Assembly (NCBI RefSeq): GCF_001020985.1
Contig: NZ_CP011542.1
Span: 1,798,001 to 1,862,000, forward strand
Reading direction: 5' to 3'
Source: Corynebacterium mustelae
Lineage (GTDB): Bacteria; Actinomycetota; Actinomycetes; Mycobacteriales; Mycobacteriaceae
Length of the DNA: 64,000 nt
Made by a program: the position numbers and the translations under genes
Notes under the pieces: generated by a model
Told to the model about the DNA's origin: nothing
What the model saw: the letters and a program-made list of their open reading frames with translations, nothing else
The model's database searches: none
Shown here: positions 1 to 64,000 of the stretch, one piece after another
Position numbering within the stretch: position 1 is the first letter of the stretch
Layout: every line of letters begins with the position of its first letter

Positions 1-1
1 T

Positions 2-286
2 AGTTGGTGTTTAGGCTCTGCAGTAGGGGCGCTTTTCGCCACCTTTGCTCTTGGAGAAATTCCTGGATTAGATTTTGTCCTGATCGCTTTGTTTACGGTT
101 TTAAGCATTGATGTACTTAAACAGACCAAAGACTTCCGAAGCACGTTGATCGCCCTGTGTTGCGGGGCGGTTGCTTTTATGATTAGCCGCGATCACATGC
201 TGGTGCTCGCTATGACTGGATACGCGATAGTTTTAATCGGTCGGTTTTGGTTGTCAGAAACCCGAGCGAAGGATAAAAATGCCTAG
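2..286 (+). CDS. azlC: AzlC-family branched-chain amino acid exporter subunit (3' part)
   Basis: The reading frame is open from the window edge and ends at a TAG at 284-286, so only the last 94 residues are seen. They are almost wholly hydrophobic: a Gly/Ala-rich helix with GSAVGALFAT, then IPGLDFVLIALFTVL, a short polar loop (KQTKDFR) and two more membrane helices. That is the usual C-terminal layout of AzlC permeases, which pair with a small AzlD protein to export branched-chain amino acids (BrnF in C. glutamicum also exports methionine). The stop overlaps the start of the next gene by 8 bp, the expected coupling with azlD. The substrate is inferred from the family only. Confidence 0.85.
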   Translation, partial: SWCLGSAVGALFATFALGEIPGLDFVLIALFTVLSIDVLKQTKDFRSTLIALCCGAVAFMISRDHMLVLAMTGYAIVLIGRFWLSETRAKDKNA

Positions 287-608
287 TTCTAGCTACATTA
301 TCGCCGCAATAGTCGTTGCAATGCTTATAACCTTCGCTACACGGGCAATTCCGTTCCCGCTGCAAACCCGCCTACAAAACAGCAAGTTCTTATTAAGCTT
401 TGGTCGGTGGATGCCAGTAGGAACAATGATTATTCTGCTCACGTACTCGTTAACAACCATACCGTGGGCAACCGGGTACTCAAGTGTTGCACCTTATGTC
501 GCAGGTTTTATCGCCACTAGCGCATTGCACTTTTGGCGCGGCAATACTTTTGCCTCCATCATCGCTGGAACGTTCGTCTGTGTGCTGCTTTCGTTCTACC
601 TAAATTGA
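279..608 (+). CDS. azlD: AzlD-family branched-chain amino acid exporter small subunit
   Basis: A 109-residue protein with four predicted membrane helices. It carries the family signature near the N terminus, ITFATRAIPF, followed by RWMPVGTMIILLTYS. Length and motifs match AzlD/BrnE, the small partner needed by AzlC for amino acid export across the cytoplasmic membrane. The start overlaps the end of azlC by 8 bp, so the two are translationally coupled. The gene ends 51 bp before the convergent ctaB stop. I saw no regulator gene (an Lrp-type regulator often lies next to this pair), but the window starts inside azlC so it may lie to the left. Confidence 0.87.
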   Translation: MPSSSYIIAAIVVAMLITFATRAIPFPLQTRLQNSKFLLSFGRWMPVGTMIILLTYSLTTIPWATGYSSVAPYVAGFIATSALHFWRGNTFASIIAGTFVCVLLSFYLN

Positions 609-659
609 CTTTGCTTGGCAGCACCCCAGCGCTGCTGATTGCACACGGCGTGCTGGTGG

Positions 660-1577
660 TCACCACCCTATGAGGGCACTGATCGTTTCTAGCCCCATTA
701 CGGCATCGATAGAAAGACCGACGAACAGCAGCGCTAAATAATTATTCGACAGAATAAAAAGCCGTAATGGTTTCACCTCTTTACCGTTTTTCACGCCATT
801 GTGGAGCACTATTGCCATAACCAAAAACCATAAACCTGTAACAACCGCGGTAGCCGCATAAATTACTCCCGCAGCAGGAATTAGTAGTGCCGTCGTGGCG
901 ATAGTAGCAACCGTGTACCAAACAATCTGCCTAGTCACTTGTTCTTCGGTTCGCACAACGGGGAGCATAGGAACACCAGCTGCGGCATAGTCCTCCTTGT
1001 ACTTCATGGCAAGCGCCCACGTATGTGGCGGTGTCCAGAAGAAGATAATGAGGAAAAGCACCACAGCTTGCCACCACTGCGCTGGAACTCCCGGGGGCAG
1101 ATGATCTGTAATTACTGCCCAACCAACAACAACTGGCATGCAACCAGCCGCACCGCCCCACACAATATTCATGTGTGTTCGCCGCTTGAGAAACTTGGTA
1201 TAGACAAAGATGTAGAACAGGATCGTGATCATGACGAACACTGCGGCCAAAAGCGACCCACACAGTAACCACAACCATAAGAAGCTGGCTACAGTTAAGA
1301 CCCATGCAAAAATCGTTGCATTCCTGTTGCTTACGGTATGTCGTACAAGTGGCCGCGCTCGGGTGCGTCCCATTTTTTGGTCAATGTCAGAATCAGCAAC
1401 CATGTTGAAGGTGTTGGCAGCAGCGGCTCCCATCCAACCACCAATGACAGTGAGCAAAATCAGAGCAATATTGTTCTCGCCACGTTCCGCCTGCAACATT
1501 GCCGGGATGGTCGCAACGAGGAGAAGTTCGATAATCCGCGGTTTCGTCAATGCGATATAAGCCTTGATCGTCTCCAA
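660..1577 (-). CDS. ctaB: Protoheme IX farnesyltransferase (heme O synthase)
   Basis: CtaB attaches a farnesyl group to protoheme to make heme O, the precursor of heme A for the aa3 cytochrome c oxidase; it is an integral membrane enzyme. Both prenyl-diphosphate motifs are visible: [20 protein letters not shown] (NxxxDxxxD) and the later [15 protein letters not shown]. Eight to nine hydrophobic segments are present. I place the start at the TTG at 1575-1577 ([14 protein letters not shown], 305 aa), because GGAGG at 1584-1588 lies six bases upstream and homologues begin here. The open frame extends to 1640 but has no ribosome site there. The gene is divergent from tkt, as in C. glutamicum. Confidence 0.93.
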
Positions 1578-2020
1578 GGAATTCCTCCACCTCATAGTTT
1601 TAGACAACCAGTTTGCACCTTTGGGTTTCAAACAAACCACTGTGCATGTTTCATACTAGTCGGACAGAACTTCGATGAACCTGTGGACTGAGAAAACAAT
1701 ACCGTATGTTAGCCACACAAGAATCCTTATCAAAGGTTCTCCACATGTTCTGACACGACTCATCAATGGTAGCCCCAGTTGCGACATTTACCACATTTTG
1801 CCTAAGCATTTCTGTAATTCGGCACCCCCATTTTTCCAAAATTTTTCTAGGCCAACGGCAATCTGCTTGTTTAGAGGGCACCTGTAATCAGCTAGTAGTG
1901 GGGCAAATCGCTGCACTACGGGTTGGCTCGGATCGGCCTAATTTTCGTTTGACGGCTAAAGTAGTAGACAGCCTTAATGGCCCAAGTACATCTCCCCTAC
2001 CATAGGACGGAATTTTTACA
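1578..2020. promoter_or_regulatory. Divergent promoter region between ctaB and tkt
   Basis: This 443-bp stretch has no convincing gene; the open frames in it are short and unlike any protein I know. It must hold the promoters for ctaB (to the left) and for the tkt operon (to the right). A possible -35 element TTGACG lies at 1950-1955, but no well-spaced -10 follows it. AGGACGG at 2004-2010 is the likely ribosome binding site of tkt. I found no TGTGA-N6-TCACA GlxR site here. Confidence 0.5.
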
Positions 2021-4114
2021 GTGACTCTCTCCCCGGAACTTGCTGCCCACACGGTTCGGAACTATCCCAGCGACTGGACTGAGCTAGACACAAAAGCCAT
2101 CGACACCGCGCGTATTCTTGCTGCGGATGCGGTGCAGAAATGCGGATCGGGCCATCCTGGTACCGCAATGTCATTAGCTCCACTTGCTTATTTGCTTTAC
2201 CAACGAGTAATGAACCATGATCCAGCTGACACTAAGTGGGCAGGTAGGGACAGATTTGTTTTGTCCTGTGGACATTCCTCATTGACCCAATATGTCCAGC
2301 TATTCTTGGGAGGCTTCGGGCTAGAGCTAGATGATATTAAGGCTCTACGTACCTGGGGTGCATTGACCCCCGGGCACCCTGAATATCGTCACACCGATGG
2401 CGTTGAAATTACCACCGGACCGCTGGGTCAAGGCTTAGCTTCAGCAGTCGGCATGGCAATGGCTGCGCGCAGAGAGCGATTCCTATTTGATCCAGAATCT
2501 CCCACCGGTGAATCTCCATTTGACCACTACATTTATGTGATCGCTTCAGACGGCGATTTAGAAGAAGGTGTCACTTCAGAGGCAAGTTCCTTGGCAGGGA
2601 CTCAAGAACTCGGCAATTTGATCGTTTTCTGGGATGATAACCGTATTTCCATTGAAGAGGACACACAGATTGCTTTTACAGAGGATGTTTGTGCTCGCTA
2701 CGCTGCATATGGCTGGCAGGTTTTGGAGGTCGAAAGCGGTGAGGACATCGTAGCGTTGGAAGCTGCCATTGATAAAGCGCAGGCCGAGACTAGCCGACCA
2801 TCGTTTATCCGTGTGCGCACCATCATCGGTTATCCAGCGCCAACCATGATGAATACTGCAGCAGTTCACGGTGCTGCCTTAGGTGCTGAAGAAGTTGCCG
2901 CCACCAAGAAAGAGTTGGGTTTCGATCCAAGCGTCGATTTTCCAATCACCGATGAAGTTCTGACACACACCCGACAATTGAAAGAACGTGGTCGGCAAAA
3001 ACATGCCGAATGGCAGACGAAGTTTGATGCTTGGGCTGCGCAACATCCTGAACAAAAGAAACTCTTTGACAGGCTTGCCACTCGCAGCTTGCCGAAAGAC
3101 TTCGATGCCGATCTCCCGGTGTGGGAAACCGGCGACAGCATTGCTACTCGCAAAGCTTCGGAAGCAACGATTCAGGCGTTAGCAGCAGTGTTACCAGAAT
3201 TCTGGGGCGGCTCCGCTGATCTCGCTGGTTCGAACAATACCGTTATCAAGGGCGCACCTTCTTTCGGCCCTAGGAGCATTAGTACCGACGCTTGGCAAGC
3301 AGAGCCGGGTGGCCGGAATCTTCACTTCGGCATCAGGGAGCATGCGATGGGGGCTATCGTCAATGGCATTTCCCTTCATGGTGGCACTCGTCCATACTGT
3401 GGTACGTTCCTGATTTTCTCTGACTACATGCGACCAGCTGTACGTCTAGCTGCTCTCATGGAGACAGACGCCTACTACGTGTGGACTCACGATTCCATCG
3501 GCCTTGGCGAGGATGGCCCTACGCATCAACCTGTTGAGCAACTCGCTACTTTACGAGCAATCCCAAACATGTCAGTTTTGCGTCCGGCTGATGCTAATGA
3601 AACCGCTGCAGCATGGCGAGCAGCCTTGCTGTACAAAGAAGGCCCTAAAGGTATCGCCCTTACCCGCCAAAATGTCCCGGTTCTTTCGGGTACCAAGGAA
3701 AAAGCCAAGGAAGGAGTAGAAAAAGGAGCCTACATTCTAGTCGAGAGCTCAACTGAGATTCCTGATGTGATCATCATGGCTACCGGTTCTGAGGTTCAAT
3801 TAGCCGTTGCAGCAGCGGAGCAGCTTGAAAAAGATGGAATTGGAACCCGAGTTGTGTCAGTTCCTTGCCTCGATTGGTTTGAAAAACAAGATTCGGAATA
3901 TCAAGAAACCGTTCTTCCGACCGCCGTAACAGCGCGCATCTCCGTGGAAGCAGGTTTGGCTTTGTCTTGGTATCGGCACCTGGGTTCGCGTGGTCGCGCG
4001 GTTTCGTTGGAGCACTTCGGTGCTTCTGCTCCATACCAAAAGCTTTTCGACGAATTTGGTATCACGGTTGATGCAGTTGTCCAAGCTGCACACGATTCGC
4101 TTGGTGCGAATTAA
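2021..4114 (+). CDS. tkt: Transketolase
   Basis: Transketolase moves two-carbon units between sugar phosphates in the non-oxidative pentose phosphate pathway, using thiamine diphosphate. The 697-residue length is normal. The N-terminal domain shows KCGSGHPGTAMSLAPLAY with the catalytic His and the cofactor motif SDGDLEEGV. The middle pyrimidine-binding domain has GIREHAMGAIVNG and THDSIGLGEDGPTHQPVEQL, and a C-terminal transketolase domain follows. The start is a GTG with AGGACGG ten bases upstream. It is the first gene of tkt-tal-zwf-opcA-pgl. One GCTTTTCGACG oligomer lies near its 3' end. Confidence 0.97.
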   Translation: MTLSPELAAHTVRNYPSDWTELDTKAIDTARILAADAVQKCGSGHPGTAMSLAPLAYLLYQRVMNHDPADTKWAGRDRFVLSCGHSSLTQYVQLFLGGFGLELDDIKALRTWGALTPGHPEYRHTDGVEITTGPLGQGLASAVGMAMAARRERFLFDPESPTGESPFDHYIYVIASDGDLEEGVTSEASSLAGTQELGNLIVFWDDNRISIEEDTQIAFTEDVCARYAAYGWQVLEVESGEDIVALEAAIDKAQAETSRPSFIRVRTIIGYPAPTMMNTAAVHGAALGAEEVAATKKELGFDPSVDFPITDEVLTHTRQLKERGRQKHAEWQTKFDAWAAQHPEQKKLFDRLATRSLPKDFDADLPVWETGDSIATRKASEATIQALAAVLPEFWGGSADLAGSNNTVIKGAPSFGPRSISTDAWQAEPGGRNLHFGIREHAMGAIVNGISLHGGTRPYCGTFLIFSDYMRPAVRLAALMETDAYYVWTHDSIGLGEDGPTHQPVEQLATLRAIPNMSVLRPADANETAAAWRAALLYKEGPKGIALTRQNVPVLSGTKEKAKEGVEKGAYILVESSTEIPDVIIMATGSEVQLAVAAAEQLEKDGIGTRVVSVPCLDWFEKQDSEYQETVLPTAVTARISVEAGLALSWYRHLGSRGRAVSLEHFGASAPYQKLFDEFGITVDAVVQAAHDSLGAN
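4042..4052 (+). repeat. 11-mer GCTTTTCGACG, copy 1
   Basis: Exact copy inside tkt, about 60 bases before the stop; it encodes the LFD of KLFDEFG. Confidence 0.7.
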
Positions 4115-4127
4115 TCTTTTGGATACT

Positions 4128-4153
4128 AGCTGCAACCATATTCGGTTGCAGCT
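4128..4153 (+). terminator. Hairpin between tkt and tal
   Basis: A perfect 10-bp stem (AGCTGCAACC / GGTTGCAGCT) with a six-base loop, ending 35 bp before tal. Only a short TTT follows, so it probably acts as a leaky terminator or mRNA stabiliser inside the operon rather than a full stop. Confidence 0.55.
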
Positions 4154-4188
4154 TTGACCACTTATTTATTAAAGAAAGCTGCTACGTT

Positions 4189-5271
4189 ATGAATGCTATT
4201 GATACACTCGCCCAGTTAGGTACCTCGACTTGGTTAGATGATTTGTCTCGGGATCGTATTGAATCTGGAAATCTCGCAGAGGTTATTTCCGAAAAGTCTG
4301 TCGTTGGAGTGACAACGAATCCAGCGATTTTCGCAGCTGCTATGTCCAGCGGTTCAGCATACGATGCCCAAATCGCTCAGCTGCGTGATGCGAATGCGAC
4401 TCCAGATGAAGCTGTTTACGCGATGAGCATAGAAGATGTTCGCAATGCTTGCGATATTTTCGCAGATATTTATCAAAAGACCAATGGAGTTGATGGTCGG
4501 GTATCAATTGAGGTTGACCCTCGTATTTCAGAGGATACCGATGCAACCATCGCTCAGGCACGGCACTTGTATCAGGAAGTGGGCCGCAAGAATGTCATGA
4601 TTAAAATCCCGGCCACTCCTGGTTCAATTCCGGCCATAGTCAAAGCACTTGGTGAAGGCATCAGCGTCAACGTTACCTTGATCTTCTCGGTGGCACGCTA
4701 TCTGGAAGTCATCAATGCGTTTATCGAAGGTATTCAATTGGCCGCCGAAAACGGCCATGATATCTCCAAAATCCATTCAGTGGCCTCATTTTTCGTCTCC
4801 CGCCTGGATACTGAAGTTGATGCCCGGTTAACTAAGATCGGGACAGATGAGGCTTTGGCGTTGCGTGGAAAAGCAGGAGTGGCTAATGCGCGATTAGCGT
4901 ATGCCGCGTTTACCGAGCACTCTGAATTAGAGAATCTTCCTGATGGTGCCAATATCCAGCGTCCCCTGTGGGCTTCAACGGGAGTAAAGAACCCAGACTA
5001 TTCACCGACGATGTATGTATCGGAATTAGCGGGGCCGCACACAGTGAACACTATGCCGGAAGCGACCATTGACGCTGTTTTAACAGGTGAAGATATCCAC
5101 GGTGACACGTTGAGTGGCACCCGAGCCGAAGCGGAAGAAGTGATGGCTGCGCTTTCAGAGGTGGGGATTGATTTCGCCGATGTGTTCGCAGTGTTAGAGC
5201 GAGAAGGCGTCGAAAAATTCGTTGCTGCCTGGCAAGATTTACTAGATTCAATGGAGAAAAAACTTAGCTAA
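4189..5271 (+). CDS. tal: Transaldolase
   Basis: Transaldolase transfers a dihydroxyacetone unit between sugar phosphates in the non-oxidative pentose phosphate pathway. The protein has 360 residues, the length of the long actinobacterial type. Family motifs are GVTTNPAIFAAAM near the N terminus, the substrate region VSIEVDPRIS, and the Schiff-base lysine in VMIKIPATPGSIPAI, followed by GISVNVTLIFS. It lies 74 bp after tkt, separated by a hairpin, and 87 bp before zwf, also separated by a hairpin. The three may therefore be expressed at different levels from one promoter. The upstream AAAGAAAG is a weak ribosome site. Confidence 0.97.
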   Translation: MNAIDTLAQLGTSTWLDDLSRDRIESGNLAEVISEKSVVGVTTNPAIFAAAMSSGSAYDAQIAQLRDANATPDEAVYAMSIEDVRNACDIFADIYQKTNGVDGRVSIEVDPRISEDTDATIAQARHLYQEVGRKNVMIKIPATPGSIPAIVKALGEGISVNVTLIFSVARYLEVINAFIEGIQLAAENGHDISKIHSVASFFVSRLDTEVDARLTKIGTDEALALRGKAGVANARLAYAAFTEHSELENLPDGANIQRPLWASTGVKNPDYSPTMYVSELAGPHTVNTMPEATIDAVLTGEDIHGDTLSGTRAEAEEVMAALSEVGIDFADVFAVLEREGVEKFVAAWQDLLDSMEKKLS

Positions 5272-5290
5272 CAGCGGTTTTTATTCTCGT

Positions 5291-5316
5291 GTGCCACCGG
5301 TTTCCGTCGGTGGCAC
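5291..5316 (+). terminator. Hairpin between tal and zwf
   Basis: A perfect 9-bp stem (GTGCCACCG / CGGTGGCAC) with an eight-base loop starts 19 bp after the tal stop and is followed by AT-rich sequence ending in TTTT. It could end some transcripts before zwf. Confidence 0.5.
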
Positions 5317-5358
5317 GTACATTACATTTTAGGTTCTTCTTTTTCACAACCTGTAGGA

Positions 5359-6927
5359 TTGGCTGACGTGAGCAATCAAGAGGAAGCACAATTTTCCACC
5401 ACAACCATCTGGGATAACCCACTGCGGAATCCCTCAGATAAGCGACTCCCCCGGATCGCAGGCCCATGCGGCATGGTCATTTTCGGTGTAACTGGCGACT
5501 TGGCACGGAAGAAACTCCTCCCTGCGATTTACGACCTAGCAAACCGAGGTTTGCTTCCGGCCGGATTCCCCCTTGTTGGATACGGGCGTCGAGATTGGTC
5601 CAAGTCCGATTTCGAGGAATATGTACTCACAGCCGTCAAAGCTGGCGCCCGGACGGAATTCCGGGAAAACGTTTGGCTTCGGTTGGCTGAAGGCATGCAT
5701 TTTGTCAAAGGAAATTTCGACGATGACGCTGCATTTGACAGTCTTGCTGCGACCTTGACAGAGCTAGATGAATCCCAAGGCGCTGCTGGCAATTGGGCAT
5801 TTTATCTGTCAGTACCTCCTGATTTCTTCTCAGACGTGTGCCACCAACTGCAACGAAGCGGTATGGCGACCGCACCGGAACATGCTTGGCGACGAGTTAT
5901 CGTCGAAAAGCCTTTTGGGCACAACCAAGAAACCGCACATCAGTTAAACAACCTCATTAATTCGGTGTTCCCGGAAAAGTCGGTCTTCCGTATCGACCAC
6001 TACCTTGGTAAAGAAACGGTGCAAAATATCATGGCTCTCCGTTTCGCCAATCAACTTTTCGACCCACTTTGGAACAGCCACTACATTGACCACGTCCAAA
6101 TTACAATGGCCGAAGACATAGGTCTTGGCGGGCGAGCCGGGTATTATGACGGAATTGGTGCGGCACGTGATGTGATTCAAAACCATCTTATTCAGCTGCT
6201 AGCGCTTATCGCCATGGAGGAACCCATTGATTTCACCCCTGCGGAGCTCCAGGCGGAGAAGATCAAAGTTTTACGTGCAACCTCGCCCGTGAAACCATTT
6301 GCTAAAACTACTGCTCGAGGGCAGTACGCGGCTGGTTGGCAAGGCTCCGAGTATGTTAAAGGTCTGCGAGAGGAGGAGGGTTTTGACCCGGACTCCGCCA
6401 CTGAAACCTATGCTGCCTGCACGCTGGAGATCAATTCACGGCGTTGGGCGGGCGTTCCGTTTTATCTTCGCACCGGAAAGCGTCTTGGTCGCCGAGTCAC
6501 GGAGATCGCTCTTGTTTTCAAAGATGCACCGCATCAACCTTTTTCTGAAGGATCCCGACATGCTCAAGGTCAAAATGTAGTGGTCATTCGGGTGCAGCCA
6601 GATGAAGGAATGCTTATGCGCTTTGGCTCAAAGGTGCCCGGCTCGGGTATGGAAGTTCGCGATGTGAACATGGATTTTAGCTATACAGAAGCATTCACAG
6701 AGGAATCACCTGAGGCATACGAGCGACTCATCCTAGATGCATTGCTGGACGAAGCTTCACTCTTCCCAACGAATGAGGAAGTCGAATTGTCCTGGAAGAT
6801 CCTCGATCCCGTCTTGGAGTATTGGGCTAATCACGGCCGTCCCGATGAATATCCGGCAGGAACTTGGGGGCCGGAATCAGCTGATCGAATGCTAGCGCGG
6901 TTTGGCCGCACTTGGCGTCGTCCCTAA
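5359..6927 (+). CDS. zwf: Glucose-6-phosphate 1-dehydrogenase
   Basis: Zwf oxidises glucose 6-phosphate to 6-phosphogluconolactone with NADP, the entry step of the oxidative pentose phosphate pathway. The nucleotide-binding loop is FGVTGDLARKKLLPAIYDL (about residues 40-58). The active-site block is RIDHYLGKETVQN, and VIVEKPFGHN precedes it. The C-terminal half is nearly identical in pattern to the C. glutamicum enzyme. The open frame begins with TTG at 5359; a GTG at 5368 (VSNQEEAQ) with AGGATTGG upstream is an equally good start. It is followed at once by opcA, whose product is required for activity in corynebacteria. One 11-mer copy lies in the VEKPFG codons. Confidence 0.97.
   Translation: MADVSNQEEAQFSTTTIWDNPLRNPSDKRLPRIAGPCGMVIFGVTGDLARKKLLPAIYDLANRGLLPAGFPLVGYGRRDWSKSDFEEYVLTAVKAGARTEFRENVWLRLAEGMHFVKGNFDDDAAFDSLAATLTELDESQGAAGNWAFYLSVPPDFFSDVCHQLQRSGMATAPEHAWRRVIVEKPFGHNQETAHQLNNLINSVFPEKSVFRIDHYLGKETVQNIMALRFANQLFDPLWNSHYIDHVQITMAEDIGLGGRAGYYDGIGAARDVIQNHLIQLLALIAMEEPIDFTPAELQAEKIKVLRATSPVKPFAKTTARGQYAAGWQGSEYVKGLREEEGFDPDSATETYAACTLEINSRRWAGVPFYLRTGKRLGRRVTEIALVFKDAPHQPFSEGSRHAQGQNVVVIRVQPDEGMLMRFGSKVPGSGMEVRDVNMDFSYTEAFTEESPEAYERLILDALLDEASLFPTNEEVELSWKILDPVLEYWANHGRPDEYPAGTWGPESADRMLARFGRTWRRP
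5901..5911 (-). repeat. 11-mer GCTTTTCGACG, copy 2 (inverted)
   Basis: Exact reverse-complement copy inside zwf; read on the + strand it encodes the VEK of VIVEKPFG. Confidence 0.7.
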
Positions 6928-6950
6928 TCCGAATTTGAGGCAAGAAACTG

Positions 6951-7892
6951 ATGATGATTTTCGAACTCCCTAATACCGATACCAGGGAAATAGCAAAGAC
7001 ATTGGTGCGAATTCGTGATACTGGAACGTTAGGCACAACTTCCCGTGTATTAACGCTCATTGTTGTCGCAAAATCTACGGACGATATCTCCAAGATTTTT
7101 AGCGCTGCAAACGACGCGTCCCGCGAACACCCCTCTCGTATCATCGTGTTGGTAACTGGCGAAGCGGATTGTCCAACCCAGCTTGATGCACAAGTGGGAA
7201 TTGGTGGCGACGCAGGTGCATCTGAAGTCATTATTATCCGGCTTGAAGGGGAAGTCACACGCCATCTAGTGCACGTTGTAACCCCACTTTTGCTGCCAGA
7301 TACCCCCATCGTTGTATGGTGGCCATTCGCGGCACCAGTTAATCCTAGCGAAGATCCGCTGGGCAAAATTGCCCAGCGCCGGATCACAGATGCTGAATCT
7401 GATCCTATTGTTGATGCTCTTTATAATCGCCGTAGTTCCTATGAACCAGGGGATTCAGATTTTTCATGGGCAAGGCTCACCCCGTGGCGTGGCGTATTGG
7501 CGTCAACACTAGAACAACCACCACACGAAATGATCACCGAGGCCACAGTTTACGGACCTGCGCACTCATCGAGCGTGGATCTCGCTGCTGGCTGGTTGGT
7601 TGACCGATTAGGGGTTTCGGTGGCACGTATTGCGACTGATACCAATTCGCTTGGTAGCATCCCGGTCACCCGCGTGGAATTAGTTCGTCCTTCTGGAACA
7701 ATCGTGTTGGAATCGCTTCCAGATAACCAAACAATCGAAGTCTCAATCCCCCATCGCCCGACCGCACGCGTTGCGGTTAATTTGAGGACGGAAGCAGACT
7801 GCCTCGCTGAGGAATTACGTCATCTTGATCCGGACGAGGCATATGCACAAGCTTTACGTGGCTTGACCAGAGTGACCTACCCTATTGTGTAA
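6951..7892 (+). CDS. opcA: Glucose-6-phosphate dehydrogenase assembly protein OpcA
   Basis: OpcA is an allosteric/assembly partner that raises Zwf activity in cyanobacteria and actinobacteria. This 313-residue protein has the actinobacterial hallmarks: an N-terminal TLVRIRDTGTLGTTSRVLTL, the SRIIVLV strand, the block HVVTPLLLPDTPIVVWWP, and WARLTPWRGVLASTLEQPP in the middle. It starts 23 bp after zwf (two tandem ATGs, 6951 or 6954) and precedes pgl. That order, zwf-opcA-pgl, is standard for Corynebacterium and Mycobacterium. No enzymatic motifs are expected or seen. Confidence 0.95.
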   Translation: MMIFELPNTDTREIAKTLVRIRDTGTLGTTSRVLTLIVVAKSTDDISKIFSAANDASREHPSRIIVLVTGEADCPTQLDAQVGIGGDAGASEVIIIRLEGEVTRHLVHVVTPLLLPDTPIVVWWPFAAPVNPSEDPLGKIAQRRITDAESDPIVDALYNRRSSYEPGDSDFSWARLTPWRGVLASTLEQPPHEMITEATVYGPAHSSSVDLAAGWLVDRLGVSVARIATDTNSLGSIPVTRVELVRPSGTIVLESLPDNQTIEVSIPHRPTARVAVNLRTEADCLAEELRHLDPDEAYAQALRGLTRVTYPIV

Positions 7893-7959
7893 CTTTAACC
7901 GTGAGCCTTACGTCGAATTAGCTACCCTTTTCCAATCGAGGAGTTTGTGAACAGCACTT

Positions 7960-8676
7960 ATGCTAGAAATCATTAAAACTAAATCGCTGGAAGACGTCTG
8001 TGCCCATGCGGCAGACGACTTCATCACCGCTATTCGCGACATTAATCAAACTGGTGGCGTGCATGGAGACGGCATTGCCCGCGTCGTTTTAACCGGCGGT
8101 GGAGCGGGAATTGGAATGCTTCGACGATTGGTTAACGCAGATATCAATTGGGAATTGGTGCATGTGTTCTTCGGCGATGAACGCAACGTTGAGGTCACCC
8201 ATCCTGATTCGAATGAAGGCCAAGCGCGTGAGGCATTGCTGGATCATATCCAAATCCCGGAAGCCAACATCCACGGTTTCCGCCTCGGCGGTATTGAGCT
8301 TTCTGGTGCTGCGGAGGAATATCGTGCAGCACTTCATGACTTCGCCCCATTGGGATTCGACATTCACCTGTTAGGGGTCGGTGGTGAGGGGCATATTAAC
8401 TCTATATTTCCCCATACTGCAGCAGCAGAGGAAACGACTGAGTTAGTTCTTCCTGTATATGATTCTCCGAAGCCGCCGGCTGAGAGGGTTACACTCACGT
8501 TTCCGGCCATTACTTCGGCACAACGGGTTTGGATGTTAGTAGCCGGTCCAGAGAAAGCCGAAGCTGTGAAAAATATTGTGGGAGCCGCGCCTGCTCTCGA
8601 CTGGCCTGCGGCGGGTGCTCGAGGCGTGGTTGAGACAAAGTTATTTGTGGCAGCGGACGCTGCAACACTTCTGTAA
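7960..8676 (+). CDS. pgl: 6-phosphogluconolactonase
   Basis: Pgl hydrolyses 6-phosphogluconolactone to 6-phosphogluconate, the second oxidative pentose phosphate step. The 238 residues show the SugR/glucosamine-isomerase fold signatures: VLTGGGAGIGMLRRL, VHVFFGDERNVEVTHPDSNEGQA and the catalytic GVGGEGHINSIFPH. The ATG at 7960 is the first possible start, because an in-frame TGA lies 12 bp upstream. The purine-rich GAGGAG at 7938-7943 is then 16 bases away, unusually far. It is the last gene of the operon and is followed by a strong hairpin. Confidence 0.95.
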   Translation: MLEIIKTKSLEDVCAHAADDFITAIRDINQTGGVHGDGIARVVLTGGGAGIGMLRRLVNADINWELVHVFFGDERNVEVTHPDSNEGQAREALLDHIQIPEANIHGFRLGGIELSGAAEEYRAALHDFAPLGFDIHLLGVGGEGHINSIFPHTAAAEETTELVLPVYDSPKPPAERVTLTFPAITSAQRVWMLVAGPEKAEAVKNIVGAAPALDWPAAGARGVVETKLFVAADAATLL

Positions 8677-8683
8677 ACGACCG

Positions 8684-8714
8684 GAAGGCGCTGGATATAA
8701 AATCCAGCGCCTTC
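8684..8714 (+). terminator. Terminator of the pentose phosphate operon
   Basis: Perfect 13-bp stem (GAAGGCGCTGGAT / ATCCAGCGCCTTC) with a five-base loop, eight bases after the pgl stop. It lies between convergent pgl and secG and may work both ways. Confidence 0.8.
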
Positions 8715-8808
8715 TTGCTTCACCTTATATAGCCTGCGATGTATTTTCTCGCTTGTGGCAGTACCGTTGAGGTATAAGGTGGCACGCTAACGTTTACCAA
8801 AGTATAAC

Positions 8809-8826
8809 ACGATTTCATGATCGTGG
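8809..8826 (-). terminator. Possible secG terminator
   Basis: A 6-bp stem (CACGAT / ATCGTG) around a six-base loop lies 21 bp after the secG stop. On the - strand it is followed by TTATACTTT. The stem is short, so this is tentative. Confidence 0.35.
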
Positions 8827-8846
8827 TTGGTCTGGGGTCTATAAAT

Positions 8847-9068
8847 CTAAATCAGGTTCAAGGCAATGATACAAATAATCCAGATCAGGCCAGTAATGAT
8901 GGTGAAGCGATCAAGATTCTTCTCAACGACGGTGGAACCTGAAAGATTCGATTGGACGCCGCCACCGAAAAGACTTGACAGGCCGCCGCCCTTTCCCCGG
9001 TGTAAGAGAACGAAAAGGGTCATCAAAACGCTGGCAAGAACCAGCACGATTTGGAGGGCGAGTTCCAT
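8847..9068 (-). CDS. secG: Protein-export membrane protein SecG
   Basis: SecG is the small third subunit of the SecYEG protein-conducting channel in the cytoplasmic membrane. The 73-residue protein has two membrane helices (about residues 4-22 and 53-72). They are joined by the conserved loop HRGKGGGLSSLFGGG with the Gly-rich and Ser-rich stretch typical of SecG. It sits between pgl and ppc, as in C. glutamicum, probably on its own or the ppc transcript. Confidence 0.95.
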   Translation of the reverse strand: MELALQIVLVLASVLMTLFVLLHRGKGGGLSSLFGGGVQSNLSGSTVVEKNLDRFTIITGLIWIICIIALNLI

Positions 9069-9226
9069 TGAATATTAACCTTCAATCTATTTGGCCATGA
9101 GCAACGTGTTTTCAACATTGCTTTCTTAAATTTCTCAACAAATAATACACCAGCAGCCGAAGAAATCCCCTATCGCTCAAGTCGCGTCTGAGGATTTGCT
9201 TGGCTGTTGGTGCTAAGCGTCACCGC

Positions 9227-11989
9227 TTACCCAGAATTACGTAGTGCTGTGGCTAGTCCATTCATTGTCAAGCGTATGCAATAGCCAACATTTTCGTTTT
9301 CTGATCCGTCACGGTATCGCCGCAGGAGTTCCAACTGGATGACGTTAAGTGGAAGCAGATACGGATAGCGGCGCCGAACCGAGCGAGCCAACTGCGGGTT
9401 ATCTGCCAGTAGATTATTTGCACCTGTGATGGCAAAAAACATCTCTTGGGTTAGGGCGAATTCTTCAGTAATCGCTCCGAAAATTCGCTGTGCAGCGACT
9501 TTGTCGGGTACCAGATGGGAGTAGAGTTCCGCCAGGGTCAATTCAACCTTGCTCATGACCTGCGCCATATTCGATAGCACAGAATTGAAGAACGGCCAGG
9601 TACGATAATATTCCTGCAATTGTCGAAGTTTGGTTTCAGAATCCCCATCAGAGTGAATCCAGTTGTAGAGTGCGGATCCCATTCCGTACCAGCCAGGTAG
9701 CATTACCCGAGATTGCGACCACGATAGAACCCATGGGATCGCTCGTAAATCGGAAATTGCGGTTGTCTGCTTCCGTGCTGTCGGCCGGGAACCTATGTTG
9801 AGCGCACCGATCTCAGCCAGTGGTGTTGATGAAGTGAAATATTCAATAAACCCAGGGTCATCATGCACTAGTGCAGAATATTTTTCCCGACTCAACCGTG
9901 ATAATTCTCGCATAACTGCATATGCTTCGGTTTCTGTTTCCGCGAAATCTTCGACTTTTAATAGAGACGCTTCCAGTGTCGCTGAAACCAAAGCCTCTAA
10001 ATTACGTCTAGCGGAATCGATGGATCCATATTTGGCTGAGATGATCTCCCCTTGTTCCGTAATCCTAACAGCTCCTTGAACAGCGCCTTGTGGCTGTGCG
10101 AGTAGCGCCTCGTATGAGGGGCCACCGCCTCGCCCCACCGTTCCGCCCCTACCGTGGAACAGTCGAAGCGCAATATCGTATCGTTTACTCAAGGAAACGA
10201 GATCCAGTTCGGCGTCGTAAAGCGCCCAGTTAGCTGCAAAATAGCCGCCGTCTTTATTGGAGTCGGAATAGCCAAGCATGATTTCTTGTCGATCACCGCG
10301 TTGACGCAAATAATTGCGGTATAGCGGAATCTGCCATAGCTTTTCGACGATACCCGCGCCTGAACGCAAATCTTCAATCGTTTCGAACAGCGGAATCACA
10401 TCCACCGTGCCACCGGGGTTGTCGCCATCAGGTTGGATTAAACCAAACTCAGCCAGCAGTAGCATTGCCTCTAATACATCTGAAACGCTTTGTGCCATTG
10501 AAATAATGCTGTGAGGCACCATCTCTGGCCCAAAGAATTCGACCGCCCGTTTTGCCTCTGCCAACAAACCTAGCTCCCGTTGCGTGGCTTCGCTAAACGG
10601 CAACGTATCACGTGAAATCAGCGGACGCGGGCTCTTCAATTCTGCAACAAGCAGTGCTACTTTTTCGTCTTCAGTAAGACTCCGGTAATCCGGATGTACG
10701 TGAGCATGGGCGAAGATCTCAGTAATAAAGTCCTCGTAACTTTCTGAGTTCTGGCGTAAATCCATTCCATATAGGTGGAAACCAAAGGTTGCGATTGCTA
10801 TACGGATTCGAGCCAACCGGTCATCAGCAATTAGGTCATCATTGCTAGACCGCAGAGAATCGTCAATAATCTGGAGATCGTCGAGTATTTCTTGCGGATC
10901 CGTATAAGGTTTGTGGGCAGTAAACCAAGTCCCCTCCACCGCTGCCCCACCAATCAACTCGGCTAAAGTCGACATCACTCTGCCTCGAATGCCATGCACT
11001 GCTCGACGATAAGGCTCATCGACTCGGGAGGGGATGTCGTTGAAGCCGAGCTCCGCTAAAGAAAGTAACTCATCAGTCACTGTGGAAAGACGGTCTGAAA
11101 GCGATAGCTCATGCTCTAATTGGTGCAGTTCAGAAACGTAATACTTTAGTGCTGTTTCTGCGGCTCGGGTTGTTGCATAGCGTAGCGTGCTGGCCGTGAC
11201 ATAGGGATTTCCATCATGGTCGCCACCGATCCAGGAGCCCGGCTTGATAATTGCGTTTAACTCGTCGTCTAGTCCGAACTGCTCATTCAGTGCCTTATTT
11301 ACTGATCTGTTGATCTCCGGAATAGCTTTCAACAGCGAAAGCTTGTAATAACGTAACCCCACTTCAATTTCATCCTCAATGCGAGGCCGGGCTACCCGGA
11401 TAAGCGCGGTCTGCCACAGTAGCGTCATCCATCGTCTAATCTGGCGCGAAATCTCTTCGATTCGGCTATCAGTGAGCGCATTCTTTGGCGCTGCCAGAAT
11501 CTGGTGACGTTGTTTCAGCAATTGTGTGATGTGTTCCTGAACGTCAAAAACAGTTCGGCGACGTGTCTCCGTAGGGTGGGCAGTTAAAACTGGTGCCACC
11601 TGCGCATTTTTTAAAAGGGTTGCGACCGTTGTCGGTTCCACCTCACTGGATTCAAGCTTGCGCCACGTGGCATCAAGACTAGAGTCAGGTGCTGGAATTC
11701 CAGCCTCCCGGTCGGCAAGGTACGCGGTAGTATCATGCAAATCCTCGGCGAGATTTGCCAGCAAGGCAAAATGGTTAAAAGCGCGGGCTATAGGCAACAA
11801 TTCTTCGGCCGATCGCGTGTGGAATTGCTCCACCAAGACGTCAATTGAACAATTACCCTTAGCAACTTCAAAGGCCAATTGTCGCGCGGTTTCAACACGT
11901 TGAAACACTTCGTCGCCTTCTTGGTCCGCAATTACATTGCCTAGTAAGCTACCCAAATACCGGATATCGTCTTTTAACTGATCTATCAT
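9227..11989 (-). CDS. ppc: Phosphoenolpyruvate carboxylase
   Basis: Ppc carboxylates phosphoenolpyruvate to oxaloacetate, the main anaplerotic reaction in many corynebacteria. At 920 residues it is full length. Visible motifs are the catalytic-His block VLTAHPTETRRRTVFD (about residue 135), SWIGGDHDGNPYVTA, LDLRQNSESYEDF, the glycine-rich loop FHGRGGTVGRGGGPSYEALLAQP, and RAIPWVLSWSQSRVMLPGWYG. The C terminus MNGLATALRNSG ends in the conserved Asn-Ser-Gly. It lies downstream of tpiA-pgk-gap and is separated from tpiA by a strong terminator, so it probably has its own promoter in 11990-12050. One 11-mer copy encodes VEKLW. Confidence 0.97.
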   Translation of the reverse strand: MIDQLKDDIRYLGSLLGNVIADQEGDEVFQRVETARQLAFEVAKGNCSIDVLVEQFHTRSAEELLPIARAFNHFALLANLAEDLHDTTAYLADREAGIPAPDSSLDATWRKLESSEVEPTTVATLLKNAQVAPVLTAHPTETRRRTVFDVQEHITQLLKQRHQILAAPKNALTDSRIEEISRQIRRWMTLLWQTALIRVARPRIEDEIEVGLRYYKLSLLKAIPEINRSVNKALNEQFGLDDELNAIIKPGSWIGGDHDGNPYVTASTLRYATTRAAETALKYYVSELHQLEHELSLSDRLSTVTDELLSLAELGFNDIPSRVDEPYRRAVHGIRGRVMSTLAELIGGAAVEGTWFTAHKPYTDPQEILDDLQIIDDSLRSSNDDLIADDRLARIRIAIATFGFHLYGMDLRQNSESYEDFITEIFAHAHVHPDYRSLTEDEKVALLVAELKSPRPLISRDTLPFSEATQRELGLLAEAKRAVEFFGPEMVPHSIISMAQSVSDVLEAMLLLAEFGLIQPDGDNPGGTVDVIPLFETIEDLRSGAGIVEKLWQIPLYRNYLRQRGDRQEIMLGYSDSNKDGGYFAANWALYDAELDLVSLSKRYDIALRLFHGRGGTVGRGGGPSYEALLAQPQGAVQGAVRITEQGEIISAKYGSIDSARRNLEALVSATLEASLLKVEDFAETETEAYAVMRELSRLSREKYSALVHDDPGFIEYFTSSTPLAEIGALNIGSRPTARKQTTAISDLRAIPWVLSWSQSRVMLPGWYGMGSALYNWIHSDGDSETKLRQLQEYYRTWPFFNSVLSNMAQVMSKVELTLAELYSHLVPDKVAAQRIFGAITEEFALTQEMFFAITGANNLLADNPQLARSVRRRYPYLLPLNVIQLELLRRYRDGSENENVGYCIRLTMNGLATALRNSG
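10340..10350 (+). repeat. 11-mer GCTTTTCGACG, copy 3
   Basis: Exact copy inside ppc (a - strand gene), giving VEK in IVEKLWQ. Confidence 0.7.
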
Positions 11990-12051
11990 TGGTTTTCGTT
12001 TTCCTCTATGAAACTGGCTTGAGGCGGGTCATTGCGTGAAAAAATTGGTAA

Positions 12052-12078
12052 AGGCCGCTGTGCTTTTCACAGCGGCCT
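12052..12078 (-). terminator. Terminator after tpiA
   Basis: Perfect 11-bp GC-rich stem (AGGCCGCTGTG / CACAGCGGCCT) with a five-base loop, 37 bp past the tpiA stop. On the - strand TTTACC and then a run of six T follow. It should end transcripts of the gap-pgk-tpiA group before ppc. Confidence 0.85.
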
Positions 12079-12114
12079 AAAATTTGTCACCAGTTAAGTG
12101 GCGACAATTCCTGG

Positions 12115-12900
12115 CTAGAATGGACCACCGGCCGCATTTGCTGCGAGTTTGGCAAACTCCTCACCGTTAAGCGATGCACCGCCCACCAGTCCGCCGTCAA
12201 CGTCGGGTTGTCCAACAATTTCAGCCACGGAATCTACCTTCACAGAGCCGCCGTACAGAATCCGCATCTGATCAGCAACCGTGTCGCCAGCCAGATCTGC
12301 CACAAGCGCCCGAATTGCGGCACAAACCTCTTGTGCATCAGCCGCAGAAGCAACCTTGCCGGTTCCAATGGCCCACACTGGTTCGTACGCGATAACGGTG
12401 CGAGACAACTCTTCTTCGCTTAAACCAGCCAGAGAGTTTTTGGTCTGTGTTACAACATAATCAACGTGGGTGCCAGCTTCCCGGATATCTAGTGGCTCAC
12501 CAACACACACAATTGGGCTGATTCCTTCTTTCAAAGCTGCTTTAGCCTTGGCTGCAACAAGTTCGTCTGTTTCGCCGTGGTACTCACGACGCTCAGAGTG
12601 TCCAACAACAACCCAAGAGCAACCGAGTTTTGCGAGCATAGTTGCAGCGATTTCACCAGTATATGCACCCGGTTCATGGGGAGAAACGTCTTGTGCCCCA
12701 TACGAAATCTGTAGTTTGTCTCCTTCAACCAAAGTCTGCACCGTGCGGATGTCAGTAAAAGGGACTGTTACTGCAACATCGACCTTGTCGTAATATTCTT
12801 TTGGAAGTGCAAAAGCCAGTTTCTGCACGGTAGCTGTTGCTTCCAGATGGTTGAGATTCATTTTCCAGTTGCCAGCAATAAGTGGCTTACGAGCTGCCAT
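12115..12900 (-). CDS. tpiA: Triosephosphate isomerase
   Basis: TpiA interconverts glyceraldehyde 3-phosphate and dihydroxyacetone phosphate in glycolysis. The 261-residue barrel shows all catalytic blocks: substrate-binding Lys in [12 protein letters not shown], the electrophile His in [13 protein letters not shown], the catalytic Glu in [14 protein letters not shown], and the phosphate loop [12 protein letters not shown] followed by [10 protein letters not shown]. It lies 100 bp downstream of pgk on the same strand and ends in a strong terminator, as the last gene of gap-pgk-tpiA. Confidence 0.97.
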
Positions 12901-13000
12901 TTTAAGGCAAGTTCCTTTCTTTAGGGCAATGCGAACCCACCGCGATGAATGAGTGGCTAATCTGATCCAATGTCCATCGCGTGGTTGAACCTTAATATTT

Positions 13001-14215
13001 TTAGTTTTCCAGAACCTTCACACCGGGCAGTTCTTTTCCTTCCAGGTACTCCAAGGATGCGCCACCGCCGGTCGAAATGTGGCTAAAACCATCTTCCGGT
13101 AAACCAAGCAGTCGCACGGCTGCAGCAGAATCGCCGCCACCTACAACGGAGAATGCACCAGCTGAAGTTGCTTCAATGATGGCTTCTGCAAGGCCACGCG
13201 TTCCAGACGAAAATGCTTCAAATTCGAAAACACCCATAGGGCCATTCCAGAACACTGTCTTTGCGGTGGAAAGAACCTCAGCATACTTCTTGACGGTTTC
13301 TGGGCCAACATCCAGTGACATCCAGCCAGCAGGAATTTCGTCGAGCGCGACAACTTTGTTCTCCGCGTCCGCAGCAAAGCCGCTGGCTGCGATCAAATCA
13401 ACCGGAAGAACCAGTTTGTCACCAAACTTTTCCATCAGCTCAGTGCATTTTTCAATTTGCTCTTCTTGTAAGAGAGATTCCTGAACGTTAATTCCTTGAG
13501 CAGCAAGGAAGGTATAGCACATACCTCCGCCGATGATAACTTTGTCGGCTTTCTCTGCCAGAGCTTCGATTACACCGAGCTTGTCTGAAACCTTTGCACC
13601 GCCGAGAACTACGACGTAAGGCCGAGCCGGATCTTCGACCATCTTCTTTAAGACGTCGATTTCTTTTTGCACCAGTCCGCCTGCGTAGTGAGGTAGCCGC
13701 TTTGCCACATCAAAAACAGATGCCTGTGCTCGGTGAACAACCCCGAATCCGTCCGAAACGAACGCACCATTGTCAGCTGCGAGAGCAACCAATTGATCAG
13801 CGAATGCGCCGCGCTCAGCTTCATCCTTAGAGGTTTCGCGGGGATCGAAACGAACATTTTCCAGCAGCAGGACGTCACCATCGTTGAGTCCATTCGCACG
13901 CTCATGGGCGTCCTCACCAACGACGTCACCTGCTAATGCCACGTACTGCCCTAACGCCTCGGATAATGCTTCCGCTACGGGAGCCAGGGAGAATTTTTCA
14001 TTGACTTCCCCCTTAGGACGACCCAGGTGGGCCATCAGAATAACCCGAGCACCAGCTTCGGACAATGCTTTGATTGTTGGAAGCGAAGCGGTGATACGTC
14101 CGGCGTCGGTAATTTCCCGATCGTCATTGAGTGGGACGTTGAAATCTGAGCGTACAAGGACATGACGTCCTTGTACACCTTCATTAATGAGATCTTGCAA
14201 AGTCTTGACAGTCAT
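13001..14215 (-). CDS. pgk: Phosphoglycerate kinase
   Basis: Pgk makes ATP from ADP and 1,3-bisphosphoglycerate in glycolysis. The protein has 404 residues, normal length. The substrate motif [10 protein letters not shown] is at residues 22-31, followed by MAHLGRPKG, then the nucleotide-domain motifs [36 protein letters not shown] and [11 protein letters not shown] near the C terminus. It is followed by tpiA and preceded by gap, from which it is separated by a terminator-like hairpin. Confidence 0.97.
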
Positions 14216-14313
14216 GTAGTTTGTATCCTTTCGCTAAGGACGATTAAAAGATCACGGGCTTAGGTCGCTTGCAGGTAGCGATGAAAAGCGTGGTCCCTTA
14301 TTTAGTGTATGCA

Positions 14314-14352
14314 AAAGTCCCGAGGCATTCGTGTAATATCCCTCGGGACTTT
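14314..14352 (-). terminator. Hairpin between gap and pgk
   Basis: Perfect 12-bp stem (AAAGTCCCGAGG / CCTCGGGACTTT) with a 15-base loop, 84 bp after the gap stop. It probably ends part of the highly expressed gap message before pgk. Confidence 0.65.
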
Positions 14353-14435
14353 CATCTATGTTTCCACGCAACGAGATATCACAAGAATCAGCTTTGCTGT
14401 ATGGTCGTAATACCTATCGTTGGGCATAATCTATC

Positions 14436-15575
<1,140 letters not shown>

Positions 15576-15685
15576 CTATCTAGGATGTAATTTTTTCAGA
15601 TTCTTGGCATATCCACTGGGGCAAATGGGGGCAACTCGCGAAATGATAGCTGATTAAATAGATACTGCAGTGATATGAAATACCA

Positions 15686-15691
15686 TGTCAA
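15686..15691 (-). promoter_or_regulatory. Possible gap promoter -35 element
   Basis: The - strand reads TTGACA, followed 21 bases later by TATCTA (CAGTAT is at 18). Spacing to a good -10 is not ideal, so this is only a candidate for the gap promoter, about 245 bp upstream of the start codon. Confidence 0.25.
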
Positions 15692-15776
15692 TCTACATAA
15701 CCACCCCCGTTTAGGAGTCGTTACCCACATCATGTAGCGGAACTTGCGTGAATAGTCGTCATATGACACGAAGATT

Positions 15777-15792
15777 TGTGAATGTTGTCACA
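15777..15792. promoter_or_regulatory. GlxR (cAMP receptor-type) operator
   Basis: The sequence is TGTGA-N6-TCACA with perfect half-sites, and the symmetry extends to TTTGTGA / TCACAAA. This matches the GlxR consensus of corynebacteria. It lies about 340 bp upstream of gap, known from C. glutamicum to be a GlxR target. It could also affect an unmapped transcript between whiA and gap. Confidence 0.65.
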
Positions 15793-15904
15793 AACCAATT
15801 TTTGGTTGTTTTTGCATCTCTGTGAACGTCTTGGTGAGATCTGCGCAATAAGACACATAATCAAACACAAAGCAACATTTTCCTCCACTGCAGTCCCGTA
15901 GCGG

Positions 15905-15915
15905 CGTCGAAAAGC
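15905..15915 (-). repeat. 11-mer GCTTTTCGACG, copy 4 (inverted)
   Basis: Exact reverse-complement copy in non-coding DNA, 33 bp downstream of the whiA stop. Confidence 0.7.
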
Positions 15916-15947
15916 ATCGCCTTTGGTTATTCGCACCCGCTGAGAGG

Positions 15948-16934
15948 TCACACTTGATCTAGTAATTCTTCAGTCACCACAGCTTGGGTGTCCGGAATGC
16001 CCAATTCTTTTGCCCTCTTATCAGCCATGGACAATAACCTCCGAATGCGCCCGGCTACTGCATCTTTAGTCATCTGCGGATCAGCCAATCGCCCGAGTTC
16101 TTCCAGCGATGCTTGGCGATGCTGTACTCGAAGCTGACCAGCTTCGGCCAGATGGTCGGGTACATCATCGCCCAGAATAGTCATCGCACGTTCCACTCGA
16201 GCAGCAGCAGCCACGGCTGCTCGAGCAGAACGACGCAGATTTGCATCATCAAAATTAGCCAAACGATTCCCGCTAGGGCGCGATTCACGGCGCAGCCGTC
16301 GCTGATCCCATTGCAACCGCGTGGCATGTGCCCCCATGCGCGTAAGTAATGCGCCTACTGCATCCCCATCACGAATACTGACTTTCTCTACTCCGCGCGA
16401 TTCTTTCGTTTTCGCTGCTATTCCCAGCCTACGGGCGCAGCCAACTAGCGCTAAAGATGCTTCTTGACCGGGACAACTTACTTCTAGCCCACTACTTCTA
16501 CCTGGATCCCCTAGTTGCCCAGCTACAAGGAACGCTCCCCGCCAGGCAGCTTCCGCATCGATGACTGTGCCACTGATGATTTGAGGTGGCAGTCCTTTAA
16601 CCTGATGCCCGGATCTGGTAACCAAACCAATTCTACGGACGAGTTTGTCGGCATCATCGGAGATCCGCAGCAAATACCGAGCCGCCTTTCGCGACGATGT
16701 TGCCCCCAGTTCGAGTAAAGTGACTTCGTTGCCAAGAACTTCCTCAATATTGGTTTTCAATCTCTGCGCCACCTCGCGCAGCTCCAATTCAACTTCCACC
16801 ACTAGTTTGTTCGCGATGATATTAAATTCCCCAGCAAACCGGATCATTGCGGCTATTTCTGCAGTAATCGCGGTTTGTTTCGTCTGGGTTACTTTACATA
16901 ACTCTTCTTTGACCTGGGTGGAAAGACTAGACAC
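15948..16934 (-). CDS. whiA: WhiA sporulation/cell-division transcription factor homologue
   Basis: WhiA proteins bind DNA through an N-terminal domain related to LAGLIDADG homing endonucleases plus a C-terminal helix-turn-helix. In Streptomyces WhiA works with WhiB in development; in Gram-positive bacteria it affects division. The 328 residues show [10 protein letters not shown] at the start, [20 protein letters not shown], the domain core [16 protein letters not shown], and the C-terminal helix region [20 protein letters not shown]. Translation starts at GTG. It ends the conserved uvrC-rapZ-yvcK-whiA group, 146 bp after yvcK. Confidence 0.95.
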
Positions 16935-17080
16935 AGTTGCAGGATCCTTATGTGTTGAGGTTTTATTTGGTATTAAACGGCCAATACTTCCAAATATGTT
17001 GTCTCATTCTAACGTTGTGACATCATGTTTGTGGCGCACGACGGCACCCAAAGCACAAGTGTTAATAAATACAGCCGAGT

Positions 17081-18085
17081 CTAACCGAAATACTCCTGAC
17101 GCAATGCAGCAGCAAGTTTTTGCGGATCATGCCGGGATGTAAAAACACCCCGTGAATCCTCTTCCCGTAAATCATGGAAGGCAATTCGCGCACCTATATT
17201 TGCAGCAGCTCGTTCCAAATGCACTCGATCGGTAGCTATGGGCAATGCGCTAGAGTCGGCTATCACCACATCGGCGGCGAAATCTTTTGCATGTTGTTTA
17301 AGGATATGGATGTGTCGTTCCGCCGTGAAACCAGCGGTCTCCCCTGGTTCGGCATCCAAATTGAGCACCACCACTCGCATCGCCTCAACCGAATTAAGTG
17401 TCTCAACAACACCAGGAACTAGCAGATGCGGTAATACTGACGAAAACCAAGAACCCGGGCCAAGAGTAATGAGATCAGCTTGTTGCAACGCTGCTATTGC
17501 TTCGTCACATGGCAGTGGATTCTCCGGAATGAGCCGAACCCGACGGACGTTTCCCACTGTGCTCGCTACTGCCACCTGACCGCGAACTTGCCTGATAATA
17601 CGGGGGTCGGAATCAAGACCCGAAACATCTGCTTCGATGTCTAAAGGTTGCGCACAAAGCGGAAGCACCCTCCCTTCGGCACGCAACATCCTTGCTACTG
17701 CATCTAGCGCAGCTACTTCAGATTGCAGAACCTCAAAGAGACCGGCGATCAACATATTGCCCACGGCGTGCCCAGCTAATGCGCCGTAACCACCGTAACG
17801 ATGCTGTAAAACCTTTTCCCACATTTGACCTTCAGCATCATGTGGGGCCAATGCTGCTAACGCCATCCGCAAATCTCCGGGGGGTATCTGGCCAAGCTCT
17901 CGGCGAATCCGCCCTGATGAACCACCGTCATCGGCGACCGTTACGATAGCCGTGATTTGTTCAGGTGATAAATGACGCACAGCACGCAAGGTTTGGAATA
18001 AACCATGTCCACCGCCAAATGATGCTACTTTGATCGGGCTTGTGGAATTATTGGCGGTTGCGAAATCTTCGAATGAGTCGTTCAC
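17081..18085 (-). CDS. yvcK: YvcK-family gluconeogenesis factor (CofD-like)
   Basis: YvcK/CuvA proteins share the CofD fold, bind UDP-sugars and influence cell-wall synthesis and growth on gluconeogenic carbon. The 334-residue protein has the glycine-rich FGGGHGLFQTLRAVRH at about residues 23-38, then VTVADDGGSSGRIRRELG, IPPGDLRMALAALA and LGPGSWFSSVLPHLLVPGV. It lies 15 bp after rapZ and upstream of whiA, the usual arrangement across Gram-positives. A direct enzymatic activity is not established for the family. Confidence 0.93.
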   Translation of the reverse strand: MNDSFEDFATANNSTSPIKVASFGGGHGLFQTLRAVRHLSPEQITAIVTVADDGGSSGRIRRELGQIPPGDLRMALAALAPHDAEGQMWEKVLQHRYGGYGALAGHAVGNMLIAGLFEVLQSEVAALDAVARMLRAEGRVLPLCAQPLDIEADVSGLDSDPRIIRQVRGQVAVASTVGNVRRVRLIPENPLPCDEAIAALQQADLITLGPGSWFSSVLPHLLVPGVVETLNSVEAMRVVVLNLDAEPGETAGFTAERHIHILKQHAKDFAADVVIADSSALPIATDRVHLERAAANIGARIAFHDLREEDSRGVFTSRHDPQKLAAALRQEYFG

Positions 18086-18100
18086 GTAAAACCTACCAAC

Positions 18101-18997
18101 TTAATGGCGATTGATGTCGCGGTGCGAAACTGTCACGTCAAGGTCATCATTACCTGCTAATCTGCGGCCAATTTCCTCTGCTATAGCAACAGAACGGTGA
18201 TGCCCACCTGTGCAGCCGATTGACACGGTGATAAATTTCTTCCCCTCATGTTTGAAGCCGTCACGCATGTCCATGAGCATCGTGTAGAAGTTATCGAGAA
18301 ATTGCTGTGCAGATTCTTGGCTCAAAACATAGTCCGAAACAGGCTTATCTACCCCACGAAATGGTCGAAGTTCCGGCACCCAAAACGGGTTTGGTAAGAA
18401 GCGTACATCAACCATAATGTCGGTATCGCGCGGGGTACCATGCTTGAAACCAAATGACTGAACTGTCACATGCTGTTGCTTGGCTGCGAGGTTTTCAAAA
18501 TTGGGTTCAATCGCTCGACGCAAATCATGGATCGACAAATCAGAAGTATCAATAACAACATCTGCCGATTCTTTAATTCCGGCAACAAGTTCACGTTCTC
18601 GTTCAATACCGATTAACAACGTGCCGGATCCTTGAAGCGGATGGGTGCGGCGCAGATTGTCGAAACGCTTAATAAGGACGTCATCACGTGCGTCCATAAA
18701 GAGAACCAAAGGCTTGATGCCTTTTTCAGCAAGAATAGCGATCACTGTGTCCAAGCCATAGGAGAAGTCCAGCGATCGCACATCCGAAACCAGCGCGACC
18801 TTATCGACTGGTGAATTCTCCGATGCACACAATTCGAACAACTCAACTGCAAGTTGTGGTGGTAAGTTTTGCGAGACATACCACCCCATGTCCTCCAACA
18901 CACGGGCTGCCGAGCTTAAGCCTGCACCGGACATTCCGGTGATTATCACAGGTGGAATTTCGGTAACTGGTTCCATGGAGAGCTGTTCGGAGATCAT
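18101..18997 (-). CDS. rapZ: RapZ-family nucleotide-binding protein
   Basis: RapZ in E. coli is an RNA adaptor controlling GlmS; in actinobacteria the role is not settled. The N-terminal P-loop region reads [19 protein letters not shown], where the usual Walker A lysine is replaced by leucine, as I recall for actinobacterial relatives. The conserved C-terminal domain has [19 protein letters not shown]. Three starts are possible (TTG 19027, ATG 18997, ATG 18976) and none has a clear ribosome site. I chose 18997 because the leader length then matches relatives (298 aa). It lies between uvrC and yvcK. Confidence 0.9.
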
Positions 18998-19040
18998 GCC
19001 CGTTATTGTAGCGGGAAGAACCAACACCTAACACCTACTT

Positions 19041-19109
19041 TTAGCTTTTCGACGCCCCCAGCGGCATGACCATTTGTTATAGTCCACCGAATAACCGTCG
19101 AAAAGCTAA
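19041..19109. repeat. 14-bp inverted repeat made of two 11-mer copies
   Basis: The arms TTAGCTTTTCGACG (19041-19054) and CGTCGAAAAGCTAA (19096-19109) are perfect complements separated by 41 bases. Each arm contains an exact copy of the 11-mer: copy 5 at 19044-19054 (+) and copy 6 at 19096-19106 (-). The right arm covers the uvrC stop codon and the left arm lies 14 bp above the first possible rapZ start codon at 19027. The loop is long for an intrinsic terminator and no T-run follows. Confidence 0.8.
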
Positions 19110-21142
19110 GAGCGCAACGTTTCATAGACACTCTGTGCTAGTTTTGGCCCAAAACCATCAACCGCCATAATTTCTTCCACCGAAGCTTGCTTGAGCGCTT
19201 TCACACTGCCAAAGTGTTTGATCAATGCTTGTTTACGTTGTACCCCTAATCCCGATATGTCGTCTAAAACACTGCGCTTCATGCGACTGGAACGTTGTTG
19301 CCGATGGAAGCTAATAGCGAATCGGTGTGCCTCGTCCCTTATGTGCTGCAATAGAAAAAGCGCTTGCGAATTCCTGGGCAAAATAACTGGATAGGGGTCA
19401 TTTGGTAACCAAATTTCTTCCAATCGTTTCGCAATACCCACAACCATTACGTCGTCGATCTCTAGCTCATCAAGTACTGCTTGAGCCGCATTTACCTGTG
19501 GTGCCCCACCATCAACTATGAAAAGCTGTGGCGGGTAGGCGAAGTTTTTCGATGTTGGGTCTACCGGGGTGGGTTCGTCGGAGAACTGCAGCTTGGCATC
19601 TGTATCGCTGTCAGGAACATGCTGGTTGTTGTTCTTATAGGCGTGAAACCTGCGCCGAGTAATCTCCGCGATGCTGGCCACGTCGTTGGAATGACCGTCA
19701 CCAGCAGCTTCCTTGATCTTATAGCGGCGATAATCAGATTTTTTAGGCAACCCATCCTCAAAAACGACTAACGATGCAACCACGTCGGTACCTTGGATAT
19801 GCGAAATGTCGATACATTCCATCCGAAGCGGGGCATCATCCATCCCCAACGCGTCCTGGATTTCTTGTAAGGCCGCGGATCTTGTAGTCAAGTCCCCAAC
19901 TCGCTTGAGTTTATGTTGTTTTAGCAAACCTTCAGCGTTGCGTCGGACCGTTTCCATTAGTGCTCGCTTATCCCCTCGTTGTGGAAGTCGAAGGGAGAGT
20001 TGGCCCTCTCGCAGCTTTTCCAAAATTTCCCGAGTGTGATCAACCTGAGAAGGTAAAACCGAAACCAATACTTCTTTCGGTATGACTGACGAAGCCACCC
20101 GGCCTCGTGCTGAAACTGAGTCGCTCCCGGAGTAGTTATCCACCCCGCGCCGCATGATTGCTTTTTCTTCCGAAGCTAGCGTTTCGGTTTCGTGTTCAAC
20201 CGCCTCTACGTAAAACTGAATAATGAAATTTTGCAGCAATTCTTGTAGCTCTGTATCGGTATCGTCGCTTCGTTCGACAACCCAGCCACGTTCCCCACGA
20301 ACCCGGCCACTTCGGACGTGGAACATATGGATCGCTGCCTCTAACGGATCAGCGGCGACCGCAATAACATCCGCATCTATGCCATCACCAAGAACAATCG
20401 CTTGCTGTTCGGTTATCTTTTTTATCGCTGCTAAATCGTCGCGCAGTCGTGCTGCTTTTTCAAAATCCAACTCAGCTGCCGCAGCTGTCATTTCTGATTC
20501 CAATTGCTTGGTAACCACGTCTGTCTTGCCAGCCATAAACGAACAAAAACCATCAACAATTTCGCGATGCTGCGCATCGGTAACCTTATCAACACATGGC
20601 GCGGAGCACTTATCTATGTATCCCAAAAGGCATGGGCGACCTAATGAGTGGTGACGATTAAAAACGCCTGTGGTGCAGGTACGTATCGGAAACACACGGG
20701 TGAGCAGATCAAGAGTCTCCCTCACCGCCCACGCATGGGAATATGGGCCGAAGTATCGGACTCCCTTTCGGCGCGGACCTCGATAGAAAAACGCGCGTGG
20801 TATTCGCTCGCCGACCGAAACTGCCAACAGCGGATAGGTCTTATCGTCTCGATATTTGACGTTGAACTGTGGATCAAACTTTTTAATCCAGGTGTACTCA
20901 AGCTGAAGCGCCTCCACTTCGCTGGCCACCACAGTCCATTCCACAGAAGAAGCCGTGGTAACCATTTGGCGAGTTCGCGGATGCAGCTGGCTGAGATCTT
21001 GAAAATAACTGCTCAACCTGGACCGTAAGTTTTTAGCTTTACCAACGTAAATGACCCGTTGACGCGCATCCCGAAATTTGTAGACGCCCGGCTCCGTGGG
21101 AATACTGCCTGGAGCTGGTCGGTAAGTGCTAGGATCTGCCAC
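19106..21142 (-). CDS. uvrC: Excinuclease ABC subunit C
   Basis: UvrC makes both incisions of nucleotide excision repair after UvrA/UvrB mark damage. The 678 residues are full length. The GIY-YIG nuclease is at about residues 17-95 ([20 protein letters not shown]). A UVR motif that binds UvrB is at about 208-240 ([14 protein letters not shown]). The RNase H-like second nuclease has [11 protein letters not shown] and [12 protein letters not shown], and a helix-hairpin-helix pair ends the protein ([18 protein letters not shown] ... [10 protein letters not shown]). It begins 9 bp after the PH-domain gene and heads the group ending at whiA. Confidence 0.97.
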
Positions 21143-21151
21143 GCACTAATC

Positions 21152-21688
21152 CTAGTCTTCAGGCATGTATTTCGCTTCGAGCTCGCGGAATTTCTCCACA
21201 GCCACAACACACTTCTCACCATCAGCGGCAATCATTGCCCAGAGCGGAACGTATTCGAACTCAGGCAATTCCAACCGTGCCACTCGAGCACCTTCTGGAA
21301 AGTTCAAACCATAAATAACGATCCAAGGATAGAATCGCGAACCAATGAAATTTCGGACATCCACCCCGTCTTCATTCGCTCTCACCCTGGGCCTTGAAAG
21401 GCCAATAAAAAACACAACTGCGAAAATCACACCCACAAGGAAATAACCCCATTGGTCGATGACAGTAACCGCAGCACCCGTATCCCCCACCGCTACTATG
21501 AATGCTAGGAAAGTGTGAACCGCTATCGTAACACCCGCCGCGAGCCAAGCATACAGTTTCATTCGCCCCGAAGTAACCACTAGCTCCCAAGGTTTCGTGG
21601 TGGTTAAGGCTGCGTCTGCCGCGACATAACTCTGCAGTTCGGCGTCACTTAAAGTTTTTGGATTCTCGTCGTTCACGTTTTCTTCCAT
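21152..21688 (-). CDS. PH-domain membrane protein of unknown function
   Basis: This 178-residue protein has a charged N terminus (about 40 residues), two adjacent membrane helices (about 45-68 and 83-103, LYAWLAAGVTIAVHTFLAF and GYFLVGVIFAVVFFIGL), and a cytoplasmic C-terminal region. That region (GVDVRNFIGSRFYPW ... LELPEFEYVPLWAMIAADG) matches the small bacterial PH-like domain found in actinobacterial membrane proteins. A homologue sits next to uvrC in C. glutamicum. Conserved position suggests a housekeeping membrane role, but I cannot name one. The stop is 9 bp from the uvrC start. Confidence 0.8.
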   Translation of the reverse strand: MEENVNDENPKTLSDAELQSYVAADAALTTTKPWELVVTSGRMKLYAWLAAGVTIAVHTFLAFIVAVGDTGAAVTVIDQWGYFLVGVIFAVVFFIGLSRPRVRANEDGVDVRNFIGSRFYPWIVIYGLNFPEGARVARLELPEFEYVPLWAMIAADGEKCVVAVEKFRELEAKYMPED

Positions 21689-21761
21689 CTAGTTTTGGTA
21701 CATACAGTTAGTCGCAGAAACCACACTATTAGTTCCCGGCAGTACTGTAAAACAGCGATAT

Positions 21762-21778
21762 GTGATCAGGATGATCAC
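21762..21778. repeat. Palindrome GTGATCA-GGA-TGATCAC
   Basis: A perfect 7-bp dyad with a three-base centre lies between rpe and the PH-domain gene, 74 bp above the latter's start. It could be a short terminator hairpin for rpe or an operator. It does not match the GlxR spacing (N6). Confidence 0.45.
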
Positions 21779-21821
21779 TACAAAAATGAACTGTGAGCTA
21801 ACCGCGACACAGTACTTATAG

Positions 21822-22496
21822 TCATATTTGTTTTGCTGCACTTTCACGTAGTTGCGCTACCGCAGCTGCACGGTCTGATTGGCCAAAAATTGCCGAACCT
21901 GCAACAAACGCATCACAGCCGGCTTCGGCTGCTGCACCGATGGTGCTCGCCGAAATACCACCGTCAATCTCAATCAAAGTTGACAAGTTTTTTGAGTCAA
22001 TTTCGGCACGCAATAACCGAACTTTCTCCAACATTTCCGGCATGAATTTTTGGCCACCAAACCCTGGTTCAACGCTCATGACAAGCACAAGGTCAAATTC
22101 AGCCACGTGCGGTAAATACGGTTCAATTGGAGTTCCAGGGCGCAACGAAAAACCTGACCAAACCCCCTTGGCCCGTAGATGTCGAGCCAACCCTACTGGA
22201 TCGTCAGTCGCCTCAACGTGAAAAATGACGCAATCTGCGCCCGCCGCTACGTAATTGTCTACCCATTTTTCTGGATTCTCGATCATTAAATGAACATCTA
22301 AATGTTGATCCGTAATCCTGTTTACTGCCGCGGTTATATCAGCACCAAACGAGAGATTAGGAACAAAATGGCCATCCATAACGTCAACGTGAATCCAATC
22401 AGCGGTTTCAACTGCACGCACTTCAGCACCGAGATTTGTGAAGTCAGCTGCGAGAATAGAAGGGGAAATGATCGGGTGAGAGACTGCGAGAGACAT
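21822..22496 (-). CDS. rpe: Ribulose-phosphate 3-epimerase
   Basis: Rpe interconverts ribulose 5-phosphate and xylulose 5-phosphate, linking the two halves of the pentose phosphate pathway encoded at 2021-8676. The 224-residue barrel has all metal- and substrate-binding motifs: SILAADFTNLG, WIHVDVMDGHFVPNLSFG, DVHLMIENPEKW, VMSVEPGFGGQKFMPEML and EIDGGISASTI. In C. glutamicum the riboflavin genes lie between uvrC and rpe; here they are absent and only the PH-domain gene intervenes. Confidence 0.97.
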   Translation of the reverse strand: MSLAVSHPIISPSILAADFTNLGAEVRAVETADWIHVDVMDGHFVPNLSFGADITAAVNRITDQHLDVHLMIENPEKWVDNYVAAGADCVIFHVEATDDPVGLARHLRAKGVWSGFSLRPGTPIEPYLPHVAEFDLVLVMSVEPGFGGQKFMPEMLEKVRLLRAEIDSKNLSTLIEIDGGISASTIGAAAEAGCDAFVAGSAIFGQSDRAAAVAQLRESAAKQI

Positions 22497-22832
22497 GCAC
22501 TCATTCTAGCCCGCATTCCGCCACCACGAAACTAACCCGTTTCAGGTTTCGCCAATCGGACAAACGCAAAACGACTCTGGCTGATACTACTTTCATAAAA
22601 CAGGCTATGTCCAGTGAGTTTTTGGCTTCATGCCAAATGTATTCACGTAGCTCCACTGGTATAACCTATCAAATGTGCTCCACATGTAACCTAAACTAAG
22701 GTACGATCGCTTTTTAGAAAATAAGACGTATGTGATATCCCGCTTTTAGATTCTGACTCCGCAACGCACAGGATATTGCTGAAAATACGTGGCACTAGTT
22801 ATTTACTGGTGAGGTATTTCCCAAAATGAAAG
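22497..22832. promoter_or_regulatory. Divergent intergenic region between rpe and the SMI1-type gene
   Basis: These 336 bp contain no supported gene. They should hold the promoter of rpe and that of the SMI1-type gene. Small dyads are present (TTTGGC-ttcat-GCCAAA at 22621-22637; ATGTG-ctc-CACAT at 22673-22685), but none matches a regulator I can name. The sequence is more AT-rich than the flanking genes. Confidence 0.4.
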
Positions 22833-23852
22833 GTGGCATCCAGAGTGAGCGATTTATCCACGTTCAACTTTGAAGGTTTCTGGCGAGAAAGCGATTGGGC
22901 CAAAAATTTTCAATGCGAGCCACTGGTTGAAAGCGCGATCGCCGAAGTGGAAGCTGAACTTGGCTACAAGCTACCGCAGTCCTACATTCAGCTTGCACAT
23001 AACCGCAACGGTGGGGTCCCAGTCAATGATTGTTACCCCACTGCTTCCCCTACCACCTGGGCCAAAGACCACGTGGCAGTAGCCGGCATCTTTGGTATTG
23101 GGACATCCGCGCCTTATTCGTTGCTGGGGTCGGCTGGTTCTCGGTACTGGCAGAATGAGTGCGGATATCCGGACTGGGGTGTTTATTTTGCCACGACCCC
23201 AACAGCAGGTTCGGAAATGTTCTTGTTGGATTATCGTGAATGCGGCCCGTCCGGGGAGCCACGAGTAGTTTATATAGACCAAGAAGCAAACTACGCTTGG
23301 CAGGTTATTGCCCCTGATTTCGCAACCTTTATCTCGGGTTTTGCTAATCAAGATCTTTTCGACGATGCCAGAGAAACCATCAAAGATGCTTTCAATTCTG
23401 TTTCTAACGGTTCCTTTTCGCCAATAATAAATCGGGCTTTTGCCAAGGTTCCGGAGAGGCAAGCACACATAGAAACACTACTGCGTACAGTTGGGAATCG
23501 AATTGTTGAGGACAAAGGCTATTTTGGTTTGCATGATGATAAAAATTCGCACCAGATTTACGATGCGATGCTGTGGTTGCTCAGCCAATTAAAAACCCCA
23601 CAATCAATCGAGGATTTTCTACTTCGTAAACCAGGACAATTAGATTACACAAATCCATGTTATGAGCTGATGCTCCCACTATGTTTTAGCCATCAACCAT
23701 TTGGGTTTACCACCGACGGATGGAACAGCAATTATGTGCATGGTTGGTGGGATTCTCGACTTTCAGAAGGATATATCATCGAAACCAACGCCGGGTTCCA
23801 GTGTAGTGAGAATTTTTACGATGATCTGCTACATCTGGAACCAATTGACTGA
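22833..23852 (+). CDS. SMI1/KNR4 (SUKH)-type protein, possible orphan immunity protein
   Basis: The N-terminal half has the SUKH pattern: an acidic helix ESAIAEVEAELGYKLPQSYIQLAHNRNGG followed by GIFGIGTSAPYSLLG, a Trp/Tyr-rich core, IDQEANYAWQVIAPDFATFISG. SUKH proteins are often immunity proteins against secreted toxins; others are housekeeping. The C-terminal half (about residues 185-339, rich in Trp, Tyr and Asp) matches nothing I recognise. It is the only + strand gene between 8677 and 42548, is not part of the C. glutamicum gene order as I recall it, and has no toxin gene beside it. The start could be GTG 22833 or GTG 22845. A partial 11-mer lies at 23355. Confidence 0.72.
   Translation: MASRVSDLSTFNFEGFWRESDWAKNFQCEPLVESAIAEVEAELGYKLPQSYIQLAHNRNGGVPVNDCYPTASPTTWAKDHVAVAGIFGIGTSAPYSLLGSAGSRYWQNECGYPDWGVYFATTPTAGSEMFLLDYRECGPSGEPRVVYIDQEANYAWQVIAPDFATFISGFANQDLFDDARETIKDAFNSVSNGSFSPIINRAFAKVPERQAHIETLLRTVGNRIVEDKGYFGLHDDKNSHQIYDAMLWLLSQLKTPQSIEDFLLRKPGQLDYTNPCYELMLPLCFSHQPFGFTTDGWNSNYVHGWWDSRLSEGYIIETNAGFQCSENFYDDLLHLEPID
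23355..23364 (+). repeat. 10-base variant of the 11-mer
   Basis: CTTTTCGACG preceded by T rather than G, inside the SMI1-type gene (LFDDAR). Confidence 0.5.
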
Positions 23853-23866
23853 TAGCTGCTGGCAGG

Positions 23867-25399
23867 TTAAGAATTTTCATTCTTCCTTAGTACTGCGAAA
23901 AACATAGCGTCGGTGCCGTGTCGGTGTGGCCACATCTGCACTGATTTGTGCTCACCTGTTTTAGGCATCCCACCGCTAAGTTCCGCTGCATCTAGCTCTT
24001 CTATAGGCAATAGTTTGACCGCTTTATCCACAATAGCTCGGGTTTCGCGTAGATCTGGTGAACAGGTGGAATATACAATCACGCCACCCGGCCTAGTCAT
24101 GGCTACTGCTGATTCAAGTAATTCATATTGCAAGACTGCCAAATCAGCGATATCCGATTCTTGTTTGCGCCAACGTGCCTCCGGCCGACGACGCAACGCC
24201 CCCAGTCCGGAGCACGGGGCGTCGACAAGCACGCGGTCATAGCCCGGTGTCAACGTTAATTTCCTGCCATCTTGATTATGTACAGTTACCGGTAAACCTG
24301 AGACGGTCTTTCTAATCAGTTCTGCACGATGCGGCTGAATCTCAACAGCATCGACGCTGGCGCCGTCGATACGTGCCAGGCAACCAATGAGCGCGGCCTT
24401 GCCTCCAGGGCCAGCGCAAAGATCAAGCCATCGCCCGTTATCGGTTCCAATAACCGGTGCTTCGACTAAGGCTCGGCCGATTATTTGTGACCCTTCGTCT
24501 TGGACTGCTGCAAGTCCGTCACGAACCGCTTCCAGCCTGCCAGGATCCCCACCGGGAAGGTATACCGCGTAAGGTGAGTATTTTCCTTCTTCACCTTCCG
24601 TCATCAATGCAAGTTCTTCGGCAGTGATCTCTCCGGGTCGTGCAACAAGATGAACCGCGGGGCGCCGGGAATCTGCCTCTAGTGCCTCAGCTAATTCACC
24701 AATTCCGAGTACCTTGGCAAACGACTCCGCTATCCATTCTGGGTGCGAATGTTTAAATGCAATCGCTGGTATCTCGCCAACTGGTCGTAGTTTTTCGAAC
24801 CATTTTTCAGGGGTGGTGCGGGAAATTTTTCGCATCACTCCATTTGTGAACCCTTTGGCTTTTTCTTGCCCAATCGCGTCCACTAGATTAACGGTTGAGT
24901 CGACCGCAGCATAGTTATCAACCCGAGTGTAAATGAGTTGATAGGTTCCTATCCTCAGCGCGTTGAGTACTCCAGGATCAATGTCTGTGAGCGGTCGAGT
25001 GGCTGAAGCTGCGATTATCTTATCTATTACACCTTGGTTTCTTAACGTCCCATAGGCTATCTCAGTTGCAAATGCTGAATCTCGGCGTTTGATTTTGAAA
25101 TCCCGCAGCATTTTCGGCAACACAAGGTTTGCATATGCGTCTTGGGTATCGACTCGATACACAACGTCGAAGGCAACAGCCCTGCCGAGGTCAATCGTAT
25201 TGAGTTGACGTGGGTCACCGCCTGGTTGGTATTCGGTATGGCGTGGTTGCTTGTGCCGCGCTTGGCGATTCGACTTGCCATGGCCATTGTTTGCTTTACG
25301 ACGGTTATCGGGCGCATGCTCTGGTTTTCCATCTTTTTTATTTGACCGCGATCGGAACCCACCACTTGCAGCCAATCCGTGACTATTTTCAGTTGTCAT
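23867..25399 (-). CDS. rsmB: 16S rRNA (cytosine-967-C5)-methyltransferase
   Basis: RsmB (Fmu/Sun) methylates C967 of 16S rRNA using S-adenosylmethionine. A basic, low-complexity N-terminal stretch (about 55 residues, rich in Lys/Arg/Asn/His) is followed by a NusB-like RNA-binding domain (RRDSAFATEIAYGTLRNQG). The methyltransferase follows: LDLCAGPGGKAAL for the cofactor, the catalytic VDAPCSGLGALRRRPEARW, and a second cysteine in YSTCSPDLRET. I start it at ATG 25399, which overlaps the fmt stop (ATGA); the frame is open to 25441. It follows fmt and def on one transcript. Confidence 0.94.
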   Translation of the reverse strand: MTTENSHGLAASGGFRSRSNKKDGKPEHAPDNRRKANNGHGKSNRQARHKQPRHTEYQPGGDPRQLNTIDLGRAVAFDVVYRVDTQDAYANLVLPKMLRDFKIKRRDSAFATEIAYGTLRNQGVIDKIIAASATRPLTDIDPGVLNALRIGTYQLIYTRVDNYAAVDSTVNLVDAIGQEKAKGFTNGVMRKISRTTPEKWFEKLRPVGEIPAIAFKHSHPEWIAESFAKVLGIGELAEALEADSRRPAVHLVARPGEITAEELALMTEGEEGKYSPYAVYLPGGDPGRLEAVRDGLAAVQDEGSQIIGRALVEAPVIGTDNGRWLDLCAGPGGKAALIGCLARIDGASVDAVEIQPHRAELIRKTVSGLPVTVHNQDGRKLTLTPGYDRVLVDAPCSGLGALRRRPEARWRKQESDIADLAVLQYELLESAVAMTRPGGVIVYSTCSPDLRETRAIVDKAVKLLPIEELDAAELSGGMPKTGEHKSVQMWPHRHGTDAMFFAVLRKNENS

Positions 25400-26334
25400 T
25401 GGAACCGTAATCCCTCCGTTGTTCCTAGTCCGCGTCCCCAATCGGCTGCATCCATCATTTTCTTGCCCGGTACCTGTATCCGGCTTAACTGGACCGTGGT
25501 GGAGCCTGTTCCAACCACGACCGTTTTTTTGTTGATCGCAATTTCGCCGGGTTCCAAGTTTGCATCTAAAGTAATTGTTTTCACGGGTTCGAGTTTGACC
25601 CGTTGATCATTAAGTGTCGTCCATGCACCTGGTGCTGGCGTCACTGCCCGGATATGACGGTCTATTGATTCTGCCGCATCAGACCAGTTAATCCGGGCAT
25701 CTGATGGAGTTATCTTTTTGGCATAGCTTGCTTCACCAGTTTGTTGTTCAGGCATGATCGTATCGTTTTCAAGCCCAGAAACTGTACGTTCCAACAGCTG
25801 TGCGCCAGAGTGTGCCAGCCGATCAAGTAGATCCGCTGCAGTATCTGTTGCATTGATTTCTTCAGTTACGGTACCTAGGATCTCTCCGGTGTCAAGTCCG
25901 CTATCAATACGGAATGTGGTAGCCCCAGTCACCCGATCCCCCGCCGCTATTGCTGCTTGTACAGGGGCCGCGCCGCGCCAACGTGGTAGTAATGAAAAAT
26001 GCAGGTTGATGAAACCATGCGGAACTAGGCTCAATAAACTTTCCGGTAACAAGTTGCCATAGGCCACTACTGGTACGCAATCGGGCGCTAATTCCATCAG
26101 ACGTTGCCGAAACGCCTGCCCCTCTTCCGATTCTGGATTCAACGTTGTTGGTTTAAGAATTTCCAGTCCGTGTGCCTCAGCCAATTCTGCCACAGGTGAA
26201 GGATGTAGGGTTCTACCTCTTCCTTTGGGCGCATCGGGCCGAGTGACAACCGCGAGTATCTCGTGATCGCTTTCAAGTAATGCCCGAAGTGCGATTACTG
26301 CAGGTTCCGGAGTTCCGGCGAATACTAGTCGCAT
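25396..26334 (-). CDS. fmt: Methionyl-tRNA formyltransferase
   Basis: Fmt formylates initiator Met-tRNA with 10-formyl-tetrahydrofolate. The 312 residues start MRLVFAGTPEPAVIALRAL, carry the active-site block GFINLHFSLLPRWRGAAPVQ with the conserved Asn and His, and the catalytic Asp in DSGLDTGEI. A smaller C-terminal tRNA-binding domain follows. It lies 35 bp after def, whose product removes the same formyl group, and overlaps rsmB by 4 bp, so the three are probably one operon. Confidence 0.97.
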   Translation of the reverse strand: MRLVFAGTPEPAVIALRALLESDHEILAVVTRPDAPKGRGRTLHPSPVAELAEAHGLEILKPTTLNPESEEGQAFRQRLMELAPDCVPVVAYGNLLPESLLSLVPHGFINLHFSLLPRWRGAAPVQAAIAAGDRVTGATTFRIDSGLDTGEILGTVTEEINATDTAADLLDRLAHSGAQLLERTVSGLENDTIMPEQQTGEASYAKKITPSDARINWSDAAESIDRHIRAVTPAPGAWTTLNDQRVKLEPVKTITLDANLEPGEIAINKKTVVVGTGSTTVQLSRIQVPGKKMMDAADWGRGLGTTEGLRFQ

Positions 26335-26369
26335 GACCGTTTTCTCTTTCGTTGGCTTAAGTTTTTTAG

Positions 26370-26882
26370 TTACGTACGATTAAACCATTCAGAATTTCTG
26401 ATGTGGGCCATAGCGGTTTTTCGATCAGAGGGCTCTAGCTTTCGGATAAATAATTGTCCATCAAGGTGATCAGTTTCATGCTGGATACACCGAGCCATAA
26501 GACCAGAGGCCATGATGGTCACAGAGTTTCCGTTGAGATCAACTCCGGTAAGTTTCACCGAATTATACCGGGTGACATCAGCGCGAATATCAGGTATTGA
26601 CAGACACCCCTCAGGGCCAGTCTGGGTTTCTTCGGTCACAGGTTCCCAGGTGGGATTAATGATATGGCCACGCAACCCATCTTCGGTATGCGAGCAATCA
26701 AAAACAAAGACGCGCCGTAGGACCCCGATCTGGTTTGCTGCAAGACCAACGCCGCTGGCATCATCCATGGTTTCAAGCATGTCATTGATAAGTGTCGCTA
26801 AGGAGTCATCGAATTCGGTTACTTCGACTGCGCGGCTGGTTAATACTGGATCGCCAAATAGTCGGATTTCTCGTATGGTCAT
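26370..26882 (-). CDS. def: Peptide deformylase
   Basis: Def removes the formyl group from the N terminus of new proteins. The 170-residue protein has the three family motifs: GVGLAANQIGV (motif 1), PEGCLSIPD with the metal-binding Cys (motif 2), and QHETDHLDGQLF with HExxH (motif 3). It lies between priA and fmt on the - strand, the common def-fmt pairing, and reads into fmt. Confidence 0.97.
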   Translation of the reverse strand: MTIREIRLFGDPVLTSRAVEVTEFDDSLATLINDMLETMDDASGVGLAANQIGVLRRVFVFDCSHTEDGLRGHIINPTWEPVTEETQTGPEGCLSIPDIRADVTRYNSVKLTGVDLNGNSVTIMASGLMARCIQHETDHLDGQLFIRKLEPSDRKTAMAHIRNSEWFNRT

Positions 26883-26919
26883 CGGCCTAGGTTTTTCCTT
26901 GTGTAGATTTTAAGAACTA

Positions 26920-26975
26920 TTGGTTAACAGGTCTAGCTTTTGGAATACTAGTCCAACAGTCTAGTTATTAACCAA
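26920..26975 (-). terminator. Nested inverted repeat after priA
   Basis: Outer arms TTGGTTAA (26920-26927) and TTAACCAA (26968-26975) enclose further dyads (TCTAG copies and TTGGA/TCCAA). It lies 12 bp past the priA stop and 38 bp before def. It may be an AT-rich terminator or a structured intercistronic element. Confidence 0.35.
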
Positions 26976-26987
26976 GATAACGTTAAG

Positions 26988-29084
26988 TTACCCGATCCGG
27001 ATCGGGTCGATTTGTACTCTAAGTGGCAGGTTTTCTTTCCGAAGTGCACGCGCGCGTTGTGCTGTTCGTAGCGCATGGCCTAATTGGCTTCGGGGGCCTA
27101 GAGGTGTGCGAATCAGAATACGTTGTGGGGGGCCATACTGTGACTCATCGTATTCACCGGGCAAGCTCAGGCCTGGTGGTAGATCTACTGGGCCCAGAAT
27201 CTCGGCGTGATCAGGTAAGGCTGCCAATTCCAAAAAATTATTAATGGCAGTGGCCGCACCGTCAACAGCTGCCATGTGAACCGTAGGCGGGAATCGTACT
27301 TCTCGACGTTCTTTTAGTTCCCGTTCAGCTGCACCGACCACGTCCCACCGCACGAGGTGTTGAACCACCGGAAGTGCTGGATCAGCGACAATTACTACTT
27401 CGCCCCCTTTAGAATGGCGAACAACCAAATGAGCCGCACGCAGCCATGCAGCTAGTGCGTCTTCCGTGGCTCGTAGGTCTTGCCGCCCCAACATGGCCCA
27501 CGTGTCTAAGAAAACAGCGGCACCATATTCTCCACCGGACACTAGCGGTTCGGCACCAGGTGTGGCGATCACTATGGCTGGTTCAGCTGGGATAGAGTCG
27601 AGAATCTTATTACCACCTGATGTGATAATGCGTGTTTTAGGAAACGCCCTTCCAAATTCTTCTGCTGTACGGTCATGCCCCAATACGACGGCACGCACCG
27701 TCGATTTACCGCAACTACCGCACCGGTAGTGATTGTCCTTTCGCCCACACCACCGGCAGGTAGGAACACTTGACGCATATGGGTCATTGGCAGGTGGTGG
27801 CGCTGTCTGTGCGCGATTACGTTGGTTCTGCGGCCCAGGAAACAATGACTGTACCGATCCGGAATCTAAACCAAGTGGACCATTGCAATGCCGACATCTA
27901 GCAGGCGATCCGCAGCTTTTGCAGGCCAGCGTGGGCACATAACCAGTCCGCGGCACTTGGATCAAAGCTGGCGTAGATCTATCCAATGCGCCTTTAATCG
28001 CTTGATAAGCGCTGCTTGGAAGCCTGGAATTTTTGGCAAACCTATCTCGTTGGAGAGCGATTTCGCTATCGCCAGCTGCGCTTATCCTGGGCATTCGGGT
28101 ACGGATGGTATCGCGGCTGGCGACAAGATCATGGGCCCAACCAGACTCCACCAGTAGTTGCGTTTCGGCAGTACGCCCATGCCCTGCAAGTATCAACGAG
28201 CATTTTTCTTGGGTCGATCTTGTTGTTAGCACTTCACGGGCATGAACATAGGGTGCGCGAGGGTCAACCAGATTATCGTCACCATCATCCTTAATCACGG
28301 CCAAACAAAGGTTTTCCACCGGGGCGAAAGCAGCAGAACGAGTGCCTATAACAAGCCGACCTTGTCCATTAAGGACGCTCAAAAACCGGCGATACCGAGC
28401 CTGTGGCCCCATTTGGCTGTTGAGCACTGTAATTTGTTTGGCGGAGACCCATTCCTTAGCCGCTGACACAAGCTGATCAATGTCCTTTTGATCTGGAACG
28501 ATAATCAAGGCTCCATATCCGTCTTTGACCACTTTTACCGCTAGGGAGCAAAGCGCAGCCGCCCAATCATCACCAGGGGCAATCTGCCAAGCAGCACGAG
28601 CAATGTGCCCAGTGATTACGGCATCAACAAACGACTCACCATAGTTATAACTGGACCAATAGGACAAATCTGGTTCTTTAGCCTCCCCCAAACCCGCCCA
28701 TGGAATGCTTGTATCTGATTCTTCAGCCTTTGCGTGTCGTGATGGGATCGCTGCGCGAATAAGGTCACTGGTCATTCCCCCATATCGCTCGGAAAGGGCT
28801 TCAATGAGTCGTCGTGTTTTTTCGGGGTACACGATGTCGGAAGAAATTACTCGGTCAAGCCATTGCAAGGCACCAGTGTGTTCCGCCGTAGAGCTGCGCT
28901 CAAGCAGAATTCCGTCGATAAGCCGACCCGCAAACCGGATTCTAACTCGAACCCCCGGTTGTGCATCCATATCTTGCTCTTCGTCGATCCGATATTCAAA
29001 TATCCGGTCAAGGTGACTTATTCTAAGCAACGGCAAAACCCGCGCAACAGGCGCGTTGGCGGCTGGTTGGCGGGTTTTCGGCAT
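26988..29084 (-). CDS. priA: PriA-like primosomal protein N' lacking helicase motifs
   Basis: PriA restarts replication forks. The 698-residue protein keeps the N-terminal fork-binding domain (VARVLPLLRISHLDRIFEYRI ... GVRVRIRFAGRLIDGIL), the zinc-binding cysteines (CKSCGSPARCRHC and CRWCGRKDNHYRCGSCG) and the C-terminal domain. The Walker A site (GxTGxGKT) is replaced by WQIAPGDDWAAALC, and the DEAH-type Walker B by VIKDDGDDNL. ATP-driven unwinding is therefore unlikely. Loss of these motifs is known for actinobacterial PriA. The gene lies 47 bp after metK and before def. Confidence 0.92.
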   Translation of the reverse strand: MPKTRQPAANAPVARVLPLLRISHLDRIFEYRIDEEQDMDAQPGVRVRIRFAGRLIDGILLERSSTAEHTGALQWLDRVISSDIVYPEKTRRLIEALSERYGGMTSDLIRAAIPSRHAKAEESDTSIPWAGLGEAKEPDLSYWSSYNYGESFVDAVITGHIARAAWQIAPGDDWAAALCSLAVKVVKDGYGALIIVPDQKDIDQLVSAAKEWVSAKQITVLNSQMGPQARYRRFLSVLNGQGRLVIGTRSAAFAPVENLCLAVIKDDGDDNLVDPRAPYVHAREVLTTRSTQEKCSLILAGHGRTAETQLLVESGWAHDLVASRDTIRTRMPRISAAGDSEIALQRDRFAKNSRLPSSAYQAIKGALDRSTPALIQVPRTGYVPTLACKSCGSPARCRHCNGPLGLDSGSVQSLFPGPQNQRNRAQTAPPPANDPYASSVPTCRWCGRKDNHYRCGSCGKSTVRAVVLGHDRTAEEFGRAFPKTRIITSGGNKILDSIPAEPAIVIATPGAEPLVSGGEYGAAVFLDTWAMLGRQDLRATEDALAAWLRAAHLVVRHSKGGEVVIVADPALPVVQHLVRWDVVGAAERELKERREVRFPPTVHMAAVDGAATAINNFLELAALPDHAEILGPVDLPPGLSLPGEYDESQYGPPQRILIRTPLGPRSQLGHALRTAQRARALRKENLPLRVQIDPIRIG

Positions 29085-29131
29085 GGTTACGATTCTAGCG
29101 GCTTATCCTTCTCCCTTGATTATTTACACAA

Positions 29132-30367
29132 TCAGTTCAACCCGACTGCAGCCCGCAATTGATCTGTTCTATCGAGGCGTTCCCATGGCAGATCAAGATC
29201 GTTACGGCCAAAATGCCCATAAGCCGCAGTTTGCGAGTAGATGGGGCGCAACAGATCTAGTTCCCGGATGATTGCGGCCGGGCGAAGGTCAAAGACTTCA
29301 CCTACCGCACGTTGAATCTCGGCATCGGATAGTCCGTCACGTGCGGTTCCGAAGGTTTCGACATATAACCCCACCGGTTTTGCCCGACCGATAGCGTACG
29401 CAACTTGCACCTCCGCCCGATCCGCGAGACCAGCAGCAACAATATTCTTAGCGACCCACCGCATCGCATAAGCTGCGGAGCGGTCAACCTTGCTGGGATC
29501 CTTTCCAGAAAATGCCCCACCACCATGACGAGCCATGCCCCCATAGGTGTCAACGATGATTTTTCGGCCGGTGAGTCCAGCATCTCCCATGGGCCCACCT
29601 AAGATGAAAGAACCTGAAGGATTAACAAGGAGGTTGTACTCACTAACATCTAGAATCTGGGCTAAATCAGCATCACCAATCACCCAGTCGACGACATGTT
29701 CTTTAATTTGTTCACGCAGCCACTCTTGAGTGACTTCCGGGTCATGTTGTGTGGAGACAACGATTGTATCGAGACTTACCGGGCGGCCAGAATCATCGTA
29801 CCCTAAGGTTACCTGTGTCTTTCCGTCCGGACGTAAATTGCTAACAATCCCTTCTTTACGTACTTGTGTCAGCCGTCTGGAAAGTCGATGGGCAAGCGAG
29901 ATGGGTAGTGGCATGAACTCAGGTGTTTCATTCGAGGCGTACCCGAACATAAGCCCTTGATCACCTGCGCCAGCCTGATCGTCGTCGTCAGTTCGTTGCC
30001 CATCACGTACTTCTTGTGAAACGGAAACTGAATCCCCAATCTCTGCCGATTGCTCACCAATAGCAATATTGACACCGCAGGTGCGGCCGTCAAAACCGAC
30101 ATCGGACGATGTAAACCCAATGTCAACTAGCGTCTGCCGAACTAGAGTCGCAATATCAATATACGATTCCGTTCGCACCTCACCCACAACATGAACCTGT
30201 CCAGTAGTAACGAGGGTTTCGACTGCCACTCGGGATCGCGGATCCTTTTCTAACATGGCATCCAAAACGGCATCGGAAATAGCGTCACAGATTTTATCTG
30301 GGTGCCCTTCGGTCACGGACTCACTGGTAAAAAGTCGCAACCGTGTGGTCGCAGCCTCGTTGGACAT
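29132..30367 (-). CDS. metK: S-adenosylmethionine synthetase
   Basis: MetK makes S-adenosylmethionine from methionine and ATP. All three domains are visible in 411 residues: [20 protein letters not shown] near the N terminus, [18 protein letters not shown] in the middle, and the phosphate-binding [19 protein letters not shown]. It lies 135 bp after coaBC and is followed by priA. I saw no SAM riboswitch in the upstream gap. Confidence 0.97.
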
Positions 30368-30502
30368 GAAAAGATCCTCGTTAATGAAAGTAGGGTTTGG
30401 TGTATGAGTTGCGCATCGAATGATTCGACCGTGGTGGGTTGAAGACCTGGGCCGTTGCGTTGAACCAAATATAGACCAAGCTGTCTAATTCGGCAAGTCT
30501 GC

Positions 30503-31759
30503 TTAGTTTAATGCAGTGTCCAGGGTTAGCTTTTCGACGGCATCAAGGATGCGTGCTGCCACTTGATGTTTGGTTCCAACTGGAATTTCCGTTACGTTTC
30601 CTAGAGCATCAATCAAGAAACCTTCGTTTTCAGGTTTCCCAAAAACCTTGTCATCGCCGACTTCATTACACATAAGGAGGTCGCAGCCCTTTTTAGCGAT
30701 CTTTGCTCTAGCGTAGTCAAGAGCTGAATACTGATCATCTCCTGTTTCCGCTGCGAAACCGACAATCGAGGTTGCTAAAGAAATATCTCCAGCTTCACGC
30801 AGTTCAACCAAGCCTTTGAGAATGTCTGGATTTTCCACCAACTGAATGTGCCGTAGACCGCCCTCAGTTTCGTGCCCCTTCTTCATTTTTGTTGTAGCAA
30901 CTTCCTCAGGCCGGAAATCAGCTACCGCCGCCGCCATGACAATGATGTCCATATCGGGTGCTAAATCACACACAACACTTTGCATTTCACGGGCTGATCG
31001 CACGGAAATCACCTCCGCTCCGCTTGGGGGTAACAGTTTTTCAGTTGCCGCTGCAACGATGGTTACCCTTGCCCCTCGATGGGCAGCAATTTCGGCCAGG
31101 GCATAGCCTTGTCGGCCAGAGGAGTGGTTGCCGATAAACCGCACCGGGTCGATTGCCTCGCGAGTTCCACCTGTGGTTACTAAGACTCGCTTATCAGCCA
31201 AACTTTGCTGTAGGCTCTCCCCCGCTGACACCACCCGCGCTAAATCTGCAATTTGCTCCGGCTCAGGAAGTCTGCCCGCCCCCGTATCCTTTCCTGTGAG
31301 ACGGCCGTGTGCTGGGGCCAAAACAGTGATACCTCGACTGCGTAACGTCGCAACATTTGCTTGCGTGGCTGGGTTTTCCCACATTTCGGTATGCATCGCA
31401 GGCGCTAAAACCACTGGGCAGGTAGCAACCAAAATCGTGGCGGCTAGCAAATCATCAGCCCGGCCGGCGGCTACCCGTGCTAAAAGGTCTGCCGTAGCAG
31501 GTGCAACAACAACAAGATCCGCATTTTGTCCAATGTGGACGTGGCGAACTTCATCCACCGCGTCAAAAACACTAGTTGATACTGGATTTCCGCTAAGCGC
31601 TTCGAACGTTGCCTTACCGACGAAATTCAACGCTGCTTCTGTCGGAACGACTTTTACGTTGTCGCCCGCCTCGGTGAAATTTCTAATAAGATGACACGCT
31701 TTATATGCAGCAATGCCGCCAGACACGCCTACAACAACATTTCGGTTTTTTTGATCCAT
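30503..31759 (-). CDS. coaBC: Phosphopantothenoylcysteine decarboxylase / phosphopantothenate-cysteine ligase
   Basis: This bifunctional enzyme (formerly Dfp) performs two steps of coenzyme A synthesis. The N-terminal flavoprotein CoaC domain (about residues 1-190) has VVGVSGGIAAYKACHLI and the catalytic-loop VLAPAMHTEMWENP. The C-terminal CoaB domain has LVTTGGTREAIDPVRFIGN, HSSGRQGYALAEIA and MAAAVADFRP. I use ATG 31759 (418 aa) rather than the frame limit at 31780, because homologues begin near MDQKNRNVVVGVSGG and GGGA lies just upstream. It follows rpoZ and precedes metK. An 11-mer copy lies 26 bp before its stop. Confidence 0.96.
   Translation of the reverse strand: MDQKNRNVVVGVSGGIAAYKACHLIRNFTEAGDNVKVVPTEAALNFVGKATFEALSGNPVSTSVFDAVDEVRHVHIGQNADLVVVAPATADLLARVAAGRADDLLAATILVATCPVVLAPAMHTEMWENPATQANVATLRSRGITVLAPAHGRLTGKDTGAGRLPEPEQIADLARVVSAGESLQQSLADKRVLVTTGGTREAIDPVRFIGNHSSGRQGYALAEIAAHRGARVTIVAAATEKLLPPSGAEVISVRSAREMQSVVCDLAPDMDIIVMAAAVADFRPEEVATTKMKKGHETEGGLRHIQLVENPDILKGLVELREAGDISLATSIVGFAAETGDDQYSALDYARAKIAKKGCDLLMCNEVGDDKVFGKPENEGFLIDALGNVTEIPVGTKHQVAARILDAVEKLTLDTALN
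30529..30539 (+). repeat. 11-mer GCTTTTCGACG, copy 7
   Basis: Exact copy in the last codons of coaBC (VEKLTLDTALN). Confidence 0.7.
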
Positions 31760-31908
31760 GTAATTAAAATCCCATCGCAACTATAGCTAACCAAGCGCCG
31801 CTATCGACCACTATGTTAAACATTGTGCCGTGTGCATTGTCATCTCACAATTACGGGATGGCAATTAAAACAAATAAAACGATGAACCAAAAGTTTTCTG
31901 GTATGGCA

Positions 31909-31950
31909 AAACCTCCATCACTTCGGGTTTCCCGTATGTGACAGAGGTTT
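31909..31950 (-). terminator. Hairpin after rpoZ
   Basis: Arms AAACCTCCATCAC and GTGACAGAGGTTT pair except for two central bases. An inner CGGG-tttC-CCG dyad extends the stem, and on the - strand it ends in GGTTTT. It lies 22 bp past the rpoZ stop, so rpoZ and coaBC are probably at least partly separate. Confidence 0.55.
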
Positions 31951-31971
31951 CAACACTACGTTGATCGTATC

Positions 31972-32250
31972 TTAGCCTTCTTCGTGGTCTAAGAGACCAG
32001 CTTCAATTTCGCGTAACGCGATTGATAGCGGCTTCTCCTGGTTTTTCGGAGTAACCAACGGGCCAACGAATTCAAAGACACCTTCGTCTTCCTGTTGGAA
32101 ATAAGAGTTGATCTGCCGGGCGCGCTTAGCCGCAAAAATTACCAACGCGTACTTAGACGAAACACGCCCTAAAAGTTCGTCGATTGGCGGATCGGTAATA
32201 CCGGTCGGGGTATCATATACGCCCTGGTTGCTTTCCATAACGTTGCTCAC
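31972..32250 (-). CDS. rpoZ: RNA polymerase omega subunit
   Basis: Omega assists assembly of the RNA polymerase core. The 92-residue protein has the conserved [28 protein letters not shown], which contains the family's (L/V)[22 protein letters not shown] pattern, and a C-terminal [11 protein letters not shown]. It lies between gmk and coaBC, the usual gmk-rpoZ-coaBC order. Confidence 0.96.
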
Positions 32251-32364
32251 GTTGGGTCTCTTTCACCTTACGTTTAAAGTCCTTGCAAACCGGCTACAAG
32301 TGCGTATCGAACACTTGGTAGCCGCATAAAACCTCTCGGTTTCATACATCATAGTAGATAACCC

Positions 32365-32943
32365 CTAGAGGTTACGACCTAAGAGGATATCACTAATCGC
32401 AGCGACTGCCTCTTCCACATCGTCATTGACGACGACATGGCGAAATTCGTTCATGGCGTCAAGCTCAGTCCGTGCAGTTTCCAACCGACGAGCTATAACA
32501 TGCTCCGCTTCAGTGCCACGACCGGTTAGCCGTTCTACTAACACATCCCACGAAGGTGGTGCCAAAAACACTGTTTCCGCCTCTGGTTTTAAAGCGGCAA
32601 CATTACGGGCGCCAACCAAATCCACTTCAACTAGCACCGGCCGACCGGCAGCCAAAGCAGCTTCAATTGGTTCCGCTGGAGTTCCTGAACGCTGTAGTCC
32701 ACCGTGAATATCTGCCCACTCGAGCATCTCTCCGGCGTCAATGCGTTGTTGAAACTCCTCAGGCGTAACAAAGAAATAGTCGATTCCATCCACCTCACCC
32801 GGGCGGGGCGCACGGGTTGTCATGGAGACGGAAAAATACAGGTCGGCTATGTCTTCGCGCAGGCGATTAACCACCGTGGATTTTCCCACGGCAGAAGGTC
32901 CGAGCAAAACAACTAATTGGCCTTGACGGTTATCGCCAGACAT
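32365..32943 (-). CDS. gmk: Guanylate kinase
   Basis: Gmk phosphorylates GMP to GDP. The P-loop [19 protein letters not shown] is at the N terminus, followed by the GMP-binding [21 protein letters not shown] and [15 protein letters not shown] (where GNxYGT is more common), and the lid [15 protein letters not shown] start it at ATG 32943 (MSGDNRQGQ, 192 aa), four bases after the mihF stop. The frame is open to 33000, but that part overlaps mihF and is not conserved. Confidence 0.96.
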
Positions 32944-32947
32944 CCGC

Positions 32948-33271
32948 CTAGTCCTCGGAGAAGCCGAAGCGCTCCAGAAGGGCGCGGCGCTGGCGGTCAC
33001 CGAGTCCGCGCAGACGACGAGTCTGAGCGATCTCCAACTCTTCCATGATTTCCTTTGCTTTTACCTTGCCCACCTTAGGCAGGGATTCCAGGAGTGCAGA
33101 AACCTTGGTCTTGCCAATGATCTCATCGGTCGAAGCCTTAGCGAGAACCTCCTTCAGGGAAATATCGCCGCGCTTGAGCTGTTCCTTGAGCTCCGCACGT
33201 GCCTTACGAGCCTCAGCTGCTTTTGCGAGGGCTTCCTTGCGCTGCTCATCGGTTAACTGTGGAAGGGCCAC
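32948..33271 (-). CDS. mihF: Integration host factor, actinobacterial type
   Basis: MihF is a small DNA-binding, nucleoid-associated protein unrelated in sequence to enteric IHF; it is needed for phage integration in mycobacteria and is essential there. It is a Lys/Arg/Glu-rich helical protein (about residues 5-45), followed by the helix-turn-helix/H2TH core [19 protein letters not shown] and [20 protein letters not shown] place the start at GTG 33271 ([10 protein letters not shown], 107 aa), because GGAGG lies seven bases upstream. The frame extends to 33289. It is followed by gmk. Confidence 0.95.
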
Positions 33272-33318
33272 GGGATTCCTCCGATTCAATAAAGTCTGGA
33301 AAATATTTTTTGATGAGT

Positions 33319-33337
33319 GGTGGAGCGATTCTCCACC
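33319..33337 (-). promoter_or_regulatory. Hairpin in the mihF leader
   Basis: Perfect 7-bp stem (GGTGGAG / CTCCACC) with a five-base loop, about 50 bases upstream of the mihF start. Shortly after it on the - strand comes an A-rich then T-rich stretch. It could affect stability or early termination of the mihF message. Confidence 0.35.
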
Positions 33338-33451
33338 TGCGGAAATCTACCATACACGCAGGATGCGTGTGAGGGCAGCACCCGGTAGATTCCGCATAAG
33401 TTTAACACCTAAATACAAAAACCTAGGTAACGGCGTGTTTATTTTAGAAAA

Positions 33452-33480
33452 CCGCAGGTCACTTAATTAGTAACCTGCGG
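33452..33480 (-). terminator. Terminator of the pyr operon
   Basis: On the - strand CCGCAGGTTAC pairs with GTGACCTGCGG (11 bp, one G-U pair) around a seven-base loop, followed by TTTTCT. It lies about 120 bp past the pyrF stop. Confidence 0.75.
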
Positions 33481-33598
33481 CAAACAAAACTACGCTGAAC
33501 TGGGAATATGAAGAATTATTAAAAATATCCTTCACGCGACACGTCCAGGGGTTTTCGAACAGTTTGTGACCGAAAACCACAATCCGGTGTCGAAAAAT

Positions 33599-34444
33599 TT
33601 AAGCACTTTTTTCCGGATAGTCCTTCGCCGCCGAGGTTACCGCAGCGGCGAGTTTCTCGGTATTTGGGCCGACTTTCAAGATCTCCCGCGACATATTGGG
33701 AAACGCCCATGCGTTAGCCTCTTTGGCAATCCGGGCCACGTCAGCTGCATCGGCGCCTTGGGCACCGACACCAGGCATAAGAACCGGGCCATTAAGCCCC
33801 GTGACATCTGGCACCTGCTTAAGCGTTGCTCCTATCACGACGCCGACGTACCCAAATACTCTTGCTGCCTTATACGGCGCATTGCATGCCGAGGCTTCCG
33901 CAACCATCAGTTCATCCAGCCGCTCACCGCTGGTAGTGATGCTGCTTTGGACTTGACGTCCTTCTGGATTCGACGTCGCCGCGAGCACGAAAATTCCGCG
34001 ACCAGTAGCTTTCGCCAACTCCAGGGCAGGCTGCAACGAACCGAAGCCCAAATATGGCGAAACCGTGACTGCATCGGAACACAACGGTGATTCATCCGCC
34101 AGCCAGGCTCTGGCATAGGCGGCCATGGTGGAGCCGATGTCGCCCCGCTTCGCGTCGGCCAAAACCAGGGCACCCTGCGCACGCAGGTCTTGGATCGTCT
34201 GCTCCAAAACTGCGTACCCGCCTGAGCCAAACGCCTCATACATCGCTACCTGCGGTTTTACCAAGGCAGCTGTAGAGCCAAAGGCAGCAACACAGATTTC
34301 TGAAAATGTTCGCAGCCCCATCAGATCCACGCTAAGACCCCAGTTTTTCAAAAGCTCTGGGTGCGGATCAATTCCCACACATAGCCGACCGCGACGCCGG
34401 GAAACGTCGAAAAGCCGCTCCCCAAAAGTTTCACGTTCGCTCAC
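33599..34444 (-). CDS. pyrF: Orotidine 5'-phosphate decarboxylase (type 2)
   Basis: PyrF makes UMP from orotidine monophosphate, the last step of the pathway encoded by this operon. The 281-residue length and the spacing of motifs fit the long subfamily 2 of mycobacteria and corynebacteria: RLCVGIDPHPELLKNWG at the N terminus, and the catalytic ALVLADAKRGDIGSTMAAYA with DxKxxDI. A late VMPGVGAQGAD binds phosphate. It starts 4 bp after the carB stop. An 11-mer copy lies in its first codons (RLFDVS). Confidence 0.96.
   Translation of the reverse strand: MSERETFGERLFDVSRRRGRLCVGIDPHPELLKNWGLSVDLMGLRTFSEICVAAFGSTAALVKPQVAMYEAFGSGGYAVLEQTIQDLRAQGALVLADAKRGDIGSTMAAYARAWLADESPLCSDAVTVSPYLGFGSLQPALELAKATGRGIFVLAATSNPEGRQVQSSITTSGERLDELMVAEASACNAPYKAARVFGYVGVVIGATLKQVPDVTGLNGPVLMPGVGAQGADAADVARIAKEANAWAFPNMSREILKVGPNTEKLAAAVTSAAKDYPEKSA
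34405..34415 (-). repeat. 11-mer GCTTTTCGACG, copy 8 (inverted)
   Basis: Exact copy near the start of pyrF (RLFDVS), on the coding strand of that gene. Confidence 0.7.
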
Positions 34445-34448
34445 GTCA

Positions 34449-37400
34449 TTACTCCTTAATTGGGCTGTGATCTAGTTCCTGCAACGCACGCACGCTTAAC
34501 TCGCCGGTCTGTAAAGCCTCGATTCCCTGTACTGCGGCGGTAACGCCCTGCACGGTGGTGACAAGTGGGATACCCACACTCACCGCAGCGGCACGAATCT
34601 CGTAGCCATCGTGACGCGCACCAGCGGATCCAGCAGGCGTATTGAGGATCAAATCAACCTCACCTGCCCGAATCAGATCCACGATGGACTGCTTTCCGAC
34701 GTTGCCGCCTTCTTCAGCCTCGGAACGCTTCAATACCGTTTCGCACTCAACACCATTGCGGCGCAGCATTGCGGCTGTACCTGCGGTGGCAAGCATCTTA
34801 AAGCCCAGCGATGCCAAGCGTTGGATCGGGAAGATTAGGGTTCGTTTATCGCGGTTAGCTACCGAAACGAACACAGTACCGCCAGTGGGTAACGCACCAA
34901 ACGCAGCTTGTTCCGCTTTGGCGTAGGCGGCACCGAAGTTGTCGGCTAAGCCCATAACCTCACCGGTAGACTTCATCTCTGGCGATAGAAGAGTGTCCAA
35001 CATCGTGCCGTCAGGGCGACGGAATCGGTTGAACGGTAAAACAGCTTCTTTAACCGCGATTGGGCAATCAAGGGGCAACGAACCGCCATCGTAATCGGTT
35101 GGAATCATGCCCTCGGCTTGCAGCTGCTTAATCGTCGATCCGGTCATGATCCGCGATGCTGCCTTCGCCAGGTGAACCCCAGTGGCTTTGGAAACAAATG
35201 GAACGGTACGCGACGCCCGCGGATTGGCCTCAATGACGTACAAAATGTCGTCTTTGAGCGCAAACTGGACGTTCATAAGCCCCTTGACGCCGATTCCGTG
35301 TGCCAAGGCTGCCGTGGATTTCCGGACTTTCTCAATGTCCTCCGGGCCAAGGGTCATCGGCGGCAACGCGCAGGCGGAGTCACCAGAGTGAATGCCAGCC
35401 TCCTCAATATGCTCCATAACGCCAGCCAGGTAGACGTCCTCACCGTCGCAAAGCGCATCGACGTCAATCTCAATAGCGGAATCCAGGAACCGGTCGACCA
35501 AAACCGGATGGTCGGAGGTGATTTCCGTAGCACGTTCGATATAGTCCGCTAAGGAAGTCTCGTCATAAACTATTTCCATGCCGCGACCGCCCAGCACATA
35601 AGATGGGCGCACCAACACCGGATAACCGATCGTTGCGGCGACCGCTTTTGCCTCATCGAAGGAGGTCGCCGTACCAAAGGCTGGCGCAGGCAGATTGGCC
35701 TTGCGCAGTACTTCACCAAATTCACCGCGGTCTTCTGCGAGGTTAATTGCCTCAGGGGTGGTTCCGATTACCGGCACCCCAGCGTCACGTAATTTCTCTG
35801 CCAATCCGAGTGGGGTTTGACCACCAAGCTGAACGATCACACCCGCAACCGTTCCGGACTGCGATTCGGCGTGATAAACCTCCATTACGTCTTCGAAGGT
35901 CAGCGGCTCGAAATAGAGGCGGTCTGCGGTGTCGTAGTCGGTGGATACGGTTTCTGGATTGCAATTGACCATGACGGTTTCGTAGCCAACGCGCGATAAC
36001 TCCAAGGCGGCGTGAACACAGGAATAATCAAACTCAATGCCCTGACCGATCCGGTTAGGGCCAGAGCCCAAAATCAGAATCTTGTCTTTTTCGGTTTGTG
36101 GCTGTACTTCCGATTCTGCGGCCGGGTCAAGCTCATAAGCGGAGTAATGGTACGGGGTTTTCGCCTCGAATTCCGCCGCACAGGTATCAACAGTTTTAAA
36201 GACAGGACGGATTCCCAACGACCAGCGTAACCGCCGAATACCATCCTCACCTGCGAATTCAGGGCGCAAAGCTGCGATCTGCCGGTCGGAAAGACCATAG
36301 AATTTTGCCCGACGCAGCAAGTTCTCATCAAGCGTCTTGGCTTCAACCAATTCCTGACGGAAGTCCACTAATTGTTTTAATTCAGCAAGGAACCATGGGT
36401 CAATCCCGGAGGCTTGATACACGTCTTCGACAGAAGCACCGAGCCGCAATGCCAATTCGGCATCGTACATCCGTCCCTCTGTTGGACGTTTCAAATCTGT
36501 TAAAAGAGCCTGAACATCCGCGGCCTTGTCTCCTGCGAAAGCCTCGTCCGGCACAGTCCAGAACCCGGCCTGTTTATTCTCCAGCGACCGCATGACCTTG
36601 CCCAAGGCCGAGACGTAGTTGCGGCCCAATGCCATCGCCTCACCAACCGATTTCATTGTGGTCGTAAGCGTGTCATCAGAGCCGACGAACTTCTCAAACG
36701 CGAACCGGGGAGCCTTGACAACCACGTAATCGAGTGTCGGCTCAAACGCTGCCGGGGTTACTCCGGTGATGTCGTTGGTGATTTCATCCAAGGTGTAGCC
36801 AATGGCCAACTTCGCCGCGATCTTTGCAATCGGGAAACCAGTAGCCTTGGAAGCGAGCGCCGAGGAACGCGACACCCGGGGATTCATCTCGATGGTAATC
36901 AAACGACCGTCTTTAGGGTTTTGGGCGAATTGGATATTACATCCGCCGGTATCCACACCCACCTCGCGGATAATGGCAATGCCTTGGTCCCGCATCTTCT
37001 GGAATTCCCGGTCTGTCAGCGTCATAGCTGGTGCAACCGTTACCGAGTCGCCCGTGTGTACCCCGAGTGCGTCGACGTTTTCGATGGAGCAGATCACGAC
37101 CACATTGTCAGCGCTGTCGCGCATTAACTCGAGTTCGTATTCTTTCCATCCCAAGATTGATTCTTCAATCAGCACATTGGCTTCCGGTGACGCCGCTAAT
37201 CCGCCGCCAGCGATGCGCTCTAAGTCTTCATCGTTAAACGCTAGACCAGAACCGAGCCCACCCATGGTGAAGGAAGGGCGCACCACCACGGGCAAGCCCA
37301 GTTCCGCCACGGTTTCTCTTACTTCTTCCATGGTGTGGCACACTCGCGAGCGGGCGGACTCGCCGCCGATTGCTGCGACGATGTCTTTGAACTTTTGCCG

Positions 37401-37799
37401 GTCCTCACCACGTTCAATAGCATCGATGTCCGCACCAATTAGTTCCACCCCGTATTTCTCCAAGGAACCGCGGCGATCCAATTGGATAGCTGCGTTCAGT
37501 GCGGTTTGCCCGCCTAGTGTCGCCAGAACCGCATCGATCGGATGACCCTGTGCGATCTCTTTTTCGAAGATTTTCTCTATAACCTCGGGCTCGATGGGTT
37601 CCACGTAGGTGTGGTCCGCGAACTCGGGGTCGGTCATGATGGTTGCTGGGTTGGAGTTGATGAGGGTAACCCGCATTCCCTCTTGTTTGAGCACGCGGCA
37701 GGCTTGAGTGCCGGAATAATCAAATTCGCAGGCTTGACCGATTACGATGGGTCCAGAGCCGATTACCAGGACATGTGTGATGTCATTACGCTTTGGCAT
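34449..37799 (-). CDS. carB: Carbamoyl-phosphate synthase large subunit
   Basis: CarB makes carbamoyl phosphate from bicarbonate, ATP and the ammonia delivered by CarA, for pyrimidines and arginine. The 1116 residues contain the internally duplicated ATP-grasp synthetase. First half: [54 protein letters not shown]. Second half: [58 protein letters not shown]-terminal methylglyoxal synthase-like allosteric domain follows (about 960-1116). It lies 31 bp after carA and 4 bp before pyrF. Confidence 0.98.
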
Positions 37800-37830
37800 A
37801 AGTTTGTTCTCCCTGTTTTCCTGGTGAGTG

Positions 37831-38988
37831 TTAGTTTTGGCCGCGGTTGTGCGTCATTAACGAAATGAACTGGTCAAATAGCGGGTTGGCGTCGTTGGGG
37901 CCAGCCGCCGACTCCGGGTGGTATTGGACGGAGTAGGCCAATCCGCTGGTAAGGGCGACGCCTTCCACAGTTCCGTCGTTGAGACACGTGTGGGTTACCT
38001 GTGCTGGGCCAAATGGTGTGTCGAATACTTCGCCTGCCGTACCTTTCAAGGCGAAACCGTGATTTTGGCTGGTGATGTCGATTTTTCCGGTGGTGTGGTT
38101 TAAGACCGGAACGTTGACGCCACGGTGGCCGAATTTTAGTTTGTAGGTTTCCAAACCCAATGCCCGACCGAGAATTTGGTTGCCGAAGCAGATTCCAAAA
38201 AGTGGGAGTTTCGCTGCCAAGATTTCTTTGACTATTTCCACCATCGTGTCTGCAGTTGCCGGGTCGCCCGGACCATTGGAGATAAACACGCCGTCTGGTT
38301 GGTACTGTGTGATCTGCTCGAATGGAGTATTAGCGGGCACGACCACGGTACGGATACCACGTTTAGCAAAGTTGCGTGGAGTGTTTGTTTTAATCCCCAT
38401 GTCGTAGGCAACAACGGTAAACCGTTCTTCGCCTTCGGCCGGAACTTCGTATGCATCTTTGGTCGATACTTCTTGGGAGAGGTCTAAGCCGGCCATGGAT
38501 GGTTGGCTTCGCACTATTTCTAGAAGCTCATCGAGAGGTTTCTTGGCATCATCACCGGAGAATATCCCTGCTGCGACCGATCCGTAGTTTCTTAAATGCC
38601 GAACGATTGCGCGGGTATCGACCCCTTTAATCCCTATCAACCCTTGTGCTAGCATCTCCTCTTCAAGGCTGCGTTTCGCCCGCCAATTGGATACCTGCGC
38701 AGAGAGGTCTCGGATTACCAAACCTGCAACCCAGATTTTATCGCCGTGGGATTCGTTATCTTCATCATTCCAGCCGGTGTTTCCGATGTGCGGTGCGGTT
38801 GTCACCACGATCTGGCGGTGATACGACGGGTCCGTCATGGTTTCCTGGTAACCCGACATTGCGGTGGTGAACACTGCTTCACCAAGGGTGGTTCCGGTGG
38901 CGCCAAAACTACTACCGGTAAAGACTTTTCCGTCGCTCAACACAAGCAAGGCTTTGGAATTTTGATTAGCGGAAGAAGATTGTGTCAC
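37831..38988 (-). CDS. carA: Carbamoyl-phosphate synthase small subunit
   Basis: CarA hydrolyses glutamine and channels ammonia to CarB. The N-terminal domain has [19 protein letters not shown]. The class I glutamine amidotransferase has [11 protein letters not shown], the nucleophile Cys in [14 protein letters not shown], and the catalytic His-Glu in [12 protein letters not shown] prefer the GTG at 38988 (385 aa), preceded by AAAGGTGAT at good spacing and giving the normal leader length. The frame also offers ATG 39054, which overlaps the pyrC stop (TAATG) but has no ribosome site. It follows pyrC and precedes carB. Confidence 0.96.
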
Positions 38989-39053
38989 AACATCACCTTT
39001 CTGATTTTCCGATGAGCTGGAAGTTTTTGTTGCGTTGGTGGTTAGCGGTTGCA

Positions 39054-40412
39054 TTATTCTGCACTGGTTCGTGGCTCAGCAGGCTGACCGTCAATGCAGG
39101 TCAACCGACCCCGCAAGATCGTTGTCGTCACTTTGGCGTCAAAAGACATACCTTCAAATGGGGTGTTTTCAGACTTAGATGCAAGTTCAGTGCTGTTAAC
39201 GGTCCATGGTTGGCCCGGGTCAATGATGGTTAGGTTGGCGGGTTCCCCGACGGAAATCGGCCGCCCGTGCCCCGGCAACCGGAGAATTTCGGCTGGGCGT
39301 TCGCTCATGATCTTTGCAATAAAGCGCCAATCCGCAAGGCCGGTTGCAACAAAGAGCTTTGCGACGATAGCCAGCGAGGTTTCCAGGCCCAGCATTCCAG
39401 GCTTCGCGTGTTCAAATTCGCAGCATTTTTCTTCCGAGCCATGCGGAGCATGGTCAGTTGCGATGCAGTCGATGGTGCCGTCCAAAAGCGCATCACGCAG
39501 CGCTAAGGTATCTGATTTTTCACGCAGTGGTGGATTGACACGATTAACCCCGTCATACGTGCGTAGACGTTCATCGGTAAGCAATAGGTGATGCGGGGTA
39601 ACTTCTGCGGTTAACGGGATTCCCTGTGCTTTTGCCCACCGGACTAATTCCACCGTTCCAGCAGTCGATGCGTGACAAATGTGCATGCGATTGCCATAAT
39701 CGCGACACAGCAATGCGTCACGCGCAACTATGGATTCCTCGGCTACCCGTGGCCATCCTCGTAGCCCGAGGGTGGCGGCCACTTCCCCTTCGTGCGCCAC
39801 AGCACCTTCGGTGAGCCGTGGATCCTCACAGTGCTGAGCCAAAAGCACGTCAAGGCCTTTGGCATATTCAATCGCGCGTCGCATAATCTGCGGATTATCA
39901 ACGCATTTTCCATCATCCGAAAACATTCGTACCTTGGCATCGGAGTGAGCCATCATCCCGAATTCGGTAAGTTCCTTACCAGCCAAGCCTTTTGTTATCG
40001 AACCAACTGGGTGAACGTCGCATAGGCCGACCTGCTGGCCCTTGTACCACACTGACTCGGCAATAACCGGCTGATCCATAACTGGCATGGTATTCGCCAT
40101 GGTAAAAACAGCGGTAAAACCACCTTTCGCCGCAGCGGCGGAACCAGTAGCAATGGTCTCGGTGTCCTCACGACCAGGTTCACGTAGGTGAACATGCATG
40201 TCAACCAAACCCGGCAGCAGCACTCCACCTTGACCGTCCACCACTCGGTCAGCGTCGAAAAGTTCATCGCCGATACCAGCAATGATACCGTCCACAATGA
40301 GAACATTAACGCCGTCACCCTCGCCATACGGTTTAACATTCGTGATTAACAGCGAACCTGGCTCTACCGGCCCAAGCTGTCCTGTTTCTGGATATTCCAA
40401 TTTTTTTGTCAT
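39054..40412 (-). CDS. pyrC: Dihydroorotase
   Basis: PyrC cyclises carbamoyl aspartate to dihydroorotate. The amidohydrolase metal site is clear in the 452 residues: [20 protein letters not shown] (HxH), a carboxylated-lysine region around [18 protein letters not shown], a second histidine in [15 protein letters not shown], and the catalytic Asp in [12 protein letters not shown] start it at ATG 40412 ([12 protein letters not shown]), with AGGAAAG just upstream; the open frame reaches 40466 but overlaps pyrB. A 10-base variant of the repeated oligomer occurs at 40253. Confidence 0.96.
40253..40262 (-). repeat. 10-base variant of the 11-mer (inverted)
   Basis: CTTTTCGACG on the - strand, lacking the leading G, in pyrC codons ELFDADR. 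Confidence 0.5.
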
Positions 40413-40443
40413 TTTCTTTCCTACAGTCACACCTTTGGTCGAA

Positions 40444-41385
40444 TTAGAAGCCCGGGTTCTCGGCACCCGCGATTAACGTAAACAGCACCGCCATGCGAGT
40501 GTGTACGCCATTTGATACTTGCTGTAATACGGCTGAACGTGGCGCATCGGCAACGGCATAGTTTATTTCCATCCCGCGTAACATTGGGCCTGGGTGCATG
40601 ACGATCGCGCCATCTTTCATCCGGGCCTCGCGTTGCTTGCTCAAACCGTACAATGTGGCATATTCCCGATGGGAAGGGAAGAATCCACCCAGCATTCGTT
40701 CTTGTTGCACCCGTAGCATCATCACGACGTCGGCATCTGGTATCTCTGGATCCATCTCGTAACTGACTCGAACCGGCCAGTTCTCAACCCCTGGCGGCAA
40801 CAACGTGGGTGGAGCTACCAACACCACCTCTGCGCCGAGCGTGGCGAGTAGATCTACATTGGAACGCACCACACGAGAGTGCAGGCAATCGCCAACGATC
40901 ACAATTTTTCGGCCTGTGATTTCCCCTATCCGTTGCCGCATGGTCACTGCATCCAGCAATGCTTGTGTCGGGTGCTGATGTGAACCATCGCCAGCATTAA
41001 TAACCGATGGCCCTACCCCATTTGGCGCTACCCACTGCGCTAACTGCAATGCTGCACCCGAGGAAGGGTGCCGGATGATCAACGCATCAGCGCCGATGGC
41101 GGAAAGAGTAAGACCTGTGTCTTTTAGTGATTCTCCTTTTTTGACGGAAGATGACGATGCCGAAATGTTAATGACATCCGCACTCATCCATTTACCAGCA
41201 GTTTCAAAGGACGAACGAGTACGAGTCGAATTTTCGTAAAACACAGTGAAAATCGTCCGTCCCCGTAGAGTCGGAAGCTTCTTTAGCTCTCGGCCTTCTA
41301 GGGCTTCTCGAAACCTATCGGCTTCGTCCATAAGGCCGATGATTTCATCTTTCGATAGGTCTGCGATGCTAAGCAGGTGTTTCAT
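40444..41385 (-). CDS. pyrB: Aspartate carbamoyltransferase catalytic chain
   Basis: PyrB joins carbamoyl phosphate and aspartate, the first committed step of pyrimidine synthesis. The carbamoyl-phosphate loop [18 protein letters not shown] is at about residues 50-67, [12 protein letters not shown] in the middle, and the C-terminal aspartate domain has [11 protein letters not shown] and [12 protein letters not shown]. At 313 residues it is a normal catalytic chain; no pyrI regulatory chain is present. It overlaps the end of pyrR by 17 bp, so it is translationally coupled. Confidence 0.97.
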
Positions 41386-41962
41386 CTATTCCGTCACCTC
41401 GGGTTAAAACGATGGCATCCTTGCCATCGATATCGGCAAGTAAGACTGCAACATCTTCCGCTCGGGAAGTAGGTAGATTTTTACCCACGTAATCCGCCCG
41501 AATGGGCAATTCCCGGTGTCCTCTATCAACCAGCACCGCTAATTGCACAGAAGCCGGTCGTCCCACATCGCGCAACGCGTCAAGCGCAGCTCTGATAGAA
41601 CGACCGGAAAATAACACGTCATCAACCAATATAACGGTGACCCCATCCACCCCACCGGAAGGAATACGTGTTGGTTGGAGAGCACGATGCGGTTTCGTAC
41701 GCAAATCATCTCGGTAAAGTGTGATGTCTAAACTGCCTACCGGAACCGTAACGCCGGTGAATTGCGCAATCTTTTCCGCCAGCCGGTTAGCTAACGGCAC
41801 TCCCCCCGACGGAATGCCGAGCAACATCACTGACTGCGTTGCCTGATTTTCGGGTGCGTCCAGGGCAGTTTTTTCAATGATCTGGTGCGCGATGCGTGCA
41901 ATAGTACGAGACACGTCGTCGCTGCTGAGCAACTCAACTGTCTCGTGCCGATTCTCACTCAT
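41369..41962 (-). CDS. pyrR: PyrR pyrimidine operon regulator / uracil phosphoribosyltransferase
   Basis: PyrR senses UMP/UTP versus PRPP and controls pyr mRNA; many also have weak uracil phosphoribosyltransferase activity. The 197 residues have the type I phosphoribosyltransferase fold with the PRPP loop [41 protein letters not shown] and [15 protein letters not shown] start it at ATG 41962 ([12 protein letters not shown]), preceded by an excellent AAGGAGGT. The frame extends to 42010. It is the first gene of the operon, and its own ribosome site lies inside a PyrR-type hairpin. Confidence 0.97.
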
Positions 41963-42548
41963 CGTGACCTCCTTCCCCGCCTCACTGTGCGGTCCGTTAA
42001 AGGATGTCAAGCATGATTGTCATTAAACCTAACGCTAGTAGTGGTAAACACTGCGCCAAATCCAAAAATCATACTTCTTGTTTGAGATTCAATTAGGTTG
42101 TGGTTCTGTGTTTTATGCCTCGCTTTATATATCATGCGACCATCAAACACAGCACTGCAACAAACTTTATCACCTTAATACCAGGTTTAACCTATCCCCC
42201 AGCTCAGGTGCGTCTACCAAACGATAATCTATTTGATCAGCTACGGCTCATGACAAGCTCGCTGTTGGCATCCACGTGAAAACTATCCACATGCCGCATC
42301 TACGACTAGGAAAAGCGAATGTGTAATTCATTGGTCAAGACACCATCCGCATACCAAAAGCAGGATGATTCCATTCCGCAGCATTGAATCCCGGCTGTCA
42401 ATCACTAACCATCCCGACTAGCGTTGCTGCCGGATCCCAAACTTTCACTTATGCTTGTCAACCAGAAGCACAATGCCCGCGTTTTACTAGTCAAAATATC
42501 GGGTGCCACGCATCACCACCGTTAAAACCAAACGAAAATAGGACTGCC
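41963..42548. promoter_or_regulatory. Divergent region between pyrR and the START/epimerase gene
   Basis: In these 586 bp I support no gene. An open frame from 42384 joins the downstream gene, but its translation is low-complexity and unconserved. The region contains the pyrR leader hairpin at its left end and AT-rich promoter-like DNA in 42030-42200. I could not assign promoter elements with confidence. Confidence 0.5.
41968..42005 (-). promoter_or_regulatory. PyrR-binding RNA hairpin over the pyrR ribosome site
   Basis: On the - strand CCTT...CCGC-A-CAGTGA-G-GCGG...AAGG can fold as two short stems with an internal purine-rich bulge. The terminal loop CAGUGA (41982-41987) matches the CNGNGA hexaloop of PyrR-binding RNAs, and the whole resembles the Bacillus binding sequence AGAGAGGCU-GCAAG. 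The lower stem uses part of the AAGGAGG ribosome site (41968-41974), so PyrR binding should block translation initiation, as shown for M. smegmatis. Confidence 0.62.
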
Positions 42549-43934
42549 ATGAGCCTCGTAACCAGCCACATCGTCCCAGGTTCCCGCGAAGAAGTGTGGA
42601 ATTGGCACACTCGCCCTGGCGCTGTAGACAGGCTAACACCGCCGTTTTTTCCTTTTACGCCCATTCAGGCAACTACAGATTTGGCTCAGGGAACTACTAT
42701 ATTTTCGTTACCTGCTGGTTTACGGTGGGAGGCCCGCCACGACCTTTCCGGTTACGTTAAGGGCTTTCGGTTCACCGATGTTTGCGTAACCGCTCCTATC
42801 CGCGCATTGGCAAATTGGCGCCACAGCCATGAGTTTTGCGAGGTAGACGTCGATGGGGCTCCGGCAACTAGAATCACGGATGAGGTACGAACTCGGTTGC
42901 CAAAAGCATCACTTGCGCCGATGTTCGCGTATCGGCAGCAACAATTGATTCACGATATTCAAAAAATGGCGGAATTTGCGGAGATATCGAACAAACCGCT
43001 GCGGTTTGCAGTCACTGGTTCGCGGGGTCTTGTGGGGCGGGCATTGGTTGCCCAACTGACCACGTTGAGCCACAGTGTGGTTCGGTTGGTTCGTGAGAAA
43101 CCCGAAAAGGTGAATTCTGATCCTAACGCCATTCTATCGGAGCGGTTTTGGGATTCTGCTCATCCTGATCCACAGCTTCTAGCCGATGTTGATGTATTGG
43201 TTCACTTAGCCGGTGAACCCATTTTCGGCCGTTTCAACGATGCACACAAGAAAGCACTTCGAGATAGCCGCGTAGGACCAACGGCCCGGTTGGCCTCGTT
43301 GGTTGCAGATTCAGCCCGATGCCACGTCATGGTGTCGGCCTCAGCCATCGGATTTTATGGTTTTGATCGTGGCGATGAAATTCTCACAGAGGAATCTAGC
43401 TCAGGGTCGGGATTTTTGGCTGAGTTAACGCGCGATTGGGAAGAGGATTGTGCACCAGCAATATCCGCGGGTAAGCGAGTCGTTGTTGTTCGTACTGGAG
43501 TGGTATTGAGCACGCGAGGTGGGATATTGCCAGTTTTGCGGACAGTATTTTCTACTGGTCTGGGGGGAAGATTTGACGATGGTGGCGCATGGTTTTCGTG
43601 GGTGTCATTAGATGATTTGACGGATACGCTGATTCGGGCATCGCTGGATTCCAGGCTAACCGGTCCGGTTAATGCGGTGTCCCCTACTCCGGTAACAAAT
43701 GCTGAAATGGTTCAGGCCTTAAGTGCGCAGCTACGACGACCCGCGCGGTTTCCAATTCCTGCTCTCGGCCCCAAAGTGTTATTGGGGGCACAAGGCGCAG
43801 AGGAATTGGTGTTAGCCTCGCAGAAAGCTATGCCTGGGCGATTGTTAGAACTAGGGCATAAGTTCCGATATCCGACGATTGAACAGGCACTGGCGCATGA
43901 GTTAGGCGGGGAAAGGCTTTTCGACGCCACCTAG
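42549..43934 (+). CDS. START-like domain fused to a TIGR01777-type NAD-dependent epimerase
   Basis: The N-terminal part (about residues 1-150) is a polyketide cyclase/START-like ligand-binding domain (SHIVPGSREEVWNWHTRPGA ... FRFTDV). From about residue 153 comes a short-chain dehydrogenase domain: AVTGSRGLVGRALVAQL (NAD loop), DVLVHLAGEPIFGRF, MVSASAIGFYGF and VVVRTGVVLSTRGGILPVL, the signatures of the SulA-like/TIGR01777 family (YfcH). The same fusion occurs in other corynebacteria and mycobacteria; its substrate is unknown. I start at ATG 42549 with AGGA six bases upstream (461 aa). An 11-mer copy ends 8 bp before the stop (RLFDAT). Confidence 0.88.
   Translation: MSLVTSHIVPGSREEVWNWHTRPGAVDRLTPPFFPFTPIQATTDLAQGTTIFSLPAGLRWEARHDLSGYVKGFRFTDVCVTAPIRALANWRHSHEFCEVDVDGAPATRITDEVRTRLPKASLAPMFAYRQQQLIHDIQKMAEFAEISNKPLRFAVTGSRGLVGRALVAQLTTLSHSVVRLVREKPEKVNSDPNAILSERFWDSAHPDPQLLADVDVLVHLAGEPIFGRFNDAHKKALRDSRVGPTARLASLVADSARCHVMVSASAIGFYGFDRGDEILTEESSSGSGFLAELTRDWEEDCAPAISAGKRVVVVRTGVVLSTRGGILPVLRTVFSTGLGGRFDDGGAWFSWVSLDDLTDTLIRASLDSRLTGPVNAVSPTPVTNAEMVQALSAQLRRPARFPIPALGPKVLLGAQGAEELVLASQKAMPGRLLELGHKFRYPTIEQALAHELGGERLFDAT
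43916..43926 (+). repeat. 11-mer GCTTTTCGACG, copy 9
   Basis: Exact copy in the last codons of the START/epimerase gene (RLFDAT, then stop). Confidence 0.7.
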
Positions 43935-44068
43935 GCTTTTCTTGTGTGATGTTTCCGGGGTATCCCTGGGGTAGCAAATATTAAATTTCTTTCATATTTG
44001 CACCTAGGTTGCGCACGTTTGCTGTGTCGCTGTTTCGCTACCTATATTGCGAACCATATTTTTAAAAT

Positions 44069-44539
44069 ATGTCTCCGAAAAGCATCGAAGAACGGCTGAC
44101 GGTTCGCGGGTTCATGCTGCCCGATGTCACTGAGATTTTGGCGGCTGAAGGCCTGGAATCTATTAATGATGGCAACCGCATTACCACCAGCTTTGTGGAT
44201 CACACTGTGTTTTTCCAGACAAAAGATGACTTCTTGGCGCTAGATTCCGTATGGCGTGGAATGGTTCCGATTGCGAAGACCACTCGGCTACTGACGCTAT
44301 GCAATGAGTGGAATACGATGCATGACGCCCCCACACTGCAGTTTCAAGAATTGGGCAGCGATTCATTGGAGTTGCAGTGTCGGCGCAGTCTACGGGTCGT
44401 AGATGGGGTTAGTGTAAACCAGCTAGGGGCGTTTGTACTGACTTCACTTGACGCAATTATGGCGTGTTGGAATTACGTAGCCGGCGAGTTGCCGTACTAC
44501 ATGAACTGGTCATTGCCGGAAATTGACGGAGTTTCGTAA
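44069..44539 (+). CDS. YbjN-domain protein
   Basis: A 156-residue protein with the actinobacterial YbjN pattern: a short helix RLTVRGFMLPDVTEILAAEG, a strand pair with FFQTKDDFLALDSVWRG, a helix LLTLCNEWNTMHDAPTLQF, and a C-terminal MACWNYVAGELPYYMNW. YbjN proteins resemble type III secretion chaperones in fold; the function in actinobacteria is unknown. There is no ribosome site. CATATT at 44055-44060 lies eight bases before the ATG, so a leaderless transcript starting at or near the ATG is possible. The second YbjN-like gene follows at once. Confidence 0.75.
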   Translation: MSPKSIEERLTVRGFMLPDVTEILAAEGLESINDGNRITTSFVDHTVFFQTKDDFLALDSVWRGMVPIAKTTRLLTLCNEWNTMHDAPTLQFQELGSDSLELQCRRSLRVVDGVSVNQLGAFVLTSLDAIMACWNYVAGELPYYMNWSLPEIDGVS

Positions 44540-44545
44540 GAAGGT

Positions 44546-45016
44546 GTGGTGAGAAAGTTGCATAAGCCAGCGGACTCGTATCGAATTCCGGTTGCGGTTA
44601 ATTTTGGCATGGTAGTGGCTGCCATGTCGGAATTAGGGATTGCGATACATCCAGCTTCGCAAAAAGCGGATAGGGGTCAGGCAAGCATTAACGGGGTCCC
44701 ATTTTTGTTTGCTTTGCTTCCAACTGCGGTGATAGTGCGAGGTGTAGTTAAAATTTCAGATTCCAGTGCTGCGGAGGATATTTTCCCTCATGTCTCATGG
44801 TTATTGGCCTGTAATAAGGTCAATGTTTCACTCAACTGCGGTCGGGCGTCGGTGGTAACTGTGTCAGATGGTTATCACATACGCGCAGAGGTAGAGTTGC
44901 CATTAGCCACCGGCCTGAGCCGTCTGCAGCTGCGATCAGGGTTGCGGGCTGCAGTAGATGATATTTTTAATATTCTAGAAAAGATTGAAGCGGCGCAACG
45001 TGAAGCTACGTTTTAG
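44546..45016 (+). CDS. Second YbjN-like protein
   Basis: A 156-residue protein beginning 6 bp after the first YbjN gene. Its pattern is similar: YRIPVAVNFGMVVAAMSELGI, FLFALLPTAVIVRGVVKI, PHVSWLLACNKVNVSLNCGRASV and a C-terminal helix LRAAVDDIFNILEKIEAAQRE. The layout matches the paired YbjN proteins of corynebacteria. Tandem GTG codons at 44546 and 44549 could both serve as start, with AAGAAGG just upstream. Equal length and adjacency suggest duplication and perhaps a heterodimer; the direct sequence similarity is weak. Confidence 0.65.
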   Translation: MVRKLHKPADSYRIPVAVNFGMVVAAMSELGIAIHPASQKADRGQASINGVPFLFALLPTAVIVRGVVKISDSSAAEDIFPHVSWLLACNKVNVSLNCGRASVVTVSDGYHIRAEVELPLATGLSRLQLRSGLRAAVDDIFNILEKIEAAQREATF

Positions 45017-45100
45017 CCTTAGGTTACGCCGCAGATGTTTCGCAACTGCCCTCATCACGTGGTGGCGGTTTTTCGTCGCGTTTTAGGACTTACGCTATTC

Positions 45101-46000
45101 TTACTCGTCAGCCGCTGTTTCTGTATCTGGTAGGAGGGCCCGAACGCGTTGATCACTTCTTAAGCTATCATCGTTCGACGCTACCTCTGTTTGAGTGACA
45201 ACCTCTTTTTCTAACTCGGACGCACCAGATGCCTCACCAGACTGTTCCAACTCTGATTCTTCGCAGGTCTCCGGTAGACCGATGACAGCCTCTGCCTCAT
45301 TGAGAGAAGCTGCCGCAGTGGTAGATTCGTCACCGTAGCGATCTTCTGCGTCGGTAATTGTTGTTTCTGCAACCGCGAGTGCTTCTTCGAAAGACACATC
45401 AGAAAAATCGTCAAAGTCATCGTCTAGCTTTTCGACGTCGTGTGGCGGCTTATTGTCTACACCAGTGACGGTCTCGGATTCAGCTTCGGATTCGTCGATA
45501 GGCTCCGGTATAGGAGAACGTAGTTCATCAATATTTTTTAGCGCCGAGTCTAACACTGCGTTGATATATCCTGGTGCGGTGGCACCGGAATACTGAGCAG
45601 CCATTTCGATCGCTTCAGTCATCGCTGTTTTTAAGGGCACATCTTCGTTGAAGATCATTTCCCACACAGCCACCCGGAGGATTGCCCGATCTACAGCTGA
45701 GATGCGGTGTAGCTCCCAATCTTCGGAAAGATAGGCTGCAATGACATCATCAATGCGATTAAGTTCTTCAGCTGCGCCAGCGATTATCTCCCGAGTATAG
45801 GCCGCGACCGGTGCAACAATAGATTCATCGATTCGAGCCAAATTTACTCGGTCTTGCACGATAGCTACCGGATCGACGTCGCGAGCTTCAGCTTCGTACA
45901 AGATGTCGACAGCACGGCGGCGTGCTTTGAAGCGAGAGCCGTGCCGTTTCCAGTTTTTCGCCTGGTTGCGAGATGAGTTAGATGAATTATTATCGGCCAC
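45101..46000 (-). CDS. nusB: NusB transcription antitermination factor with long acidic tail
   Basis: NusB binds boxA RNA with NusE and supports rRNA transcription antitermination. The NusB fold covers about residues 20-165: [58 protein letters not shown] and [15 protein letters not shown]. It is followed by about 130 residues very rich in Asp, Glu, Ser and Thr ([17 protein letters not shown] and so on) that look unstructured. C. glutamicum NusB is longer than enteric NusB but, as I recall, shorter than this one. It starts 2 bp after efp. An 11-mer copy lies in the tail (DVEKLDD). Confidence 0.92.
45427..45437 (+). repeat. 11-mer GCTTTTCGACG, copy 10
   Basis: Exact copy inside the acidic tail of nusB (DVEKL). 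Confidence 0.7.
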
Positions 46001-46002
46001 GA

Positions 46003-46566
46003 TTAGTTGTTCACGCGGGAGAGGTAGGAACCATTACGGGTGTCAACTTTGACAATGTTGCCAGTTTCGATGAACAACGGCACCTGAATCTCAGCACCAG
46101 TCTCCAAGGTCGCAGGCTTAGTGCCACCGGAAGAACGGTCGCCTTGCAGACCAGGTTCAGTATGGGAAACAGTGAGATCCATGGAGATTGGGAGCTCAGC
46201 AAAAAGTGGTTCGCCATCGTGGAACGAAACTTGAATGGTGGTATTTTCCAGCATGAATTTTGCACCGTCGCCAACGAGATGCTCGTCAAGTTCAATTTGT
46301 TCGTAGGTCTTATCGTCCATCACCACGTAGGAGGAACCATCGTGGTAAAGATAGGTCATGTCGCGACGATCAACTGTAGCCGTTTCGACCTTTACGCCAG
46401 CGTTGAAGGTCTTGTCTGTGACTTTGCCGCTAACAACATCCTTAAGCTTGGTGCGTACGAAAGCTGGACCTTTGCCTGGCTTTACGTGCTGGAATTCGAT
46501 GATTTGCTGGAGCTTGTTGTCGATCTTGAGTACAAGACCGTTTTTGAAATCAGCTGTGGTTGCCAC
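46003..46566 (-). CDS. efp: Elongation factor P
   Basis: EF-P relieves ribosomes stalled at polyproline stretches. The 187 residues form the usual three beta-barrel domains. The tip loop reads [14 protein letters not shown], whose central lysine sits in the palindromic PGKGP context of actinobacterial EF-P, thought to work without lysine modification. No modifying-enzyme genes (epmA/B or ymfI) are nearby, which agrees. C-terminal [14 protein letters not shown] and [14 protein letters not shown] are conserved. It lies between pepQ and nusB. Confidence 0.97.
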
Positions 46567-46706
46567 GACAGGTTACTTCCTAACGGGTTTGAATTTTTCA
46601 ATGGATTAACACAAAAACCAAACTCTGGTTTTCTAACTGTGCAAGGTTACACCACTGTGACGGCTATTTGCTAACCCGTACCGACGACAACCAATATTCT
46701 ATCGTT

Positions 46707-46736
46707 TCTTGTGGCTTTCCTTGCATAGCCACAAGA
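46707..46736 (-). terminator. Hairpin between pepQ and efp
   Basis: Perfect 10-bp stem (TCTTGTGGCT / AGCCACAAGA) with a ten-base loop, about 100 bp past the pepQ stop. No strong T-run follows, so termination may be partial. Confidence 0.5.
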
Positions 46737-46773
46737 TGCAGACGGGTGGGCCTATCGAAGTGTAATCTCGGGT

Positions 46774-46784
46774 GCTTTTCGACG
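46774..46784 (+). repeat. 11-mer GCTTTTCGACG, copy 11
   Basis: Exact copy in non-coding DNA between pepQ and efp, 50 bp past the pepQ stop. Confidence 0.7.
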
Positions 46785-46833
46785 AACCACCGACGCCACT
46801 TACCGCAGCATCATTCAACCCAACCCTAACGGG

Positions 46834-47925
46834 TCAGATGATCAGAAGGTCCTTTGGTAGCCGCGTTAGATTGTCGGCAACACCACTTGTAATCAACAAT
46901 GTATCCTCAATGCGCACTCCCCCTTTGCCCGGAACATAAATACCCGGTTCGATGGTTAACGTCATATTCTCTGCTAATTCCCCACTACCAGTAACCGCCG
47001 CCCACGGTGCTTCGTGGACATCTAGGCCAATCCCATGGCCGGTAGAGTGAACAAAGTATTCGCCATAACCAGCGTCGGTTATAACATCGCGGCATGCTTT
47101 GTCGACGTCGACAAGCTGGGCTCCGGGCACCGCAGCTGCACAGCCAGCCAATTGTGCCCGGAGTACAATGTCGTAAATTTCTTTGACAAAATCGGAAGCC
47201 TCGCCCACCACAACAGTACGCGTGGTATCAGAGTTAAAGCCTCGGTCATGCGCACCGAAATCAATAGTGACTAAATCTCCAACCTCAATCACCCGATCGG
47301 TTGCGCTATGGTGCGGTTTAGCGGAATTTGGACCGGAAGCAACAATCGTGTCGAAGCTAGGCCGTTCTGCTCCTTTGATCCGCATCTTGAATTCCAAATC
47401 AGCAGCGATTTCACGTTCAGTACGACCAGCTTGAATAAGCCCGTCATCGATTAATTCCCAGAATGCAGAATTAGCAAGCTCAGCTACCGCACGCAGCCGT
47501 TCACGCTCCAACGGATCTTTTGTTATTCGAATCTCTTCAATCACCCCTGAGATTGGAACCAACGTCACATCTTCACCGCAAGCTTCTTCAAGTTTCTTAA
47601 ACTCAGAAACTGAGACAAAATCTGCCTCGAACCCCACTCGACGCGGCCCCGAAATCTTCGACAATAGAGTTGTTGCGCAGGCGCGCGCATTGATCGCCTC
47701 AATATCAGGCACTTCTTCTGCAATTTGCGTCGTGTACCGGCCGTCAGTAGCGATTAAAGCTGACAGGTCTTTATACACAGTCAACGCTGCATTGGAGCCT
47801 GAAAAACCAGAAAGATACCGCACATGGGTTAGATGAGTTACTAGCATAACGTCCACGCGCTGAGCTGCAAGTTTTGCCGCCAGAGCACGACGCCTAGTTA
47901 AAAATCGAGTATCCGATAAAGCCAC
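46834..47925 (-). CDS. pepQ: M24-family Xaa-Pro peptidase
   Basis: A cytoplasmic metallopeptidase cleaving dipeptides or peptide ends that contain proline. The 363 residues have a creatinase-like N domain (LVTHLTHVRYLSGFSGSNAAL) and a pita-bread catalytic domain with the metal ligands in TIDFGAHDRGFNSDTTRTV, VHSTGHGIGLDVHEAP, TIEPGIYVPGKGG and VRIEDTLLI. GTG start with AAGGA seven bases upstream. It lies between the aro genes and efp, as in C. glutamicum. Aminopeptidase P versus prolidase cannot be told from sequence alone. Confidence 0.93.
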   Translation of the reverse strand: MALSDTRFLTRRRALAAKLAAQRVDVMLVTHLTHVRYLSGFSGSNAALTVYKDLSALIATDGRYTTQIAEEVPDIEAINARACATTLLSKISGPRRVGFEADFVSVSEFKKLEEACGEDVTLVPISGVIEEIRITKDPLERERLRAVAELANSAFWELIDDGLIQAGRTEREIAADLEFKMRIKGAERPSFDTIVASGPNSAKPHHSATDRVIEVGDLVTIDFGAHDRGFNSDTTRTVVVGEASDFVKEIYDIVLRAQLAGCAAAVPGAQLVDVDKACRDVITDAGYGEYFVHSTGHGIGLDVHEAPWAAVTGSGELAENMTLTIEPGIYVPGKGGVRIEDTLLITSGVADNLTRLPKDLLII

Positions 47926-48068
47926 TGTGAATCCTTACGATCAAAAAAACGAGATGAGGTCAAAGACTTCAATCAGTTTCGGTTGTTTTTAGTTGTCAAA
48001 TACCTAACAATGTAGTCAAAAATCGGTGCATTGCTTGTTGTAGGTCGTGATATACATAATAAGCGGTT

Positions 48069-48506
48069 TTAAGGTTCCCGCGTGCTAAGCGCATCGATAG
48101 CTAGCAGGTAACCGTAAGTTCCTAAACCTGCGATTACGCCAATTGCCAATGGGGACAGGTAGCTGTGATGTCGGAATGGCTCCCTGGCGTGAATATTCGA
48201 AATATGCACTTCGATGAATCCTGCTAGATCAGCGACCTCAGCCAACGCGTCGCGAAGCGCAACAGAAGTATGGGTAAAACCACCCGGGTTGATTACTATT
48301 GGCCAATTATTATCAGCCGCCTCGTGAACCCAGTCGATTAATTCACCTTCGTGGTTCGATTGTCGACAATCCACCGTGACATTTCGAGTTGCAGCGTGAT
48401 AAGAAATGGTTTCTTCCAACTCCATCAACGTAACCGATCCGTAGATCTCCGGTTGCCGTTTTCCCAAGCGATCCAAGTTTGGGCCATTGAGAACCAAAAT
48501 ATGCAT
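48069..48506 (-). CDS. aroQ: 3-dehydroquinate dehydratase, type II
   Basis: AroQ (also called aroD in C. glutamicum) removes water from 3-dehydroquinate in the shikimate pathway. Its 145 residues match the small type II dodecameric enzyme: [21 protein letters not shown] with the catalytic Tyr, [30 protein letters not shown] and [22 protein letters not shown] [19 protein letters not shown] prefer ATG 48506, with AAGGAG six bases upstream, over ATG 48524, which overlaps the aroB stop. It follows aroB directly. Confidence 0.96.
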
Positions 48507-48520
48507 CAGATCTCCTTGCG

Positions 48521-49597
48521 TCATGCTTCAGTTAACGCCTGGTAGGCGGCTTCGAGCTCTGAATAGGTGGCATCTTCAAGCCGAGTACACCTGCCTACGG
48601 ATTCAAGAGCCACAAATCTGATATTGCCATCTCGATTTTTCTTGTCCTTTGTCATAGCACCGTACAATGCGTCAAAGTCCCGAGCATCGTAGCTTGTAGG
48701 CAAACCTATCGATGCCAGAATGTCGTAATGGCGTCGTAGCAATTGTTCGTCGATCAAACCCCGCCGATGGCTTAGTTCTGCGATGAAAATCATTCCTACT
48801 GCAACCGCGCAACCATGACGCCATCTGAAATTTTCGACTAGCTCAATGGCATGACCAAACGTGTGTCCATAGTTCAGAATTTCCCGAAGTCCGGCTTCTT
48901 TAAGATCTTGCCCTACAACTGAAGCTTTTACTCGGACCGACCGAGTTATTAATTCGGGAAGATAGCCCTCAACGCTTAGGCATTGGTCAGGGTGTTGTTC
49001 ATAGAGATTTAAGATTTCTGGGTCAGCAATAAAACCAGTTTTGATAATTTCTGCCGAACCCGCCACGAGTTCATCCTGTGGAAGCGATTGCAATAGATCC
49101 AGATCGATGTACACTCCGCGCGGCTCGTGAAATGCACCCACCAAATTTTTTCCCGCTGCGGTATTGATCCCTGTCTTTCCGCCAACCGCGGCGTCAACCA
49201 TTGCAAGCAATGTCGTAGGAACCTGCAGCACTGCAATTCCACGCATCCAGGTAGCCGCGACAAACCCCGCAAGATCGGTAGCTGCACCACCACCTAAACC
49301 AATCACCACATCTCGTCGGCCAAAGGATTTGTCTCCCAATTGATCCCAACATGACTCCGCAACCCTGAGTGTCTTGCCAGCTTCAGCATCTGGGATAGAG
49401 ATAATGTGTGGTGCTATACCAATGTGCTCCGCACGTTTTGCTATCTCTTGTGCGTAGTCGGCCACAGCGTCCTGGCTAATGATCGCCACCTGGCTCGGTT
49501 TCAAATCCGCTAGGTCCATAAGGATGATGTCAATAAGATCATGTCCGATATGCACGGTGTATGGTTGGGCGCTAGCAACTGTAACTGTGGTGCTCAT
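48521..49597 (-). CDS. aroB: 3-dehydroquinate synthase
   Basis: AroB converts DAHP to 3-dehydroquinate using NAD and a metal. The 358 residues have [20 protein letters not shown] for nucleotide binding, [21 protein letters not shown], and the metal-site block [18 protein letters not shown] with two histidines. It lies 107 bp after aroK and its stop overlaps the upstream alternative start of aroQ. Confidence 0.97.
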
Positions 49598-49704
49598 AGG
49601 TATCTTTCGTGTAGTAAAGCTGGTCAGATCAAAACCGAAATCGAGAACCGGAATTGTTTCTTCATAGATCCTGTCTATGGGGATAATGGTTTAACCTTGA
49701 ATCC

Positions 49705-50217
49705 CTATTGGTTGTTGTCAATTACCGAAAGTATATCGGCAACCACTTGCTGCGGGGAGCGTTGATCCGTACGAATTTTAAGATCCGCAACCTCCGCATA
49801 GAGGTGGTTTCGTGTATCGAGTAAATCTTGATACCGCGCGTTAGGGTCATTCGCATGAAGAATCGGTCGGGAATCGTCATGACTGGTTCGACGAACACCT
49901 TCTTCAGCAGGAATATCTAGCCAAACCACAAATGCGTCCAACAATTTCGTGCGGGTGGATTCAGTCACCACCGCGCCACCACCCAAACTGAGCACAGCAT
50001 GCTGCATAAGGGCTGCGGCAACGAGTTCGGCTTCAACACGACGAAACTCGGGTTCACCAACTGCGGTGAAATATTCTCCGCATGCGACTCCCGCCGATTC
50101 CTCGATGAGAAGGTCTGTATCAAGAAATTGCATCCCTAATGCGCGTGCGAGACGCCGACCGATAGTTGTTTTACCAGAACCTGGCGGCCCGACGAGAACT
50201 ACTGCGGGTTGTGCCAT
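49705..50217 (-). CDS. aroK: Shikimate kinase
   Basis: AroK phosphorylates shikimate. The 170-residue protein has the P-loop LVGPPGSGKTTIGRRLARALG, the shikimate-binding FLDTDLLIEE, FRRVEAELVAAAL and LSLGGGAV, and an Arg-containing lid around VRRTSHDDSRPIL. ATG 50217 is preceded by AAGGAAGG; the frame extends to 50241. It starts 36 bp after aroC. Confidence 0.96.
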   Translation of the reverse strand: MAQPAVVLVGPPGSGKTTIGRRLARALGMQFLDTDLLIEESAGVACGEYFTAVGEPEFRRVEAELVAAALMQHAVLSLGGGAVVTESTRTKLLDAFVVWLDIPAEEGVRRTSHDDSRPILHANDPNARYQDLLDTRNHLYAEVADLKIRTDQRSPQQVVADILSVIDNNQ

Positions 50218-50253
50218 AACCTTCCTTTGAACGTGAATCAAATAATCTAGGGC

Positions 50254-51456
50254 TTAGAACTGCAATCGCTTTTCGACGCGGTCAAGGTAGCCACCAATAT
50301 TGCGGTTGGTTTCTGAAAGACTATCACCACCGAATTTTTGCAACACTGCCCGCGCTAAGACCAATGCCACCATTGCTTCTGCCACAACTCCAGCAGCAGG
50401 TACAGCGCATACATCGGAACGCTGGTGGATACCGGTAGCCGGCTGTCCAGTCGCCATGTCAATGGTTTTTAAGGCACGCGGAACGGTAGAGATCGGCTTC
50501 ATAGCGGCGCGCACCCGAAGAGTCTCGCCGTTAGTCATACCACCTTCTAGTCCGCCCGCACGATTAGTGATACGTCGGAGTGTTCCACCGTCTCGCACCA
50601 TTTCATCATGTGCTTCAGATCCTCGCCGGCGAGCTTCCGCAAATCCATCGCCTATCTCAACCCCTTTGATCGCTTGGATGCTCATGACCGCAGCCGCAAT
50701 CTGGGCATCTAATCTATCCTCGGCCGAGATATGAGAACCCAAACCAATGGGTAATCCACTAACAAGCACTTCAACAACTCCACCTAAGGTGTCGCCTTGT
50801 TTCTTCGCTGCCTCAATTTCGGCAACCATACTCGCCTCGGCATCCGGATCAAAAGCTCGGACAGGTGAAGCATCAATGCGTTGAAGATCTTCAAAGGTAG
50901 GTTCGACACCATCAGCAGATTCCGAAGCGCCGATTGAGATGACATGGGAAAAGACTTCCACTCCGAGAGTTTCTCTTAAGAAATTCCGAGCCACCGTTGC
51001 AACTGCCACCCGTGCTGCAGTTTCACGCGCAGAGGCGCGTTCTAATATCGGGCGAGCTTCATCAAGATCGTATTTCAACATTCCAGCAAAGTCAGCATGT
51101 CCGGGACGCGGACGTGTGAGCTTAGCCGCCCGGCCGGAACTCATCGCTGATGCGACTTCAGGATCATCTAAATCGAGAGGATCAGCAGACATGATGGTGG
51201 TCCACTTAGGCCACTCCGTATTCCCAATCATGATCGCGATAGGACTACCCAATGTCTCACCATGGCGCACACCACCCAGTATGGTCACATCATCTGCTTC
51301 AAATTTCATACGGGCGCCGCGGCCGTATCCCAGCCTGCGTCGAGCAAGTTGATACGAAATTTCATCGCGGGTAATCGGCACGCCTGCAGGCATGCGTTCG
51401 AGCAGTGCGACCAACGCTTGGCCGTGAGATTCTCCTGAAGTAGTCCAACGAAGCAT
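50254..51456 (-). CDS. aroC: Chorismate synthase
   Basis: AroC makes chorismate, the branch point for aromatic amino acids, folates and menaquinone, using reduced FMN. The 400 residues begin with [21 protein letters not shown] and contain GRSSxR-type [22 protein letters not shown], a middle [19 protein letters not shown], and [23 protein letters not shown]. It leads the aroC-aroK-aroB-aroQ-pepQ-efp-nusB series. An 11-mer copy lies 14 bp before its stop (VEKRLQF). Confidence 0.97.
50268..50278 (+). repeat. 11-mer GCTTTTCGACG, copy 12
   Basis: Exact copy in the last codons of aroC (VEKRLQF, then stop). Confidence 0.7.
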
Positions 51457-51506
51457 GTTCGCAATTATGACACGATAACCGAGAAAACTTGGCTTTTACC
51501 CCCGGT

Positions 51507-52091
51507 TTATGGGGAGAAAATACGCGCTTCGGGGCATAAAACTAAAACAACGGCAGTTGCCAGTAACATTGCCGGCCCGTGTGGGACTTTGACATCGCGC
51601 ATCCGCCCAGTCCCATTAACTGGCTGTTTATTAGTCATTAGCGATTGAGTGGAAGTCACATGAAAATCTTTCTTGCTGGCATTGTGCGAATTTAGTGGTG
51701 TCGGCATTGCGTTACGTTTGAGGAAAAACGCATAGACGATACTGAGCAATTGTGCTAACAGTACAGCCGCAAACACAGGCGCTAGAGCAGAATTTCCGAT
51801 CAAGGTTCCCGTAACCAGAGCGAGTTTGATGTCTCCGCCACCAATACCACCGGCAGACACACCGCGTAGCCGTATCGCAATGAGACGACTAAGCGCATAC
51901 AAGCCCGACCAGACGAGCCCACCAACTACCGAGTCTAGACGTTCAGTCGACACCGCTAACATCCATAGGAATATTATTGCAGGCACAACCAACAGATTCG
52001 GTAGCTGGTAATACCGTAGATCCCACCATGTCAGGACGAGTGCCCAGACAAAACACGTGACATAAAACCCAACGACCATTTCTGGCACCAC
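51507..52091 (-). CDS. A24-family prepilin peptidase-like protein
   Basis: A 194-residue membrane protein with about five helices. Both catalytic aspartates of type IV prepilin peptidases are present: WWDLRYYQLPN near the N terminus and GGIGGGDIKLALVTG in the middle (GD motif). It lacks the N-terminal methylase domain, as in the short TadV/CpaA type. A polar 45-residue insertion separates the last helix. No pilin or Tad assembly genes are in the window; a homologue occupies the same place in C. glutamicum. It lies between aroE and aroC, with a GTG start at 52091. Confidence 0.85.
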   Translation of the reverse strand: MVPEMVVGFYVTCFVWALVLTWWDLRYYQLPNLLVVPAIIFLWMLAVSTERLDSVVGGLVWSGLYALSRLIAIRLRGVSAGGIGGGDIKLALVTGTLIGNSALAPVFAAVLLAQLLSIVYAFFLKRNAMPTPLNSHNASKKDFHVTSTQSLMTNKQPVNGTGRMRDVKVPHGPAMLLATAVVLVLCPEARIFSP

Positions 52092-52110
52092 TTAGCCATG
52101 TCCTCTTATA

Positions 52111-52959
52111 TCAGACCGATATCCCCAGTGCCCGACACAATGCCAGCCACATTGCGTCCCTAGGGGCAGCATAACCAGTGAATTGCTCAAATTGCCCATA
52201 TGCCTGGTGCGCAAGCATAACATGCCCCCCGACTGCAGAAATCCCGTTGCGGTGAGCAGTTTCAACCAGCAAAGTTGGCCACGGGTCATAGATCACGTCA
52301 ATGATAGGTGCCTGAGCGATAATAGGCACGTAATCCGGTATTCCAACAGACGGGACAGTGGAAATGATAACAGCTGCTTTGGCACAAATTTCTGCCAGCG
52401 CTGTATCGAATCCACGAAATTCCAAGTTCACTCCTAAGAACTGCGCTAATGAATCAAACTCAAGGCTTCGGTCTGACCGGTTTACGATAATGACTCTTTT
52501 GACCCCTAATTGTGCTACCGCCCACACAGCTGGGCGGGCCGTTCCACCGGCGCCGATGATAACCGCATATTCTGAAGCGCTAAACCGCTTTTTATTCGCA
52601 TCGTCCCTATTAAACAGAACATTGATCGCGCCAATAATTCCATCGCAGTCGGTATTATCGGCCACCCAGCTTGTCTCGTTGCGTCGAACCAATGTGTTAG
52701 CTGAACCGATCAAACGGGCACGCTCGGTGGCTTCGTCAGCCAAGGCCAGCGCTTGGAATTTTCCAGGCATAGTGACGGAAAAACCCCGGTATTGGTTGCT
52801 GGAATTAGACAATACCTGCGCAAGATCAGATTCATCACATTCGATCCTGTCATACTGCCAGTTTGATAAACCTAAGGCAGTATAACCGGCATTGTGCAAA
52901 ACCGGAGACAACGAATGTTCAATGGGCTTACCCAACACGGCAGCGCGAAAATCAGACAC
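52111..52959 (-). CDS. aroE: Shikimate dehydrogenase
   Basis: AroE reduces 3-dehydroshikimate to shikimate with NADPH. The 282 residues show the substrate motif GKPIEHSLSPVLHNAGYTALG, the catalytic Lys region VTMPGKFQALA, NTDCDGIIGAI, the nucleotide fold VIIGAGGTARPAVWAVAQLG with IVNRSDRS, and a C-terminal HQAYGQFEQFTG. GTG start, with AAGGGGA close upstream. Several corynebacterial paralogues act on quinate; the genomic setting favours the biosynthetic role. Confidence 0.94.
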   Translation of the reverse strand: MSDFRAAVLGKPIEHSLSPVLHNAGYTALGLSNWQYDRIECDESDLAQVLSNSSNQYRGFSVTMPGKFQALALADEATERARLIGSANTLVRRNETSWVADNTDCDGIIGAINVLFNRDDANKKRFSASEYAVIIGAGGTARPAVWAVAQLGVKRVIIVNRSDRSLEFDSLAQFLGVNLEFRGFDTALAEICAKAAVIISTVPSVGIPDYVPIIAQAPIIDVIYDPWPTLLVETAHRNGISAVGGHVMLAHQAYGQFEQFTGYAAPRDAMWLALCRALGISV

Positions 52960-53001
52960 AGTTCCCCTTTCCCACTGAAAGCAAAAGGCACAAGGCCAAC
53001 A

Positions 53002-53012
53002 CGTCGAAAAGC
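53002..53012 (-). repeat. 11-mer GCTTTTCGACG, copy 13 (inverted)
   Basis: Exact reverse-complement copy in non-coding DNA, 43 bp upstream of the aroE start. Confidence 0.7.
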
Positions 53013-53121
53013 AACTATCCGCACAACCAGAGAAGTGCAGACGTTTCCACTAACGCTAAGGTGCTTTTGTTTCCGACGCAACACTACCAAGGCGTCGGTT
53101 CCACTATGGAAGTGTGATGCT

Positions 53122-53171
53122 GAAGAAAACCCACCACCGACTGGTATGTTTGCTGCACCAGCCAGTGGTGG
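53122..53171 (-). terminator. Terminator after mltG
   Basis: On the - strand CCACCACTGGCTGGT pairs over all 15 bases (two G-U) with ACCAGTCGGTGGTGG around an 11-base loop, followed by GTTTTCTT. It begins seven bases past the mltG stop and separates mltG from aroE. Confidence 0.85.
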
Positions 53172-53177
53172 AAAAGG

Positions 53178-54329
53178 CTATCGATTGGAATCCAATACCC
53201 CGTTTGCAAGGGACTCATCAACTGCCGCTAAGTGCTCTTCATAGGTATTGGTGAAAACCGTTGTTCCTTGCTTATCAACGGTGACAAAGAACAACCACTC
53301 GCCTACAGCAGGATTCTCCATCGCCTCAATAGCCTGGATGGATGCGGCAGCGATCGGAGTCTCAGGCAATCCGTCCTTGGCATACGTATTCCAGGCTGTT
53401 TCTCGCTTGCGATCCTCCTCGGTGGTTGCAACTTCCACAGTGGTCAGATCGTAATTGACGGTTGAATCGAATTCCAGCCGCATAGGCGCCTGAAGTCGGT
53501 TGAGAATAACGCGAGCTACTTTATCAAAATCACCCGCAGGTGCTTCGCGCTCAACCAAAGAGGCAGCTGTGACCAATTCATATGGACTTAAACCTATAGC
53601 CTGGGCGCGTTCTTCGATGTTCGTGTTTTCAAAGTTTTTTGCGGAACGGGAAAGTAAATCTGCCAGGATCTCTTGGGCATTGCTTTCTGGATCGACAACA
53701 TATTCACCTGGAACAATCAATCCTTCAAGTCGCTTTGGATCATTCCCACGCGCGCGAACCTGGTCAACTGCCCACCTTGGAACACCCAACTGCTCCGGCT
53801 CAACCGTAGCCGCGACTTGCTGTAATTCCTGTACGCTGATGCAATTGGTGGAGCCTTCAGCACAGGTTACTTTGGAAATCTGCGTAAAGATACCGTCACG
53901 AGTGCCACCAGCAACCACGTTGACATCCATCAATGTAGCACCGCCAGCTATGTCTAACAGTTCTACTTGGTTAGCTGGATCCAGCAACGCCGCCACTGCC
54001 GCGGTTGCACTCATTTGTTGCTGCAATCGATACACACCAGGTTTAATGTTGTGAGCTTTGGGATTACTTAACGCAGCGGCTTGAAATACCTGTTCAGTTG
54101 CAACAATATCTCGTTCGACTAACTCGGGTCCAAGTTCGGAAATCGTCGAGCCTTCAGCAATCGTAACCAATTCCACTTGGCCGTTTCCTGTTCCTTCGTA
54201 ATCGGAGGGGCCGCGATTAAAAACCGTCACCCCGATGTACGCCGTCGCCCCAATGAGTAGAACCAAACAAGCAATGAGAACCGCTAACCCTCGCTGCCGT
54301 CGTTTCACGTACTTCCGTTCCATACGCAT
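53178..54329 (-). CDS. mltG: Endolytic murein transglycosylase MltG
   Basis: MltG cleaves nascent glycan strands and is thought to end their elongation. A short basic cytoplasmic end is followed by one membrane helix (GLAVLIACLVLLIGATAYIGV) and a large extracytoplasmic part. The YceG-like domain has ELVTAASLVEREAPAGDFDKVARVILNRL with the catalytic Glu in SLVERE, and VNYDLTT and ASIQAIEAMENPA further on. I use ATG 54329 (383 aa); AGGAG lies 14 bases upstream, rather far. The frame extends to 54371. It follows ruvX. Confidence 0.93.
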   Translation of the reverse strand: MRMERKYVKRRQRGLAVLIACLVLLIGATAYIGVTVFNRGPSDYEGTGNGQVELVTIAEGSTISELGPELVERDIVATEQVFQAAALSNPKAHNIKPGVYRLQQQMSATAAVAALLDPANQVELLDIAGGATLMDVNVVAGGTRDGIFTQISKVTCAEGSTNCISVQELQQVAATVEPEQLGVPRWAVDQVRARGNDPKRLEGLIVPGEYVVDPESNAQEILADLLSRSAKNFENTNIEERAQAIGLSPYELVTAASLVEREAPAGDFDKVARVILNRLQAPMRLEFDSTVNYDLTTVEVATTEEDRKRETAWNTYAKDGLPETPIAAASIQAIEAMENPAVGEWLFFVTVDKQGTTVFTNTYEEHLAAVDESLANGVLDSNR

Positions 54330-54380
54330 AATCTTTTGGGATTCTCCTTGCCATAGGGACACTAACGGCAACCAATTTTA

Positions 54381-54908
54381 CTAATCTTGGGCGGTAATCG
54401 GGGTGTGACGCTCCATAAATGACTGACGTCCGTCCAACCAAGATTGAAGTATCTCTACTGCTGCTGCTTGGTCGATGACCTTGCGTCCTGCTTTCTCGCT
54501 ACGCCCACTTGACCGCAAAGCTGTGGTGGCTATTACTGTCGACAATCGCTCGTCCGCCATGCGCACGGGGATATCGTATCCACTGTTTTTCAGCCGCCTG
54601 CGGATACGAAACGCAATCTCCTTGGCGTGCTTGACGCTTTTCGAACCATTGCCTTTTAGATCCCTAGGCAAGCCAACGACGACTTCCACCACATGGTTAT
54701 CAATTATTAGTTCTATCAGTCGGTCAATATCCGCTTTATCCGAGTCTTTAAAACCAGTCAGCCGAGAAATGGTTTCCAATGGCATCGCCATCGTAGCTTC
54801 CGAACCCGATAGTGCTACTCCAATACGTACACTACCAACATCGATTCCCAATCGCCGCCCGGGACCGGGATCTTCAAACCCTGGTTGATCCGGTTTCACT
54901 TCTGCCAT
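54381..54908 (-). CDS. ruvX: Putative pre-16S rRNA nuclease (RuvX/YqgF)
   Basis: YqgF-family proteins have an RNase H-like fold and are implicated in 16S rRNA 5'-end maturation; older annotation calls them Holliday-junction resolvases. The 175 residues contain [19 protein letters not shown] with the first catalytic Asp, [16 protein letters not shown] with the second acidic region, and [11 protein letters not shown] followed by [14 protein letters not shown]. It lies 240 bp after alaS and before mltG, the usual alaS-ruvX-mltG-aroE order of actinobacteria. Confidence 0.94.
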
Positions 54909-55035
54909 TTTCCGCCACCCCGTTCTTGTGAAACTTCTACGTCCAATAAGTTGCTCTGAGCATAGAATTCAAAGTGCATTCTTACACTCGTCATTTTTCG
55001 CCACAGCCTGTCACCACTATAAAGCAAAGCATGAA

Positions 55036-55071
55036 AGTGGGCTTTCACATCTATCTAGGTGAAAACCCACT
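55036..55071 (-). terminator. Terminator after alaS
   Basis: Arms AGTGGGCTTTCAC and GTGAAAACCCACT form a 13-bp stem with one mismatch and a ten-base loop, 78 bp past the alaS stop. On the - strand a T-rich stretch follows. Confidence 0.7.
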
Positions 55072-55148
55072 CCCAACTATCAATCAGCTTCACGATGTGA
55101 AGTCATTAATTTCGTGACCGCTGACGAGTTAACTGCATCTACTTAGAT

Positions 55149-57815
55149 CTAATACTGAGACACCTGCTCATATATGGCTTTAAATCCAGCTTGGATCCCC
55201 TCAACGTCTGTTCCGGAGCCTTGAGCCATATCAGGCTTACCGCCGCCCCGACCGTTGACATATTCACCGAATTTCTTAACCAAGTCACCGGACTTTACAC
55301 CCAACGAAATAGCAGCCGGAGTCGCAGCGACAACGTACGGAACTTTGTTATCTGTAGCAGCGGTTAGCACCACAACCCCTGGCTCGGCTCCCAATTTAGA
55401 CTTGATGTCCGAGGCTAAGGACCGTAAGTCGCTAGGTGCTGTTTCATCGTCCAGGCGCACCGCGATCACTCGGATCTTTCCGGAAACTAACGCGCTGGAG
55501 AGCAACTTGGCAGATTGTGCCAGCAATTGTGCTTGCCGAAGATCTGCAATGTGCTTCTCTGCCTCCTTCAATTTTGCGGCCAATTGTGCAACTCGATCTG
55601 GAACTTCTTCCGCTGGCGCCTTCAAGGATGTAGCCAGTCCCTCAACTAATGCACGTTCCTTGGATAGGTATCTAAACGAATCTAAGCCAGAATATGCTTC
55701 GATACGTCGCGCACCAGAACCAATAGAGGATTCACCCAATACTGCCACCGGACCGATTTGAGAAGAGTGATCCACGTGAGTGCCACCACACAATTCCATG
55801 GAGAATGGTCCGCCGATCTCCACCACGCGCACCAGATTTCCATAATTCTCGCCGAATAACGCCATTGCCCCCATCTTCTTGGCATCGTCAAGAGTGGTTT
55901 CAATGGTGTTGACTTGCCAGTCGGCATCAACTGCTTCGTTAGTAATCGCCTCGATCTGCTCCAGCTGATGCGGAGTCAATGCCTCGGTGTAGTTGAAGTC
56001 AAACCGCAGGTAACCCGGCTTATTCATGGAACCAGCCTGTACGGCAGTCGGCCCGAGTACTTCTCGTAATGCCGCATGGATTAGATGGGTAGCAGAATGG
56101 GCTTGTCGGGCAGCATGCCGCCACTTGGGATCGACTGAAGCTGTGACCGTGTCGCCAATGCCAAGGCCGCCATTTTCTATTACTGCCCGGTGCACCCACA
56201 GCTTCTTCCCGACTTTTTGCACGTCGTGAACGTTCAGAAGGGTATCGCCCATTTTGATTAAGCCACGGTCGCCAATCTGACCACCAGATTCAGCATAGAA
56301 GCTAGAAGCGTCAAGAATGACCTCTACTTCCTGACCAGCGTGGACCTCATTAACCTTTTGGCCGTCAGCAATCAGGCCGATCACTTTGGAGTCGGTCTCC
56401 AGATCATCAAATCCAACAAATTCGGTCGGATGCTCGTCTACCCACTGGCGGTAGATAGACAGATCCGCATGCCCGTGTTTCTTTGCCTGGGAATCGGCTT
56501 TTGCCCGAGCACGCTGCTGCGCCATCAAAGTATCGAAGCCCTCAGTATCAACTTCCAACCCTGCTTCGGCAGCCATTTCAAGGGTCAAATCAATCGGGAA
56601 ACCGTAGGTATCGTGCAATGCAAAAGCATCCGCACCCATTAAGGTTTTAGATCCCTCCGCTTTAACTTTTGCCGCAGCATCCTCAAATAATTGGGTTCCT
56701 GATTCTAGGGTCTTTAAAAACGCATTTTCTTCTGTCACGGCAACCCGAAGGATACGTTCGCGATTCTCAGCTATCTCTGGATATGACGGAGTCATGGTGT
56801 CCATGATTGTGTTCATGAATTTTTCCATCGTTTTACCAGTTGCGCCCAGTAGCCGAGCTGAGCGGATAATTCGTCGCAGTAACCTTCGTAAAATGTAGCC
56901 GCGCCCTTCATTTCCTGGGGTAACACCGTCAAGAATGAGCATCATTGCCGTGCGCGAATGATCTGCGATTACCCGGAACCGGATGTCCGATTCCTGTTCT
57001 TTTCCGTAAGTGGTGGATGTTATTGCTTCCGCAGCATCAATGACGGGTCGAAGCAGATCGGTTTCGTAAACGTTATCGACGCCTTGAAGCAAGCATGCCA
57101 CACGCTCGACCCCCATACCGGTGTCGATGTTTTTCTTCGGCAGTGGCCCGATAATTTCAAAGCTATCTTTCCCAGTTCCCTCACCACGTTCATTTTCCAT
57201 GAACACGAGGTTCCAGATTTCCAGATACCGAGAATCATCGGCGATGGGTCCGCCTTCTTTGCCGTATTCCGGACCACGGTCATAATAGATTTCCGAACAT
57301 GGCCCGCATGGACCTGGAACGCCCATGGACCAGTAGTTATCGGCCATTCCCAGCCGTTGAATCCGCTCAGGCGGCAATCCAATTACAGTTTCCCAAATAT
57401 TTGCTGCTTCATCGTCATCAAGGTACACAGTGACCCATAATTTCTCCGGGTCGAAACCATAGCCACCTTCAGAAACCGGTTTGGTAAGAAGCGACCAAGC
57501 AAACTTGATAGCTCCTTCTTTAAAATATTGACCAAATGAGAAATTTCCAGCCATCTGGAAAAACGTGTTGTGACGTGTGGTAATACCCACTTCTTCAATA
57601 TCCAAGGTGCGTACGCACTTTTGAATACTTGTAGCCGTGCCGCTAGCAAACGGCGGGTTTTGTTGCCCCAAGAAATACGGTTTGAACGGTACCATTCCGG
57701 CGTTGACGAACAACAGATTGGGGTCGTCCAGAATCAATGACGCCGATGGCACATATTCATGGCCAGCAGAAGTATAGTGGTTAATAAACCGTTCCCGGAT
57801 TTCATGAGTTTGCAC
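55149..57815 (-). CDS. alaS: Alanyl-tRNA synthetase
   Basis: AlaS charges tRNA-Ala. The class II catalytic core is at the N terminus ([55 protein letters not shown]). The editing domain has zinc ligands in [16 protein letters not shown] and [11 protein letters not shown], and the C-terminal DHHA1 domain ends the 888 residues. I place the start at GTG 57815 ([10 protein letters not shown]), with AAGGA upstream and agreement with homologues. The open frame reaches 57890, but that part is not conserved. Confidence 0.98.
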
Positions 57816-57899
57816 GACAAACGTCCTTAAATTTTTCGTTACATAATTCGGTGAATCTTTACCAGAGCGTGGGTGGCAACGCACTGGCACACAATTTGC

Positions 57900-59252
57900 T
57901 TACTTTAGCACTTTGCCCCGGATTAATGCGCGTAGCTTGTCGACGACCCCACGTAGCCGCTTCTCATTGCCGTGATCTGAAGGCCGGTAATACTCTACTT
58001 TGCCTAGTAACGTGTCCGGCAAATACTGCTGTGCAATAATCCCTGCCGGATAGTCGTGAGGGTACTGATATTCCACCGCATGACCTAATTGCTTAGCACC
58101 CGAATAATGCCCGTCCCGAAGATGGGGCGGCACTACTCCAGCTTTGCCCGCCCGCACGTCAGCGATAGCGGCATCAATCGCCTTATAGACGGTATTGGAC
58201 TTCGGAGCGGTAGCTAGATAAATTGTGGCTTCGGCTAATGGAATTCGTGCTTCTGGCAAACCGATCAGCTGTGCTGCCTCCGCCGCAGCAACCGCTATTG
58301 ACAGTGCCTGTGGGTCAGCCATACCTATGTCCTCAGCAGCATGCACGATCAACCGGCGGGCAATAAACCTCGGGTCCTCACCTGCCTCAATCATTCGTGC
58401 TAGGTAGTGGACCGCCGCGTCGACATCCGAACCTCGAATCGATTTAATGAACGCTGAGGTCACGTCATAATGTTGATCCCCGTCACGATCATAGCGGACT
58501 ACTGCTCGGTCAATATTTGCACTAATCACATCCCTATCAAGCACTCCACCATCAACGACTGCCTCAGATGCTGCCTCCAAATACGTCAGAGCACGTCTAG
58601 CATCGCCGCCGGATAACGCGACCAATTGGTCAAGTGCTTCAGACGTGACGCTAATGCGATTAGCCAATCCCCGGTCATCGGAAATAGCGCGGTTAAGGAC
58701 GTCCCAGATTGCGCCGTCGTCAAGCGGCTGTAGCTGCAGGAGCAATGACCGCGAAAGTAACGGCGCTACCACCGAGAAGCTGGGGTTTTCGGTGGTAGCC
58801 GCCACTAAAAGTACCGTCCGGTTTTCCACAGCCGCCAGTAATGCATCCTGTTGGGTCTTAGAAAAACGATGGACTTCGTCGATAAAGAGCACTGTACGAA
58901 TCCCATCGATCAACGCCCGCCGTGCCTGATCGATGACTAATCGTACTTCTTTTACGCCTGAATTCAACGCTGATAGACCAACGAACTTGTGGCCAGTTGC
59001 AGAAGAAATGAGCGACGCGATGGTGGTTTTTCCGGTTCCGGGCGGCCCGTACAAAATGATACTCGCTGCACCTGAGCCCTCAATGAGCCGACGAAGTGGT
59101 TTACCGGGCGCTAACAGGTGTTCTTGGCCTGCAACTTCTTCCAGGCTTCTCGGCCGCATTCGCGCCGCCAACGGCGCGTGGGAGCCCACGGTGAAAAACT
59201 CGTTTCTATCACCGCTGCTCCCCTGGGGGGCGTCGAAAAGCGTGTCAGCCAC
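57900..59252 (-). CDS. rarA: Replication-associated recombination protein A
   Basis: RarA (MgsA) is a AAA+ ATPase that acts at stalled replication forks. The 450 residues have an N-terminal [20 protein letters not shown], Walker [17 protein letters not shown], Walker [21 protein letters not shown], sensor 1 [15 protein letters not shown], and the C-terminal tetramerisation region with [18 protein letters not shown] and [16 protein letters not shown]. It lies 5 bp after the kinase-fold gene and 84 bp before alaS. An 11-mer copy covers its first codons (TLFDAPQG). Confidence 0.96.
59231..59241 (-). repeat. 11-mer GCTTTTCGACG, copy 14 (inverted)
   Basis: Exact copy over codons 4-8 of rarA (TLFDA), on that gene's coding strand. 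Confidence 0.7.
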
Positions 59253-59257
59253 GATAA

Positions 59258-60517
59258 TTACCGTTCTTCAACAGTGAGTCGGGAAACCACTTCACGTGCA
59301 AACGTCGCGATTGGGGCGAAGTTTGAACCGTTACCCCGAGCCGCGAACCGCTCCAGCGCTTCGAAAGTTTCGTAAAGATCAAGGCGAATGAGCCGCATAT
59401 CATCTTCTGGTTCCACCGGTGTACCGCTGAGCAAATCAATAGCCCACGGTGAAGCGGATTCCACCAAGCTAGCGATGGTTTCTTCATCCAAATCGATAGC
59501 TTTACCATTAGGTAGGATCATCGCCAGTACTTCTGGATCGTTAACATCAAAATGCATTAAAGCAACTGAGGAAAAAGACCAACCTATCATCGCTGCGATG
59601 ATCCGAGCGTTGAGGCGCTCCCTATTATTGACGTTTGGCCACATAACGTTGACTTCCCGCACCCAGGAATCTATGAAAACATCCGCTTCTTCATCGGAGA
59701 TTGGCCGGGTGGACAGATTCTGCGGGAAACCAGCAACCACGCATGCCACATCGAAAGCGGCATCCCTAAAACCTGCCCATTCGTAATCCAAAAAGTGAGT
59801 TCTATCAGAAACAATTACGTTTTCTGGGGTCAGGTCGAACGGAGTAAAAGCCCGATGTTGCCCTGAACTTAACCTTCGGGAAGCCTCCGCTGCAAGATTA
59901 GTTACCTCCTGAGGAATCTCAATTCCGGCGGCACGCACCAGCCGTTCACCGATAGCAATCGCTGCTACCGGCATGTGCTCCCGAACCCGATGCACCTCTT
60001 TAATCTGCGGGTGTTTTGCAAGCATCCGGCCGAGCAAAATGTTGAAGTCCTGCTCTTTATCCGCAGTGCTGGCATGCATCTTGCCTATCGCTTTACCGAG
60101 TGCACGCAAAATCTCAACACGGTTATCTTGAGATGACCGCATTAAAAGCTCAGCGAAGGTATCGCCATCACCTGCATCGGTGATTACTAGAAGCTTCTTT
60201 TCCACATCATGGGTCAAAAGCACCGGGCCTGGCCTGACATCTTCTTGCAGGCTGGTAGTGAACTGATAGGCGACGATTTCCCGAATCAGATTAGCTTCAT
60301 CGCCGATATTCCCGGCACCCGGAACGTATTTCAAAACAACAGACCGTTGCTGCAAAAACGGCGATGGTGCTACCTTCGCACGCAAAACAACAGCATTTCC
60401 AGATCCGCTTAATTCTTTGACGTCGGTTAGCGACTGATTGCCACCGAACCGTTGCGATAACAACCCTTCTGCAGTAATCACAATGTCACGAATAAGCTCT
60501 GGGCTTGGGCTGTTCAT
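59258..60517 (-). CDS. Aminoglycoside phosphotransferase-fold protein
   Basis: A 419-residue soluble protein with a kinase-like fold. The N-lobe has a glycine-rich [14 protein letters not shown] and an invariant-Lys candidate in [10 protein letters not shown]. The catalytic loop reads [15 protein letters not shown], where the H of the usual HxDxxxxN is replaced by Pro but Asp and Asn are kept. A DxD-type metal loop [17 protein letters not shown] follows. The family includes antibiotic, choline and homoserine kinases; no substrate can be assigned. It lies between aspS and rarA and is 5 bp from rarA, suggesting co-transcription. The setting is housekeeping rather than resistance. Confidence 0.8.
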
Positions 60518-60690
60518 CTGAGCGTTTCACCTCGAAGTACATAAGTGAATAGAAGAAAACTAGCTAGCGTTTCGCTTTTGAAGCTGCTAGCCGGTTCTAA
60601 CGTTAAGCCTACGTTAGGTACGGCTACCGTGTAGGCCCAAACTGTTAAGCGTTACCGAATTGTAGGTTCAGTAACGCCGGAAATTAATAG

Positions 60691-62490
60691 CTACTTAGCT
60701 TCGGATTTCTTAGGTTTGAAATCCACGCCAGTTTCGCGACGCTGCTCTAACGGAATTGGCGCTGGTGCGTCGGTCAATGGGTCGACACCACCACCGGACT
60801 TCGGGAAGGCGATGACATCGCGAATGGAGTCGAACCCACCCAGCAAGGAAACGATTCGATCCCAGCCAAGGGCGATACCGCCGTGCGGTGGCGCACCGAA
60901 AGCAAAGGCCTCGAGCAAGAAGCCGAATTTCTCGTTCGCTTCCTCTTCGGTGATACCCATGACTTTGAACACTCGCTCTTGGATGTCCCGGCGGTGGATA
61001 CGAATCGAACCACCACCGATTTCGTTTCCGTTGCATACGATGTCGTAGGCATATGCGAGCGCTTCGCCCGGGTTGGAATCGAAGGTTTCAACGCACTCTG
61101 GTTTCGGCGAGGTAAACGCGTGGTGAACCGCTGTCCAGGCTGAATGCCCAAGAGCAACGTCACCGGAGGCGGTGGCATCTGCCGACGGCTCAAACATTGG
61201 AGCATCAACAACCCAAGTAAACGCCCAGTCGCCGTCTTTAATGAGATCGAGTTTCTTGGCAATCTCACCTCGTGCTGCCCCCAAAAGCGCCCGCGAGCTC
61301 TTGGTATCACCTGCTGCAAAGAAGATGCAGTCACCTGGTTTCGCACCAACGTGTCCAGCGATTCCGGCACGCTCAGCATCGGAAAGGTTCTTGGCCACCG
61401 GGCCGGAAAGCTCGCCGTCTTCGCCCACCAGAATATAAGCAAGTCCTTTCGCGCCCCGCTGTTTTGCCCATTCTTGCCAACCATCTAACTGTCGGCGTGG
61501 TTGGGAGGCACCACCAGCCATCACCACAGCGCCAACATATTCGTTTTGGAATACCCTAAACGGAGTGTCCTTGAAGAACTCGGTGCACTCGACCAATTCA
61601 ATATCGAATCGAAGATCCGGTTTATCTGAACCAAACCGGCGCATTGCCTCGTGGTAGGTCATCCGCGGAATCGGGGTGGAGATTTCGTAACCGATGAGCT
61701 TCCACAATTCCACCAAGATTTCCTCGGCAAGCGCAATAACGTCGTCTTGATCGACGAAGCTCATCTCGATGTCGAGCTGGGTGAATTCCGGTTGGCGGTC
61801 CGCCCGGAAGTCCTCATCGCGATAACAACGTGCCAGCTGGTAATAGCGTTCCATGCCGGCAACCATCAATAACTGCTTGAACAGCTGTGGGGACTGCGGC
61901 AATGCATACCAAGAGCCAGGCTTGAGCCGGGCTGGCACGAGGAAGTCACGTGCACCTTCCGGGGTGGAACGGGTCAATGTTGGTGTCTCGATCTCCACAA
62001 AATCATGATTGCCGAGCACCTTCCGAGCAGCCTGGTTAGCGCGTGAGCGCAACCGCAGGGCCTCGCCTTGGTGTGGGCGGCGTAAATCGAGGTACCGATA
62101 TTTCAGACGGGCTTCTTCGCCCACTTCGCCGCCTTTGGCGGCATCATCTATTTGGAATGGCAGTGCAGCAGCCTCGTTGAGCACTTCGAGTTCAGTGACG
62201 TTTACTTCCACATCACCGGATGGCAGGTTGGGGTTTTCCGAACCTGCTGGACGCAACTCGACGGTTCCGGTGACCTTGAGGCAAAATTCGCTGCGCAGGT
62301 GATGGGCTTCTTCTGCCACTGCATTATCGCGGAAAACAACCTGTGCGATCCCGGAAGAGTCCCGCAGATCAATGAAGATAACACCGCCGTGGTCTCGGCG
62401 GCGGGAAACCCAACCGGTTAAGGTGACAGACTGTCCGGCAGTCTCCTTACGAAGTTCTCCTGCGAGATGAGTGCGCAGCACTGGCCTCAA
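60691..62490 (-). CDS. aspS: Aspartyl-tRNA synthetase
   Basis: AspS charges tRNA-Asp; many actinobacterial enzymes also mischarge tRNA-Asn for the amidotransferase route, which this sequence cannot settle. The 599 residues are the bacterial type. An OB-fold anticodon domain ([24 protein letters not shown]) is followed by class II motifs 1 ([20 protein letters not shown]), 2 ([20 protein letters not shown]) and 3 ([14 protein letters not shown]), with the GAD insertion between. It has its own promoter region, divergent from the metallopeptidase gene. Confidence 0.97.
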
Positions 62491-62761
62491 ATCCTTTCAA
62501 GAAAGCCATGCTTAACCCAAGAACCAGTTTCATTACGGTTTGTATCAATTCACCCTATGTAACTAGCTCAAGTAGGAATGCTTGGCGATTGTGCGGTTAT
62601 TTGATTGTTATCAGACCCTAGAAGTCTACCGTTATCCGGGCGAAAAGGCGCATTCTGTGTGCTAAACCCAAGCATCTACAGATCACTTGTCCCATTAAAG
62701 CTGGTAGCTACTGGTGGTCAATCCTTCACTGTCACAGCGTTTCATGGAAGAATATATAACT

Positions 62762-63619
62762 ATGACATTCCGACCTGATGTTACTTTACGTAGCGATCGT
62801 GTGCAGCGCGCCGGTAAAGCCCGCGGCATGGCCGTTGGTGGCGGCGGCATAGGTATTTTGCTGCTCGCTGGGATCATGTATTTCATGGGCGCCGACCCTA
62901 GCCAGATTGCAGATGTTTTGGGCGGCAATCAGCAAACTGGGGCCGAAAATCAAAACTCGACATTAGATCACTGCAAGACCGGTGCCGACGCTAATGAGCA
63001 CGCCGACTGCCGTGTATCTGCTACCGCAGAATCTCTCGATGGCGTCTGGGAAAAAGTGCTTCCACAACAAGCCGGAATCAAATACGTTCCGCCCCAAGCT
63101 CGTACTTTAGACGGTTCCGCTCAGACCGGTTGCGGCATGGCAACCTCTGCCACCGGGCCGTTTTATTGCCCCGGTGATCAGACAGCGTATTTCGATGTTT
63201 CCTTCTTCGAGAAGCTTCCACAGTTTGGCGCTAAAAACACCCCGTTTGCGCAGGAATATATCGTGGCGCACGAATTTGGCCACCATATTCAGAAATTGCA
63301 GGGAACGTTGCATCTGTCTAATTACAATGAGCCAGGTGCCGATTCCAATGCGGTGAAGATTGAATTGCAGGCAGACTGCTACGCCGGGATTTGGGCGCAT
63401 TATGCGGATAAGGGTGAAAATGCTTTCCTACAGCCCATTACCCAGGAAGAATTAGCTGGTGCTATCAATGCCGCCCGGGCGGTGGGTGACGATAATATCC
63501 AAAAGCGTTCCGGCGGTACTGTTCGCCCAGACCTATTTACTCATGGTACTTCAGAGCAACGCCAGCAGGCGTTCCTTAACGGATACCAAAGCGGCCAGCT
63601 TTCTAGCTGCCCACTATAA
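62762..63619 (+). CDS. Neutral zinc metallopeptidase (YpfJ family)
   Basis: A 285-residue membrane-anchored protein. A short basic N terminus with VTLRSDRVQRAGKARG is followed by one membrane helix (GGGGIGILLLAGIMYFMG) and an extracytoplasmic metallopeptidase domain. The zinc site is YIVAHEFGHHIQKLQG (HExxH), with the third ligand region ELQADCYAGIW downstream. Four cysteines may form disulphides. The family (YpfJ/DUF2342-like zincin) has no well-established substrate. I start it at ATG 62762 (MTFRPDVTLRSD), as in homologues, with GGAAGA ten bases upstream; the frame is open from 62714. It is divergent from aspS. Confidence 0.9.
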   Translation: MTFRPDVTLRSDRVQRAGKARGMAVGGGGIGILLLAGIMYFMGADPSQIADVLGGNQQTGAENQNSTLDHCKTGADANEHADCRVSATAESLDGVWEKVLPQQAGIKYVPPQARTLDGSAQTGCGMATSATGPFYCPGDQTAYFDVSFFEKLPQFGAKNTPFAQEYIVAHEFGHHIQKLQGTLHLSNYNEPGADSNAVKIELQADCYAGIWAHYADKGENAFLQPITQEELAGAINAARAVGDDNIQKRSGGTVRPDLFTHGTSEQRQQAFLNGYQSGQLSSCPL

Positions 63620-63695
63620 AGTTTTCTGTAAATCTTTTTAGCAGTCGTAGTCACTGTTGTAGCCCAAAGGTGCCATCGTTTAAAGTCAGATGCAC

Positions 63696-63734
63696 AACGT
63701 CCGGCCCAACGTTTTATAACGTGGGCCGGACGTT
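63696..63734 (+). terminator. Terminator between the metallopeptidase and the last gene
   Basis: AACGTCCGGCCC pairs with GGGCCGGACGTT (12 bp), extended by an inner ACGT/ACGT with one bulged base. The convergent genes on either side suggest two-way use. Confidence 0.8.
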
Positions 63735-63798
63735 TATCTGATTTCGGCTTTCAATTTTACTGCGGTTTCACTTGTCGACGTCCCCGGGTCGCACCCCA

Positions 63799-63999
63799 AT
63801 TACTGGATTGGTCGGTTACTGTCGTTTGTGGAATCTGGTTCTTGCGCGGGTGTTGTTGATACGGTTGTTGGTTCGGATGCTTCGGATTCCATCGTATCTT
63901 CCGCACTGTTAGTTCCTGTATCGTCGGTGATTCCCAGGCGTTTGCGCTCGGCTGCGATGATGTCTGCGGCAATCTGTGCTTCAGAAACATCGACGGCGT
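63799..63999 (-). CDS. Unidentified protein, C-terminal part only
   Basis: The frame enters from the right edge and ends at a TAA at 63799-63801, giving 66 residues. They begin with a plausible helix, VSEAQIAADIIAAERKRLG, and end in a Ser/Thr/Glu/Asp-rich tail (MESEASEPTTVSTTPAQEP). I cannot name the protein. This frame is preferred over a longer open frame on the same strand because its composition is that of a normal bacterial protein. Confidence 0.5.
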
Positions 64000-64000
64000 C

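What the first reader, a model, noticed from the sequence alone, without database searches (positions are those of the whole stretch)
4042..59241. A repeated 11-mer, GCTTTTCGACG, is scattered through the window far above chance
By eye I count 14 exact copies on both strands (8 as GCTTTTCGACG on +, 6 as CGTCGAAAAGC): 4042, 5901, 10340, 15905, 19044, 19096, 30529, 34405, 43916, 45427, 46774, 50268, 53002, 59231. There are two further 10-base matches (23355, 40253). For random sequence, 128,000 positions / 4^11 gives about 0.03. The density, about one per 4.6 kb, would extrapolate to several hundred per genome. Flanking bases are not conserved, so these are not remnants of a longer mobile element. 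Both orientations occur at similar numbers, against a Chi- or KOPS-like polar signal. What remains are marker-type functions: DNA-uptake-like recognition, a nucleoid- or chromosome-organising protein site, or a methyltransferase/restriction-linked site. I know of no such sequence described in Corynebacterium.
Basis: partly seen in the sequence, partly recalled or inferred. Interest (0 to 1): 0.75.

Follow-up and report, generated by a model that had tools for sequence, protein, structure and literature searches.

The report
Corynebacterium DNA-uptake-like genome signature
Most Corynebacterium genomes examined carry hundreds of copies of one short DNA word, in different spellings that have been rewritten at many sites together, which looks like a self-DNA tag for taking up DNA from relatives, best known from two families of Gram-negative bacteria.

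Summary
The window has 14 exact GCTTTTCGACG (chance 0.07); the 3.47 Mb genome has 676 (reversed control 23). The real word is GCTTNTCGACG (position 5 loose), 1,242 copies. Codon-aware shuffles do not explain it (78 against 1.35). It has no strand or replichore bias, lies in all frames and between genes, and is absent from the genome's two extra contigs (0 in 82.7 kb, 30 expected). In an 82%-identical relative 24 of 26 aligned copies are intact, against 18% of random 11-mers, and conservation stops at the word's edges. Of 201 genomes of the genus, 132 have at least 150 copies; 14 others have at least 150 GCTTNNCGATG instead. In one 80%-identical pair, 20 of the 22 aligned sites that kept the word changed spelling. 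These are features of DNA uptake sequences and their dialects, kept up by biased uptake. The host encodes ComEA, ComEC and a Tad pilus cluster. Uptake is inferred: no receptor was found, competence was not tested, 55 of 201 genomes show neither spelling, and enrichment between genes holds only in the window's genome. Best reading: an uptake-sequence system in an actinobacterial genus.

The parts
4042..4052 (+). GCTTTTCGACG
   Evidence: intact in G135
5901..5911 (-). GCTTTTCGACG
   Evidence: intact in G135
10339..10349 (+). GCTTTTCGACG
   Evidence: intact in G135
15905..15915 (-). GCTTTTCGACG
   Evidence: intact in G135
19044..19054 (+). GCTTTTCGACG, left arm of an inverted pair
   Evidence: intact in G135; with 19096 pairs as a long stem in a predicted fold
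19096..19106 (-). GCTTTTCGACG, right arm of the inverted pair
   Evidence: intact in G135
24220..24230 (-). GCTTGTCGACG (position 5 = G)
   Evidence: intact in G135
28913..28923 (-). GCTTATCGACG (position 5 = A)
   Evidence: intact in G135
30529..30539 (+). GCTTTTCGACG
   Evidence: intact in G135
34405..34415 (-). GCTTTTCGACG
   Evidence: intact in G135, changed in G116
43916..43926 (+). GCTTTTCGACG
   Evidence: intact in G135 and G118
45427..45437 (+). GCTTTTCGACG
   Evidence: not wholly in an aligned stretch
46774..46784 (+). GCTTTTCGACG
   Evidence: not wholly in an aligned stretch
47106..47116 (-). GCTTGTCGACG (position 5 = G)
   Evidence: intact in G135, changed in four more distant relatives
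50268..50278 (+). GCTTTTCGACG
   Evidence: intact in G135, changed in G118
53002..53012 (-). GCTTTTCGACG; the one aligned window site changed in G135 (position 6 T to G)
57935..57945 (+). GCTTGTCGACG (position 5 = G)
   Evidence: intact in G135, changed in G118
59231..59241 (-). GCTTTTCGACG
   Evidence: intact in G135

Best explanation
GCTTNTCGACG (general form GCTTNNCGAYG) is the DNA uptake sequence of a natural-transformation system of Corynebacterium. A receptor of the DNA-uptake machinery, not identified here and most plausibly on or near the Tad (Flp-type) pilus or ComEA, prefers DNA that carries the word. Fragments of relatives' chromosomes are therefore taken up and recombined more often than foreign DNA. 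Each recombination restores or spreads the word, so copies accumulate and stay intact by molecular drive. When the receptor's preference changes in a lineage, the word is rewritten genome-wide into a new dialect. Shown: excess copies, lack of polarity, conservation of the word alone, absence from the extra contigs and near-absence from two phages, dialects and a concerted switch, and presence of ComEA, ComEC and Tad genes. Inferred: competence, uptake bias, the receptor, and the drive.
For: Abundance: 676 exact and 1,242 GCTTNTCGACG copies in 3.47 Mb; codon-aware shuffles give 1.35 against 78 seen. No polarity: 23/23 and 26/29 in the two replichore halves of a 464 kb sample; 39,688 forward against 39,636 reverse over 132 genomes. 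DNA-level signal: of 101 T-type copies 39 on the coding strand, 43 on the other, all three frames, 19 intergenic where about 10% of the sequence is intergenic. Conservation: 24 of 26 aligned sites intact at about 82% identity against 18% of random 11-mers, with the peak 11 bases wide. Self only: 0 sites in the two extra contigs (82.7 kb, 30.3 expected, P 7e-14); 1 site in 86 kb of two corynephages. Dialects: 132 of 201 genomes have at least 150 GCTTNTCGACG; 14 others have 159 to 1,337 GCTTNNCGATG and at most 117 of the first form. Concerted switch: of 31 aligned GCTTNNCGATG sites of G006, 20 read GCTTNNCGACG in G004, 2 are unchanged and 9 are otherwise changed; outside the word CGATG is 135 unchanged, 30 switched, 138 otherwise changed (Fisher on switched against unchanged 2e-11). 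Close pairs: 17 of 21 pairs under 200 bp are in opposite orientation, some forming hairpins. Machinery: ComEA and ComEC adjacent; Tad cluster with a DEAH helicase; ComEC in 200 of 201 genomes, Tad ATPase over its cut-off in 192 of 201. A Tad locus and ComEA serve transformation in the actinobacterium Micrococcus luteus (PMC6667448 and PMC6668835, passages).
Against: I found no paper reporting natural competence or uptake bias in Corynebacterium. The uptake genes do not separate genomes with the word from those without: both sorts have ComEC and the Tad ATPase. No residue of the Tad proteins tracks the dialect convincingly, and a promising ComEA pattern failed when more genomes were added. 55 of 201 genomes have neither main spelling; of those examined several have an intact-looking ComEA. 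G137 keeps 625 copies although only the N-terminal part of ComEA was found. Enrichment between genes is seen in the own genome only: G179 and G148 pooled have 4 of 47 copies intergenic where 7.7% of sequence is, and the second spelling 2 of 97 where 6.9% is; the second spelling sits mostly in one reading frame. At about 71% identity only 1 of 8 aligned site comparisons is intact. Phage hosts are C. glutamicum, whose own density was not measured here. Close pairs are not more frequent than random placement (21 against 15.7, range 9-23), and opposite orientation is also common among all neighbouring pairs (114 of 179).
Confidence: 0.67

Rival explanations
1. The word is a Chi-like recombination signal read by the AdnAB-type helicase-nuclease, with dialects following changes in that enzyme.
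For: The own genome has two adjacent long ORFs with PDDEXK_1 domains, as expected of AdnAB (name recalled); similar pairs are listed in G004 (first spelling), G006 (second) and G010 (neither). Absence from extra contigs and phages would also fit.
Against: Chi sites are polar and short (recalled knowledge); here orientation is even in both replichore halves and over 132 genomes, and the word has nine or ten specified bases. AdnAB-like genes occur in genomes with and without the word.
Confidence: 0.09
2. The word is the binding site of a chromosome-organising or nucleoid-associated protein whose specificity has changed between species.
For: Genome-wide, fairly even density (3 to 17 per 20 kb stretch; gap CV 0.86 against 0.99 random, range 0.88-1.13) and strong conservation of the sites tested.
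Against: No regional bias or polarity. Hundreds of copies, most inside genes, with 24 of 26 tested conserved, ask for strong selection at each site. A concerted base change at many shared sites is hard without a drive. 55 of 201 genomes lack both main spellings.
Confidence: 0.13
3. The word is the target of a methyltransferase or restriction-type system that marks self DNA.
For: Absent from extra contigs and nearly so from two phages; largely exclusive spellings.
Against: Restriction normally leads to avoidance, not excess, of its site; an 11-base asymmetric target with free positions is unusual (recalled knowledge). Not tested with modification data.
Confidence: 0.04
4. The excess is a by-product of codon usage, protein motifs or base composition.
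For: In coding regions one frame is favoured (51 of 82 T-type copies, read in the gene's direction, start at the third codon position); A and C variants at position 5, and the second spelling, lie mostly in one frame.
Against: Codon-aware shuffles give 1.35 against 78 seen, and 1.45 to 4.85 against 17 to 43 for the second spelling in four genomes; both strands, all frames and intergenic copies in the own genome; 113 genomes of other genera of the family at about 0.2 to 6 times the control.
Confidence: 0.01

Closest known systems
DNA uptake sequence (DUS) of Neisseriaceae and its dialects
   Same: A short word in thousands of copies, with dialects between related species that keep a common core (PMC3630211, abstract); read by the pilin ComP (abstract beginnings in the listing).
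   Different: Different sequence; actinobacterial host with a Tad cluster rather than a type IVa pilus (the latter recalled); no receptor known; competence not shown.
Uptake signal sequence (USS) of Pasteurellaceae
   Same: Inverted copies forming hairpins, relatively even spread, fewer copies in newly acquired DNA (PMC5217627 and PMC7811141, passages). A core with patterned flanks is recalled.
   Different: Sequence and host; uptake bias is measured there and only inferred here. USS is under-represented in coding sequence; here that holds for the own genome only.
Chi and KOPS sites
   Same: Short over-represented chromosomal words (recalled).
   Different: Those are polar with replication (recalled); this word is not.
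Tad-dependent natural transformation of Micrococcus luteus
   Same: Actinobacterium using Tad ATPases and ComEA for DNA uptake (PMC6667448 and PMC6668835, passages); homologous genes are present here.
   Different: 'uptake sequence' has 0 occurrences in the main text of PMC6667448.

Membership tests
DNA uptake sequences (DUS/USS) | Hundreds to thousands of exact copies far above composition and codon expectation | tested here: met
DNA uptake sequences (DUS/USS) | No strand or replichore bias | tested here: met
DNA uptake sequences (DUS/USS) | Enriched between genes, close copies often as inverted pairs | tested here: inconclusive
   Own genome: 30 of 149 T- or G-type sites intergenic, 30 of 180 with A- and C-types, against about 10% of sequence. 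Not in G179+G148 (4 of 47) nor for the second spelling (2 of 97). 17 of 21 close pairs inverted, but close pairs are not in excess; hairpins exist
DNA uptake sequences (DUS/USS) | Scarce in foreign or newly acquired DNA | tested here: met
   0 in 82.7 kb of extra contigs; 1 in 86 kb of two corynephages. Chromosomal islands were not tested
DNA uptake sequences (DUS/USS) | Dialects between related species | tested here: met
   55 of 201 genomes show neither main dialect
DNA uptake sequences (DUS/USS) | Host encodes DNA-uptake machinery | tested here: met
   ComEA, ComEC, Tad cluster
DNA uptake sequences (DUS/USS) | A cognate receptor whose sequence follows the dialect | tested here: inconclusive
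   Tad proteins, ComEA and ComEC compared without a convincing determinant
DNA uptake sequences (DUS/USS) | The word raises DNA binding, uptake or transformation in a competent cell | not testable with these tools
   needs an experiment
Chi sites | Orientation bias relative to replication | tested here: not met
KOPS | Orientation towards the terminus | tested here: not met
Regional organiser sites (matS- or Noc-like) | Confined to or excluded from one chromosome region | tested here: not met
   3 to 17 sites in each of 22 stretches of 20 kb, 20 of them spread around the chromosome

The most novel reading that the evidence does not exclude
Corynebacterium has a genus-wide sexual-isolation system: actinobacterial DNA uptake, probably through a Tad pilus, reads a short self-tag, and lineages become genetically isolated or reconnected when the tag's spelling switches across the whole genome. 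G004 and its relatives are caught after a switch, with remnants of the other spelling still present.
Probability: 0.5. Interest if true: 0.93.

Novelty: new variant of a known kind. Interest (0 to 1): 0.86.

Why it matters
Uptake sequences are best known from two families of Gram-negative bacteria (Neisseriaceae and Pasteurellaceae; that these are the main cases is recalled). An independent case in an actinobacterial genus, with dialects and a caught switch, would show that the phenomenon evolves repeatedly. It would imply that Corynebacterium, for which I found no report of competence, exchanges DNA by transformation. It would give a natural system for dialect switching and a practical lead: adding the word to DNA may allow transformation of laboratory strains. 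It would also point to a function for the conserved actinobacterial Tad and DEAH-helicase cluster, whose NCBI family names are still provisional.

Tried and rejected
Chance, Markov composition and codon usage were rejected for the first spelling. Chi and KOPS were rejected on polarity.

ComEC or Tad ATPase presence as the discriminator was rejected: 200 of 201 genomes have ComEC, 198 of 201 have a Tad ATPase match and 192 of 201 one over the cut-off, whatever their spelling. In the Tad stretches of 19 genomes the own cluster's genes have counterparts in every one, except that the TadE- or TadF-like ORFs were not found in G192, G053 and G038. Columns separating 9 first-spelling from 5 second-spelling genomes in Tad-cluster proteins lie in variable positions and look like noise.

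ComEA as dialect determinant: 8 second- against 13 first-spelling genomes looked promising. Adding 30 genomes broke it, because G142, G052, G072 and G083 do not follow. A first pattern was too narrow and was redone; even then 10 of the 51 genomes gave no segment. ComEC gave two separating columns in variable positions, not pursued.

Loss of competence as the cause of missing words: only partial support. ComEA is split over two frames in G013, only its start was found in G137, and no ComEA or ComEC was found in G200, which is 90% complete. Other genomes without the word have intact-looking ComEA.

Naming species through genome contigs: the scan used TadA, too general a query, and brought mostly other genera. 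It did give one named close relative, a Corynebacterium sp. MAG (L101, lying in G314, whose matches are identical to those of G135). The window's species was not identified; the genus name rests on this record and on the genus grouping of the genome search.

Looser form: TTNNCGACGCCA is raised in 9 of the 55 genomes that have neither main spelling (90 or more copies, up to 308). It overlaps the first spelling and is raised in many genomes that have it, so it is a lead only. Gapped-word searches in three groups of other genomes gave nothing clear.

My confidence in the best explanation went from 0.70 to 0.67 for that reason, and two rivals rose by 0.01 each.
Full report
Check of the observation. 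The window holds 14 exact GCTTTTCGACG, 8 on + and 6 on -, against 0.07 expected. The whole genome (3.47 Mb; window at C1:1798001-1862000) holds 341 + 335, with 11 + 12 for the pattern read backwards. In a sample of 464 kb (window plus 20 stretches of 20 kb) there are 101 copies against 0.6 by a third-order Markov model. Position 5 is loose (T 101, G 48, A 22, C 9), position 6 slightly so (G 8, A 6, C 2), and the other substitutions are 0 to 5 each. The word is therefore GCTTNTCGACG: 18 in the window, 1,242 in the genome.

Not coding, not polar. Codon-aware shuffles of 398 sampled genes give a mean of 1.35 (largest of 20 shuffles: 4) against 78. Of 101 T-type sites, 39 lie on the coding strand, 43 on the other and 19 between genes; all frames occur, one being favoured. 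Genes were called by a simple longest-ORF rule. A- and C-type copies (31 in the sample, none clearly intergenic) lie mostly in one frame and are partly protein-driven. Enrichment between genes is not seen in G179+G148 (4 of 47 copies; 7.7% of sequence) nor for the second spelling (2 of 97; 6.9%). GC skew changes sign near 1.7 Mb; copies run 23/23 before and 26/29 after.

Conservation. Relative G135 (apparently the same genome as G314, in which L101 lies, a Corynebacterium sp. MAG) is 82% identical. Of 18 window sites 16 aligned and 15 were intact; in the Tad region 9 of 10 were intact: 24 of 26 in all. Of 5,000 random 11-mers each, 17.6% (window) and 17.9% (Tad region) were intact at the same ten positions. 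Identity falls to background just outside the 11 bases, and the loose position was identical in all 26. In four relatives at about 71% identity only 8 site comparisons aligned, four of them of one site, and 1 was intact, so sites turn over at greater distance.

Self only. The two further contigs of the genome (39,867 and 42,805 bases; possibly plasmids, not tested) hold no copy; 30.3 were expected. Phages phi673 and BFK20 hold 1 in 86 kb. Their hosts are C. glutamicum strains (one listed as Brevibacterium flavum), whose density I did not measure.

Distribution. Counts in 201 genomes of the genus, drawn from a larger group, come, combined. 132 genomes have at least 150 GCTTNTCGACG (median 596, control median 13,'s control). 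14 others have at least 150 GCTTNNCGATG. 4 of the 132 also reach 150 of the second form. 55 have neither; 9 of these have 90 or more TTNNCGACGCCA. In 113 genomes of 30 other genera of the family counts are 4 to 147, about 0.2 to 6 times the control.

Dialect switch. I first saw the second spelling as an over-represented word in stretches of G006 and then G093, G143 and G052. It exceeds codon-aware shuffles there (43 against 4.8; 20 against 1.85; 39 against 4.85; 17 against 1.45), though it sits mostly in one frame. G004 and G006 are sisters at 80% identity. On a small tree G004 lies in a clade that otherwise holds second-spelling genomes and one with neither (G014); some inner branches are weakly supported. 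In about 47 kb of alignable sequence, 31 G006 sites align to G004: 20 first spelling, 2 unchanged, 9 other. Outside the word, CGATG in G006 is 135 unchanged, 30 switched, 138 other. In the reverse direction, of 34 G004 sites 20 are second spelling, 4 unchanged, 10 other; control 42 unchanged, 31 switched, 98 other. Fisher tests on switched against unchanged, dropping 'other', give 2e-11 and 7e-4. G004 still has 125 copies of the second spelling, more than most first-spelling genomes, as remnants would give.

Machinery. The genome has ComEA (HHH_3; a weak SLBB match below its cut-off) next to ComEC. It also has the actinobacterial Tad cluster: TadA ATPase (TIGR03819), a DUF4244 Flp-like pilin, a TIGR03816 TadE-like protein, a second TadE-like ORF (NF041390, below its cut-off) and a DEAH helicase (TIGR03817). 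The neighbours that I call tadB, tadC, cpaE and topA are named by position and recall, not by a family search. ComEC is in 200 of 201 genomes and the Tad ATPase over its cut-off in 192 of 201. So the machinery is general and the specificity element is not found.

Mechanism. Biased uptake followed by recombination can make a word accumulate without a benefit from each copy (molecular drive; PMC7811141, passages). It would explain the even orientation, the conservation limited to the word, the scarcity in extra contigs and phages, and the rewriting of many sites by one base. A site-by-site selected function explains the last point poorly. Uptake bias, competence and receptor are inferred, not shown.

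Literature. Exact-sequence search: 9 papers, none with the word in title or abstract; two concern C. glutamicum proteins and may hold it in primers (listing only). Searches for uptake sequences or competence in Corynebacterium. A survey of spaced motifs lists CRISPR patterns for three Corynebacterium species in the passages I saw, and the letters CGACG do not occur in its main text (PMC5217627). Only the outline with the abstract of PMC3630211 was read. Of PMC12236230 I saw passages. Statements on Chi, KOPS and restriction avoidance are recalled.

Noticed in passing
L017:25-4102 (own genome, C1 from about 2750025): Array with 66 copies of TTTTCCCCGCGTGAG, the first 12 gaps all 61 bases (repeat about GTTTTCCCCGCGTGAGCGGGGATGTTCC from overlapping k-mers), a CRISPR array. 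No cas genes looked for.
   Followed up: partly
G000:C1:907180-907848 and G000:C3:35986-36654: Two PDDEXK_1 matches with the same score and ORF length (486 aa) on the chromosome and on a small contig, suggesting a shared segment.
   Followed up: no
   Followed up: no
L072:10517-15026 (G106): Eleven copies of ACTCTGCAAAA in both orientations within about 4.5 kb.
   Followed up: no
L061:2077-2125 and L063:10153-19054 (G146): Seven copies of GCAGGCCAAA, mostly in close inverted pairs about 48 bases apart; possibly a different dispersed signal in this genome.
   Followed up: no
L039:9923-11316 (G148): Ten clustered ACGGCTCGATC copies in both orientations.
   Followed up: no
Loci L025-L028, L041-L043, L047-L049, L076-L078 (G147, G010, G015, G065): Looser signal in genomes without the main word: T-rich tract followed by TCGACGCC(A), 2.4 to 4.3 times codon-shuffle expectation for TCGACGCC; TTNNCGACGCCA is 117, 114 and 135 in G147, G010 and G015 but only 33 in G065. 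May be a third dialect.
   Followed up: partly
L274 (G013), L275 (G137), G200: ComEA in two frames in G013, only an N-terminal part found in G137, neither ComEA nor ComEC found in the 90% complete G200.
   Followed up: partly
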